40,397 bases of DNA. Origin: Roseinatronobacter domitianus (GTDB lineage Bacteria; Pseudomonadota; Alphaproteobacteria; Rhodobacterales; Rhodobacteraceae). Each line of letters starts with the position of its first letter. Position 1 is the first letter of the stretch. Under the pieces are notes generated by a model. The model was not told the DNA's origin and made no database searches. It saw only the letters and a list, made by a program, of their open reading frames with translations. Shown piece after piece: positions 1 through 40,397 of this stretch. Position numbers and translations under genes: made by a program. The DNA lies in NCBI RefSeq assembly GCF_023336755.1, contig NZ_JALZWP010000020.1:1-40397 (forward strand), given 5' to 3'.

Positions 1-181
1 ACACCGTAGAACTTCCCGCACCGCACACATCCTGCCCCGCTTTCGGAGGACCAGATCTGCAAACCCTGTTTTGCACAACCGCACAACAAGGCCGCACAAA
101 ACCAACCAAACTGGACGGCGCAAGCTTCATGGCCCAATCCCCCAGCAGGGGCCAACCAGAACACCAATTGAGGTTGAACCT

Positions 182-1174
182 ATGACGATCGACGTATTCG
201 GGCATATGCCGGATGGGCGCCCAGTGAAACGCATCCGCTTGCGCGCAGGCGACTTGCAGGCACATATCTTGACGCTTGGGGCCATCGTTCAAGACCTGCG
301 GATGGATGGTGTCGCGCACCCGCTGGTGCTGGGAGCAACGACGCTTGCCCCCTATCTTGGCCCGATGCATTATTTTGGCGCGACCGTGGGCCGCTTTGCC
401 AATCGCATTGCACAAGGGCGCTTCAGCCTGGATGGGCAGCTTTACCAGCTTTCACGCAATTTTCGTGGGCGGCATTGCTTGCACGGCGGCCAGATTGGCA
501 GCGCCGAGCGATTGTGGTCGGTCACACAGGTGACGGAAGACAGCGTCACCCTGACACTTGTCCTGCCTGACGGTGATATGGGTTTTCCCGGCAATCTGGA
601 GGTCAGCCTGACCATCAGCCTGTCGGATCGCGCGTTGGGTTTCGACATTCGCGCCACAAGCGACCGCGACACGATTTGCAGCTTTGCGCATCACGGGTAT
701 TTCATACTGGATAACAGCGGATCACTGGCACATCATCGTTTGCAGATCGCGGCGGAGGAATACTTGCCGGTTGACGACGATCTGATCCCCACAGGGGATA
801 TTGCCCCGGTCCAGAATACCGATTTCGACTTCCGCACGCCACGCGGATTGCGGGACGTGGCGCTGGACCATAATTTCTGCCTATCGCATAGGCGCGAAAA
901 CTTGCGCCATGTTGCACGGCTCAGGTCCGATCTGTCCGGCCTGACGCTGGATGTCGAAACCACCGAACCCGGCCTTCAAGTGTATACGGCTCAACATTTA
1001 CCACAACAGGGTGTGATCGGGCATGATGGGCAAGCCCTTGGGAAACATGCTGGTCTTGCATTAGAGGCACAGGCTTGGCCCGATACCCCCAATCATCCGC
1101 ACTTTCCGCCTGCCCTTTTGGCAAAAAACGCAACATACTATCATACGACACGCTATGTTTTTGCCACGGCGTGA
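182..1174 (+). CDS. galM: aldose 1-epimerase (galactose mutarotase family)
   Basis: Interconverts the alpha and beta anomers of aldoses in the cytoplasm. The 330-residue product has the usual length and family landmarks: TVGRFANRIA, the HCLHGG glycine-rich sugar-binding stretch, and a HHGYF motif where the family has its catalytic histidine. A C-terminal GLALEAQAWPD carries the acidic residue expected to act as general base. The reading frame is open back to position 71, but the 37 extra residues look non-coding and do not resemble the family. I chose the ATG at 182, which has a TGAGG-like site about 9 nt upstream. No sugar kinase or transporter is visible beside it; any operon partner would lie left of the window. 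Family assignment is firm; the preferred sugar is unknown. Confidence 0.9.
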   Translation: MTIDVFGHMPDGRPVKRIRLRAGDLQAHILTLGAIVQDLRMDGVAHPLVLGATTLAPYLGPMHYFGATVGRFANRIAQGRFSLDGQLYQLSRNFRGRHCLHGGQIGSAERLWSVTQVTEDSVTLTLVLPDGDMGFPGNLEVSLTISLSDRALGFDIRATSDRDTICSFAHHGYFILDNSGSLAHHRLQIAAEEYLPVDDDLIPTGDIAPVQNTDFDFRTPRGLRDVALDHNFCLSHRRENLRHVARLRSDLSGLTLDVETTEPGLQVYTAQHLPQQGVIGHDGQALGKHAGLALEAQAWPDTPNHPHFPPALLAKNATYYHTTRYVFATA

Positions 1175-1539
1175 CCCTTGTTAAGGTTTCTGAATGTAGC
1201 GTCCGCTAAAGAGTGGTCGGCTGACAGATTTGATCCGTTGCGTTAGGGGTATGTTCCGCTGCGAGCCCAGCCTACAGCCGCTTTGCAACTTGAACCGCCA
1301 ATGCCACAATGCGGGCCGGCAAATCGGTCATTCGCGGCACGCTTCAAACGCGGTGGGCATCAGAGGTAGGGCCTACGGACCATTCTCGTTTTTGCTTGTC
1401 ATGAATACCCGACCCAGTGGCGACATTTTAAATTTCGTTAATCTGACTTAGGTCTACGGCTTGTTGGCGTTTAAAATTCCCAAATCACATGAGTTCTGAG
1501 CCAAGGTTGCGAACATCGGAGAGCCGCCTTGACCCGTCG
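1175..1539. other. intergenic region, no gene recognised
   Basis: No convincing coding frame, RNA or terminator was seen here. The short open frame at 1230-1451 has no ribosome site and no recognisable protein character. The segment from about 1440 onward becomes AT-rich and may be flanking debris of the decayed transposase that follows, but no terminal inverted repeat could be fixed. Confidence 0.5.
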
Positions 1540-1872
1540 TGTCCTGAGCGATGGGCGATGATTGAACCTTTCTGCCTCGGCAAGGCCACGGACCCGGCAA
1601 AACCAGTCGCGACCCACGGCTGTTCATGGAAGCCGTGTTGTGGACGCGCGAACCACGCTGGCCATACGGAGCATCGCCCCGGCCATTCCACCGAAATCAA
1701 ACCGACGCTTTCCTGCCGCGTTCGATAAGGAAACGGACAAATCGCGGCATCTGATCGAAAACTATTTCGGAAGACTCAAGGAAAACAGAGGTCTCGCTCT
1801 ACGCTCAAGCAAGACAGACCAAAGCGCAAGGCGTTCACCTCATTGGTAGCCGCGATCATCAAACTCGGATGA
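1540..1872 (+). pseudogene. IS5-type (IS427-like) transposase remnant
   Basis: This is a decayed transposase gene spread over three frames. An N-terminal piece in one frame reads ERWAMIEPFCLGKATDP, like the IS5-type opening. A second frame gives RDPRLFMEAVLWTR from about 1602. A third gives FDKETDKSRHLIENYFGRL and KENRGLALRSSKTDQS (1724-1825), the C-terminal part of the DDE domain. The end, LVAAIIKLG then stop at 1872, is again in another frame. Most of the central catalytic domain is missing, so there is both an internal deletion and several frameshifts, and it cannot make an active enzyme. It marks an old insertion between the epimerase and the TetR/ABC locus. Confidence 0.8.
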
Positions 1873-1895
1873 ACGTCAAATGGCCCCAGACTGGG

Positions 1896-2618
1896 TCATG
1901 AATGCGACAGGCTGTCATCTGTGCGATGCGGCGTGACAAGAGCAGTCGCGCGCAGCTTGCCCAAATGCAGCTCAGCCAATTCCTTGGCGTGCTGGGCAAA
2001 GGAGGCGTTTCCGCTGACTTGCGCGGCGACGATGGCGCCATCCATCAGCAATGTGAAATACGCCACGGTGCGGTCCGGGTCAGCATCGCCCAAGATTGCA
2101 GATTGTGCGGCAATCCACCCGTTCAAATGCGATTTATGCGCCGCAATGATCTTGCGCAGCCGCATGTTCTGCATGTCGAACTCGCCAGCGGCATTGATGA
2201 AGGGGCATCCGAAAAAATGCGGGTCGGAAAACCAAAGCTCCAACACATCAAAGAGCGCCAGGAGCTGTGCTTCGGCATCGCCTTGGACCTTGGCGATTTC
2301 AGCGAAAAACCATGCCCGCCATGCCGCGCCTTCCCGCTCTAGCACAGCTTCGATAAGCCCGTCTTTATTGCCGAAATGCTTGTAGAGAGATGTCTTTGCC
2401 GTTCCTGCCCGGCGCGCGATCGTGTCAACGCCCGTCGCCTGAAAGCCGCCATGGCAAAAGGACCAAGATGCGGCGGCCATCAGTTTTTCGCGCGTTGTGT
2501 TGCCGTAGCGGGCAGAACACAGGGTGCGCGCCCCAAGACAGAGCGTCGGATCGGACTCCTGCTGAAGAACAACCTGTGAAGTCGCACCGTCTTCTACGGT
2601 CGAGGTCAAGTCATCCAT
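1896..2618 (-). CDS. TetR/AcrR family transcriptional regulator
   Basis: A probable ligand-responsive repressor of 240 residues. The helix-turn-helix is clear at about residues 62-90 (GVDTIARRAGTAKTSLYKHF, followed by GNKDGLIEAVL). The C-terminal half is a variable ligand-binding domain. A roughly 40-residue N-terminal extension before the DNA-binding domain is longer than usual, so an internal start is possible; the annotated ATG lies just after an AGGAAC sequence on the minus strand. The gene is divergent from the ABC transporter/cyanase operon, with 343 bp between them. That interval holds two copies of a partly palindromic 14-bp word, so control of the operon and of itself is likely. The inducer is unknown. 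Confidence 0.88.
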   Translation of the reverse strand: MDDLTSTVEDGATSQVVLQQESDPTLCLGARTLCSARYGNTTREKLMAAASWSFCHGGFQATGVDTIARRAGTAKTSLYKHFGNKDGLIEAVLEREGAAWRAWFFAEIAKVQGDAEAQLLALFDVLELWFSDPHFFGCPFINAAGEFDMQNMRLRKIIAAHKSHLNGWIAAQSAILGDADPDRTVAYFTLLMDGAIVAAQVSGNASFAQHAKELAELHLGKLRATALVTPHRTDDSLSHS

Positions 2619-2732
2619 GTTCTGTTCCTACTTTATACCCGTGCCGCCTTCGTCGCCTCGCATACAGACCTGTAGCACGGGTTTCTTCACAACACCATGC
2701 AAGCCTGTCCACCGGACGAATCGAGACAAAGA

Positions 2733-2754
2733 GTAGATACAGATCGGTATCTGC
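2733..2754. promoter_or_regulatory. candidate TetR operator, copy 1
   Basis: A 22-bp imperfect palindrome with arms GTAGATAC and GTATCTGC around AGATCG, placed between the TetR gene and the ABC operon. Its core, ACAGATCGGTATCT, recurs exactly at 2903-2916. Arm length and spacing suit a TetR dimer. This copy lies about 115 bp from the TetR start codon and would suit autoregulation. Confidence 0.6.
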
Positions 2755-2824
2755 TTTTCTTCAGTAAATTTGCGATTCGATGACTGCCGAGATTCAGAAA
2801 TGCCCCATTGATGGACATTAAGTA

Positions 2825-2857
2825 GCCAAAATATAGGCTAAAGCCAAAAATATAGGC
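2825..2857. repeat. tandem repeat in the divergent promoter region
   Basis: Two tandem near-copies of GCCAAAATATAGGC (the second has one extra A), separated by four bases. Each copy is itself partly palindromic (GCC...GGC). The AT-rich cores could be a second regulator site or promoter -10 material. It lies between the two candidate TetR operators. Confidence 0.5.
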
Positions 2858-2902
2858 CATCTGCGGCGTCTTTCTGGGATACGTAATTTTTGCTTGGACA
2901 AA

Positions 2903-2918
2903 ACAGATCGGTATCTAC
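2903..2918. promoter_or_regulatory. candidate TetR operator, copy 2
   Basis: Carries the exact 14-bp word ACAGATCGGTATCT found at 2739-2752 and extends to AC, 44 bp before the start codon of the ABC ATPase gene. Only the right half of the palindrome is well kept. Its position suits repression of the ABC/cyanase operon. Confidence 0.55.
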
Positions 2919-2961
2919 ACGCTCAAAGAAAGTGGAACAATACGCATAGTCGGAGTCCGGT

Positions 2962-3822
2962 ATGACAGCTTTCAGCACGATCAAAACCCTCGAATCTGGT
3001 GCGATCAAAGGCGATGCGACTGTGCCAGGCGTGTCGCAGAAAGAGCTGTCGGAAAAATCAGGTTCACCCGCGCAAGGTCATGGCGCGCATGTCCAGATAG
3101 ACGGGTTGCAGCACCGCTATAAGGGGACGGCTGCAAACTGTTTGCAGGATCTGAACTTCAAGGTCGATGCGGGCCAGATCGTGGCATTGGTCGGGCGCTC
3201 CGGTTGTGGCAAGTCGACGTTGTTGCACCTTATCGCGGGGCTTATGCAGCCCAGCGTTGGCGGCGTTTATATTAACGGCAACCGCGTGAAATCGACCTGC
3301 CCGCGCTGGGTCGTGATGTTTCAGGCCCCGTCGCTTTTTCCGTGGATGACTGTCGCGCAGAATGCCGCCCTTGGCCTGCGCTTTGCCGGACGCACCTCGG
3401 AAATCGCAAAACGCGTTCCCGCGCTGTTGGAGTTGGTCGGCCTGACCGCCTTTGCCGACCGCAATGTGCAGGATTTGTCGGGCGGGCAGCAACAGCGGGT
3501 GGCACTTGCCCGTTCGCTGGCGACACAGCCCGACCTGTTGTTGCTTGATGAGCCGTTTTCCGCGCTCGACGCCTTCACCCGCCGCGCCCTGCAACAGGAT
3601 GTGCGCCGCATTGCCAAGGAACTTGGGCTGACGGTGGTGCTGGTCACGCATGACATTACCGAAGCTGCCATCATGGCGGACCGCGCCCTGATTATGGCGC
3701 CCGATCCGGGCCGTATCGTGACCGATACCCCGTTGGCCCCCGGCCCCGAGCGCCATCGCGACAGCCCCGAATTTGAGGCAGAGCGCGCGCGCCTTTCCAC
3801 GCTCTTTGAAGCCACCGCCTGA
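2962..3822 (+). CDS. ABC transporter ATP-binding protein (nitrate/sulfonate/taurine type)
   Basis: The energising subunit of an importer with the next two genes. The 286-residue protein has Walker A (GRSGCGKST, about residues 79-87), the signature LSGGQQQR, Walker B LLLLDEPF followed by SALD, and the switch histidine in VTHDITEA. About 45 residues precede the ABC domain, somewhat more than in SsuB or TauB. The start ATG has GGAG 7 nt upstream. It is the first gene of the rightward operon, with two candidate TetR operators and a tandem repeat upstream. Family members import nitrate, cyanate, taurine, alkanesulfonates or pyrimidine precursors; the sequence alone does not choose among them. The downstream cyanase makes a cyanate- or thiocyanate-like anion attractive. 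Confidence 0.92.
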   Translation: MTAFSTIKTLESGAIKGDATVPGVSQKELSEKSGSPAQGHGAHVQIDGLQHRYKGTAANCLQDLNFKVDAGQIVALVGRSGCGKSTLLHLIAGLMQPSVGGVYINGNRVKSTCPRWVVMFQAPSLFPWMTVAQNAALGLRFAGRTSEIAKRVPALLELVGLTAFADRNVQDLSGGQQQRVALARSLATQPDLLLLDEPFSALDAFTRRALQQDVRRIAKELGLTVVLVTHDITEAAIMADRALIMAPDPGRIVTDTPLAPGPERHRDSPEFEAERARLSTLFEATA

Positions 3823-3852
3823 CTGCTCATCCCTCGCCAAGGAGAAACCGAT

Positions 3853-5103
3853 ATGAACGAAGATGATCTACGCCGCGCCGAAATGAAATGGGCGAAGGAT
3901 GCCTATAGTGGTGATTACTCCCGCCGGGGTGCGCTGAACCTGTTCGCGCAAGGCGGGCTGTTCGCCGGGTTGTCGGGCCTGCTGGCCAGCTTGCCACAGA
4001 TGTCCTATGCGCAAGAGGACGAAAAAGTGCGCATCGGCTATTTGCCCATCACCGATGCCACGGCGCTGTTGGTCGCCCATGCCAATGGTTATTTCAAAGA
4101 TGAAGGTCTGGACGCCGAAGACCCGACCTTGATCCGAGGCTGGGCGCCCTTGATCGAAGGGTTCGTGGCCAATCGCTTCAACCTGGTGCATTTCCTGAAC
4201 CCGATCCCGATCTGGATGCGCTACAACAACAACTTTCCCGTCAAGGTGCTGTCCTGGGCGCATACGAACGGGTCCGGCGTTGTTGTCGGCGCGCATACCG
4301 ACATTACCGATTTCAAAGGCTTGGGCGGCAAGCAGGTGGCCGTGCCCTTCTGGTATTCGATGCACAATATTGTGCTGCAATACGCACTGCGGCAATCGGG
4401 CATCACGCCGGTCATTCAGGACCAGTCTGCGCCCTTGGCCGATAACGAATGCAACCTGATGGTGATGCAACCGCCGGAAATGCCGCCAGCCTTGGCCGCC
4501 CGCTCGATCGACGCCTACATCGTGGCCGAACCATTCAATGCGATGGGTGAAGTTCTGGCTGGCGCGCGGATGCTGCGCTTTACCGGCGATATCTGGAAAA
4601 ACCATCCTTGCTGCGTGGTCGCCACCCACGAAGAGGCAATCACCGCCCGGCCCGAATGGGTGCAGGCCGTGACCAATGCCGTGGTGCGCGGCGCGATCTA
4701 TGCCTCGCAGAACAAGGCAGAGGTTGCGCAGATGATCAGCCGCGACGGCAAGGGCTATCTGCCCGCCCCAGCCGAAGTCGTGATCCGCGCCATGACGCAT
4801 TACGACACCGCGGAATATGCCGATAGCGGCGCATTGACCCACGCGGATTGGAACAACGGACGGATCGATTTTCAGCCGTGGCCCTACCCAAGCGCCGACG
4901 CATTGACGGTCTCTTACTTGCGCGAAACCGTTGTGTCGGGTGACGCGGCCTTCCTAGCCGATCTGGACCCGGCCTTCGTATCCGAGGATCTGGTCGATCG
5001 CAGCTTCGTGCGCAAAGCGGTCGAGCGTTTCCCGGAATGGCTGAATGATCCGTCAGTCAATGCAGGCGACCCCTTCACCCGCGAGGAGGTTTTGTCGCTG
5101 TGA
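3853..5103 (+). CDS. ABC transporter substrate-binding protein (NrtA/SsuA type)
   Basis: The periplasmic receptor of the importer, 416 residues. A twin-arginine-type signal is visible: SRRGALNLF at residues 23-31, then a hydrophobic stretch ending near SYAQ, implying Tat export, as in NrtA and CynA. The mature part begins VRIGYLPITDATALLVAHANGYF, the typical opening of NMT1/THI5-like and nitrate/cyanate/bicarbonate receptors. FVANRFNLVHFLNPIPIW fits the anion-receptor group. A PCC pair occurs near residues 253-255. The ribosome site AAGGAG lies 7 nt before the start. The stop overlaps the GTG start of the permease. The ligand is not known; a small anion is inferred from family and context. 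Confidence 0.88.
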   Translation: MNEDDLRRAEMKWAKDAYSGDYSRRGALNLFAQGGLFAGLSGLLASLPQMSYAQEDEKVRIGYLPITDATALLVAHANGYFKDEGLDAEDPTLIRGWAPLIEGFVANRFNLVHFLNPIPIWMRYNNNFPVKVLSWAHTNGSGVVVGAHTDITDFKGLGGKQVAVPFWYSMHNIVLQYALRQSGITPVIQDQSAPLADNECNLMVMQPPEMPPALAARSIDAYIVAEPFNAMGEVLAGARMLRFTGDIWKNHPCCVVATHEEAITARPEWVQAVTNAVVRGAIYASQNKAEVAQMISRDGKGYLPAPAEVVIRAMTHYDTAEYADSGALTHADWNNGRIDFQPWPYPSADALTVSYLRETVVSGDAAFLADLDPAFVSEDLVDRSFVRKAVERFPEWLNDPSVNAGDPFTREEVLSL

Positions 5104-5942
5104 CCGATGCTGCCCTCTCCCAATCCGACCAGCTTCGGTCCGATGCCACCAAGGCCCGGATTGCCATGCTGCAAGGCTGGCTGCGCAGTCTGGCCATCGG
5201 GGCGCTGGGTCTGGCCATTCTGGGCGCGTTCTGGGCCTTGGGCGGTTGGTATATCGCCCAATCGCCGGGCATGTTCGCCTTTGCGCAGCTTGCCCCCCTC
5301 CCGACGCTGGAACGGCTATGGGACATGGCGCAACGTGGCGAAATTTGGCACATGTCGGCCCCAAGTCTGAACCGTGTGGGCTGGGGGCTTGGCTTTGCCA
5401 TTCTGATCGGGGTGCCCATGGGCATCCTGATCGGGCGGCTGGCATGGCTGCGCGACCTGTCAAATGCGCCGTTTCAACTGCTGCGGATGATCTCGCCACT
5501 CAGCTGGATGCCGATTGCGATCATGGCCTTTGCCACATGGGATGCTGCAATCATCTTCCTGATCTTCGTGGCCTCTGTCTGGCCGATCATGTTTGCCACG
5601 GCAGCCGGTGTGAAACGGATTGACCCTGCTTGGCTGAAAGTGTCGCGCAACCTTGGGGCCAACCCGCTGCACATGCTGTTCTATGTCATTTTGCCTGCCA
5701 TTGCGCAGGACATCATGACGGGCATTCGGCTGGCGCTGGGCATTGCCTGGGTGGTGCTTGTGCCCGCCGAATACCTTGGCGTGTCCTCGGGGCTTGGCTT
5801 TGCCATCAACGATGCGCGCGACTCTCTCGATTATGCGCGTCTGGGGGCCACGGTGCTTGTCATCGGGGTCATCGGATACGCGCTCGATTCCCTGTGCTTG
5901 CTGGCGATCAAACGCTTCAGCTGGCTGCGCAGTGATACCTGA
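5100..5942 (+). CDS. ABC transporter permease (binding-protein-dependent)
   Basis: The membrane subunit of the importer, 280 residues with several hydrophobic helices. The EAA-type cytoplasmic loop that contacts the ATPase is seen as RNLGANPLHMLFYVILPA. Translation begins at a GTG whose TG is shared with the stop codon of the receptor gene (GTGA), so the two are translationally coupled. The order ATPase-receptor-permease matches complete nitrate/sulfonate-type importers, and no second permease is needed because this one should homodimerise. Confidence 0.9.
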   Translation: MTDAALSQSDQLRSDATKARIAMLQGWLRSLAIGALGLAILGAFWALGGWYIAQSPGMFAFAQLAPLPTLERLWDMAQRGEIWHMSAPSLNRVGWGLGFAILIGVPMGILIGRLAWLRDLSNAPFQLLRMISPLSWMPIAIMAFATWDAAIIFLIFVASVWPIMFATAAGVKRIDPAWLKVSRNLGANPLHMLFYVILPAIAQDIMTGIRLALGIAWVVLVPAEYLGVSSGLGFAINDARDSLDYARLGATVLVIGVIGYALDSLCLLAIKRFSWLRSDT

Positions 5943-5968
5943 ACCCCAACCCGAAAAGGAGGAATACC

Positions 5969-6505
5969 ATGGGTGAACCCGCAACGGTGCTGACAGGATG
6001 TCTGGCGCCGATTGACAGAACCGGGCTGGAAGGCCTGATCGAAAAAGGCAAGGCCGACCCAAAAGCGATCAAGACGCTGTCGTGCAAAACCGTTGCCGAA
6101 GGCCGCTTTCGCCATGCCAACTACATTCGCGACCTGCCGCCCTATATCGTGGACGAGCCGCCCGGCCTGCTGGGTGACGACACGGCACCGAACCCATCCG
6201 AGGCATCGCTTGCGGCGCTTGGGTCTTGCGTCTGCGTTGGCCTGCACGCCAATGCCGTCCATCGCGGCATTACCGTCAACAAGCTGGAAATCGAGATGGA
6301 GGCCGATCTGAACATCACCGCCGTCTGGGGCACGGGCGATCAGTCCGAAAAGCCTGTCGGTTTCACCGATGTTCGCATGAAGGTCGTGATGGAAGCCGAC
6401 GCCCCGCAAGAGGTGATCGACGAGCTGATCGCGCATGTCGCGAAATGGTCGCCGGTGTTCAACACCTTCTCGCGCCCGGTGAACATGGAAATCGCCGCCG
6501 CGTAA
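5969..6505 (+). CDS. OsmC-like protein
   Basis: Belongs to the OsmC/Ohr fold, whose active members reduce organic peroxides with a cysteine pair. The 178-residue protein has the family core PSEASLAALGSCVCVGLHAN (residues 76-95) with the peroxidatic-type cysteine at C87, plus a second one at C89. The second family cysteine, normally before PVxNTL, is replaced: the sequence reads KWSPVFNTFSRPV. Peroxidase chemistry of the Ohr kind is therefore doubtful. Some OsmC-like proteins of unknown function have the same SPV form. AGGAGG lies 6-7 nt before the ATG. It sits 26 nt after the permease, inside the operon. A role in handling a reactive sulfur or thiol intermediate is inference. Confidence 0.85.
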   Translation: MGEPATVLTGCLAPIDRTGLEGLIEKGKADPKAIKTLSCKTVAEGRFRHANYIRDLPPYIVDEPPGLLGDDTAPNPSEASLAALGSCVCVGLHANAVHRGITVNKLEIEMEADLNITAVWGTGDQSEKPVGFTDVRMKVVMEADAPQEVIDELIAHVAKWSPVFNTFSRPVNMEIAAA

Positions 6506-6514
6506 GCCGACTAT

Positions 6515-6541
6515 CGGGGCCGCCTGCGCGTGGCGGCCCCG
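6515..6541. other. GC-rich intra-operon stem-loop
   Basis: A perfect 10-bp stem (CGGGGCCGCC pairing with GGCGGCCCCG) with a 7-nt loop, starting 10 nt after the OsmC-like stop codon. No T-run follows, so it is more likely an mRNA-stabilising or partial attenuation element than a full terminator. The operon appears to continue, since a ribosome site and a gene follow in the same direction. Confidence 0.6.
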
Positions 6542-6606
6542 CATCCCACCTCGTCCCCGATGTCTGAGCGCGACAGGCTATCGCATCCATCCCTCAGGAG
6601 TTGCTC

Positions 6607-7752
6607 ATGTCTTTAGACCTTGCCACCGCACCGCAAATGCCCGCGCTGGGCCTTCCCGATCCCGAATTCGTGCTGGCCGAAGCCGACCGCATCACCGCCA
6701 GTGACCTTGTTCCGCTGGTCCGGGCCATTGACGCCGACGGCGTCTATCCTGAAGCGGTTATGCGCAGCTATGGCGCGGCTGGCGCATTCCAGCGCCACCT
6801 GCCCGCCCCCGGCGGCGTTCTGGACCTGGACACAACCATCGCCGCCATGACCCGCGCCGGGCGCGAATGCCTGTCGACGGCGTTTTGCATGTGGTGCCAA
6901 TCAGCGCTGGGTTGGTATATTTTCAATTCCGACAATACCGAGTTGCAGGACAGCTTGGGTGCCAAGGTCGCCACGGGCGAAGTGCTGGGCGGCACCGGCC
7001 TGTCGAACCCGATGAAAACCCTGTTCGGGATAGAATCGATGAAGCTGAAGGCAACCCCGGTCGAGGGTGGCTATACTCTGCGCGGCACCCTGCCGTGGGT
7101 CAGCAACATCAATGAAGACGCATGGTTTGCCGTCATCAGCGAAATCCCCGAAGGCCCACGCGCGGGCGAACGGGTGATGATGGTGCTGCATGGGCGCGGC
7201 GATGGCGTGAAGCTGGTTTCAAACGACCATTTCGTGGCGCTGGAAGGCACGCGCACCTATGGGGTGCAATGCCGCGATGCGTTCGTGCCAAGCGCCAATG
7301 TCATTGCAGACCCGATCAATACCTATGTGCCAAAAATCCGCGGCGGTTTTATCTTGCTGCAATCGGGCATGGCGTTTGGCATGATCGAGGGCTGTATCGC
7401 CCTTATGGAACAGGTGCGCGGCCCACTCGGCCATGTGAACCAGCATCTGCCCGACCAGCCCGAGCATTTCCGCGAAAAACTGGACGCCATGAAGGCCGAG
7501 GTCGCGGAGCTTTGCAAAACCCCCTACGACCCATCGGACGACTATTTCATCCGGGTCATCAGAGCCCGGCTTGCCGCTGGAGATCTGGCCGTTGCCGCCG
7601 CGCATAATGCGATGCTGCATCAGGGCGCGCGGGGATATGTCAGCAATGGCGCGGCGCAGCGCCGTCTGCGCGAAAGCTATTTCGTGGCCATCGTAACCCC
7701 CGCCACCAAGCAATTGCGCAAGATGCTGGCGGATATGGGGGCCGAAGCCTGA
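6607..7752 (+). CDS. acyl-CoA-dehydrogenase-fold flavoprotein
   Basis: A 381-residue member of the acyl-CoA dehydrogenase superfamily. Visible landmarks are the helical N-terminal domain, the beta-domain stretch GTGLSNPMKTLFG, and YTLRGTLPWVSNINEDAWFAV, where the family normally has a flavin-contacting tryptophan. The C-terminal segment lacks a YEGT-like loop with the catalytic glutamate, and no ER pair marks the alternative position. Simple alpha,beta-desaturation of a CoA ester is therefore unlikely. Superfamily members without this glutamate include flavin-dependent monooxygenases acting on sulfur compounds (DszC, SfnC types). ATG at 6607 is chosen because AGGAG lies 7 nt before it; the frame opens at a TTG two codons earlier. 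Its place beside a sulfurtransferase and cyanase suggests the redox step of this pathway. Confidence 0.8.
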   Translation: MSLDLATAPQMPALGLPDPEFVLAEADRITASDLVPLVRAIDADGVYPEAVMRSYGAAGAFQRHLPAPGGVLDLDTTIAAMTRAGRECLSTAFCMWCQSALGWYIFNSDNTELQDSLGAKVATGEVLGGTGLSNPMKTLFGIESMKLKATPVEGGYTLRGTLPWVSNINEDAWFAVISEIPEGPRAGERVMMVLHGRGDGVKLVSNDHFVALEGTRTYGVQCRDAFVPSANVIADPINTYVPKIRGGFILLQSGMAFGMIEGCIALMEQVRGPLGHVNQHLPDQPEHFREKLDAMKAEVAELCKTPYDPSDDYFIRVIRARLAAGDLAVAAAHNAMLHQGARGYVSNGAAQRRLRESYFVAIVTPATKQLRKMLADMGAEA

Positions 7753-7790
7753 CAGCCCATCCGAAACCAAAACGCCAACAGGGAAAGAGC

Positions 7791-8639
7791 ATGACACACG
7801 CACTCATCACACCAGAACAGTTAAAGACTATGGGCGATGTCGTGATTATCGACACGCGCGCGCCAGAAGCCTATGCGGCGGGCCATATTCCCGGTGCGGT
7901 TAACCTGCACGAGATATTCACCTTCCTTGCCACCTCTGACCCGGATGGCATTGTGCAAATGACAGAGACATTCGCATCTGCTTTCGGGGCTGCGGGCCTG
8001 TCCGGCGCGGAAACCGCGGTCATCTATGAAGGGTCGATGAATACCGGCTTTGGGCAGTCCTGCCGGGGGTATTTCCTGCTCGATTTCCTTGGCTATCCCA
8101 AAAAGGCCGTTCTGGATGGCGGAATAGAAGCCTGGGTCGCTGCCGGTCTGCCGCTAAACCGCGAAACGGTCGCACCAGAGCCGGTTGCGTTTCCGGTAGA
8201 CCCGGCCGGCGCACATGTTTTGCTGACCCGCGATGACATGCTGGCCGCGCTGGATACGGGCGATGCCGCCATTCTGGATGTGCGCGATGTCGATGAATGG
8301 ATCGCTGAAAGCTCCTCTCCCTATGGCAAGGATTTCTGCCCGCGCAAGGGGCGCATTCCCACCGCGCGCTGGATCGAATGGTATCGGCTGATGAAGCCCA
8401 CGGGCGATGGTCCGCGCCTGAAATCACCCGACGAAGTGCTGGCCGAGCTGGCAACTGTCGGGATCACCCCGGACATGCCGGTGTACCTCTATTGCTTCAA
8501 AGGCGCGCGGGCGTCCAATAGCTATCTGGCGCTGAAACAGGCCGGAGTGGCCGATGTGCGCATCTATTTCGGTAGCTGGAACGAATGGTCGCGCGACCCG
8601 TCGCTTCCCATCGAAGAAGGGCGCCCGTTCGCGTCCTGA
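7791..8639 (+). CDS. two-domain sulfurtransferase (rhodanese / SseA type)
   Basis: Transfers sulfane sulfur between a donor and a thiophilic acceptor. It has 282 residues and two rhodanese domains. The N-terminal domain (about 1-125) has VVIIDTRAPEAYAAGHIPGA but no cysteine in the active loop (YEGSMNTG). The C-terminal domain (about 145-280) has ILDVRDVDEW and an active-site loop CFKGARAS with C235. One inactive and one active domain is the normal arrangement. The loop differs from the CRxGx[TR] of true thiosulfate and 3-mercaptopyruvate enzymes, so the acceptor and donor are open. It sits between the flavoprotein and cyanase, 38 nt and 39 nt away, and probably takes the sulfur released by the pathway. 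Confidence 0.87.
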   Translation: MTHALITPEQLKTMGDVVIIDTRAPEAYAAGHIPGAVNLHEIFTFLATSDPDGIVQMTETFASAFGAAGLSGAETAVIYEGSMNTGFGQSCRGYFLLDFLGYPKKAVLDGGIEAWVAAGLPLNRETVAPEPVAFPVDPAGAHVLLTRDDMLAALDTGDAAILDVRDVDEWIAESSSPYGKDFCPRKGRIPTARWIEWYRLMKPTGDGPRLKSPDEVLAELATVGITPDMPVYLYCFKGARASNSYLALKQAGVADVRIYFGSWNEWSRDPSLPIEEGRPFAS

Positions 8640-8678
8640 CGCTCTCACCATCCCAACCTGACAACAAGGATCAAACTG

Positions 8679-9149
8679 ATGAAAGACTCTCCCTTCGCAG
8701 ACCCGATGATGACCAAAGATGATGTTGCCGCGATGGTGTTGGTGGCCAAGAAAAAGCTGGGCCTGAGCTGGGCCGAGATCGCTGAGAAAACCGGGAAATC
8801 CGCCGTTTTCACCCATTCAGCGGCCATGGGCCTGAATTCCATGCCCGAAGATGCGGCGCGCAACCTTGTGGCCGCTTTGGGCCTGCCCGAAGATGCGGTC
8901 GAGGTGCTGATGGAATATCCGACCAAGATCTGGGAACAGGCCGTGCCGACCGATCCTTGCATCTATCGCCTGTATGAAATCGTCGGTGTCTATGGCCCAA
9001 CCATGAAGGCCATCATTCAGGAAGAATTCGGTGACGGGATCATGTCGGCCATCGATTTCGACATGGCCATTACCCGCGTGCCGAACCCTAAAGGCGACCG
9101 CGTCAAAGTAGAGATGACTGGCAAGTTCTTGAAATATAACGACTGGTAA
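8679..9149 (+). CDS. cynS: cyanase (cyanate hydratase)
   Basis: Converts cyanate and bicarbonate to ammonia and CO2. The 156 residues match the length of the E. coli enzyme. The catalytic triad is present at nearly the same numbering: R97 and E100 in DPCIYRLYE, and S123 in GDGIMSAIDF. The N-terminal helical, HTH-like domain and the C-terminal KVEMTGKFL segment are also present. An AAGGA site lies about 10 nt before the ATG. No carbonic anhydrase (cynT) is in the window, unlike in E. coli. It follows the sulfurtransferase gene closely, so cyanate is probably a product or by-product of the upstream steps rather than the only imported compound. Confidence 0.95.
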   Translation: MKDSPFADPMMTKDDVAAMVLVAKKKLGLSWAEIAEKTGKSAVFTHSAAMGLNSMPEDAARNLVAALGLPEDAVEVLMEYPTKIWEQAVPTDPCIYRLYEIVGVYGPTMKAIIQEEFGDGIMSAIDFDMAITRVPNPKGDRVKVEMTGKFLKYNDW

Positions 9150-9174
9150 GGTCGGCTTTCACAAAACACCCCCT

Positions 9175-9191
9175 GCCCGGCCATGCCGGGC
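9175..9191. other. stem-loop between cynS and the reductase gene
   Basis: A perfect 7-bp stem (GCCCGGC / GCCGGGC) with a 3-nt loop CAT. No T-run follows. It contains the ATG at 9183 that would otherwise extend the next gene, which argues for the later start at 9216. It may attenuate transcription after cynS. Confidence 0.55.
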
Positions 9192-9215
9192 GGGACCAAA
9201 CAGAAGGCAGGGCGG

Positions 9216-10460
9216 ATGACGCGGACACAGGCAGATTTGGTCATTATCGGCGCAGGTCAGGCGGCGCTTACACTTGCAGAAAGCCTGCGCCGGGCCGGTG
9301 ACATGCGCAGCATCATCATGCTGGGCGAGGAACCTTTTCCACCTTATCAACGTCCGCCCTTGTCCAAAGCCTACCTGTCCGGAACCATGGCACGCGAGCG
9401 GCTTTGGCTTAAGCCGGATGATTGGTATGTGGCCAATGACATTGCGCTACACACGAATGCGCGGGTCGTTCAGATCGCCCGCGAAGATGCCTATGTGATG
9501 CTTGAGGGCGGTGATCGGATCGACTACGCCGACCTTGTAATCGCTACAGGCAGCCGCCCCCGTCCGTTTCCGTCAGAGCGCGGTGGCAGCTTGCCCGGCG
9601 TGCATATTATCCGTGGCATGGCAGATATCGACCTGCTTGCGCCCGCATTGGACACCATCAAGCGGGTGGTGGTTATTGGCGGTGGCTATATCGGGCTGGA
9701 ATCGGCGGCGATCTTGCGAAAGCTGGGGGCTGATGTGGCGCTGGTCGAAGCGGGTCCGCGCATCCTTGGGCGGGTCGCCTGTGAGATGACGGCGGACATG
9801 ATCCGCGCGCTGCATTTGTCGCAGGGTGTAGAGCTGCACGAAGGTGTCGGAGTGACAGAATTGCGGCCCGGACCGGATGGCCATGTCGCATCTGTGCAGC
9901 TTGATACCGGAACATCGCTTGGTGCGGATCTGGTCATTGTCGGGATCGGTGGGCTGGCCAATGCGGATCTGGCCCAAGCCTGCGGTTTGGCATGTGCGAC
10001 AACTGCGAGCGGAGGTATCAGTGTGGATGCCTTGTGTCGCAGTTCCGATCCCCGGATTTTCGCCATAGGGGATGTGGCCTCGTTTGAGCTTGGCGGCCAA
10101 ACCCTGCGGCTGGAAAGCGTGCAGAATGCCTGCGATCAGGCACGCGCTCTGGCCCAGACACTGGCCGGGACAGACACGCCCTATGCGCCCGTTCCATGGT
10201 TCTGGTCCGACCAATACGACATGAAATTGCAGATTGCGGGACTGAACATCGGAGCAGATCAGACGATCTTCCGCCCCGGCAAACGCGCGGGAACCGGGTC
10301 TGTGTGGTATTTCCTGAAGGGCAGGTTCATCGCGATAGATGCCTTGTCTGACCCGCGCGCCTATATGACAGGCAAACGACTGCTAGAGCGCGGGGCAGAT
10401 ATTTCGGCCGCAGATGTTGCCGATCCTGAGCACGACATCGCCGCGCTCGCTTCGGCCTAG
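9216..10460 (+). CDS. FAD-dependent ferredoxin/rubredoxin reductase family protein
   Basis: Moves electrons from NAD(P)H to a small redox partner. The 414-residue protein has an N-terminal FAD fold (VIIGAGQAALTLAESLR), the RPPLSKAYLSG motif typical of putidaredoxin/rubredoxin/ferredoxin reductases, an NAD(P) fold (VVVIGGGYIGLESAAIL) and the FAD-closing motif FAIGDVASF. It has no redox-active CxxxxC pair, so it is not a disulfide reductase. ATG at 9216 follows a GCAGGGCGG site; the frame is open to 9183, but that start lies inside a hairpin. It is the last gene of the operon. No ferredoxin gene is adjacent, so the acceptor is unknown; the acyl-CoA-dehydrogenase-fold protein upstream is a possible partner. 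Confidence 0.88.
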   Translation: MTRTQADLVIIGAGQAALTLAESLRRAGDMRSIIMLGEEPFPPYQRPPLSKAYLSGTMARERLWLKPDDWYVANDIALHTNARVVQIAREDAYVMLEGGDRIDYADLVIATGSRPRPFPSERGGSLPGVHIIRGMADIDLLAPALDTIKRVVVIGGGYIGLESAAILRKLGADVALVEAGPRILGRVACEMTADMIRALHLSQGVELHEGVGVTELRPGPDGHVASVQLDTGTSLGADLVIVGIGGLANADLAQACGLACATTASGGISVDALCRSSDPRIFAIGDVASFELGGQTLRLESVQNACDQARALAQTLAGTDTPYAPVPWFWSDQYDMKLQIAGLNIGADQTIFRPGKRAGTGSVWYFLKGRFIAIDALSDPRAYMTGKRLLERGADISAADVADPEHDIAALASA

Positions 10461-10467
10461 GTCTTGG

Positions 10468-10494
10468 GACCGTCTTGAAGTGGCGCAAGCGGTC
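10468..10494. terminator. imperfect hairpin between convergent genes
   Basis: GACCGTCTTG can pair with CAAGCGGTC, leaving one bulged T, around an 8-nt loop. It lies in the 41-bp gap between the convergent reductase and CaiB-type genes. No strong T-run follows on either strand, so terminator function is only a suggestion. Confidence 0.35.
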
Positions 10495-10501
10495 AAGGCC
10501 C

Positions 10502-11599
10502 TTAATGCGGTGTTGCAGGTTCCAGCGCCGGGACGGCACCAAGTTGCCTGCTCTCCCCCAGAATACGGGGTGCAGGCGCCGGAAAGCTGACCTTGCCGCC
10601 CGGAGTATCGACAGTAACACGGCGCAGATGCGGATGCTGCGATAAGGCCGCCATGTCATTGACAGAGGCCAGCGCAATATCGATGCCGTCCAACATCGCA
10701 ACACAGCTTTGCCAGTCCCGCCTGGCAAACGCGGCACCAACCAGCGCATCCGTTGCGGCGCGGTTGGCGACACGCGCTAGATTGGTGGCAAAGCGCGGAT
10801 CATCCGCAGCCTCCGGATCGCCAATGAAATCGCGCGCCAGCACCCGCCATTCGCGGTCAGACTGCACGGCCAGCAGGATTGGCGGACCAGATAAGGGGTA
10901 AAACACCCCATAGGGTGCAATGGACGGATGTTTCAGCCCCACCCGCGTAGGGCTTGTGCCGCCCTCGTGGTTCAGCAACGGCACCGCAAGCCAATCTGCC
11001 ATCACATCGAACATGGACACGGAAATGCACGCGCCTTCGCCTGTTATGCCGCGGCGGATCAGCGCCTCTAGAATTGCGGAATGGGCCGTGGCCCCGGTTG
11101 CGATATCCACAATGGAAATACCGACACGCGACGGCGCTTCCGGCCCACCGGTCAAGGAACAGAGGCCGGCTTCGGCCTGAATTAACAGATCATATGCCTT
11201 GCGGTTGGCAAGCGGGCCATCCTCACCATACCCAGAGATAGAGCAAGAAATCAGCCTTGGATGCTCGCGGTGCAGTTGCGTCAGGTCGAACCCCAGACGC
11301 GCCAGCGCACCGGGTTTCAGGTTCTGGATCAGCACATCGGCCCCGGCGATCAATTCGGCAAGCTCTGCTTTTCCGGGCGGAGTTGCCAGATCCAATGTCT
11401 TGCTGTGCTTGCCACGGTTCAGCCAGACAAAATAGCTGGACTGGCCAGCCGCCGCAGTGTCATAGCCGCGGGCAAAATCGCCCTCAGGGCGCTCAATCTT
11501 GACCACATGCGCACCGGCATCCGCCAGCCGCGATGACGCAAACGGCGCAGCAACCGCCTGCTCCAAGGCAACGACCTTCAGGCCTTCCAGCGGCAGCAT
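10502..11599 (-). CDS. CaiB/BaiF family CoA-transferase
   Basis: Moves CoA between carboxylic acids (family III CoA transferase). The 365-residue protein shows the opening LPLEGLKVVALEQAVAAPFA, the CoA-binding region KIERPEGDFAR, and the catalytic aspartate in AYDLLIQAEAG. GEGACISVSMFDVM is also family-typical. Its start codon overlaps the stop of the acyl-CoA dehydrogenase gene by one base (TGATG), so the two are coupled and probably act in sequence: activation of an acid to its CoA ester, then oxidation. The acid is unknown; relatives act on succinate, mesaconate, itaconate, carnitine or formate/oxalate. Confidence 0.9.
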   Translation of the reverse strand: MLPLEGLKVVALEQAVAAPFASSRLADAGAHVVKIERPEGDFARGYDTAAAGQSSYFVWLNRGKHSKTLDLATPPGKAELAELIAGADVLIQNLKPGALARLGFDLTQLHREHPRLISCSISGYGEDGPLANRKAYDLLIQAEAGLCSLTGGPEAPSRVGISIVDIATGATAHSAILEALIRRGITGEGACISVSMFDVMADWLAVPLLNHEGGTSPTRVGLKHPSIAPYGVFYPLSGPPILLAVQSDREWRVLARDFIGDPEAADDPRFATNLARVANRAATDALVGAAFARRDWQSCVAMLDGIDIALASVNDMAALSQHPHLRRVTVDTPGGKVSFPAPAPRILGESRQLGAVPALEPATPH

Positions 11600-12762
11600 C
11601 AGAATGACCTCGGCAGATCAAGCACATGTTCGGCCACATAAGACAGGATCAGGTTGGTCGAGATTGGCGCCACCTGATACAGCCGGGTTTCACGGAACTT
11701 GCGTTCAATGTCGTATTCATTGGCAAAACCAAAACCGCCATGGAACTGGATACAGGCATTCGCCGCCTCCCAGGAGGCCTTGGCGGCAAGCAATTTGGCC
11801 ATGTTTGCCTCTGTGCCGCAGGGCGCGCCTGAATCGAACAAGTCGCAGGCTTTCCAGCGCATAAGGTCGGCGGCACATATTTCGATATAGGCTTCCGCGA
11901 TCGGAAATTGCACGCCCTGGTTCTGGCCGATGGGGCGACCGAAAACCTGCCGCTCCTTTGCGTAGGCGGTCACACGATCGATGAACCAGTAGCCATCGCC
12001 GATACACTCTGCCGCGATCAGCGCACGCTCGGCATTCAGGCCCGTCATGATGTATTTGAACCCTTCGCCCTCTTGGCCGATCAGGTTTTCTGCCGGTATC
12101 TCCAGGTTGTCGAAGAACAGTTCATTGGTTTCGTGATTCACCATGTTGGCGATGGGCTTTACGGTCATGCCGTTCTGCATCGCATCCTTGATATCAACCA
12201 GAAACACCGACAAGCCTTGGGATTTCTTCTTGACCTGCGACAGGGGTGTGGTGCGGGCCAGAAGCAACATCAGGTCGGAATGCTGCACCCGGCTGATCCA
12301 GACCTTCTGGCCATTGATGACATAACGGTCATTCTTGCGCACGGCGGTTGTCTTCAGCTTGGTGGTGTCGGTGCCTGTTGTCGGTTCGGTCACGCCCATT
12401 GACTGAAGGCGCAATTCTCCAGCCGCAATTCGTGGCAAATACGCTCTGCGTTGCGCCTCGGAGCCGTGGCGCAGCAGCGTGTTCATATTATACATCTGCC
12501 CATGGCACGCGCCGGAATTGCCCCCCGAACGGTTGATTTCCTCCATAATCACCGAGGCCTCTGAAAGGCCCAGGCCAGAGCCGCCATACTCCTCCGGGAT
12601 CAGCGCCGCCATCCATCCAGCGCGGGTCAGCGCGTCCACGAATGCCTCTGGATAGGCGCGTTCTGCGTCTATCTTGCGGTGGTATTCGTCGGGAAATTCC
12701 GCGCAGATCGCGCGGATGCCATCGCGAATTTCGATGTAATCTGTGGGGGCCGGTCCAGCCAT
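11599..12762 (-). CDS. acyl-CoA dehydrogenase
   Basis: FAD-dependent alpha,beta-oxidation of an acyl-CoA, 387 residues. Visible are MGVTEPTTGTDTTKLKT, the flavin-binding beta-domain segment KVWISRVQHSDLMLLL, and QFHGGFGFANEYDIERKFRE near the C terminus. The usual catalytic glutamate position after LYQ is VAPIST, so that base is missing. GLNAERALIAA carries a glutamate where isovaleryl-CoA and long-chain enzymes keep theirs. A branched-chain type active site is therefore plausible. The frame extends upstream to 13002, but the ATG at 12762 has GGAG 9 nt before it and gives a family-like start. The gene is divergent from a LysR regulator. Confidence 0.9.
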   Translation of the reverse strand: MAGPAPTDYIEIRDGIRAICAEFPDEYHRKIDAERAYPEAFVDALTRAGWMAALIPEEYGGSGLGLSEASVIMEEINRSGGNSGACHGQMYNMNTLLRHGSEAQRRAYLPRIAAGELRLQSMGVTEPTTGTDTTKLKTTAVRKNDRYVINGQKVWISRVQHSDLMLLLARTTPLSQVKKKSQGLSVFLVDIKDAMQNGMTVKPIANMVNHETNELFFDNLEIPAENLIGQEGEGFKYIMTGLNAERALIAAECIGDGYWFIDRVTAYAKERQVFGRPIGQNQGVQFPIAEAYIEICAADLMRWKACDLFDSGAPCGTEANMAKLLAAKASWEAANACIQFHGGFGFANEYDIERKFRETRLYQVAPISTNLILSYVAEHVLDLPRSF

Positions 12763-12826
12763 GTCTTGCTCCGCTTGCAACTTTGCGTCGTCTTGAGTGT
12801 CGCAGCCGCTATAGCATCTTGCAAAG

Positions 12827-12850
12827 ATATGTTTATGATAGTCACCATAT
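12827..12850. promoter_or_regulatory. candidate LysR-type binding region
   Basis: The 97-bp gap between the divergent acyl-CoA dehydrogenase and LysR genes contains arms ATATG and CATAT separated by 14 bp. The position suits a LysR-type site controlling both promoters, but the arms are short and AT-rich, so this is a weak call. Confidence 0.3.
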
Positions 12851-12859
12851 ACAAATGTG

Positions 12860-13819
12860 ATGGAAAAGATGAATCTCCGGCAGCTTCGGTATTTTGTGGC
12901 GATTGTCGAGGACGGCTCTATCACCGGGGCCGCCGCGCGGCTGGGTGTGGCGCAACCCGCCCTGTCGCTGCATGTGCGCAACATGGAAGACCGGCTTGGC
13001 ACAGCGTTGTTGGTGCGCAGTCAGAACGGCGTGAAGCCAACGGATGCGGGCGCGGTTCTGATGCTGCGCGCAAGGGCAATTCTGGAAGATTTCGACCGCG
13101 CGCTTGACGAGGTGCAAAGCCATGGCAAACAGCCTTCCGGCACAGTCCGGATTGGTCTGCCCGCCACGATAGGGTCCATCCTTGCGGTGCCGCTGGTGGC
13201 ACGGTGCAAGGCGATTTATCCCAACCTGCGTCTTGTCGTGGCCGAAGCGATGAGCGGGTTTGTGCGTGACTGGCTGATGGATGGGCAGATTGACCTTGCA
13301 GTGGTCTACAGTCCGGTCTCAGAAGCGGGGGTTCATTCCGAAATCTTGCTCGACGAGGAACTTGTGCTGGTCGCAGCGCCAGACGGATGGGCGCAAGACG
13401 AATCCGCACAGACCATTTTGGGCCGTAGCCCGCTGATCCTGCCCAGTGGGTCGCACGGGTTGCGCAGGCTACTGGAGCGCGAACTTGGGCTTGCGTCGCA
13501 CGGGGTGACACCAGTCATAGAGATCGACAGCTATGCCAGCATCAAGCAACTTGTGATTGACCGGCACGGCGCATCGGTTCTGCCCATTCACGCGGTTCAG
13601 GCCGAGGTGACGGCAGCACAGTTAGAGGCGCGGCGCTTTCCAGCCCCCGGCCTATGGCGGCGCGCGCATCTGGGCTACCGTTCTTCGCGACCGCTGACGC
13701 ATTCAGCCAGTTTGGTCTGCGAATTGATCCGCTCTCTTACGGCAGAATTGGTAACAGGCAATGTCTGGGGAGGCGCGCGCATGGCCGACATGCCCGCGCC
13801 GCCAGACTCTAACCGTTAG
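12860..13819 (+). CDS. LysR family transcriptional regulator
   Basis: A ligand-responsive activator/repressor of about 319 residues. The winged HTH is clear at the N terminus: MNLRQLRYFVAIVEDGS, then GAAARLGVAQPALSLHVRNME. The C-terminal substrate-binding domain follows. Starts at GTG 12857, ATG 12860 and ATG 12869 are all in frame; none has a strong ribosome site, and the last gives the family-typical N terminus. The gene is divergent from the acyl-CoA dehydrogenase/CaiB pair and convergent, with a 7-bp gap, to the tartrate-dehydrogenase-like gene. It probably controls the divergent pair. It has about 20 extra residues after the ligand domain, ending in a proline-rich tail. Confidence 0.9.
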   Translation: MEKMNLRQLRYFVAIVEDGSITGAAARLGVAQPALSLHVRNMEDRLGTALLVRSQNGVKPTDAGAVLMLRARAILEDFDRALDEVQSHGKQPSGTVRIGLPATIGSILAVPLVARCKAIYPNLRLVVAEAMSGFVRDWLMDGQIDLAVVYSPVSEAGVHSEILLDEELVLVAAPDGWAQDESAQTILGRSPLILPSGSHGLRRLLERELGLASHGVTPVIEIDSYASIKQLVIDRHGASVLPIHAVQAEVTAAQLEARRFPAPGLWRRAHLGYRSSRPLTHSASLVCELIRSLTAELVTGNVWGGARMADMPAPPDSNR

Positions 13820-13826
13820 CCAATAC

Positions 13827-14906
13827 TCAGGCGCTTTCCAACGCCGCAACAACGGCATCGCCACAGGCAACCGTCCCGGCCGTGCCGCCCAGATCGGCAG
13901 TCCGCTGGGCCGGGTTTGCCAGCACTTTTTCTATGGCGGCAACAATCGCCGCCGCCGCATCGGGGTGGCCCAGATGCTCCAGCATCATCGCGCCGGCCCA
14001 GATCTGGCCAACGGGGTTCGCAATACCCTTGCCGGCAATGTCCGGCGCAGAGCCGTGGACCGGTTCGAACAATGATGGATAGTCGCGTTCGGGGTTGATG
14101 TTGCCAGAAGGCGCAATCCCAATGGTGCCGGTGCAGGCTGGCCCAAGATCAGACAAGATATCGCCAAACAGATTGGACGCAACGACCACGTCGAACCAGT
14201 CGGGGTGCAGCACGAAATGCGCGGTCAGAATGTCTATGTGGAACTTGTCGACCATGACATCCGGGTAGCCCTTGGCCATGTCCACCACCCGTTCGTCCCA
14301 ATAAGGCATGGTGATGGAAATACCGTTGGACTTGGTTGCAGAGGTCACATGCTTCTTGGGGCGTTGCTGCGCCAGATCGAAGGCGAATTTCAGAACCCGG
14401 TCAACGCCAACGCGTGTCATCACGGTTTCCTGCAACACGGTTTCGCGCTCGGTCCCCTCGAAAATGCGACCGCCAATAGAAGAATATTCGCCCTCAGTGT
14501 TTTCGCGCACGACCCAGAAATCTATATCACCCGGCTCGCGGCCAGCCAAAGGCGATGGCACGCCCGGCATAAGGCGCACGGGGCGCAGGTTGATATACTG
14601 GTCATATTCGCGCCGAAACTTGAGCAAAGACCCCCAGAGAGACACATGGTCGGGCACCGTGTCGGGCCAGCCTACAGCACCAAAATACAGCGCGTCGCTA
14701 TCGCCAATCCGCGATTTCCAATCATCCGGAAGCATCTGGCCATGGGCCGTGTAATACTCGGCTGACGCGAAATCATGCATGTCAAACTGGAGCCCGATGT
14801 CGAATTTGCGCGCGGCGGCTGACAGCACTTTCAGCCCCTCGGGCACAACTTCTGTTCCAATCCCGTCGCCGGGAATAACTGCAATGCGGTAAGAGTTGCG
14901 GCTCAT
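13827..14906 (-). CDS. tartrate/D-malate/isopropylmalate-type decarboxylating dehydrogenase
   Basis: An NAD-dependent beta-decarboxylating dehydrogenase of 359 residues. Family landmarks: IAVIPGDGIGTEVVPEG, NLRPVRL with the substrate-carboxylate arginine, VVRENTEGEYSSIGG, the metal-binding NLFGDILSDLGP, and EPVHGSAPDIAGKGIANP. The pattern FGAVGWPDTVPDHVSLWGSLL is closest to the tartrate dehydrogenase/D-malate dehydrogenase (TtuC/DmlA) group rather than LeuB. Its start overlaps the stop of the PdxA-like gene (ATGA), so it is the third gene of a leftward operon. It probably oxidises and decarboxylates a 2-hydroxy di- or tricarboxylate made by the upstream MmgE/PrpD protein. The exact substrate is not known. 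Confidence 0.88.
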   Translation of the reverse strand: MSRNSYRIAVIPGDGIGTEVVPEGLKVLSAAARKFDIGLQFDMHDFASAEYYTAHGQMLPDDWKSRIGDSDALYFGAVGWPDTVPDHVSLWGSLLKFRREYDQYINLRPVRLMPGVPSPLAGREPGDIDFWVVRENTEGEYSSIGGRIFEGTERETVLQETVMTRVGVDRVLKFAFDLAQQRPKKHVTSATKSNGISITMPYWDERVVDMAKGYPDVMVDKFHIDILTAHFVLHPDWFDVVVASNLFGDILSDLGPACTGTIGIAPSGNINPERDYPSLFEPVHGSAPDIAGKGIANPVGQIWAGAMMLEHLGHPDAAAAIVAAIEKVLANPAQRTADLGGTAGTVACGDAVVAALESA

Positions 14907-15937
14907 GCGGATTGATCCTCTGGTTTGGGGCCATGCTGCGCGATGGCAAGTTTCGTAGCCAACCGGATTGCGGTTATGAACGCGCCGGCATCGGCAATAC
15001 CCTGCCCGACAATATCATGTGCGGTGCCATGGGCGGGGGTTGTAAAGATAATGGGCAGGCCTGATGTCACCGTCACGCCCTTGTTGAACCCCTTGAGCTT
15101 GGTCGCGATCTGGCCCTGGTCATGATACATCGCCAACACGCTGTCATATTCCCCGGCAAACGCCTTCAAATAGACCGTATCGGACGGAAACGGACCATCG
15201 CAACAGATACCCTCGGCCTGCGCGGCCTCTACGGCGGGGCGGATGATGTCTATCTCTTCGGTGCCAAACAGCCCGCCTTCGCCATTATGCGGGTTCAGCG
15301 CCGCGACAGCAATGCGCGGCGCGGCAATCCCGGCGCGGCGCAACATGGTGTCGGTCAGGTGCAGCGCCTCGCTTATCCGCTCCGGGGTAATCAGATCCAG
15401 CGCCTCGCGCAGGCTGACATGAGAGGTGACGCGGCTCATCCATTGCCCGTCCAGCACGTTCATTTCGCGAAATACGCCGTTGAAACCCAGCAAATGCGCA
15501 AAAAGCTGATGCTCGTCCTTGAAGCGCCAGCCCCCGTCAAACATTGCCTTCTTGTGCAAGGGCGCAAAACAAATGCCATGGGCATGGCCCGCGCGCGCGA
15601 TGTCCACCGCGGCCTTCAAGGTATCGCCCACCCGCGCGCCAATTTCGGGGTCGGGCGCCCCCAGCACGAACTTGGCCGGGTCCATATTGCCAAGGTCTAT
15701 CATGGGAATGGCGCTCTGGTCGTGCCGGGCATCCTCGGCGCTGCGGATCAGGTCAATCGTTAATGAAACACCGGCCTGGGTCATCCCCATCTCCAGGACA
15801 CGGCGGTCCCCCAGCACCACAATATCGGCACTGTCACGGATATCGCTTTGCGCAAGGATTCGGGCCGTCATCTCTGGCCCGATCCCGGTCGGGTCGCCTG
15901 TTGTCAGCACAAGCGTTGGGCGAAACTCATCTGTCAT
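14903..15937 (-). CDS. PdxA family dehydrogenase (probable catabolic paralog)
   Basis: Homologous to 4-hydroxythreonine-4-phosphate dehydrogenase, a zinc/NAD enzyme that oxidises and decarboxylates a hydroxy acid phosphate. The 344 residues include TTGDPTGIGPEM, the metal histidines in DEHQLFAHLLG, SHVSLREAL and AMYHDQGQIATK, and GTAHDIVGQGIADAGAF. The fold is related to isocitrate/isopropylmalate dehydrogenases. Placed between an MmgE/PrpD gene and a tartrate-dehydrogenase-like gene and coupled to the latter, it is more likely a catabolic PdxA2-type enzyme (as in threonate or erythronate use) than the vitamin B6 enzyme. No RsmA or SurA neighbours, typical of biosynthetic pdxA, are seen. Confidence 0.85.
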   Translation of the reverse strand: MTDEFRPTLVLTTGDPTGIGPEMTARILAQSDIRDSADIVVLGDRRVLEMGMTQAGVSLTIDLIRSAEDARHDQSAIPMIDLGNMDPAKFVLGAPDPEIGARVGDTLKAAVDIARAGHAHGICFAPLHKKAMFDGGWRFKDEHQLFAHLLGFNGVFREMNVLDGQWMSRVTSHVSLREALDLITPERISEALHLTDTMLRRAGIAAPRIAVAALNPHNGEGGLFGTEEIDIIRPAVEAAQAEGICCDGPFPSDTVYLKAFAGEYDSVLAMYHDQGQIATKLKGFNKGVTVTSGLPIIFTTPAHGTAHDIVGQGIADAGAFITAIRLATKLAIAQHGPKPEDQSA

Positions 15938-15961
15938 GTCCGTGGTCCCTTATTGTATCAT

Positions 15962-17416
15962 TCAGGCCGGATCGCGCCATGTCAGCAAGTCCATCAGAAC
16001 GCTGACATCTGGCAGCGTCTCTACCTTTGCGACAGTGTCAATCAGCGCTTGCTGCCGTGTCTCTGACAAAAGCCCGGCGGCGCAATCATTGAACTTGCCA
16101 GCCAGTTCAGCATCGCTCAGCGGATTATGCGGGCTGCCACGATAATTCTCATCCGCCCAGCGCGAAAGGGTGCGCCCATCGCGTGTGACAACATCAATCC
16201 GAGAGCGTATCCTGTCCCATCCCATCGCCTCTATCTCGGCGTCAAACCGGGTCTCTATGCGGCGCTGCATGGATTGGCAGCCGTCAGAGGCCACGAATTC
16301 GTCGGTGAACTCTGTCTTGCCCGCGCTGCCCCGCAAAATGATCGCAGAGAGCAGGAAAGCGAAGGAAAACTTGCCCTCCAGCTCGGTTTGAGCAACGTGA
16401 TAGCGGATCGGGCCAAGGACGTTGCTGCCTGCATTCAACGTGACCTTTTCAATATCGTCCGGGGTCAGCCCTTCTTCGGCCATCAGAAATTTCATCGCAT
16501 CCATGCTCGGGTGGGTCAGCACGCCAGAGGGATATGGCTTTATGCTGACACCGGGTGACAACATGGCATGCGGCGCACCGAACCTGTCGCGCACTTGCGA
16601 CGGATCACCGCCAGGCCCGGCAATCGCCAGATACCCCCAACGCCCGTCAAGCGCCTCTTCGTTAGATGACAGCCCTTCGCGCGCCAGCAACGCAGCGGTC
16701 ACACCGTTCTGGGCGGCGCGGCCAACATGCAGCGGTTTGGTCATTGTCCCGAAGCCGGCGCGAATGCCAGATGCCATGGACGCCGCAATGCCCAAGGCGC
16801 GCGCAGTGGTCGCAGCATCCAGCCCCAACATATGCGAGGCAGCGGCGGCAGCGGCAAAGGTTCCAATCGTCCCGGAGGTGTGGAATCCCCTCATGTAATG
16901 GTCGGGATCAATGGCTTCGGCCACCTTGCAGCCCACCTCGAACCCAGCGGTAAAGGCGCCAACCAGTTTCATGCCGGTAACTGGCGCGCCAGTTTCCAGC
17001 GCCACAAGATCAGCCAGCACCAGCGCTGCGGTCAGCGGTGGAACGGTGGGGTGCATCAGCAGCCCATAGGGGCGCCCCGGCCCCTCTGCCAATTGTGTAT
17101 CATCCCAATCCATTGCGTGGCCTGCCGTTCCGGCCCAAAGCGCAGCGGCGGGCGCGGGCAGACGCAGGCCGCTCAACCCCAGAACGCGCGCCTGCCCGGA
17201 CCCGCCAATCGTTGTAAGATGCCGCAGAAGCGGTGCCATTCCGGGCTGGTCGGTTCCGGCGATCATAACTGCCAAACCATCCAGAATGCAGCGGCGCGCA
17301 AGATGCAGGGTTTCGGCATCTAGCGCCGTTGCGCTGTGCCCAACAGTAAAACGCACGGCAGCATCGGTCAGGCCGGACAGGTGGTCCCAGCTTGCGCCTT
17401 CGGTCTGAATGGTCAT
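15962..17416 (-). CDS. MmgE/PrpD family protein, paralog A
   Basis: A member of the 2-methylcitrate dehydratase / cis-aconitate decarboxylase / iminodisuccinate epimerase superfamily, 484 residues. Active-site segments: HAMDWDDTQL, LMHPT, RGFHTSGTIGTF, TMTKPLHVGRAAQNG and SIKPYPSGVLTHPSMD, which contain the Asp, Thr, His and two Lys known from IRG1-type enzymes. ATG at 17416 is chosen for its AAAGGAG site; the open frame continues to 17476. It is first in a leftward three-gene operon with PdxA-like and tartrate-dehydrogenase-like genes. A palindrome shared with two other promoters lies 84 bp upstream. It resembles paralog B (23795-25231) more than paralog C. Reaction: dehydration, decarboxylation or epimerisation of a polycarboxylate; which one is not decided by sequence. 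Confidence 0.9.
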   Translation of the reverse strand: MTIQTEGASWDHLSGLTDAAVRFTVGHSATALDAETLHLARRCILDGLAVMIAGTDQPGMAPLLRHLTTIGGSGQARVLGLSGLRLPAPAAALWAGTAGHAMDWDDTQLAEGPGRPYGLLMHPTVPPLTAALVLADLVALETGAPVTGMKLVGAFTAGFEVGCKVAEAIDPDHYMRGFHTSGTIGTFAAAAAASHMLGLDAATTARALGIAASMASGIRAGFGTMTKPLHVGRAAQNGVTAALLAREGLSSNEEALDGRWGYLAIAGPGGDPSQVRDRFGAPHAMLSPGVSIKPYPSGVLTHPSMDAMKFLMAEEGLTPDDIEKVTLNAGSNVLGPIRYHVAQTELEGKFSFAFLLSAIILRGSAGKTEFTDEFVASDGCQSMQRRIETRFDAEIEAMGWDRIRSRIDVVTRDGRTLSRWADENYRGSPHNPLSDAELAGKFNDCAAGLLSETRQQALIDTVAKVETLPDVSVLMDLLTWRDPA

Positions 17417-17499
17417 GTGGGTTCTCCTTTGCGCGGTCGTGCCTTGCAGCGGAACGACCAGATATTCCATTGCCATCTAAGTGGCATCCAACCTTGTAA

Positions 17500-17511
17500 A
17501 TTGTCAACAAT
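17500..17511. promoter_or_regulatory. candidate GntR operator, copy 1
   Basis: ATTGTCAACAAT, a 12-bp near-perfect palindrome in the 272-bp gap between the leftward MmgE/PrpD operon and the rightward dehalogenase gene. On the minus strand it contains TTGACA, a -35 hexamer for the MmgE/PrpD operon. Its reverse complement occurs exactly at 23697 and an 11/12 match at 23491. The TTGT-N2-ACAA form is typical of FCD-group GntR sites. Confidence 0.65.
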
Positions 17512-17688
17512 AGTGTTGCGATTTTGCGCATTTCAGAATTAAATGTCCGCAAAGCTGCATCCAGCAACCCGGGCAACGACAGAGACTCGGTTTCTTTTGT
17601 TCTTTTATTTAAAGATATGGCCGGGAATTCACAGTCTGCGGAGCGAAGGATGCTTGGGCAGGTTTGTCTACAATACAGGAGATCCACA

Positions 17689-18630
17689 ATGCAGAACGAG
17701 ATGCCGGAATTGACGCAACCAACACGGTTGATGGAGGGGTTTCGCTACGAACGCATGCGCAGCTCTGGCGCAGAGATCAACGTCGCAATCGCCGGGGACG
17801 GGCCGCCTTTGCTATTGCTGCATGGCAATCCGCTGACCCATGTAAGCTGGCACAAGATCGCGCCTGCGCTTGCCCAGAGCTTTACGGTCATCGCGCCCGA
17901 TCTGCGCGGCTATGGTGACAGTTCCAAGCCTGACGGCGGCGCAGAGCATGAAGCCTACAGCTTTCGGGCAATGGCGCAGGATTTTCTGGAGATCATGACA
18001 ACGCTGGGGTTTGACCGCTTTGCGGTTGCGGGCCATGACCGCGGCGCGCGCGTTGCCTTTCGTTTGGCGCTGGATGCCCCAGAGCGCATTACCAAGATCG
18101 CCGCACTCGATATTGTGCCGACCTACAATGTGCTCTCTCAGGTCAGCCTTGGTTGGGGGCTGGAAGCCTATCACTGGTTTTTCATGGCACAAAAAGCGCC
18201 GTTTCCCGAAGACCTGCTATCGGCTGACCCGGAATATTACATCCGCTACAAGCTGAACAAGAAGAATGTCGGCCTAGAGATTTTCACACCAGAGGCGATG
18301 GCAGAATACATCCGCTGCACCACACGCGACCAAATTCATGCGGTCTGCGAGGATTACCGCGCCACGGTCACGCTGGATTTCGAGATGGACAAAAGCGACC
18401 ATGCCGCGAACCGCAAGATTAACTGCCCGGTGATGGTTTTATGGGGCAGCAACAGCCATTGCGGGCGCCATTTCAAGCCGCTGGAAGCCTGGGGCGAATG
18501 GGCTGACAATGTGCGCGGCGCGGCAATCCCGACCGGGCATTACCCGGCAGAACATCGGCCAGACATTGTCTACAGGGCATTTTGGCAGTTCTTTTCCGGT
18601 CAGGAACCAGATTTCGGGGGCGAGCCATGA
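17689..18630 (+). CDS. alpha/beta hydrolase, haloacetate (fluoroacetate) dehalogenase-like
   Basis: Predicted to displace halide from a 2-haloacid such as fluoro- or chloroacetate. The 313-residue hydrolase has HGNPLTHVSWHKIAPAL (oxyanion hole), DLRGYGDSS, and GHDRGARVAF, where the nucleophile is D117 rather than serine, followed by carboxylate-binding R118 and R121. The halide pocket residues H162-W163 are present in EAYHWFFMAQ, and CEDYRATVTLDFEMDK is diagnostic for this group. H284 in GHYPAEHRPD is the catalytic histidine. ATG at 17689 has AGGAG 8 nt upstream; the longer frame from 17524 lacks a ribosome site. The stop overlaps the next start (ATGA), coupling it to the rhodanese protein. 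Epoxide hydrolases share the Asp nucleophile, but the RxxR and HW residues favour dehalogenase. Confidence 0.85.
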   Translation: MQNEMPELTQPTRLMEGFRYERMRSSGAEINVAIAGDGPPLLLLHGNPLTHVSWHKIAPALAQSFTVIAPDLRGYGDSSKPDGGAEHEAYSFRAMAQDFLEIMTTLGFDRFAVAGHDRGARVAFRLALDAPERITKIAALDIVPTYNVLSQVSLGWGLEAYHWFFMAQKAPFPEDLLSADPEYYIRYKLNKKNVGLEIFTPEAMAEYIRCTTRDQIHAVCEDYRATVTLDFEMDKSDHAANRKINCPVMVLWGSNSHCGRHFKPLEAWGEWADNVRGAAIPTGHYPAEHRPDIVYRAFWQFFSGQEPDFGGEP

Positions 18631-20198
18631 AGGTCGTAACACCACAAGAGGCCTCGAACCTGTTTCATGCCGGTGGCGAGGTAGCGTTTCTGGACGTGCG
18701 CGAGGCTGGACAATTTGGCGAGGCGCATCCGCTGTTTGCAATCCCCCTGCCCTTTTCCGTGCTCGAGAGCCGCGTTCAAAAATTGGTTCCTCGCCGCGAT
18801 GTGCCTGTCCTGCTGCTGGATGCCGGTGACGACATTTCCACGCGTGCGGCGCAATGCCTTGCGGCGTTGGGCTACACAAACCTGCACATAATCGCGGGCG
18901 GAATGCCCGGTTGGGCCGCAGCAGGCTTGGGTGTGTATAAAGGGGTCAATGTGCCATCGAAAACGCTGGGAGAGTTGGCGGAAGAACTTTGGCACCCGAA
19001 CATGATTACCCCGCAGGAACTGGCGCAATGGGCCAATGCCAAGCAAGATTTCAGCTTCTTTGACGCGCGCCCGCCGGCGGAATATCAGAAGATGCGGGTT
19101 CCGGGGTCTGTCTGTTTGCCGAACGCAGAGTTGGCCCATCGTGCCGCAAGCCTGGGCGTTCTGGAGCAAGCGCCACTGGTTATTACCTGTGCAGGCCGCA
19201 CGCGCGGCATTGTCGGCGCAATCGGGATGCGGATAGCGGGGTATGGCGGGCCGGTCATGGCTTTGGAAAACGGAACCCAAGGCTGGGCGCTGGCAGGCGA
19301 AACACTGGAGCGCGGCGCCACGGCCGCCCCCTTCCCTTCGCTCGACGCCGCCGCCGCAAACGCATCGCGGCAAGCGGCAGATCGGATTATCGCCCAATTT
19401 GGTCTGACAGAGGTCACGATCGAGGAAGCCGCCGCCCTTTTGCGCGATCAGGGGCGGACGAGCTACCTGTTTGATACGCGCTCGGCGTTGGAAGCGGAAA
19501 ATGACCCTGTTCCGGGCGCAGTGCATGCACCCAGCGGGCAGGTCACGCAGGCCACAGATCAATGGATCGGCGCCCTTCGGTCGCGCGTGGTGTTGTGTTG
19601 TGATACCGGGCTTCGCTCGGCGCTGGCTGGGTTCTGGTTGAAACAACTGGGCTATGACGTGTTCGTGCTGCGCTTGACGGCGGATCGGTCTGCCCTGCCA
19701 AACCCAGCCCCGGACACGCAGCCGCCGTCCTTGCCAACACTGACCGCGCAGGATGCGCTTCAGGCACTTGCGGACGGTGCGGTGCTGGTGGACTTGCGCG
19801 GCTCCATGGCGTTCCGCAAGGCTCATGTCGCCCAGGCAATCTGGGCCTGTCGGCCCGGTTTGGCTGCGGCACTCTCCGGGCATGAGGACCGATTGGTGTT
19901 GTTGCTGGCCGATGACATGACCCAAACCGCTTGGGTGGCGCAAGACCTGCACAAGGCCGGGCATGCCCGCGTCATGGCGGTTGCAGGCGGCATGGACGCG
20001 CTGGTGCAAGCAGGCGCGCCCCTTGTGTCAAGCCCCGACATCCCGGCTGATGAACGCTGCATTGACCATCTGTTCTTTGTGCATGACCGCCATGATGGGA
20101 ACCTTGATGCCTCACGCCGCTATCTGGAATGGGAAACCGGCCTTGTCGCGCAATTGAGCAAGGCCGAGCGTGAAGAATACCATCTGATCGCACCGTGA
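18627..20198 (+). CDS. four-domain rhodanese-like sulfurtransferase
   Basis: A 523-residue protein of four rhodanese modules in tandem. Domain 1 (about 1-105): FLDVREAGQFGEAH, with the active-site cysteine replaced by D65 (LLLDAGDD). Domain 2 (about 125-235): FFDARPPAEYQ, with C188 in CAGRTRG. Domain 3 (about 260-360): LFDTRSALEA, with C325 in CCDTGLR. Domain 4 (about 370-470): LVDLRGSMAFRKAHV, with Asp in LLADDMTQ. Modules 2 and 3 should be active; 1 and 4 should not. ATG at 18627 overlaps the dehalogenase stop, so the two are made together. Its tail resembles that of single-operon rhodanese/cysteine-metabolism proteins with a conserved RYLEWE. The sulfur donor and the link to dehalogenation are unknown. 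Confidence 0.88.
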   Translation: MKVVTPQEASNLFHAGGEVAFLDVREAGQFGEAHPLFAIPLPFSVLESRVQKLVPRRDVPVLLLDAGDDISTRAAQCLAALGYTNLHIIAGGMPGWAAAGLGVYKGVNVPSKTLGELAEELWHPNMITPQELAQWANAKQDFSFFDARPPAEYQKMRVPGSVCLPNAELAHRAASLGVLEQAPLVITCAGRTRGIVGAIGMRIAGYGGPVMALENGTQGWALAGETLERGATAAPFPSLDAAAANASRQAADRIIAQFGLTEVTIEEAAALLRDQGRTSYLFDTRSALEAENDPVPGAVHAPSGQVTQATDQWIGALRSRVVLCCDTGLRSALAGFWLKQLGYDVFVLRLTADRSALPNPAPDTQPPSLPTLTAQDALQALADGAVLVDLRGSMAFRKAHVAQAIWACRPGLAAALSGHEDRLVLLLADDMTQTAWVAQDLHKAGHARVMAVAGGMDALVQAGAPLVSSPDIPADERCIDHLFFVHDRHDGNLDASRRYLEWETGLVAQLSKAEREEYHLIAP

Positions 20199-20224
20199 GA
20201 TCCAGCCGGAGCAGTATTCATAGC

Positions 20225-20253
20225 AAAAAGGCCCGGAAGTTCCGGGCCTTTTT
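20225..20253. terminator. bidirectional rho-independent terminator
   Basis: A-run, 8-bp stem GGCCCGGA / TCCGGGCC with a 3-nt loop, then a T-run. Flanked by five A and five T, it works on both strands. It separates the rightward rhodanese gene from the leftward tctA gene, which converge here. Confidence 0.93.
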
Positions 20254-20286
20254 CATGGAATGATACTCGGGTCAGCACAGACGCGC

Positions 20287-21804
20287 TCAGCTTGCGCCCA
20301 TCTGCACACCTGCCTTGCGCTTGCGCCGCATTTTGGAAAATGCAGACAATCCGAAGGACACCACCATTAAAGCCAGAATAAGCAACGCGCCCGGACGTTC
20401 TAACGCATAGGCCAGTTCGCCCCCGCTAATCTGGTAGGTCCGCAACAGGTTACCTTCGACAAGATTGCCCAGAATAAGCCCCACAACAGCGGCTGCCACC
20501 GGATAGTTGTAGCGCACCATTCCCCAACCGATGACCGAGAAAACCGCCAGCGTGATCGGGCCAGACGCAGTGCCATTGATCGCATAAGACCCAAACAGCG
20601 CCACCACCAGAACACTGGGGATAAGATACCGCATCGGCACCCTGACAATGTAGCTGGCAATGTAGACAAACCCCAGCCCCACGCCCAGCAACAGCAGCGC
20701 CTGTGCAAAATTCGACATGATGATCGCATAAACAACGTCTTTGTTATTGGCGATAAAGCTGGGGCCACCGACCACATTGTGCATCGCAAAGGCGGCCAGC
20801 AGGATTGCCGTTGCCCCACCGCCGGGAATACCAAGCGCCAGCATTGTCGCCATAGCCCCCCCTTCGGAAGACGAGTTGGCACTTTCGGCGGCAATCACGC
20901 CCTTTGGGTTGCCTTTGCCGAAAGTGTCACCATCCGGCGCATTGCGGCGGGCTTCCGAATAAGACAGCAGGTTCGAAATTGACGAACCAACACCGGGGAT
21001 CGAACCGATCACCACCCCGATAAGTGCCCCACGTCCAATGATCGTCTTGTGCTGGAATGCTTCACGAAATCCGCCCGTGATCTTGCGCATGGAGATCCTG
21101 CGCAAATCTTCGTCTTCGATCAGGTGTTTGGTATTCACAAGGTTCAGAAGTTGACTTGCGGCAAGCAGGCCCATCATCGCAGGGATGGTCGGGACACCAT
21201 CGAGCAGCCACGGAATATCCATAGTGCCGCGAATGTATCCGGCAGAGTTCATGCCGACCGTGCCCAGCAACAAGCCGAATGTCCCCGCCAGCAGCCCACG
21301 CGCAATGGACTCTCCGGCCAGAGAACCAAGCAGCATCAGGCCCCATATCGCAACAAAGAACAGCTCTAACGGGCCCATCTTCAGCACGATGCCCGAAACC
21401 GGTTCGATCAGGAACATGAGCAGGATGTAGCTGACCAGCGTTCCTATGACAGACGAGGCCAGCGCGATGCCCAGCGCCTCATTGTGGCGACCTTGCCGCG
21501 ACATGGGATAGCCATCAAAGGTTGTCGCGACGGCAGAGGATGTGCCGGGAATATTCATCAAGATGGCCGGAACGGACCCACCAAACCCTGCGCCCGTATA
21601 GATCGAGGTCAGAAAGATGATCGCTGGCAGGAAATCCATATAAAGCGTCATGGGCAGGAAGATTGCCATGGCCATCGTGATCGAAATGCCCGGCATGGAC
21701 CCAAAGAACAGCCCCAACAGCAGGCCGGGGATCACGAAAATCCACGCTGACCATGAAGAGGACAGGATTGTAAACGCATCGCTAAGTTCGGCGAGATCGA
21801 TCAT
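20287..21804 (-). CDS. tctA: tripartite tricarboxylate transporter permease TctA
   Basis: The large membrane subunit of a TTT-family importer, 505 residues with about 11-12 hydrophobic segments. Family motifs: FFGSMPGISITMAMAIFLP near the N terminus and its internal repeat GSIPGVGSSISNLLSYSEA, then GNPKGVIAAESANSSSEGG and LGIPGGGATAILLAA. It uses an ion gradient to take up a carboxylate delivered by TctC. It lies 9 nt after tctB and is the last gene of the tctCBA operon. A GTGAGG sequence precedes the ATG. Family substrates are citrate, tartrate, terephthalate and other di- or tricarboxylates. Confidence 0.95.
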   Translation of the reverse strand: MIDLAELSDAFTILSSSWSAWIFVIPGLLLGLFFGSMPGISITMAMAIFLPMTLYMDFLPAIIFLTSIYTGAGFGGSVPAILMNIPGTSSAVATTFDGYPMSRQGRHNEALGIALASSVIGTLVSYILLMFLIEPVSGIVLKMGPLELFFVAIWGLMLLGSLAGESIARGLLAGTFGLLLGTVGMNSAGYIRGTMDIPWLLDGVPTIPAMMGLLAASQLLNLVNTKHLIEDEDLRRISMRKITGGFREAFQHKTIIGRGALIGVVIGSIPGVGSSISNLLSYSEARRNAPDGDTFGKGNPKGVIAAESANSSSEGGAMATMLALGIPGGGATAILLAAFAMHNVVGGPSFIANNKDVVYAIIMSNFAQALLLLGVGLGFVYIASYIVRVPMRYLIPSVLVVALFGSYAINGTASGPITLAVFSVIGWGMVRYNYPVAAAVVGLILGNLVEGNLLRTYQISGGELAYALERPGALLILALMVVSFGLSAFSKMRRKRKAGVQMGAS

Positions 21805-21813
21805 GAATGGGCC

Positions 21814-22305
21814 TCACAGAACCGCTAGAGGGAATGGGAATGGGATGATCGCGCCATAGCCGTAGATCAGAGCCACAGTGAAGATCGCGCTGAACGCAAG
21901 ATTGGCGATCCAGTTGCGTTCACCGCAGATATACAGGCCAAGAACAAGGAAGGCGAAGACCGACACATCGAAGCCGATACGTTCCATCAGGAATGCAAGC
22001 GCGACAAAGGCTGCGGTAAGAATACCGATCTTCGCCAATTCAAGCGGGGTTTCCTTCGCCGGTGGCGTGTCCTGATTGTTGGCGGCAAGCGTATTGTCGT
22101 TTGGCTGTTCGCGAACGAAGCATTGCGGCACCAGCACCAACACAAGGATCAGCGCCAATATGGCTACGGGTTGCACCAGCAAAAGGTTGCTCACGCGCAT
22201 GGACGTGGCGCGCGCATCCAGCAGATAGGCCAATATCCAACCAGCGATGATCGCCAGCAACACCAGATGACCCCATTGTATTTTAAGTTTTCCGGTTTTC
22301 GTCAT
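21814..22305 (-). CDS. tctB: tripartite tricarboxylate transporter small membrane subunit TctB
   Basis: The small membrane subunit of the TTT importer, 163 residues with four predicted helices and a hydrophilic loop (about residues 65-85) between the second and third. The segment GLYICGERNWIANLAFSAIF is typical of the last helices. ATG at 22305 follows GAGAGGG; the frame is open to 22326. A strong stem-loop lies between it and the upstream tctC. Confidence 0.88.
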   Translation of the reverse strand: MTKTGKLKIQWGHLVLLAIIAGWILAYLLDARATSMRVSNLLLVQPVAILALILVLVLVPQCFVREQPNDNTLAANNQDTPPAKETPLELAKIGILTAAFVALAFLMERIGFDVSVFAFLVLGLYICGERNWIANLAFSAIFTVALIYGYGAIIPFPFPLAVL

Positions 22306-22332
22306 GCGGCGCCCTCTCTTGGACATAGAAGA

Positions 22333-22362
22333 AATGCCACCCCACGATACGGGGGTGGCATT
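22333..22362. other. stem-loop between tctC and tctB
   Basis: A perfect 11-bp stem (AATGCCACCCC / GGGGTGGCATT) with an 8-nt loop, directly after the tctC stop in the leftward transcript. There is no T-run behind it. Such structures after binding-protein genes often protect the upstream mRNA, giving more receptor than permease. This role is inferred from position. Confidence 0.7.
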
Positions 22363-22376
22363 GAGTTTTGTGTGAA

Positions 22377-23375
22377 TCAGGAGCCTTGCAGAATGCTCAG
22401 ATGCTGTTCCATGACAGCAGCAGTCGCCAACAAGGACCGGTTCGATACTTCCGGCCCGAACCAGTCGGTTGCAAGTTGCGCACTGGAAAGCGCCTCAATA
22501 ACCTCTGGTGCCTTGCTTGTCTCTTCAACCGCAGACAGGATCGTCTGGTAAATTTCGGGCGACCCCTCAACCAGTGACGCATGAACGCCCCAGCCGCGCT
22601 GCGAGCCAAGCACGAAATCTGCCCCAGGTGCCACTTCGGTTACGATCGCGCTGCCCCAGTTGTCGCGCGGCGCATCGTCAAAGATCAGCAGTGGAACGAT
22701 CTTATCTGCCAGTGGCAAGAAGCCCTGACCGCCGACAAGCGCAATATCCACCACATTGCCAGCCACTGCGTTGCGTGCAGGGCCGCCACCATCATAGGTC
22801 ACAAGGCGCAACTCATCGCGCGAAATGCCGACCGTATCGGCCAGAAGCATAAGGTTGACCAGATCAGCCGATGCAGGCTGGATACCAATTGTCAGCGACC
22901 GAGGGTCTGCTTTCAGTTGGTTGATGACGTCTTCGATCGATGTGATGCCCGATTCTGTGCTGGTCGCCATCATGGTGTAATCACGCGACGGCAGGTTCAT
23001 CATGTGGAAATCTGTCACCGCAAACGGAGCATTCTGCGTCAGCACGTTCAGGGGCAGAAACGGTGCAGCCGAGGTGCAAAGCAGCGTGTAACCATCATCT
23101 GGCTGCTGAAGGAAATAGGAATGCCCCAACAGCGCACCAGCGCCACCACGGTTGATGATGTTCAGCGGCTGGCCAAGGCGTTGCGACAGAAACGGTGCAA
23201 AGGCGCGGGCCAGACGGTCATTATAGCCGCCCGTGTCAAAAGGAACGACAACATTGATCGGACGCGACGGGTAGCTGTCTTGTGCAAATAGGATGGACGG
23301 TGACGCCACCGATGCAGCTGCAAGGGTGCCCCCTGTCAGCTTCAGCAAGCTCCGCCGGTTATACTTGATAGTCAT
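22377..23375 (-). CDS. tctC: tripartite tricarboxylate transporter substrate-binding protein TctC (Bug family)
   Basis: The periplasmic receptor of the TTT importer, 332 residues. A Tat-like signal opens it: NRRSLLKLTGG, then an Ala-rich stretch ending at FAQ. The mature part starts YPSRPINVVVPFDTGG, the Bug-family hallmark, with NRGGAGALLGHSYFL following. ATG at 23375 has a strong GGAGGAGG site upstream; the frame is open to 23501. It is the first gene of the leftward tctCBA operon. A candidate GntR operator overlapping a TTGACA hexamer lies 116 bp upstream. The ligand is probably a carboxylate used by the neighbouring MmgE/PrpD enzymes. Confidence 0.93.
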   Translation of the reverse strand: MTIKYNRRSLLKLTGGTLAAASVASPSILFAQDSYPSRPINVVVPFDTGGYNDRLARAFAPFLSQRLGQPLNIINRGGAGALLGHSYFLQQPDDGYTLLCTSAAPFLPLNVLTQNAPFAVTDFHMMNLPSRDYTMMATSTESGITSIEDVINQLKADPRSLTIGIQPASADLVNLMLLADTVGISRDELRLVTYDGGGPARNAVAGNVVDIALVGGQGFLPLADKIVPLLIFDDAPRDNWGSAIVTEVAPGADFVLGSQRGWGVHASLVEGSPEIYQTILSAVEETSKAPEVIEALSSAQLATDWFGPEVSNRSLLATAAVMEQHLSILQGS

Positions 23376-23490
23376 GGTTCTTTCCTCCTCCAGATTATCT
23401 TGCATGGCCTGTTGGTGAGTTTCCCTGGACCTTTTTTCACAGTTCGCGCCCGGATCGGCCAATGCACAGGACGATATAGGCTGCTTAACG

Positions 23491-23502
23491 ATTGTCAACA
23501 AA
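23491..23502. promoter_or_regulatory. candidate GntR operator, copy 2
   Basis: ATTGTCAACAAA, matching the copy at 17500 in 11 of 12 bases. On the minus strand it includes TTGACA, with a TATCGT sequence 16 bp further on, a plausible promoter for tctC. Confidence 0.6.
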
Positions 23503-23696
23503 ATAGATTTGAATCATATTTTCTTAACGATATTCCCGATGACTCTGCAAGCCATCCAAACCCAGACAGGATGGCCGCAGCTTGGCCATAACGACAATAA
23601 TACGCGCTAAATAGCTATTTTTTGAACATTCTTGTTATATCCACACTATCAGTCGACAGCACTCCCCAACTTTTCTTGCACATAGCCATCACGCAT

Positions 23697-23708
23697 ATTG
23701 TTGACAAT
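23697..23708. promoter_or_regulatory. candidate GntR operator, copy 3
   Basis: ATTGTTGACAAT, the exact reverse complement of the copy at 17500. It contains TTGACA on the plus strand, 17 bp from a TCATGT sequence, a plausible promoter for the rightward MmgE/PrpD-B operon that starts at 23795. Confidence 0.65.
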
Positions 23709-23794
23709 CATGCGCTGTGTTGGTCATGTTGTCGGCAACAGTGAACAGGCGCACGCCTGTTCGCGCCACTCAGCGATTTTACAGGAGGAATGCC

Positions 23795-25231
23795 ATGAAC
23801 AAGACCGTCACGGAAAACCGGGGTGCCGCCGGAGCAAGCTATGATTCGGGCCTGACAGAGGAAGTCGCGCAGTTCGTGCATGACACAAACCTGTCCGACC
23901 TTGGCGATGTGGTGGTCGAAAACGGCAAGAAATCCATCCTTGACGGGATCGGGCTTGCGCTGTCTGGCTCGGTCGCCGCATCCGGAGAGATGTGCCGTCG
24001 CCAGATGGCAGATATTGGCGCGCCGTCCGGCAGCGCGACGGTCATCGGGTCTGACATGAAAGTGCCGCCCCGCTTTGCCGCTTTCTGCAATGGCGTCGGC
24101 ATTCATGCGGATGACTTTGACGACACCCAGCTGGCTGTTGCCAAGGACCGGGTCTATGGCCTGCTGACGCACCCGACCGCCCCCGCTCTGCCCGCCGCGC
24201 TGGCCCTGAGCGAAGATCGTGGCGCCACCGGCGCAGAGATGATGCTGGCCTATCACATTGGTGTCGAGGTCGAGTGCAAAATCGCTGAAGCGATAAATCC
24301 GCGCCACTACCAGCACGGGTTTCATGCCACCGCAACCTGTGGCACCTTCGCCGCTGCGGCAGCCGCAGGGCGGCTGATGGGTCAGGATATAGAGACACTT
24401 CAGCGTGCGCTGTCGATCGCCGGCAGCCAATCCGCCGGGCTACGCGAGAATTTCGGCACCATGACCAAACCGTTCCACGCGGGCCGGTCTTCGGAAAGCG
24501 GCGTTGTTGCGGCGCAGTTTGCGGCATATGGCTGGACCGCAGCGGGCAACATTCTTGAAGCGCCGCGCGGATTTTTCCAAGCGGCAGGCGGCGGGTATGA
24601 CACCGACGCGATTCATGGCAAGCTTGGCAAGCCCTGGACCTTCGCTGACCCTGGCGTGTCCATAAAGCCGCATCCATCCGGGTCGCTCACCCATCCCGGC
24701 ATGACCGAAATGCTGCGACTGATCCAGGAACATGGCATCACATCGGCCGATGTTGTGCGCGTCCGGGTTGGCACCAATTCCAACATGCCAAACGCCCTGA
24801 TCCATCATAATCCGCGCAACGAATTGCAGGCCAAGTTCTCGATGGAGTTCTGCATGGCCATTCTGCTTCTGGAAGGGCGCGCGGGCCTGCCTGAATTCAC
24901 CGACGAAACGGTGATGCGACCCGATGTGAAAGAAATGATGGCCAAGGTTGATTTTGTGGTGGACGACCGCGCCGAAGCGGCAGGCTATCACCTGATGACA
25001 ACCTACCTTGATATCGAACTGAAGGATGGCCGCACAGTTAGTGGCATGGCCGATTTCGGCAAGGGCAGCCCTGCGAACCCCATGACCTATGCAGAGGTTG
25101 CGGACAAGTTTCATGGCTGTGCCGAATTTGCCAAATGGGACAAGGTCAAAGCTGACGAGATTGTTGCGATGGTGGCCGAACTCGACCGCTTGCCCAACAT
25201 CGCGGGGCTGATGGCCCTGACCCGGCGCTAA
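23795..25231 (+). CDS. MmgE/PrpD family protein, paralog B
   Basis: A 478-residue member of the MmgE/PrpD superfamily. Active-site segments are intact: HADDFDDTQL, LLTHPTAPAL, HGFHATATCGTFAAA, TMTKPFHAGRSSESG and SIKPHPSGSLTHPGM. These hold the Asp/Thr/His/Lys set seen in IRG1 (cis-aconitate decarboxylase). A shared EAINPRHYQHGFH block makes it close to paralog A (EAIDPDHYMRGFH). ATG at 23795 has AGGAGGA 7 nt before it. It opens a rightward operon with an AbrB-type membrane protein, an SDR, paralog C and a dehydrogenase, divergent from tctCBA. It probably acts on the imported polycarboxylate; dehydratase, decarboxylase or epimerase activity cannot be separated here. Confidence 0.9.
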   Translation: MNKTVTENRGAAGASYDSGLTEEVAQFVHDTNLSDLGDVVVENGKKSILDGIGLALSGSVAASGEMCRRQMADIGAPSGSATVIGSDMKVPPRFAAFCNGVGIHADDFDDTQLAVAKDRVYGLLTHPTAPALPAALALSEDRGATGAEMMLAYHIGVEVECKIAEAINPRHYQHGFHATATCGTFAAAAAAGRLMGQDIETLQRALSIAGSQSAGLRENFGTMTKPFHAGRSSESGVVAAQFAAYGWTAAGNILEAPRGFFQAAGGGYDTDAIHGKLGKPWTFADPGVSIKPHPSGSLTHPGMTEMLRLIQEHGITSADVVRVRVGTNSNMPNALIHHNPRNELQAKFSMEFCMAILLLEGRAGLPEFTDETVMRPDVKEMMAKVDFVVDDRAEAAGYHLMTTYLDIELKDGRTVSGMADFGKGSPANPMTYAEVADKFHGCAEFAKWDKVKADEIVAMVAELDRLPNIAGLMALTRR

Positions 25232-25245
25232 GTCTGGCATCGAAG

Positions 25246-26322
25246 GTGGTTCGCCCTATCCCCGACATAAGCGCGCGGCAGCGACCGTCTTGGGTCTGGT
25301 TGGCCCCAAGCTACGCTTTCGCGGCGCTGGTCGGGTATGGTGCCACCTTTCTGGGGGTGCCGCTACCCTGGATGATCGGGCCGTTCGTGGTCTTTGCGCT
25401 GTTATCTGTGGGCGGGGTTTCGGCCCCGCTTGTGCCGCATGGTCGCGAACTGGCGCAGGTCTCTATCGGGCTGGTGATAGGGCTTCGCTTCACGGCACCG
25501 GTCATCGCTGCGACCTTTGCGCTACTGCCCCAAATGATCGGCGCGGCGATCTACCTTCTGGTTGCCACAACGCTTGCGGCGCTTCTGTTCCGAAAACTGG
25601 CGGGTGTTGATCCTGTGACCGCGTTCTTTGCCACTGCCGCAGGCGGCGTGGCGGATATGGCGCATGTCGCCCAGAGCTATGGTGGCGCGCCCACATCTGT
25701 TGCGGTGGTGCATGCGCTGCGCGTTTCGCTGGTTGTCGCCATCGCGCCACTGGTCGCACTTGGGGTAGCCGAAAGGCCCGACCACATCGCGGTCGTGCAA
25801 GACGTTAACCTGCTCGCGCTGATGGGTGGGTTTGTTTTTGCCTATCTTGTGGCGCGGGCGCTCAAGCCAACGGCGTTGCCCAACCCTTGGTTCATTGGGC
25901 CAATTCTGGGTGGCGCTTTGCTGGCCGTTGCCGGATTGGACATGATTGTGGTGCCCTTCTGGCTAATTGCAGCGGCGCAAGTGGTGCTGGGGGTCTGGCT
26001 GGGCTGCCAGTTCAAACGCGAGCTTCTTTCGGCGCTGCCGCGTGTCACCGCCTCTGGTGTCGCAACGGGGCTGTTCTTGATCGGAGCCGCGCTGTTGGGG
26101 GCGGCAATGCTCAGTTCTGTGTCGGAGCTGAGTTTCTTGACCGCCTTTCTGTCTTTGGTACCGGCATCGGTGGCAGAGATGGTCCTGATTGCCAAATTTA
26201 TGAATCTCGACGCCGAGATCATCGCAACCTTTCACGTGATGCGGATTCTGGTCGTGTCCACCACACTCCTGTGGGTCTACCGCATCTACCTCAAACTAGG
26301 GAGATTCTCCAATGAACCTTGA
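25246..26322 (+). CDS. AbrB family membrane protein
   Basis: A 358-residue integral membrane protein with two repeated halves of hydrophobic helices (AbrB duplication type; older records call it a putative ammonia monooxygenase regulator). Family landmarks: GVPLPWMIGPFVV, LAQVSIGLVIGLRF, TAAGGVADMAHVA with GAPTSVAVVHALRV, and the second-half PNPWFIGPILGGALLA. The start is a GTG 14 nt after the MmgE/PrpD-B stop with only a weak ribosome site; no better start is available. It overlaps the SDR gene by 11 bp. The family is often linked to TTT importers and MmgE/PrpD genes, so a transport or export role in the same pathway is likely but unproven. Confidence 0.85.
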   Translation: MVRPIPDISARQRPSWVWLAPSYAFAALVGYGATFLGVPLPWMIGPFVVFALLSVGGVSAPLVPHGRELAQVSIGLVIGLRFTAPVIAATFALLPQMIGAAIYLLVATTLAALLFRKLAGVDPVTAFFATAAGGVADMAHVAQSYGGAPTSVAVVHALRVSLVVAIAPLVALGVAERPDHIAVVQDVNLLALMGGFVFAYLVARALKPTALPNPWFIGPILGGALLAVAGLDMIVVPFWLIAAAQVVLGVWLGCQFKRELLSALPRVTASGVATGLFLIGAALLGAAMLSSVSELSFLTAFLSLVPASVAEMVLIAKFMNLDAEIIATFHVMRILVVSTTLLWVYRIYLKLGRFSNEP

Positions 26323-27103
26323 ATACGAAAACCGCCGCGTTCTGATCGTCGGAGGCAGCTACGGCATTGGGCTGGCCTCTGCCAAACTGGCCGCAGCAGA
26401 GGGCGCGCGCGTGGCGATTGTCTCTCGCTCTGCGGAGAATATCGAAAAGGCCGCGGCCCAGATTGAAGCTGAAACCGGCCACGCGCCCCTGACGATTGTG
26501 GCCGATGTAACCGAAGAAAACGCGGCACAAACGATTGCCGATGCGGTCTTGCAGGCTTGGGGCGGGCTGGATGTGCTGGTCACTGCGGTAGGTGGCAGCA
26601 TACGATCGGGCTTTGCCGACCTGACGGATGAACAGTGGTTGGGCAACTACACGTTCAACGTGCTGTCCACCGTGCGCACCATCCGCGCCTTTCTGCCCAT
26701 GTTGGGCGAAGGGTCAGCCCCTGCCATCGTGATGCTTGGTGCCGCCGCATCCAAGATGCCGTATGCGCATCAGGTTGTGTCGAACGTGCACAAGGCAGGG
26801 CTGCTGGGTCTGAACAAGACACTGGCCGCAGAGCTTGCGGCGGACGGAATTCGCGTGAACCTTGTTGCACCGGGCCGGACTCTGACACCGCTTTGGACAA
26901 ACCGTGCCGACAAGCTGGCCACCGACGAAGGCCGCACCCGCGACGAAGTGTTGTCGGACTTTTCCAAAGACATTCCGCTGGGCCGTTTCGGCGAAGCGGT
27001 TGAAATCGCCCGCATGGTGATCTGGCTTGCCAGCCCCTGCGCCAGCTACGTCACAGGCCAGGCCGTGAACGTGGATGGCGGAATCGCCCGCGGGCTGCTC
27101 TGA
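26312..27103 (+). CDS. short-chain dehydrogenase/reductase family protein, atypical active site
   Basis: A 263-residue SDR. The nucleotide-binding motif GGSYGIGLASAKLA is present, as are FNVLSTVR (the structural Asn) and the C-terminal PCASYVTGQAVNVDGG. The catalytic residues are unusual. The normal Ser sits in a VMLGAAAS context without a clear serine, and the Tyr of YxxxK is a serine (SNVHKAG), leaving only the Lys. A divergent SDR group with SNxxRAG in this place is known from many genomes but poorly studied. The start overlaps the AbrB gene by 11 bp and follows AGGGA. Either a non-redox role or a changed mechanism is possible. It lies 17 nt before paralog C. Confidence 0.85.
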   Translation: MNLEYENRRVLIVGGSYGIGLASAKLAAAEGARVAIVSRSAENIEKAAAQIEAETGHAPLTIVADVTEENAAQTIADAVLQAWGGLDVLVTAVGGSIRSGFADLTDEQWLGNYTFNVLSTVRTIRAFLPMLGEGSAPAIVMLGAAASKMPYAHQVVSNVHKAGLLGLNKTLAAELAADGIRVNLVAPGRTLTPLWTNRADKLATDEGRTRDEVLSDFSKDIPLGRFGEAVEIARMVIWLASPCASYVTGQAVNVDGGIARGLL

Positions 27104-27120
27104 AACAAGGAATTAAAACA

Positions 27121-28506
27121 ATGAGTGAACATCACGCTACGCCATCCGGCACCCCCGATGTGACCAACCAGCTTGCCGAATGGATTGTCGGTCTGAACGG
27201 CGCGGATATTCCTGCAGAGGTCCGGCAAGAGGGCTTGCGCACCTTTGTCAACTGGGTTGGCTGTGCCGTTGGCGGCGCCCGCCATGAAACCGTAGACTGC
27301 GCCCTGCGCGCGCTGATGCCGTTCAGCGGCGGCAAGACCGCCACCATCCTTGGCCGGCCAGAGCGGATAGACACGCTGCACGCGGCGCTGATTAATGGCA
27401 TTACCAGCCATGTGCTGGACTATGACGACACCCATCTGAAAACTATCATCCACCCTGCCGGGCCAGTGGCCTCGGCGTTGCTGGCGCTGGCAGAAGCGCG
27501 CCCGGTTTCCGGCGAGGATTTCTTGACCGCCCTTATCATCGGGGTAGAGGTCGAATGCCGGATCGGCAATTCCGTTTATCCGCACCATTATGATCGCGGC
27601 TGGCATATAACGGGAACCGCAGGCGTTTTCGGGGCAGCGGCCGCCGTGGGCAAGATGATTGGCCTGAATGTGCAACAGATGCGTTGGGCGTTGGGTCTTG
27701 CGGCGTCTCAATCGGCTGGCCTGCGCGAAATGTTCGGCACCATGACCAAGAGCTTTCATCCCGGTCGTTCTGCCCAGAATGGTCTGACCGCCGCTTTGTT
27801 GGCAGAGGCCGGTTTCGACAGTTCCGAACGCGCGCTGGAAGCGCCACGCGGCTTTGCCACCGTCATGTCCGACAAGCAGGATTGGAGCGAAATCCTGGAC
27901 GGTCTGGGCACGCATTGGGAAGCGGCGCTGAACAGCTACAAACCCTTTGCCTGCGGGATTGTCATCCATCCCACAATTGACGGCTGCCAGCAGGTGCGCG
28001 CAGAGATCGGCGATCGTGTCACCGAGATTGAGAAGGTCCATCTGACAACACACCCGCTGGTTCTGGAGCTGACCGGCAAGCGCACGCCCTCGACCGGGCT
28101 GGAAGGCAAGTTCAGCGTGTTCCACTCGGCGGCCTGCGCTTTGCTGCGGGGCGACGGGGCACCAACAGCGTTCACGGACGAAATTGTCAACCTGCCCGAA
28201 ATCACGAACCTGCGTGACCGGATTGACGCAACAGCGGACCCCGATTGCCACGAAGCCTCTGTTACCATTGATATAACTTTCCGCGACGGCAGCACTCTGC
28301 GCAAACATGTCGAACGTGCAATCGGCAGCCGTGATGTGCCACTGTCAAACGAGCAGCTGAACACGAAGTTCCTGGATCAGGCATCGCTTGTGATTGGGCA
28401 AGCATCGGCACAAGCATTGCTGGACCTGTCATGGACAACGGCCAAGCTGGATGATGTGGCAGATGTCACGCGCCTGTCGGCAGCAGGGCAAGACGCTGCA
28501 AAATGA
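27121..28506 (+). CDS. MmgE/PrpD family protein, paralog C
   Basis: A third MmgE/PrpD protein, 461 residues. Active-site segments: HVLDYDDTHL, GWHITGTAGVF, TMTKSFHPGRSAQNG, YKPFACGIVIHPTIDG and GKFSVFHSAAC. The C-terminal Lys region (KPFACG) differs from the KPxPSG of paralogs A and B, so it forms a different subgroup and likely has a different substrate or reaction. ATG at 27121 follows AAGGA. The stop overlaps the start of the next dehydrogenase (ATGA), so this pair should act together, for example isomerisation or hydration followed by oxidative decarboxylation. Confidence 0.9.
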   Translation: MSEHHATPSGTPDVTNQLAEWIVGLNGADIPAEVRQEGLRTFVNWVGCAVGGARHETVDCALRALMPFSGGKTATILGRPERIDTLHAALINGITSHVLDYDDTHLKTIIHPAGPVASALLALAEARPVSGEDFLTALIIGVEVECRIGNSVYPHHYDRGWHITGTAGVFGAAAAVGKMIGLNVQQMRWALGLAASQSAGLREMFGTMTKSFHPGRSAQNGLTAALLAEAGFDSSERALEAPRGFATVMSDKQDWSEILDGLGTHWEAALNSYKPFACGIVIHPTIDGCQQVRAEIGDRVTEIEKVHLTTHPLVLELTGKRTPSTGLEGKFSVFHSAACALLRGDGAPTAFTDEIVNLPEITNLRDRIDATADPDCHEASVTIDITFRDGSTLRKHVERAIGSRDVPLSNEQLNTKFLDQASLVIGQASAQALLDLSWTTAKLDDVADVTRLSAAGQDAAK

Positions 28507-29576
28507 GCACAAGAACCCTGAAAATTGGCGTTCTGAACGGGGACGATATCGGTCACGAAATCGTCCCCGCTTCGGTGCGCATTGCGAAGGCCGCAGCACG
28601 CGCGGCGGGGCAGCCCATAGACTGGGTGGACCTTCCCATCGGGCGCACAGCACTTGACACCCACGGCAGCACAATGCCGTCAGGAACACTGGAAACCCTG
28701 TCACAACTCGACGGCTGGATACTTGGACCAATCGGGCATCGCGATTATCCCAATGTGCCGGAAGCGATCAATCCCCATCCCATCTTGCGCAAACATTTTG
28801 ACCTGTTCGCCAATGTGCGCCCAACCCGGTCGTATCAGGGGATAGGCTGCATATATGACGACATCGACCTTGTCATTGTGCGCGAGAACAATGAGGGCTT
28901 TCAGCCTGACCGCAACGTGTTCATGGGGTCGGGCGAATTTCGGCCAAACCCCGACCTGTCCATCTCTGTCCGGGTGATCTCTCGCGAGGGGTCACAAAAG
29001 GTGGTGCGTGCGGCGCTGGAATTGGCGCGCGCACGCAGCAAGCGTCTGACACTGGTGCACAAAAACACGGTGTTCAAACTGGGCTGCGGCATGTTTGTCG
29101 AAGCGGCCTACCAGGTGGCGGCAGAGTATCCCGATGTCACGGTTGACGAGGTGATTGTCGATACCATGGCGATGCGGCTGGTGCGCGATCCGCAAAGTTT
29201 TGATGTGATCGTGACCACCAACATGTTCGGTGACATCCTGACGGATGAAGCCGCCGGGTTGGTCGGTGGGCTTGGAATGGCACCGGGCCTGTGCATTGGG
29301 CGCGGGTCCGTTGCGATGGCGCAAGCCACGCATGGTTCAGCGCCCGACATTGCCGGAAAGGGCATCGCGAACCCATATGCCATGATTGAATCCACGCGGA
29401 TGCTGTTTGACTGGCTGGGACGCCAGCGCAACGCACCAGAAGCGGTAGACATGGCACAACGGATGCGCAACGCGACCGATCATGCGCTGGGCAATGCCGC
29501 CACGCGCACACCCGACATTCGCGGCCACGCAACACAAGACGGCATGGTACAATCCATTCTGGAGGCATTGGAATAG
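28503..29576 (+). CDS. isocitrate/isopropylmalate dehydrogenase family protein
   Basis: A 357-residue NAD-dependent beta-decarboxylating dehydrogenase. Motifs: IGVLNGDDIGHEIVPAS, FANVRPTRSY with the carboxylate-binding Arg, IVRENNEGFQ, HKNTVFKLGCGMF with the catalytic-type Lys, TNMFGDILTDEAAGLVGG for the metal, and THGSAPDIAGKGIANP. The RENNEGFQPDR loop differs from the RENTEGEYSS of the paralog at 13827, implying a different substrate. It is coupled by a 4-base overlap to paralog C and ends the operon before the GntR gene. A likely substrate is a 2-hydroxy acid with a beta-carboxylate. Confidence 0.88.
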   Translation: MSTRTLKIGVLNGDDIGHEIVPASVRIAKAAARAAGQPIDWVDLPIGRTALDTHGSTMPSGTLETLSQLDGWILGPIGHRDYPNVPEAINPHPILRKHFDLFANVRPTRSYQGIGCIYDDIDLVIVRENNEGFQPDRNVFMGSGEFRPNPDLSISVRVISREGSQKVVRAALELARARSKRLTLVHKNTVFKLGCGMFVEAAYQVAAEYPDVTVDEVIVDTMAMRLVRDPQSFDVIVTTNMFGDILTDEAAGLVGGLGMAPGLCIGRGSVAMAQATHGSAPDIAGKGIANPYAMIESTRMLFDWLGRQRNAPEAVDMAQRMRNATDHALGNAATRTPDIRGHATQDGMVQSILEALE

Positions 29577-29592
29577 GCTCGGCACGATGCCA

Positions 29593-29634
29593 TTGCACCC
29601 TTGCGGGGTGCCAGCGCACGCGGCAAGGGTGCAA
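29593..29634. terminator. long inverted repeat after the operon
   Basis: A perfect 12-bp inverted repeat TTGCACCCTTGC / GCAAGGGTGCAA around an 18-nt GC-rich loop, 17 nt after the dehydrogenase stop. No T-run follows, so it may be a rho-dependent or mRNA-end structure that separates the operon from the GntR gene. Confidence 0.5.
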
Positions 29635-29665
29635 GGCGGCTCTGGGCCTTGACACTGGATTTTTT

Positions 29666-29677
29666 ACAAGTGCTTGT
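29666..29677. promoter_or_regulatory. candidate site in the GntR promoter
   Basis: ACAAGTGCTTGT, two 5-bp arms around TG, located between a TTGACA hexamer (29649-29654) and the GntR start. It could be an autoregulatory site, but its half-sites point the other way from the ATTGT...ACAAT palindromes elsewhere in the island. Confidence 0.35.
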
Positions 29678-29688
29678 GGTAACTTTAG

Positions 29689-30423
29689 ATGCGCTGTGAA
29701 TATCTGGAGGGAATGTTGGACGTAGACCGAGACATGACCAACAGTGACGATGTGGGTTTGGAACGAAGCAGCGCGCAGTTTTCACTGTCGGTTCTGCTAC
29801 AGCGCAAGCTAGAGAAGCTGATCCTAGATGGCGAACTAAAGCCCGGCGACAAGCTGAACGAACTGGAATTGTCCAAGCGTTTCGGCACCAGCCGCGGACC
29901 GATCCGCGAAGCAATGCAGAACCTGTGCGCCAGAGGTCTGGCAGAGGCCGTGCGCAATCGCGGTGTGTTCGTCCGCACCATAACACCCGTCGAAGCCTTT
30001 GAGCTTTATGACGTGCGTGCCGCGCTTTTCGGGCTTGCCGGACGCTTGCTGACAGACCGTATCGACGACGCCATCCTCAAGAAGCTATATGACTATGTCG
30101 AAGATATGGACAGGCTTGCGCAGGCGCAGCAATATTCTGATTATTATCGCACCAATCTGGAATTCCACGATTATCTGGTGCGGTCAGCGGGCAACAAGAT
30201 GCTTGTGCGGGAATACCATAGCTTTGTGGACAGGCTGCATCTGTGCCGCATGCGCGGTCTGGTCAATTCCGGTGCGCTGACAATTTCGAACCGCGAGCAT
30301 GCAGAGATGATTGACGCGGCTGCGTCAGGCAACAACCAACGCGCGCAGGAAACCTTCTTTCGCCACGTCGCAAGGGCGAAACTGCGGTTTCGGTCTTCCC
30401 TTGAAGAAGCGGGTCTGACCTGA
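29689..30423 (+). CDS. GntR family regulator, FCD subgroup
   Basis: A probable repressor of the organic-acid island, up to 244 residues. The winged HTH is at about 35-100: LDGELKPGDKLNELELSKRF, then GTSRGPIREAMQNLCARGL. The FCD ligand domain has the metal-binding histidines in NLEFHDYL, NREHAEMIDA and FFRHVARAK. The start is uncertain: ATG 29689 has no ribosome site, while GGAGG at 29706-29710 would best serve TTG 29716 or, less well, ATG 29713; ATG 29734 is also in frame. The gene follows the MmgE/PrpD-C operon in the same direction. Three 12-bp palindromes of FCD-GntR type in nearby promoters are its probable targets. The ligand is probably the imported acid or an intermediate. Confidence 0.88.
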   Translation: MRCEYLEGMLDVDRDMTNSDDVGLERSSAQFSLSVLLQRKLEKLILDGELKPGDKLNELELSKRFGTSRGPIREAMQNLCARGLAEAVRNRGVFVRTITPVEAFELYDVRAALFGLAGRLLTDRIDDAILKKLYDYVEDMDRLAQAQQYSDYYRTNLEFHDYLVRSAGNKMLVREYHSFVDRLHLCRMRGLVNSGALTISNREHAEMIDAAASGNNQRAQETFFRHVARAKLRFRSSLEEAGLT

Positions 30424-30436
30424 ACCTGGCTTGCAA

Positions 30437-30457
30437 CCAGCGCCCCAGCGGCGCTGG
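30437..30457. terminator. hairpin after the GntR gene
   Basis: An 8-bp perfect stem CCAGCGCC / GGCGCTGG with a 5-nt loop, 14 nt after the GntR stop. There is no T-run, so it is a weak terminator candidate. Confidence 0.4.
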
Positions 30458-30471
30458 ACCACAGGCAAAAC

Positions 30472-30681
30472 TCAGACTGACTGCCGCGTGCCCATCGCAA
30501 CGCACGCACCGGTTCTGGCGGTCATGGCGTTGCCGGTGGTGACGGGTGACGCAAGCATCATTTGACGCGCGCGCGCCACGCGTTCGTACGACAAGCTGTT
30601 GGCGCCATTGGTCAGGCGCGCAGCATTTATCACGTCATCAAGCCGGTCGGCAAATTGTGTCAGGACGCTAATCAAGGACAT
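30472..30681 (-). CDS. hypothetical small protein (69 aa)
   Basis: I do not recognise this protein. It starts MSLISVLTQFADRLDDVINA, an amphipathic helix, followed by SYERVARARQMMLASPV and a basic, glycine/alanine-rich tail. No signal peptide or cysteine pair is seen. GGAG lies 7 nt before the ATG on the minus strand, and the amino-acid make-up looks protein-like rather than random. It stands alone between the GntR and cold-shock genes. Other frames across it show nothing better. The call rests on the ribosome site and composition only. Confidence 0.45.
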   Translation of the reverse strand: MSLISVLTQFADRLDDVINAARLTNGANSLSYERVARARQMMLASPVTTGNAMTARTGACVAMGTRQSV

Positions 30682-31036
30682 GCTATTCTCCGCTATATGC
30701 CCCTCTCATGCGGAAAAACGCAAAATGCTGCAAGTGCGAATTGAACATACCGCAGTTGCAAAATCGTCATGGCACGCCTTCAGGTTCAAGGCCGCGATAT
30801 GGGGTGCACTGTTCCCGGCAAGAAAATCGCCTGCATCGACGCGACTGGGTCGATCGCGCCGACCCTGGGCGCGATTATCAATGGCGCCTTGCTATCTGTC
30901 GCGGCATTGTGTAGAGGGAACGGGCATAGCTTCTTCATTCGATATTCTGTCTCCTTACGGCTTCAGGTGCGACCCTGACGACACTGAGCCGAGCCACCGC
31001 AATGATGCGGGTGGAATTTTCTGAGGAGACAACACG
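30682..31036. other. intergenic region upstream of the cold-shock gene
   Basis: No convincing gene. The 68-residue frame at 30769-30978 has no ribosome site. The last 100 bp should hold the cold-shock promoter and untranslated leader, ending in TGAGGAG before the start codon. A structured leader is possible for this gene class, but I could not define one by eye. Confidence 0.45.
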
Positions 31037-31243
31037 ATGGCTAATGGCACCGTGAAATGGTTTAACGCAACAAAAGGCTTCGGCTTTATCGCTCCTGAGC
31101 AGGGCTCCAAGGACGTATTCGTCCATGTGAGCGCGCTGGAACGCGCCGGCATCCGCCAGTTGGATGATGGCCAGGCCGTGACGTTCGACATGGAAAGCGA
31201 CCGCAATGGCCGCGAATCCGCAACGAACCTCGCACTTGCCTGA
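31037..31243 (+). CDS. cspA: cold-shock domain protein
   Basis: A single-domain RNA/ssDNA-binding chaperone of 68 residues, the normal size. RNP1 (KGFGFIAP) and RNP2 (VFVHVSAL) are both present after the opening [20 protein letters not shown] lies 8-9 nt before the ATG. It is a stand-alone gene, closed by a strong terminator 24 nt after the stop. Specific cold induction cannot be judged; alphaproteobacteria carry several copies. Confidence 0.96.
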
Positions 31244-31267
31244 CCTTTTGGGTCAACGCTAACCGCG

Positions 31268-31305
31268 AAAAAAGCAGGGGTGACGAAAGTCGCCCCTGCT
31301 TTTTT
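31268..31305. terminator. rho-independent terminator, bidirectional
   Basis: Six A, an 11-bp stem (GCAGGGGTGAC / GTCGCCCCTGC with one G-U pair) closed by a GAAA loop, then six T. It ends the cold-shock transcript and is symmetric enough to stop the leftward RND operon as well. Confidence 0.95.
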
Positions 31306-31459
31306 AATTCGGCCTGACTGCGGCGCGCTTCAGTCAACAGCGTTTTGCGATTTACATCGCCAAATCTGAAATCCGCTATCTACCTGAAAATGATAGCGCA
31401 TCACGACAGACGCCCGGAGCACCGCGATACAGCGGTGACGATCTCCGCCAGCCGGTTCT

Positions 31460-34400
31460 TTACGTCTTGAACACACGGTAAATGGCCGGGATCACCAGAA
31501 CTGTCAGCATGGTTGACGTGAGCAAGCCGAATAACAACGACAAAGCCAGCCCCTGAAAGATCGGATCGGCAAGGATGACCGTGGCCCCGAACATCGCGGC
31601 CAGCGCCGTAAGAAGGATTGGCTTGAACCGGATCGCTCCGGCCTCGAGTAGAATGTCCACCGGGTCTTTATCCGCAGGGTCGGTATGACGGATGAAATCC
31701 ACCAGCAGAATTGAGTTGCGCACGATAATCCCCGCCAATGCGATGAACCCGATCATCGAGGTGGCCGAAAACGGCGCGCCCCACAGCCAATGGCCAAACA
31801 TGATCCCCAGAAAGGTCAGCGGAACAGGTGTCAGCACCACCAACGGCACGCGGAACGACCCGAACTGCGCCACAACCAGCACATAGATCCCCAGCAGCGC
31901 CACGCCGAAGGCCGCGCCCATGTCGCGGAAAGTCACCCATGTGACCTGCCATTCGCCTTCCCACAGAATCGTGGGACGGCTGTCGTCAATGGGTTGCCCG
32001 TTCAGCAAGATCAAGGGTTTCTCACCCTCGGCCCAGTCCATCTCATCCAGGGCTTTCCCCACTTCGACAATGCCATACAAAGGCGCCTCGAAACGACCGG
32101 CCAGTTCGGCCATCACCATTTCAGCCGGGCGGCCATTGCGGCGGAACACGGGATAGGACATCACCTCTTCTTCGATCCGCACCACATCGCCCAACTCGAC
32201 CACCCCGCGCGCGCCCGGCAGGACGTTGGCGGGGATCGGCGTGGAGAGAAAGCGCTCATCCATCACCCGGTCGGACAGGGCGCGTGCCACGGTGATCGGG
32301 ATCGGGCGGCGGCCGTCTTCACGGTGAGAATAGCCCACCACGGTTTCGCCGTTCAGGATGCCGATCGTGTCGAACACATCGCTTTCCTGCACCGCGAAGA
32401 ACTCCAGATCGTCGGGCGAGATCAGCGCCCGCAAGCGGCGCGGCGGGGTGCCGAAACTGTCATCCACATCGACGATGAAATCAACACTCTCGAAGGCTTG
32501 CCGCAGTTTGCGGGCCGTGTCGCGGCGGGCCTCTGGCGTGGGGCCGTACACCTCTGCAAGCAGCGTGGCCATGACGGGCGGTCCGGGTGGCGGCTCTACC
32601 GTTTTCAGGCTGGCACCCTGAGGCAGATCCAGCGCCTGCAAACGGCCGCGCAGGTCCAGCGCGATGTCATGACTGGCGCGGTCGCCATCCTTGGACAGGT
32701 TGATCTGCACATCGCCCATATGCGGATCAGCGCGCAGGAAATAGTGGCGCACCAGCCCGTTGAAGTTGAAGGGGGCTGCGGTGCCTGCATAGGTCTGCAC
32801 GCTCAGCACTTCGGGCAGGTCCATTGCGATACGCGCCACCGATTGCACCACGCCATCCGTGGTTTCCACCGCCGTGCCTTCGGGCATGTCAATGACCACA
32901 GCCAATTCCTGCTTGTTGTCGAAGGGCAGCAGTTTGACCGTCACATGCTGCGTGTAAAGCAACCCGAGCGAGCCAAAAGACAGCAGCGCCGTTATCAGCA
33001 GAAAGCTCATGCTGCGGGTCTTGGTAGCCAGAATGGGGGTCGCTACACGTGTGAAGGTCCGGCCCAGAAAGCCGCCATCGCTTGCATCATGGCCATGCAT
33101 CGGTGCATTGCCCGCGATCTTGACCATCAGCCACGGCGTGACCATGACCGCGATAAAAAATGAGATAATCATCGCCGCAGAGGCCACAGCCGGTATCGGG
33201 CTCATATATGGCCCCATCAGGCCAGAGACGAACAACATCGGCATAAGCGCTGCAACCACCGTAAGCGTCGCCACGATGGTGGGGTTGCCGACCTCGGCCA
33301 CGGCATCGATGGCGCGTGTCACGCGGTCGCGCCCATCTTTCATACCCCAATGGCGCGCGATATTCTCAATCACCACGATGGCATCATCAACAAGGATACC
33401 GATAGAGAAGATCAATGCAAAAAGCGACACACGGTTAAGCGTGTACCCCATGATCCATGCAGCAAACAGCGTCAGCAGGATCGTGACCGGAATGACCACA
33501 GCGACAACGATGCTTTCGCGCCAGCCAATCGCCACCAGCGTCAACAAGATGATCGAGAGCGTCGCCAGAAACAATTTGACCAGCAGCGTATCGGCCTTTT
33601 TCTGCGCGGTTTCGCCGTAGTTGCGGGTGATCTCGACCGCCACACTATCGGGGATCAAGGTCTGTTGCAGCGCGGCGGTGCGATCCAGAATATTGTCAGC
33701 CACAACAACCGCGTTCGAGCCCGCCCGCTTGGCAAAGGCCAGCGTCACGGCAGGGCTGCGCGTCACGGTGCCATCTGCGGCACGGTCGATATGCGCCACG
33801 ATCCGATCAGACATGTCCGGCACGAATTCTATTGTCGTCACATCGCCCACATAGACCGGGCGATTGTCGCGTGTGGTCAACAGCAGACCTGCAATTTCGG
33901 CAGGGGCTGTCAGGCTTTGACCTGCCACAAGCCCGATCTGTTGGCCGCCGTCACGCAGCCTGCCCGCAGCCATGGTGCGGTTGGCCGATTGCACCTTGCC
34001 CGCCAGTTGCTGCAACGTAACGCCATAAAGGGCCATGCGTTCGGGGTCAGGCGCGATGCGGATCGCCTCTGACGCTTCGCCAACGATATAGCTCAGACCG
34101 ACATCTGAAACCTTGGACAGATCGGCGCGCATTTCGCGCGCCAGACGCGTCAGAGCATTGGCGCTGACCTCGGCGCCATCCTGCCCCGTCAGGGTTAAAG
34201 TAACGATGGCCACATCATCAATCCCACGCCCGATAATCAGCGGTTCGGGAATGCCAACCGGAATCCGGTCCATATTCGCGCGGATTTTTTCATGCACCCT
34301 TAGAATGGCGGCATCGGATGAGGTGCCAACCTTGAACCGGGCGGTGATGACCGCGCTGTCATCCATTGTCTGAGAGTAGACATGTTCGACATCGTCGATG

Positions 34401-34648
34401 GCCTGAAGGATGGTTTCCATCGGTTCAGAGACCAGCCTCGCGGCATCCTCGGCCTTCAAACCGGGCGCCTGCATCAGGATATTCACCATCGGAACCGAAA
34501 TTTGCGGCTCTTCTTCACGCGGGACGACCATCAGCGCGATCAGCCCCATTGCAAGGGCGGCCAGCATGATAAGCGGGGTGAGGGGCGAGCGGATGAACCC
34601 TTTGGTCAGGTTGCCGGCAATGCCCAGCGATTGTTGCTCGCTGCTCAT
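31460..34648 (-). CDS. RND efflux transporter permease
   Basis: A proton-driven inner-membrane pump of 1062 residues, the normal RND length, with two halves each made of six helices and a large periplasmic domain. The first helix region is followed by VPREEEPQISVPMVNI, typical of one HAE/CzcA-like branch. The proton-relay aspartate pair is in SIGILVDDAIVVIENIARH, and MPMLFVSGLMGPYMSPIP follows. The start codon overlaps the stop of the adaptor gene (ATGA). No outer-membrane channel gene is present, so a channel encoded elsewhere is needed. Substrate class (drug, metal or lipid) cannot be read from sequence. Confidence 0.93.
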   Translation of the reverse strand: MSSEQQSLGIAGNLTKGFIRSPLTPLIMLAALAMGLIALMVVPREEEPQISVPMVNILMQAPGLKAEDAARLVSEPMETILQAIDDVEHVYSQTMDDSAVITARFKVGTSSDAAILRVHEKIRANMDRIPVGIPEPLIIGRGIDDVAIVTLTLTGQDGAEVSANALTRLAREMRADLSKVSDVGLSYIVGEASEAIRIAPDPERMALYGVTLQQLAGKVQSANRTMAAGRLRDGGQQIGLVAGQSLTAPAEIAGLLLTTRDNRPVYVGDVTTIEFVPDMSDRIVAHIDRAADGTVTRSPAVTLAFAKRAGSNAVVVADNILDRTAALQQTLIPDSVAVEITRNYGETAQKKADTLLVKLFLATLSIILLTLVAIGWRESIVVAVVIPVTILLTLFAAWIMGYTLNRVSLFALIFSIGILVDDAIVVIENIARHWGMKDGRDRVTRAIDAVAEVGNPTIVATLTVVAALMPMLFVSGLMGPYMSPIPAVASAAMIISFFIAVMVTPWLMVKIAGNAPMHGHDASDGGFLGRTFTRVATPILATKTRSMSFLLITALLSFGSLGLLYTQHVTVKLLPFDNKQELAVVIDMPEGTAVETTDGVVQSVARIAMDLPEVLSVQTYAGTAAPFNFNGLVRHYFLRADPHMGDVQINLSKDGDRASHDIALDLRGRLQALDLPQGASLKTVEPPPGPPVMATLLAEVYGPTPEARRDTARKLRQAFESVDFIVDVDDSFGTPPRRLRALISPDDLEFFAVQESDVFDTIGILNGETVVGYSHREDGRRPIPITVARALSDRVMDERFLSTPIPANVLPGARGVVELGDVVRIEEEVMSYPVFRRNGRPAEMVMAELAGRFEAPLYGIVEVGKALDEMDWAEGEKPLILLNGQPIDDSRPTILWEGEWQVTWVTFRDMGAAFGVALLGIYVLVVAQFGSFRVPLVVLTPVPLTFLGIMFGHWLWGAPFSATSMIGFIALAGIIVRNSILLVDFIRHTDPADKDPVDILLEAGAIRFKPILLTALAAMFGATVILADPIFQGLALSLLFGLLTSTMLTVLVIPAIYRVFKT

Positions 34649-35610
34649 TTCAAGACCACCGTGTCACCAGCGGACAGACCAGACAAAACCTCGCGCATCA
34701 CCGTGCCGTCCAATTCGTGCAGTTGCCCCAGCATCACAACCCGCTCGACCTGTTGCGGGGCATCTACCGTCACAAAGTCCAGCCCGGCGCGCGTGGTGAT
34801 GGCGCCTTGCGGCACCAAAAGCGCGCTGCGGCTGCCCACGGCCAGCCGGACCAAAACGCGGGCGGCGACAAACGCATCGCTCAGCCCGTCAACCGATACA
34901 TCTGCACTGACACGGCCATCATCAATCTGCGGGTAGATGCGGGCAATGCGGCCTGTCGCACTGTCACCTGCACCGTCAATCGCGATCTCGTCCCCCTCGG
35001 ACAAAGCGCGGGCATGGCGTTCGGGAATGGCAAGGCGCAGAAAGAACCCGCCACCTCCCAGCGTTGCCACGGCCTCGCCCGGCATCACCACGGCTCCGGC
35101 AGCCGCGGGGACGGTCAGCACCAAGCCCGCGATCGGGGCCAGCACCTCGCCCTCGCTGGCCTGTTGCTCGACGACCGAACGCTCGGCGCGATTGGCCTCT
35201 ATCTGCCCGCGAAGCACATCCACTTGCGTTCGAAGCGCGTCCAGACGCTGCGCGGTGGTCACGCCGCGTTCCAGCAACGCCTCGGCGCGTTCCAACTCGC
35301 TTTGCGCATTGGTCAGTTGCGATTGCAGCGATTGCTCTTGTGCATCAATGGAGCGCAGGCGCAGTTCCAGCTTTTCATCGACCACACGGGCCAGAACCTG
35401 ACCAGCCTCCACCCTGTCACCTTCAGCCACATCCAGCGTGACCAAAGTTCCCCCCAAGCGCGCGCGGGCGGGCAGACGTGTCTGTGGTTCAATCTGGCCA
35501 TAAACCGCTTTCCAGTCGGTCACAGGCTGCAATGAAAGGGTCAGGGTATCGGCGAAAGCGACCGGTGCCGCGGCCAAAAACCCGATCAGGGCTACCAGTT
35601 GCATTCTCAT
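34645..35610 (-). CDS. RND efflux periplasmic adaptor subunit
   Basis: A membrane-fusion protein that links the pump to an outer-membrane channel, 321 residues. It has a signal peptide (MRMQLVALIGFLAAAPVAFA) with no lipobox cysteine. A lipoyl half-motif follows (ARLGGTLVTLDVAEGDRVEAGQVLA), then a coiled-coil hairpin (about 85-145, rich in Glu/Gln/Arg) and the second lipoyl half (VLAPIAGLVLTVPAAAGAVV). ATG at 35610 is chosen because GGAGG lies 6-7 nt upstream; the frame is open to 35655. First gene of the operon, coupled to the permease. An inverted repeat 46 bp upstream may be its operator. Confidence 0.9.
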   Translation of the reverse strand: MRMQLVALIGFLAAAPVAFADTLTLSLQPVTDWKAVYGQIEPQTRLPARARLGGTLVTLDVAEGDRVEAGQVLARVVDEKLELRLRSIDAQEQSLQSQLTNAQSELERAEALLERGVTTAQRLDALRTQVDVLRGQIEANRAERSVVEQQASEGEVLAPIAGLVLTVPAAAGAVVMPGEAVATLGGGGFFLRLAIPERHARALSEGDEIAIDGAGDSATGRIARIYPQIDDGRVSADVSVDGLSDAFVAARVLVRLAVGSRSALLVPQGAITTRAGLDFVTVDAPQQVERVVMLGQLHELDGTVMREVLSGLSAGDTVVLK

Positions 35611-35655
35611 GTGCGCCTCCATCCAAAATCGCGGTCCTATCCCGCGCAGCATCAC

Positions 35656-35681
35656 ATTCTAAATAAGGAATATATTAGAAT
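35656..35681. promoter_or_regulatory. inverted repeat in the RND operon promoter
   Basis: Perfect 7-bp arms ATTCTAA and TTAGAAT with a 12-bp AT-rich spacer, 46 bp upstream of the adaptor start. Size and symmetry suit a dimeric repressor such as TetR or MarR type, but no regulator gene is adjacent. Confidence 0.5.
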
Positions 35682-35898
35682 AAGACAATGGACACCAATC
35701 ATGAGACTTGAATTTCACCACCCTATCCGTTCGGAAGCTAGCGTCAAAGGCCTGTGTTTTTTGGGTCGCCGGCGCGCTTGCGGCGCCATCCCGTCGCATT
35801 GGTAGCGTGCCGCTCAGCATGGGCAAATGCCATCCTCAAACCAGTCAATATGCGCCCATCGCCCGCTTGGCAGGTTAATGATTGTAGGCTCGGGCATG

Positions 35899-37248
35899 TC
35901 AGTGATGCGCCAATACGCTGCGCGCTGCTTCGCGCCCCGACAACACGGCCCCATGCGCAGTCCCGAAATATTCTGACGATGCGGCTTCACCCGCGAACCA
36001 AACTTGTCCGTCCCAGTCTGCCCCCTCAAGCGCGTGGCGGGTTCTGGGGCTGGTGCCGACAGCGTTGAAACTGTAACTGCCTAGCGCATACCGATCCTGT
36101 CCCCAGCGGGTTACCTGTGCGGCGGTCGGGGCGGGGAAACGCGCGCCGAACATGGCGCGCAGCGCCTCAAGCGCGGCGGCGATTGTCGCGCGGTCGTTTA
36201 GCATTTCGACGTCTTCTGCTGCATCAGCGGCATTGAGTCCCAGCAGAACTGGCGCGCCAAGGGGGCGCGCAAGCGACACCCATTCCGCCCAATATCCGGC
36301 GCGCGGCCCAAGCCAGCCAATCCAATCGACATCATCTGGCCAGTGCACATGTTCAAATCTTAACAAGCACTTGTTCAGAAGACCCATGCGCAGCCCGTCG
36401 ATTGCCGCCGTCCGTTCGCGCGCAAGGGGCTGTGCAAACCGCACCCGCCCCGATCGCAGCACGCCAAGTGGCAAGGTGCAGATCACCTTGCTGGCGGAGA
36501 TCCGACTGCCATCGGCAAGGCGCACCGACCCCGCCGCAATCTGGGTCACTTCAGTAGACATACGAATATCCAGCCCGCGTGCAAGATGGGCCGTGACCTG
36601 GTCAAACCCATCTGGAAACAGCATATCAGACCCAGCGAATTTCTGTGTCTCTTGCCCATACCATGCGGACAGAAGGCTCACAGGACTGCCATATTCCTGT
36701 TCCAGCGTGCTGTTCACCAGATACGACACCAGACGCCGTATGTCGGGTGACGCGGCATGCCAATCGGCTGACGCCTCCAGCGCTGCTATAACCGACACAT
36801 CACGCTCCAGCGCCTCGGTGGCTGCAAGCGCGCGTGCCAAAATGCGCTCGGCCGGGCGCAGGTCAGGGTCTAGAGCGTCCCCGTATGGCCCAAGCAGCAT
36901 TGCGGCATCGTAGCTTGTGGGCGCAAGCTGCGCCCCAGCGTCATGCGCCAGAGCTGTTACTGGGTTGCCGCGTTGACCATGGATCCAGCTGGCGCCCAGA
37001 TCCATAGGCACATCGGGCCACAGGCGGGATGTGTGAATTCGCCCGCCGATCCGCGCGCGGGCTTCAAGGATGGTCACGTCATGTCCGGCATCGTGCAAGA
37101 TGCGCGCCGCCGATAGCCCGGCCAAGCCCGCTCCGATAATCAGGATGCGCTGCTGCGGCTGTGCATCAACAGGTTTTCCGCTCACTGCGAATAGTCCTGT
37201 GGCGCAAAGACCGGCAAGCACCTGCCTTCTAACCTGAAATTTGCTCAC
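35899..37248 (-). CDS. flavin monoamine/polyamine oxidase family protein, Tat-exported
   Basis: An FAD-dependent amine oxidase of 449 residues. A twin-arginine signal ([19 protein letters not shown]) implies export of the folded flavoprotein. The FAD fold is clear: [17 protein letters not shown], then [21 protein letters not shown] and the C-terminal [21 protein letters not shown] close the flavin and substrate site, as in polyamine and monoamine oxidases. The start is a GTG, with GGGGGAA about 11 nt upstream. It is a single gene with no clear partners. Likely substrates are polyamines or aromatic amines, giving an aldehyde, ammonia and peroxide in the periplasm. Confidence 0.88.
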
Positions 37249-37533
37249 AACTGAATTCCCCCACAGTCACTTTTGCAGTGTAGCCGAAAGTTAACCTACC
37301 AACCAATAACGCCGCAGGCCTGTGTTGCTGCGCCAAGATTGGCATTCTGCAAAAATACGATGCAGTGTGGCGGCGCAAACTTTGTTTGATCATCCCATCA
37401 GATTGGCCCAAACTGAAAAAGCCCGATTTCCCAGCCATTCGAGGCGGTGCTTGGCAGCCAATCAAGCATCAGCCCTTGAGAAGGCGTTGATGGGTCAGGT
37501 GAATTGAGCCGGAAATAAAGTATAAACACTATC

Positions 37534-37547
37534 TGTCGCATGCGACA
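37534..37547. promoter_or_regulatory. 14-bp perfect palindrome over the antiporter start
   Basis: TGTCGCATGCGACA is a perfect palindrome that contains the first possible ATG (37540) of the antiporter gene. No ribosome site precedes that ATG. It could be an operator, or the real start may be the ATG at 37552. Confidence 0.45.
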
Positions 37548-38737
37548 AACGATGCATCATGAGGCCTTTTCACTTGCGGCAATCGCTTTGATGGGAGTGG
37601 CTGCGCTGGCCGCGTTTTTGCCCGCTACTCTGCGTATTGCAATCGTGCCAGCGGTCCTTCTGGAAATCCTGTTTGGCGCGCGGATCGGGCCGCAGGGCTT
37701 GAACCTTGCGGCACCCAGCGTGACGCATGACATGATAGCAGAACTGGGGCTGGCGGTTCTGTTCCTCATTGCCGGTTTCGCAATAAATCCACAAGAAGTG
37801 CGCGGCGCCCCCACTCGACTTGCGATCAAGGGGTAGTTGCCTCTCTCGGTCTTGCGGTTGTGCTTGCGTTTGCTGGCCATGCACCTGGGATATTGCCGGC
37901 CGCGGCTTTCGTCGCAATCGCGATTTCCACCACAGCAATCGGCGCGCTGATGCCCGTTCTCAAGGATCAAGGTTTGCTTGCGCCACCTTATGGCCCGTAT
38001 GTTCTGGCCTCTGGAGCAGCAGGAGAGGCCTTTCCCCTTGTTGCCTTATCGCTTGTTCTGGCTGGGGTGTGGCGGGTTTTGGAGTGCAAAGCGTCGTGCT
38101 CGTTACCTTTGCGATTACTGCCTTGGGGGCCATTTTGCTGGCAGGGCGCATCCGACATTTGCGCTTGCCGCCCGTGCTCCGCGATACAATGGCAAGCGCC
38201 GGGCAGTTTCCGGTTCGGCTGGCGGTTTTCCTTGCTGTCAGCTTCGCCCTTGCAGGGCAACATCTTGGTCTTGATCTGGTGCTTGGGGCATTTGTGGCTG
38301 GAGCAGTCCTGCGCGCGCTTATGCCTGCGGATCTGCATCACGATCTGATGACGCGGCTTTCTGCTGTCGGATACGGCTTTTTGATCCCGATATTCTTCGT
38401 CACGTCCGGGATGAAGCTGGACATCGCCTCCATGGTGCACTCACCAATGGCGCTTGCGCTGGTGCCGGTCTTTGTCTTGATGATGTTGGGGGCGCGTTGG
38501 CTGCCGGTGTTGTGGCTTTACCGGAATATTCTGTCCATGCGCCAGAGGTTCGCGCTGGCCCTGCATTCGGGCACCCAACTGCCCTTGGTCGTAGAGATTG
38601 CTGCCATCGCGGTGGAGCGGGGAGAAATGCCAGACTGGTGCAGCGCGTCGCTTGTGTTGGCGGCGGTGATTACCCTCATGGTATTCCCTGCCCTTGCAAG
38701 TATCGTGATCCGGGACCGCGCAGCCGGACAATCTTGA
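37540..38737 (+). pseudogene. Kef-type cation/proton antiporter, two frameshifts
   Basis: A CPA2/Kef membrane exchanger split over three frames. Frame 1 (37540-37836) gives VLLEILFGARIGPQG and ELGLAVLFLIAGF. Frame 2 (about 37834-38075) gives GILPAAAFVAIAISTTAIGA and GPYVLASGAAGEAFPLVAL. Frame 3 (to 38737) gives LGLDLVLGAFVAGAVLRAL and FLIPIFFVTSGMKLDI. Adding one G at the run 37831-37834 and one at 38074-38076 restores a continuous protein of about 399 residues. It has the exchanger domain only, with no C-terminal RCK domain. Either recent decay or homopolymer sequencing error explains it. There is no clear ribosome site. Family identity is sure; functional state is not. Confidence 0.82.
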
Positions 38738-39001
38738 CACTTGCGGTTGCGTGTCGCCTTTCGCGTCTCGTCAGCAAGGTAAATACGGCCAAACGCCCGC
38801 ATTTGCGCCGGGCTCTTCTGCTCAGCCACAGGGGAAAGCAGATTTCATCCCGCACACCCAATAGGTGTTTTCAATGACTCCAAGTCAGGCTGATAGGCCC
38901 GCTTCGGTTAAATTTCGTTGACTCGTCATAAAGCGCAGTCAATCAGTAAACATGACGATGATCGCTATAGACGGGACACCATTCAATAAGGAGTTTCCGA
39001 A

Positions 39002-39318
39002 ATGACGTTCAAAACATCCTTCGCAGCCATCTTCTTCATGCCATTGGCCGGCTGCCAGATAGAAACGGGGGTCAAGGCTTCAATAGCGGCTCAGACTGGG
39101 ATGAGGCACGCTACGGCAAACCCTTTTCGCACAGTGAGGGCATTGTCTGTCTGCCCAAGCCACGCCAGTGCTGTGCAGACGGTCGCCTGTCGCATCGCTG
39201 GACCCAACGCATTTATGGCTGGTCACGACCTGCGATCGACGCAGCGCGCGCTTTGAAATCTGGAGCTTACTCATGCCCCTCGCCCGAACGCTTGCCCCCG
39301 CAATCTGCATGGCCCTGA
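39002..39318 (+). pseudogene. small secreted or lipoprotein gene, frameshifted
   Basis: I do not recognise the family. The start has AAGGAG 8 nt upstream and encodes MTFKTSFAAIFFMPLAGCQ, a lipoprotein-type signal with the lipobox LAGC. After about 39065 the original frame loses protein character, while the neighbouring frame reads GQGFNSGSDWDEARYGKPF and SEGIVCLPKPRQCCADGRLS, ending at 39318. One extra G in the run near 39069 would join the two. The mature part then has three cysteines (CLPKPRQCC). It overlaps the start of the next gene, as in an operon. Confidence 0.5.
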
Positions 39319-39773
39319 TAACGACGGCGGCCACGGGCCAGACCGATACACCGGTCGAACTTGCCAGTGCCACACCAGAGGCCCGGATGAACATCGCCGT
39401 CACGGCGCATGTCTTTGACTATTTCGTCGAATATGAGGGCTTGATGTAGGCAGAGGATGTGTTTCTGCTCAGCCTGATTGCCAAGATGAAAGCCCTGTCC
39501 ATGACCTGCGACGGCTTCAATCTTGATCCGGTGCGATACACTGCGGTAATGGGCGGCATCTTGGGCCCGCTTTACAGCATGTCCGCGAAAACCGAGCACC
39601 CCCAATCCAGCAACATACTCGTGACCATTGAGATGTCGGGCTATTCGATGTCCGCCGGGGGTAATATGGCCGTCGCTGCATGTAATCCGGACGGCTTTTG
39701 CGCGGCGGGCGACGTGCTGCGCGCGCAATTGACCAAAGACAACGCCGCACATCTGCTGATCTGGGCGGATTAA
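39273..39773 (+). pseudogene. secreted hypothetical protein with internal amber stop
   Basis: An unrecognised protein of 166 codons interrupted by TAG at 39447-39449. The start has GGAG 7 nt upstream and a signal peptide MPLARTLAPAICMALITTAA. Before the stop: NIAVTAHVFDYFVEYEG. In the same frame after it: EDVFLLSLIAKMKALSMTCD, and later NILVTIEMSGYSMSAGG and CNPDGFCAAGDVLRAQL, with four cysteines. Both halves look protein-like and are in one frame, so a single base change to TAG is the simplest reading. No suppressor or pyrrolysine context is seen. Confidence 0.55.
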
Positions 39774-39837
39774 TCCCCAGCGTGGCCCGCAATCGGGGCG
39801 GGCGGTTGTTGGAAAAGGTCGCGAGGGGGAACTGTCA

Positions 39838-40225
39838 ATGCGAAACCTGCTCCTACCCATGCTCTTGCTGTTCTGGCCAACACCGTCTTCGTCGATCATC
39901 AACGGGTTGCCCGCTGACGTTTCCGATTTCCGCTCTTTCGTGTCCATTCGTGTCATCAGCCCCTTCCCCAGTCATGGCGGACAGGAACTCAACGGCTGTG
40001 GTGGTGCGCTGGTTGCCCCCGATTGGGTGCTGACCGCGTTGCACTGCAAACCCATGTTCAAGGGCATTTCCAAAGGTGAAGCGTCGGTATTTGGGGGCGT
40101 CAATATACAAAGCGACGGCAGCTTCGGGGCCAGACTGTGCGTTGTGGAGGTTCGCTTCGCGCCCGTTTTGCTTGGCACCGCGCGCCTTGATGCCATGCTT
40201 TTGAAACTAGGGGCCGACGCCACAG
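39838..40225 (+). pseudogene. trypsin-like serine protease, truncated by an IS element
   Basis: The N-terminal part of an S1-family secreted protease. A signal peptide (MRNLLLPMLLLFWP) is followed by IINGLPADVSDFRSFVSIR, the mature start. The catalytic histidine is in CGGALVAPDWVLTALHC (H69) and the aspartate in RLDAMLLKL (D118). The GDSGGP serine motif and the whole second barrel are absent. The frame runs to a stop at 40257, but from about 40226 the sequence is IS3-type terminus. Family proteins are about 230-270 residues, so nearly half is lost and it cannot be active. GAGGGGGAA precedes the ATG. Confidence 0.8.
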
Positions 40226-40397
40226 TGAATCGCCCCGGTTTCACCGGAGACCTATAGCTTCATTTCACGCGACCATATCGAGCACGTCGTGCTGTGCATA
40301 GAAGTTCTCTTCAGCCTCTGCTGGCGGGATGTTTCCGATGGGGCCAAGCAGGCGCCGGTTGTTGAACCAGTCGACCCAGCCGAGGGTAGCCATTTCC
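40226..40397 (-). mobile_element. IS3-family insertion sequence, 3-prime end (partial)
   Basis: The element starts near TGAATCGCCCCGGTTTCACC, which resembles the terminal repeats of IS3-group elements, and runs off the right edge of the window. It interrupts the protease gene. The boundary is estimated from where protease similarity stops and the terminal-like sequence begins; the other end and target duplication are outside the window. Confidence 0.7.
40265..40397 (-). CDS. IS3-family transposase OrfB, C-terminal end (partial)
   Basis: The minus strand encodes the end of an rve-domain transposase: LGWVDWFNNRRLLGPIGNIP, then PAEAEENFYAQHDVLDMVA and a stop at 40265-40267. WVDWFNNxRLHxxLGxxxPxEfE is the typical end of IS3 OrfB; here RLLGPIGNIPPAEAE is the variant seen in many alphaproteobacterial copies. 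Only about 43 residues are inside the window, so integrity of the catalytic DDE part cannot be judged. Confidence 0.88.
   Translation of the reverse strand, partial: EMATLGWVDWFNNRRLLGPIGNIPPAEAEENFYAQHDVLDMVA

Follow-up and report, generated by a model that had tools for sequence, protein, structure and literature searches.

The three MmgE/PrpD paralogs A, B and C, encoded in the window (the whole stretch of 40,397 nucleotides from Roseinatronobacter domitianus that was analysed), belong to an island of jointly conserved genes that spans about 13.8 to 30.4 kb. In our judgement, the chances are about even that this island, under GntR control, serves to break down C4-type dicarboxylates with substituents on C2 or C3 (acids resembling malate, tartrate, alkyl-malates or isocitrate), its MmgE/PrpD epimerases feeding stereospecific oxidative decarboxylases. 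That a polycarboxylate is catabolized here had been proposed in an earlier note on this DNA, and this proposal is well supported by the joint conservation of the genes, by a palindrome shared between their promoters and by the placement of the paralogs away from methylcitrate dehydratase. A search of an open literature library by title and start of abstract returned no description of the island.

The leftmost genes lie on the reverse strand. They code for a tartrate/D-malate-type beta-decarboxylating dehydrogenase (TTC, 13827..14906; PF00180), a PdxA-family dehydrogenase (PdxA-like, 14903..15937; PF04166), the 3' end of which shares four bases with the start of TTC, and paralog A (15962..17416). 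On the forward strand follow an alpha/beta hydrolase of the fluoroacetate dehalogenase family (17689..18630; PDB 3qyj, 3.3e-89, and 3r3u, 2.2e-83) and a four-domain rhodanese (18627..20198; four stretches of PF00581; PDB 1yt8, 1.3e-79), the ATG of which overlaps the hydrolase stop. A complete tripartite tricarboxylate transporter is encoded on the reverse strand, with TctA (20287..21804; PF01970, 5.8e-119), TctB (21814..22326; PF07331, 1.8e-10) and TctC (22377..23375; PF03401, 2.1e-11) each above the Pfam cut-offs. The PDB matches of TctC are of the Bug/TctC type, and its N-terminus resembles a Tat signal as judged by eye. The remaining genes, all on the forward strand, code for paralog B (23795..25231, with AGGAGG preceding the ATG at 23795), an AbrB-type membrane protein (25246..26322; PF05145, TIGR03082), an SDR-fold protein (26312..27103; PF13561), paralog C (27121..28506), a second beta-decarboxylating dehydrogenase (IDH2, 28503..29576; Iso_dh, PF00180, 3.6e-82) coupled to C by a four-base overlap, and a GntR/FCD regulator (29689..30423; PF00392 and PF07729).

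Ribosome-binding sites and residues suggest that several genes begin downstream of the starts of their longest frames. A probably starts at 17416 rather than 17476, TctC at 23375 rather than 23501, the hydrolase at 17689 rather than 17524 and the rhodanese at 18627 rather than 18582. All the genes named in the earlier note (three MmgE/PrpD enzymes, two dehydrogenases, the PdxA-like enzyme, the SDR, TctABC and the AbrB-type protein) exist as open frames, but its list omitted the hydrolase, the rhodanese, the palindrome and the GntR gene, the last of these just beyond its range. Rfam and tRNA scans of the whole window gave no matches. Recent transfer as judged by composition was discarded, as the GC content of the island (0.589) gives no signal relative to its flanks (0.592 and 0.593).

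Gene content was analysed at 80 B loci and at 57 loci of B orthologs that are 20 kb or longer; the genes were located by blast of start-to-stop or stop-to-stop frames. Afifella pfennigii DSM 17143, a cultured bacterium, carries a closely similar island. A beta-decarboxylating dehydrogenase is encoded in 55 of the 57 long loci. Among the 80 loci, 53 hold IDH2, 51 the PdxA-like gene, 49 the hydrolase, 39 the four-domain rhodanese and 9 paralog A. The AbrB-type gene immediately follows B in all 31 loci having both, the hydrolase gene is followed by that of the rhodanese in 24 of 33, C adjoins IDH2 in 23 of 33, and A adjoins the PdxA-like gene in one of four. In a Variovorax stretch, C and IDH2 are side by side without B. 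The PdxA-like gene and TctA are negatively associated within the fetched flanks, and two related modules may therefore be joined in the window. Three genes to the left of the island were rejected as members because they are rare at the B loci: those for a LysR regulator (12857; 2/80) and, in the 10502-13002 region, for a CoA-transferase (1/80) and an acyl-CoA dehydrogenase (4/80), the latter two proteins scoring under all the cut-offs of the models that they matched. The genes of the island are conserved together, and this check, called for by the earlier note, left its reading intact.

The palindrome ATTGTYRACAAT is found in both divergent promoter regions of the island. An exact operator-like copy, ATTGTCAACAAT (17500..17511, forward strand), and a possible second copy with one mismatch, TTTGTCTACAAT (17663..17674, forward strand), separate A from the hydrolase gene. 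The other region harbours a copy with one mismatch upstream of TctC (23491..23502, forward strand) and an exact one, ATTGTTGACAAT, upstream of B (23697..23708, forward strand). The 3.36 Mb genome contains three exact copies, two of them inside the island; the third is located within an aminotransferase gene and was discarded as a further target. At 24 of the 80 loci, a looser form, TTGTNNACAA, lies close to B, and 58 of 68 palindrome sites are at most 300 bp from island 5' ends, against 14.0 expected. The GntR/FCD regulator is the candidate reader of the palindrome. Many matching promoters in relatives also carry this palindrome.

In A, B and C, both PF03972 (1.8e-79 for C) and PF19305 scored above the gathering threshold, which places them in the MmgE/PrpD superfamily. 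The DxDDT motif, the His of the HP pair, the Tyr, the following His, two Lys and the second His are all present in the window's copies, in agreement with the active-site segments that had been described as kept. For comparison with iminodisuccinate (IDS) epimerase, residue roles were taken from PMC12290011, which proposes the same Tyr and His as the two bases of IDS epimerase and of methylsuccinate isomerase. A, B and C have this pair together with the carboxylate-binding residues (Tyr, His and Lys columns) of IDS epimerase. The two-base Tyr is conserved in 14/14 A, 87/87 B and 49/49 C sequences; it is also present in the C19 paralog of the genome and is missing from the mammalian cis-aconitate decarboxylase (CAD) and Escherichia coli PrpD references and from the clade (30 members) to which the C29 paralog of the genome belongs.

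A FastTree phylogeny of 188 sequences, built without the characterised methylsuccinate isomerases, grouped A and B as sister clades in a single clade and the 49 members of C in another (support 0.998). The catalytic loop is 14 residues long in 101/101 A and B sequences and 5 to 7 in C and the references, a count that leaves out 29 of the 30 C29-clade members, which did not fit the pattern. None of the paralogs grouped with methylcitrate dehydratase, and so the earlier reading withstood the phylogeny that it had proposed as a check. Both the IDS epimerase 2hp0 and mammalian CAD, in which the Tyr position differs, fell outside the three clades, each being represented by one partial reference. 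In PDB sequence searches, A and B match IDS epimerase best, and C has it in second place after Bacillus subtilis IRG1; the identities to IDS epimerase are 29-31%. The AlphaFold2 model of B (pLDDT 83.3) matches CAD and IDS epimerase, with mouse IRG1/CAD as the top structural match and 2-methylcitrate dehydratases ranking below both.

Among the partner enzymes, TTC scores 560 bits with the tartrate dehydrogenase model TIGR02089 (cut-off 470.4). IDH2 remains under the cut-off in all 16 NCBIfam models that it matched; it has an NPHPI motif in 58/58 sequences, and among solved structures those of homoisocitrate and isocitrate dehydrogenases are closest to it. The PdxA-like enzyme falls short of the pdxA equivalog (282.0 against 290.35 bits). 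Its metal site is intact, with three metal His, Lys and Asp retained in 53/53 sequences, and the substrate-binding residues of PdxA are replaced in all 53 (His136 to Glu, Thr137 to His, Asn283 to Thr and Arg292 to Phe or Tyr; that is, GHT to DEH, N to T and R to F/Y). A role in vitamin B6 synthesis was rejected because of these replacements. The SDR is unusual indeed, as had been noted: Ser replaces the Tyr of the Y-x3-K motif in 22/22 sequences including the window's, the Lys is kept, and in the window's protein Ala stands where the spacing would put the catalytic Ser, so that the classical Ser-Tyr-Lys triad is incomplete.

The hydrolase retains the nucleophile Asp, two Arg, the His-Trp-Tyr halide site, the second Asp and the catalytic His. 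The roles given are those of the corresponding residues in the fluoroacetate dehalogenase RPA1163 (PDB 3r3u). All of them are conserved in 54/54 sequences, each from a fetched PrpD locus. Relatives at 60% identity or more occur in three of 289 sampled genomes, all carrying B; in the two genomes other than that of the window, they are near PrpD and dehydrogenase genes, and the only two plasmid records with such relatives are both B islands.

Altogether, we infer a route in which TctABC would take up the acid and A, B and C, as two-base (His and Tyr) enzymes acting on the carbon beside a carboxylate, would most likely serve as epimerases rather than hydratases. Their products would be stereoisomers that TTC, IDH2 and the PdxA relative could convert to 2-oxo acids and CO2 by stereospecific oxidative decarboxylation, and the dehalogenase-type hydrolase would probably turn an alpha-substituted precursor into a hydroxy acid. 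The suggestion that different paralogs handle different stereoisomers agrees with the conserved Tyr and His and with the pairing of C and IDH2, but less well with the poorly conserved pairing of A and the PdxA-like gene. Other observations weigh against the proposed route: the rhodanese, the AbrB-type protein and the altered SDR have no part in it, the module content varies (as with A, in 9/80 loci), and the palindrome is near B in 24/80 loci alone. Furthermore, the residues kept in A, B and C could also be those of a dehydratase, and mouse IRG1/CAD, not IDS epimerase, comes first among the structural matches of the B model.

It is possible, if doubtful, that A, B and C instead shift a hydroxyl group between tertiary and secondary positions, like aconitase or isopropylmalate isomerase but without an Fe-S cluster, and that IDH2 and TTC then decarboxylate 3-substituted malates derived from tri- or dicarboxylic acids. 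Such hydratases would fit with C directly preceding IDH2, with the nearest solved relatives of IDH2 and with the presence of 2-methylcitrate dehydratase in the MmgE/PrpD family, but the epimerase two-base Tyr is kept in the three clades and missing from E. coli PrpD, and 2-methylcitrate dehydratases rank below CAD and IDS epimerase among the structural matches of B. Propionate breakdown by the 2-methylcitrate cycle was rejected as practically excluded. Annotation habit alone speaks for it, two MmgE/PrpD genes of one relative being named 2-methylcitrate dehydratase. A, B and C score 20.1, 44.5 and 41.5 bits with the equivalog NF042438 (cut-off 950), C scores 34.1 with TIGR02330 (cut-off 458), and the tree agrees. 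The absence of prpBC, initially noted for the island, extends to the genome, rated 100% complete: genome-wide profile searches found no match to prpB (TIGR02317) at E<=0.001, and for prpC (TIGR01800) a best score of 324.5 bits, below the cut-off of 421.3. Breakdown of aminopolycarboxylates resembling iminodisuccinate is highly improbable; the PDB matches of the paralogs point to it, but the identities are low, the clades are separate and no gene of the island was identified by Pfam as coding for a C-N lyase. A FumC-type lyase adjoins one relative (L068).

The hydrolase and the rhodanese suggest other substrates. Degradation of an alpha-halogenated dicarboxylate, in which the hydrolase would exchange halide for hydroxyl with inversion, the PrpD epimerases would open both enantiomers to use and TTC would oxidise the malate-type product, is unlikely, although the conserved halide site and the distribution of the close hydrolase relatives argue for it. 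The hydrolase was not seen at 31 of the 80 B loci, some of them incomplete, nor at 17 of the 57 long loci, including reduced modules of PrpD B and the PdxA-like gene. Moreover, Trp185 of RPA1163 is deleted in 54/54 sequences, relatives at 50-51% identity occur in four more genomes of which one alone has B, and a probable epoxide hydrolase is among the related solved enzymes. We regard as quite unlikely the extended proposal of a widespread GntR-regulated pathway for natural, possibly fluorinated, alpha-halogenated dicarboxylates, in which a dehalogenase-like subfamily with a changed, perhaps enlarged pocket would yield acids of the malate or tartrate type, with racemisation of precursors or products by new MmgE/PrpD epimerases and the last steps left to three oxidative decarboxylases. 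A sulfur-substituted dicarboxylate such as mercaptosuccinate or a thioether acid, the released sulfane sulfur of which the rhodanese would process, is improbable. The closest solved relative of the rhodanese, 1yt8, is a thiosulfate sulfurtransferase, and its gene frequently follows that of the hydrolase, but it was not seen at 41/80 loci, and no thiol dioxygenase or sulfite enzyme is among the Pfam-identified island genes.

According to PMC12290011, MmgE/PrpD homologs, for the most part uncharacterised, occur in 19.2% of the prokaryote species searched. For two large clades, the genetic context is now known, together with a signature loop and a promoter marker, and their chemistry is therefore testable. 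The island probably works with little-known enzyme branches, one of which is akin to enzymes cleaving the carbon-fluorine bond. It ties a clade having the complete active site of fluoroacetate dehalogenase to the catabolism of dicarboxylates, which is relevant to the natural function of such enzymes and on the search for dehalogenases of larger acids; if the halogenated-dicarboxylate reading were true, it would give one branch of the defluorinase family a natural role. The PdxA branch with the changed substrate site is due for re-annotation, a vitamin B6 label having been seen in three annotated relatives.

Returning to the epimerase route, one of its closest parallels is the (S)-(R)-methylsuccinate isomerase of the itaconate/methylsuccinate cluster of Pseudomonas and Cupriavidus. 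As described in PMC12290011 and PMC9875883, an MmgE/PrpD isomerase adjoins enzymes that prefer one stereoisomer, putative transporter genes are present in Pseudomonas, as in the island, and the Tyr and His two-base residues (PMC12290011) are common to the island paralogs. Unlike that cluster, the partners of which are CoA enzymes, the island has decarboxylating dehydrogenases; its genes include neither itaconyl-CoA hydratase nor citramalyl-CoA lyase (Pfam), nor the methylsuccinyl-CoA dehydrogenase and itaconate genes of a methylsuccinate isomerase neighbourhood. The IDS epimerase of Agrobacterium tumefaciens BY6 (2hp0), the best solved match of A and B, has the same catalytic residues as the three paralogs, but its catalytic loop has 6 residues against 14 in A and B. 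RPA1163 shares its catalytic and halide-site residues with the hydrolase, which differs in the loss of Trp185, in Arg212 to Ile and Ile253 to His (each in 54/54) and in its island context. PdxA and D-threonate-4-phosphate dehydrogenase (PDB 1ps7, 2hi1 and 6e85) have the fold and the metal-site residues of the PdxA-like enzyme but not its substrate site. Finally, TTC, well above the curated cut-off for tartrate dehydrogenase, differs from that enzyme in sitting among MmgE/PrpD genes.

Contig C20, the whole of which forms the window, belongs to a genome of 3.36 Mb. Every gene named in the earlier note was found as an open frame, but that list had overlooked a fluoroacetate-dehalogenase-type hydrolase (17689-18630, plus strand) and a four-domain rhodanese. 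Judged from orientation and spacing, the minus-strand genes likely form two operons, PrpD A-PdxA-like-TTC (TTC being the tartrate/D-malate-type dehydrogenase) and TctC-TctB-TctA. The plus-strand genes likely form two others, hydrolase-rhodanese and PrpD B-AbrB-SDR-PrpD C-IDH2-GntR (IDH2 being the second beta-decarboxylating dehydrogenase). Four-base overlaps couple the hydrolase and rhodanese genes (rhodanese ATG at 18627, hydrolase stop at 18630), C and IDH2 (28503-28506), and PdxA-like and TTC (14903-14906). The island is genuine and conserved, with a common promoter palindrome, and by kind it is a catabolic cluster built from known superfamilies. A separate plus-strand cluster (2962-10460) encodes an NMT1-type ABC transporter, OsmC, an acyl-CoA-dehydrogenase-like protein, a rhodanese, cyanate lyase and a ferredoxin-reductase-like protein, and looks like a sulfur- or cyanate-related pathway. 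Between 10502 and 13002 lie CoA-transferase III and acyl-CoA dehydrogenase genes with a divergent LysR gene; glutarate CoA-transferase, glutaryl-CoA dehydrogenase and 3-sulfinopropanoyl-CoA desulfinase were among the models matched there, none over its cut-off.

A scan with B yielded 345 relatives, and the best 80 loci were retained. Their titles name Alpha-, Beta- and Gammaproteobacteria as sources, and many are metagenome bins. At identity thresholds that we set, and with truncated loci counted too, these loci held IDH2 (53), PdxA-like (51), hydrolase (49), rhodanese (39), PrpD C (37), AbrB (31), TctA (28), TctC (25), TTC (23), GntR (23), SDR (21) and PrpD A (9); L023/L128 and L065/L125 look like duplicate records, so that locus counts are not fully independent. 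The joint conservation that the earlier note made a test of its reading was borne out at looser thresholds, with at least one decarboxylating dehydrogenase in 73 of the 80 loci and in 55 of the 57 of at least 20 kb. None was found in the PrpD stretches of contigs C19 and C29 of the window's own genome, which hold three more MmgE/PrpD matches (L133, L134; two on C29, one short). Two architectures emerged: SDR, GntR and rhodanese go with the Tct type, and the ABC type has a transporter resembling Afu/PhnS. PdxA-like and TctA are negatively associated (TctA at 7 of 38 loci with PdxA-like versus 14 of 19 without) within the fetched 10 kb, beyond which PdxA-like may sit in Tct-type loci; the window carries both. 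Among relatives, a chromate-transporter-family gene pair, possibly an anion exporter, adjoins PdxA-like (L030 17944-19060; L108 20908-22009; L109 20001-21036). Another gene cluster occurs at 14 loci (L012 2750-3904 and 13 others); its representative, an enolase-superfamily (MR_MLE) protein, resembles sugar-acid dehydratases and scores below cut-offs. The Pacificitalea plasmid pDY25-A (L107 1-19917) has five genes annotated as MmgE/PrpD, along with two TTT systems, within ~20 kb.

In 289 sampled genomes of the same class, B orthologs occurred in 6. Hydrolase relatives of at least 60% were present in 3, all with B, and relatives of 50-51% in four more, one with B. Same-genus genomes contained C orthologs (67-76%) in 4 of 36, and their best match to A was 41%. 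This patchy occurrence suggests horizontal spread of the island; GC content lent it no support.

The palindrome ATTGTYRACAAT has exact copies at 17500, between A and the hydrolase gene, and at 23697, before B, and one-mismatch copies at 23491, before TctC, and 17663, before the hydrolase gene. With at most one mismatch, ATTGTNNACAAT gave 4 matches versus 0.91 expected, a number reached by 1 of 100 shuffles. Exact copies occupy only three places genome-wide, two of them in the window; the third, within an aminotransferase gene, was rejected as a regulatory site. The reversed pattern, as a control, occurred twice per strand genome-wide. Near the B gene, TTGTNNACAA was found in 24 of the 80 loci versus ~2.6 expected. 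Across all 80, 58 of 68 TTGTYRACAA sites lay at most 300 bp from island gene 5' ends (14.0 expected), thresholds and gene ends being approximate, and nine permuted palindromes occurred 0-6 times each; a formal p-value would be too small because the loci are related. The GntR protein (29689-30423, plus strand) would be the reader of the palindrome.

In a FastTree phylogeny of 188 MmgE/PrpD sequences, A, B and C fell into clades of 14, 87 and 49 members (support 0.986, 0.767 and 0.998), A and B together forming one clade of 101 (support 1.0). The phylogeny proposed in the earlier note placed its only three references (E. coli PrpD, mammalian cis-aconitate decarboxylase (CAD) and iminodisuccinate (IDS) epimerase), two of them partial, outside these clades. 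The catalytic loop from the DDT motif to the catalytic His is exactly 14 residues long in 101/101 A+B sequences; 49/49 C sequences and IDS epimerase have 6 residues there, CAD has 5 and E. coli PrpD 7. The column of the two-base-epimerase Tyr holds Tyr in all A (14/14), B (87/87) and C (49/49) members, Asp in CAD and Asn in E. coli PrpD; among the genome's other paralogs it is His in 30/30 of the C29 paralog's clade and Tyr in the C19 paralog. The remaining active-site columns vary slightly within clades, e.g. the His after the KP segment (12/14 A, 87/87 B, 46/49 C). The available text of PMC12290011 describes His99 and Tyr145 as the two-base pair of IDS epimerase, proposes His102 and Tyr148 for methylsuccinate isomerase and reports a proposed one-base mechanism for CAD. 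When B was modelled with AlphaFold2 (pLDDT 83.3), the structure matched CAD from mouse and human, IDS epimerase and B. subtilis IRG1 at E values of 3e-27 to 2e-24, with 2-methylcitrate dehydratases ranking lower (E 2e-17 or weaker). Since the top match of the model is mouse IRG1, comparison of folds shows no preference for epimerase over CAD.

Among the NCBIfam models listed for the island enzymes scanned, TTC alone exceeded an equivalog cut-off, that of tartrate dehydrogenase; IDH2 matched 16 models and exceeded the cut-off of none. An NPHPI segment is common to 58/58 IDH2 orthologs. The helix at this position reads the side group of the substrate; two polar residues in it are closer to isocitrate dehydrogenase than to isopropylmalate dehydrogenase. 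The PdxA-like enzyme retains three metal His, one Lys and one Asp in 53/53 sequences; four E. coli PdxA residues are replaced in all 53 (His136 by Glu, Thr137 by His, Asn283 by Thr, Arg292 by Phe/Tyr), and a 4-phosphate substrate is therefore unlikely. The SDR-fold protein (26312-27103) is conserved, its catalytic Tyr gone in 22/22 sequences.

The hydrolase matched solved fluoroacetate dehalogenases across almost its full length (3qyj, 3.3e-89; 3r3u, 2.2e-83). In an alignment of 54 sequences at least 50% identical, the window's included and all from fetched PrpD loci, the positions of the reference dehalogenase RPA1163 (3r3u) Asp110, Arg111, Arg114, Asp134, His155, Trp156, Tyr219 and His280 are invariant, and in all 54 Trp185 is deleted, Arg212 is Ile and Ile253 is His. 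In RPA1163 these positions include the nucleophile, carboxylate-binding residues and the halide site, with Trp185 as a pocket-size residue. Four of these positions were looked for in PMC12955510, the available portion of which does not mention them. The rhodanese has four Pfam domains and resembles PDB 1yt8.

We propose that TctABC would import the acid, the MmgE/PrpD enzymes would sort its stereochemistry and oxidative decarboxylation would follow, with the hydrolase supplying hydroxy acids to this scheme; rhodanese, AbrB and SDR are outside it, without a role there. A, PdxA-like and TTC look like a second unit within the window, in an order seldom seen elsewhere (1 of 4 loci). C and IDH2 are neighbours in 23 of the 33 loci holding both, and three consecutive genes at Variovorax locus L121 encode TctC, a C-like PrpD (49%) and an ortholog of IDH2 (71%). 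By analogy, C and IDH2 look like a pair of epimerase and stereoselective partner, for which the available part of PMC12290011 offers a precedent in methylsuccinate isomerase, a single epimerase serving an (R)-preferring CoA-transferase.
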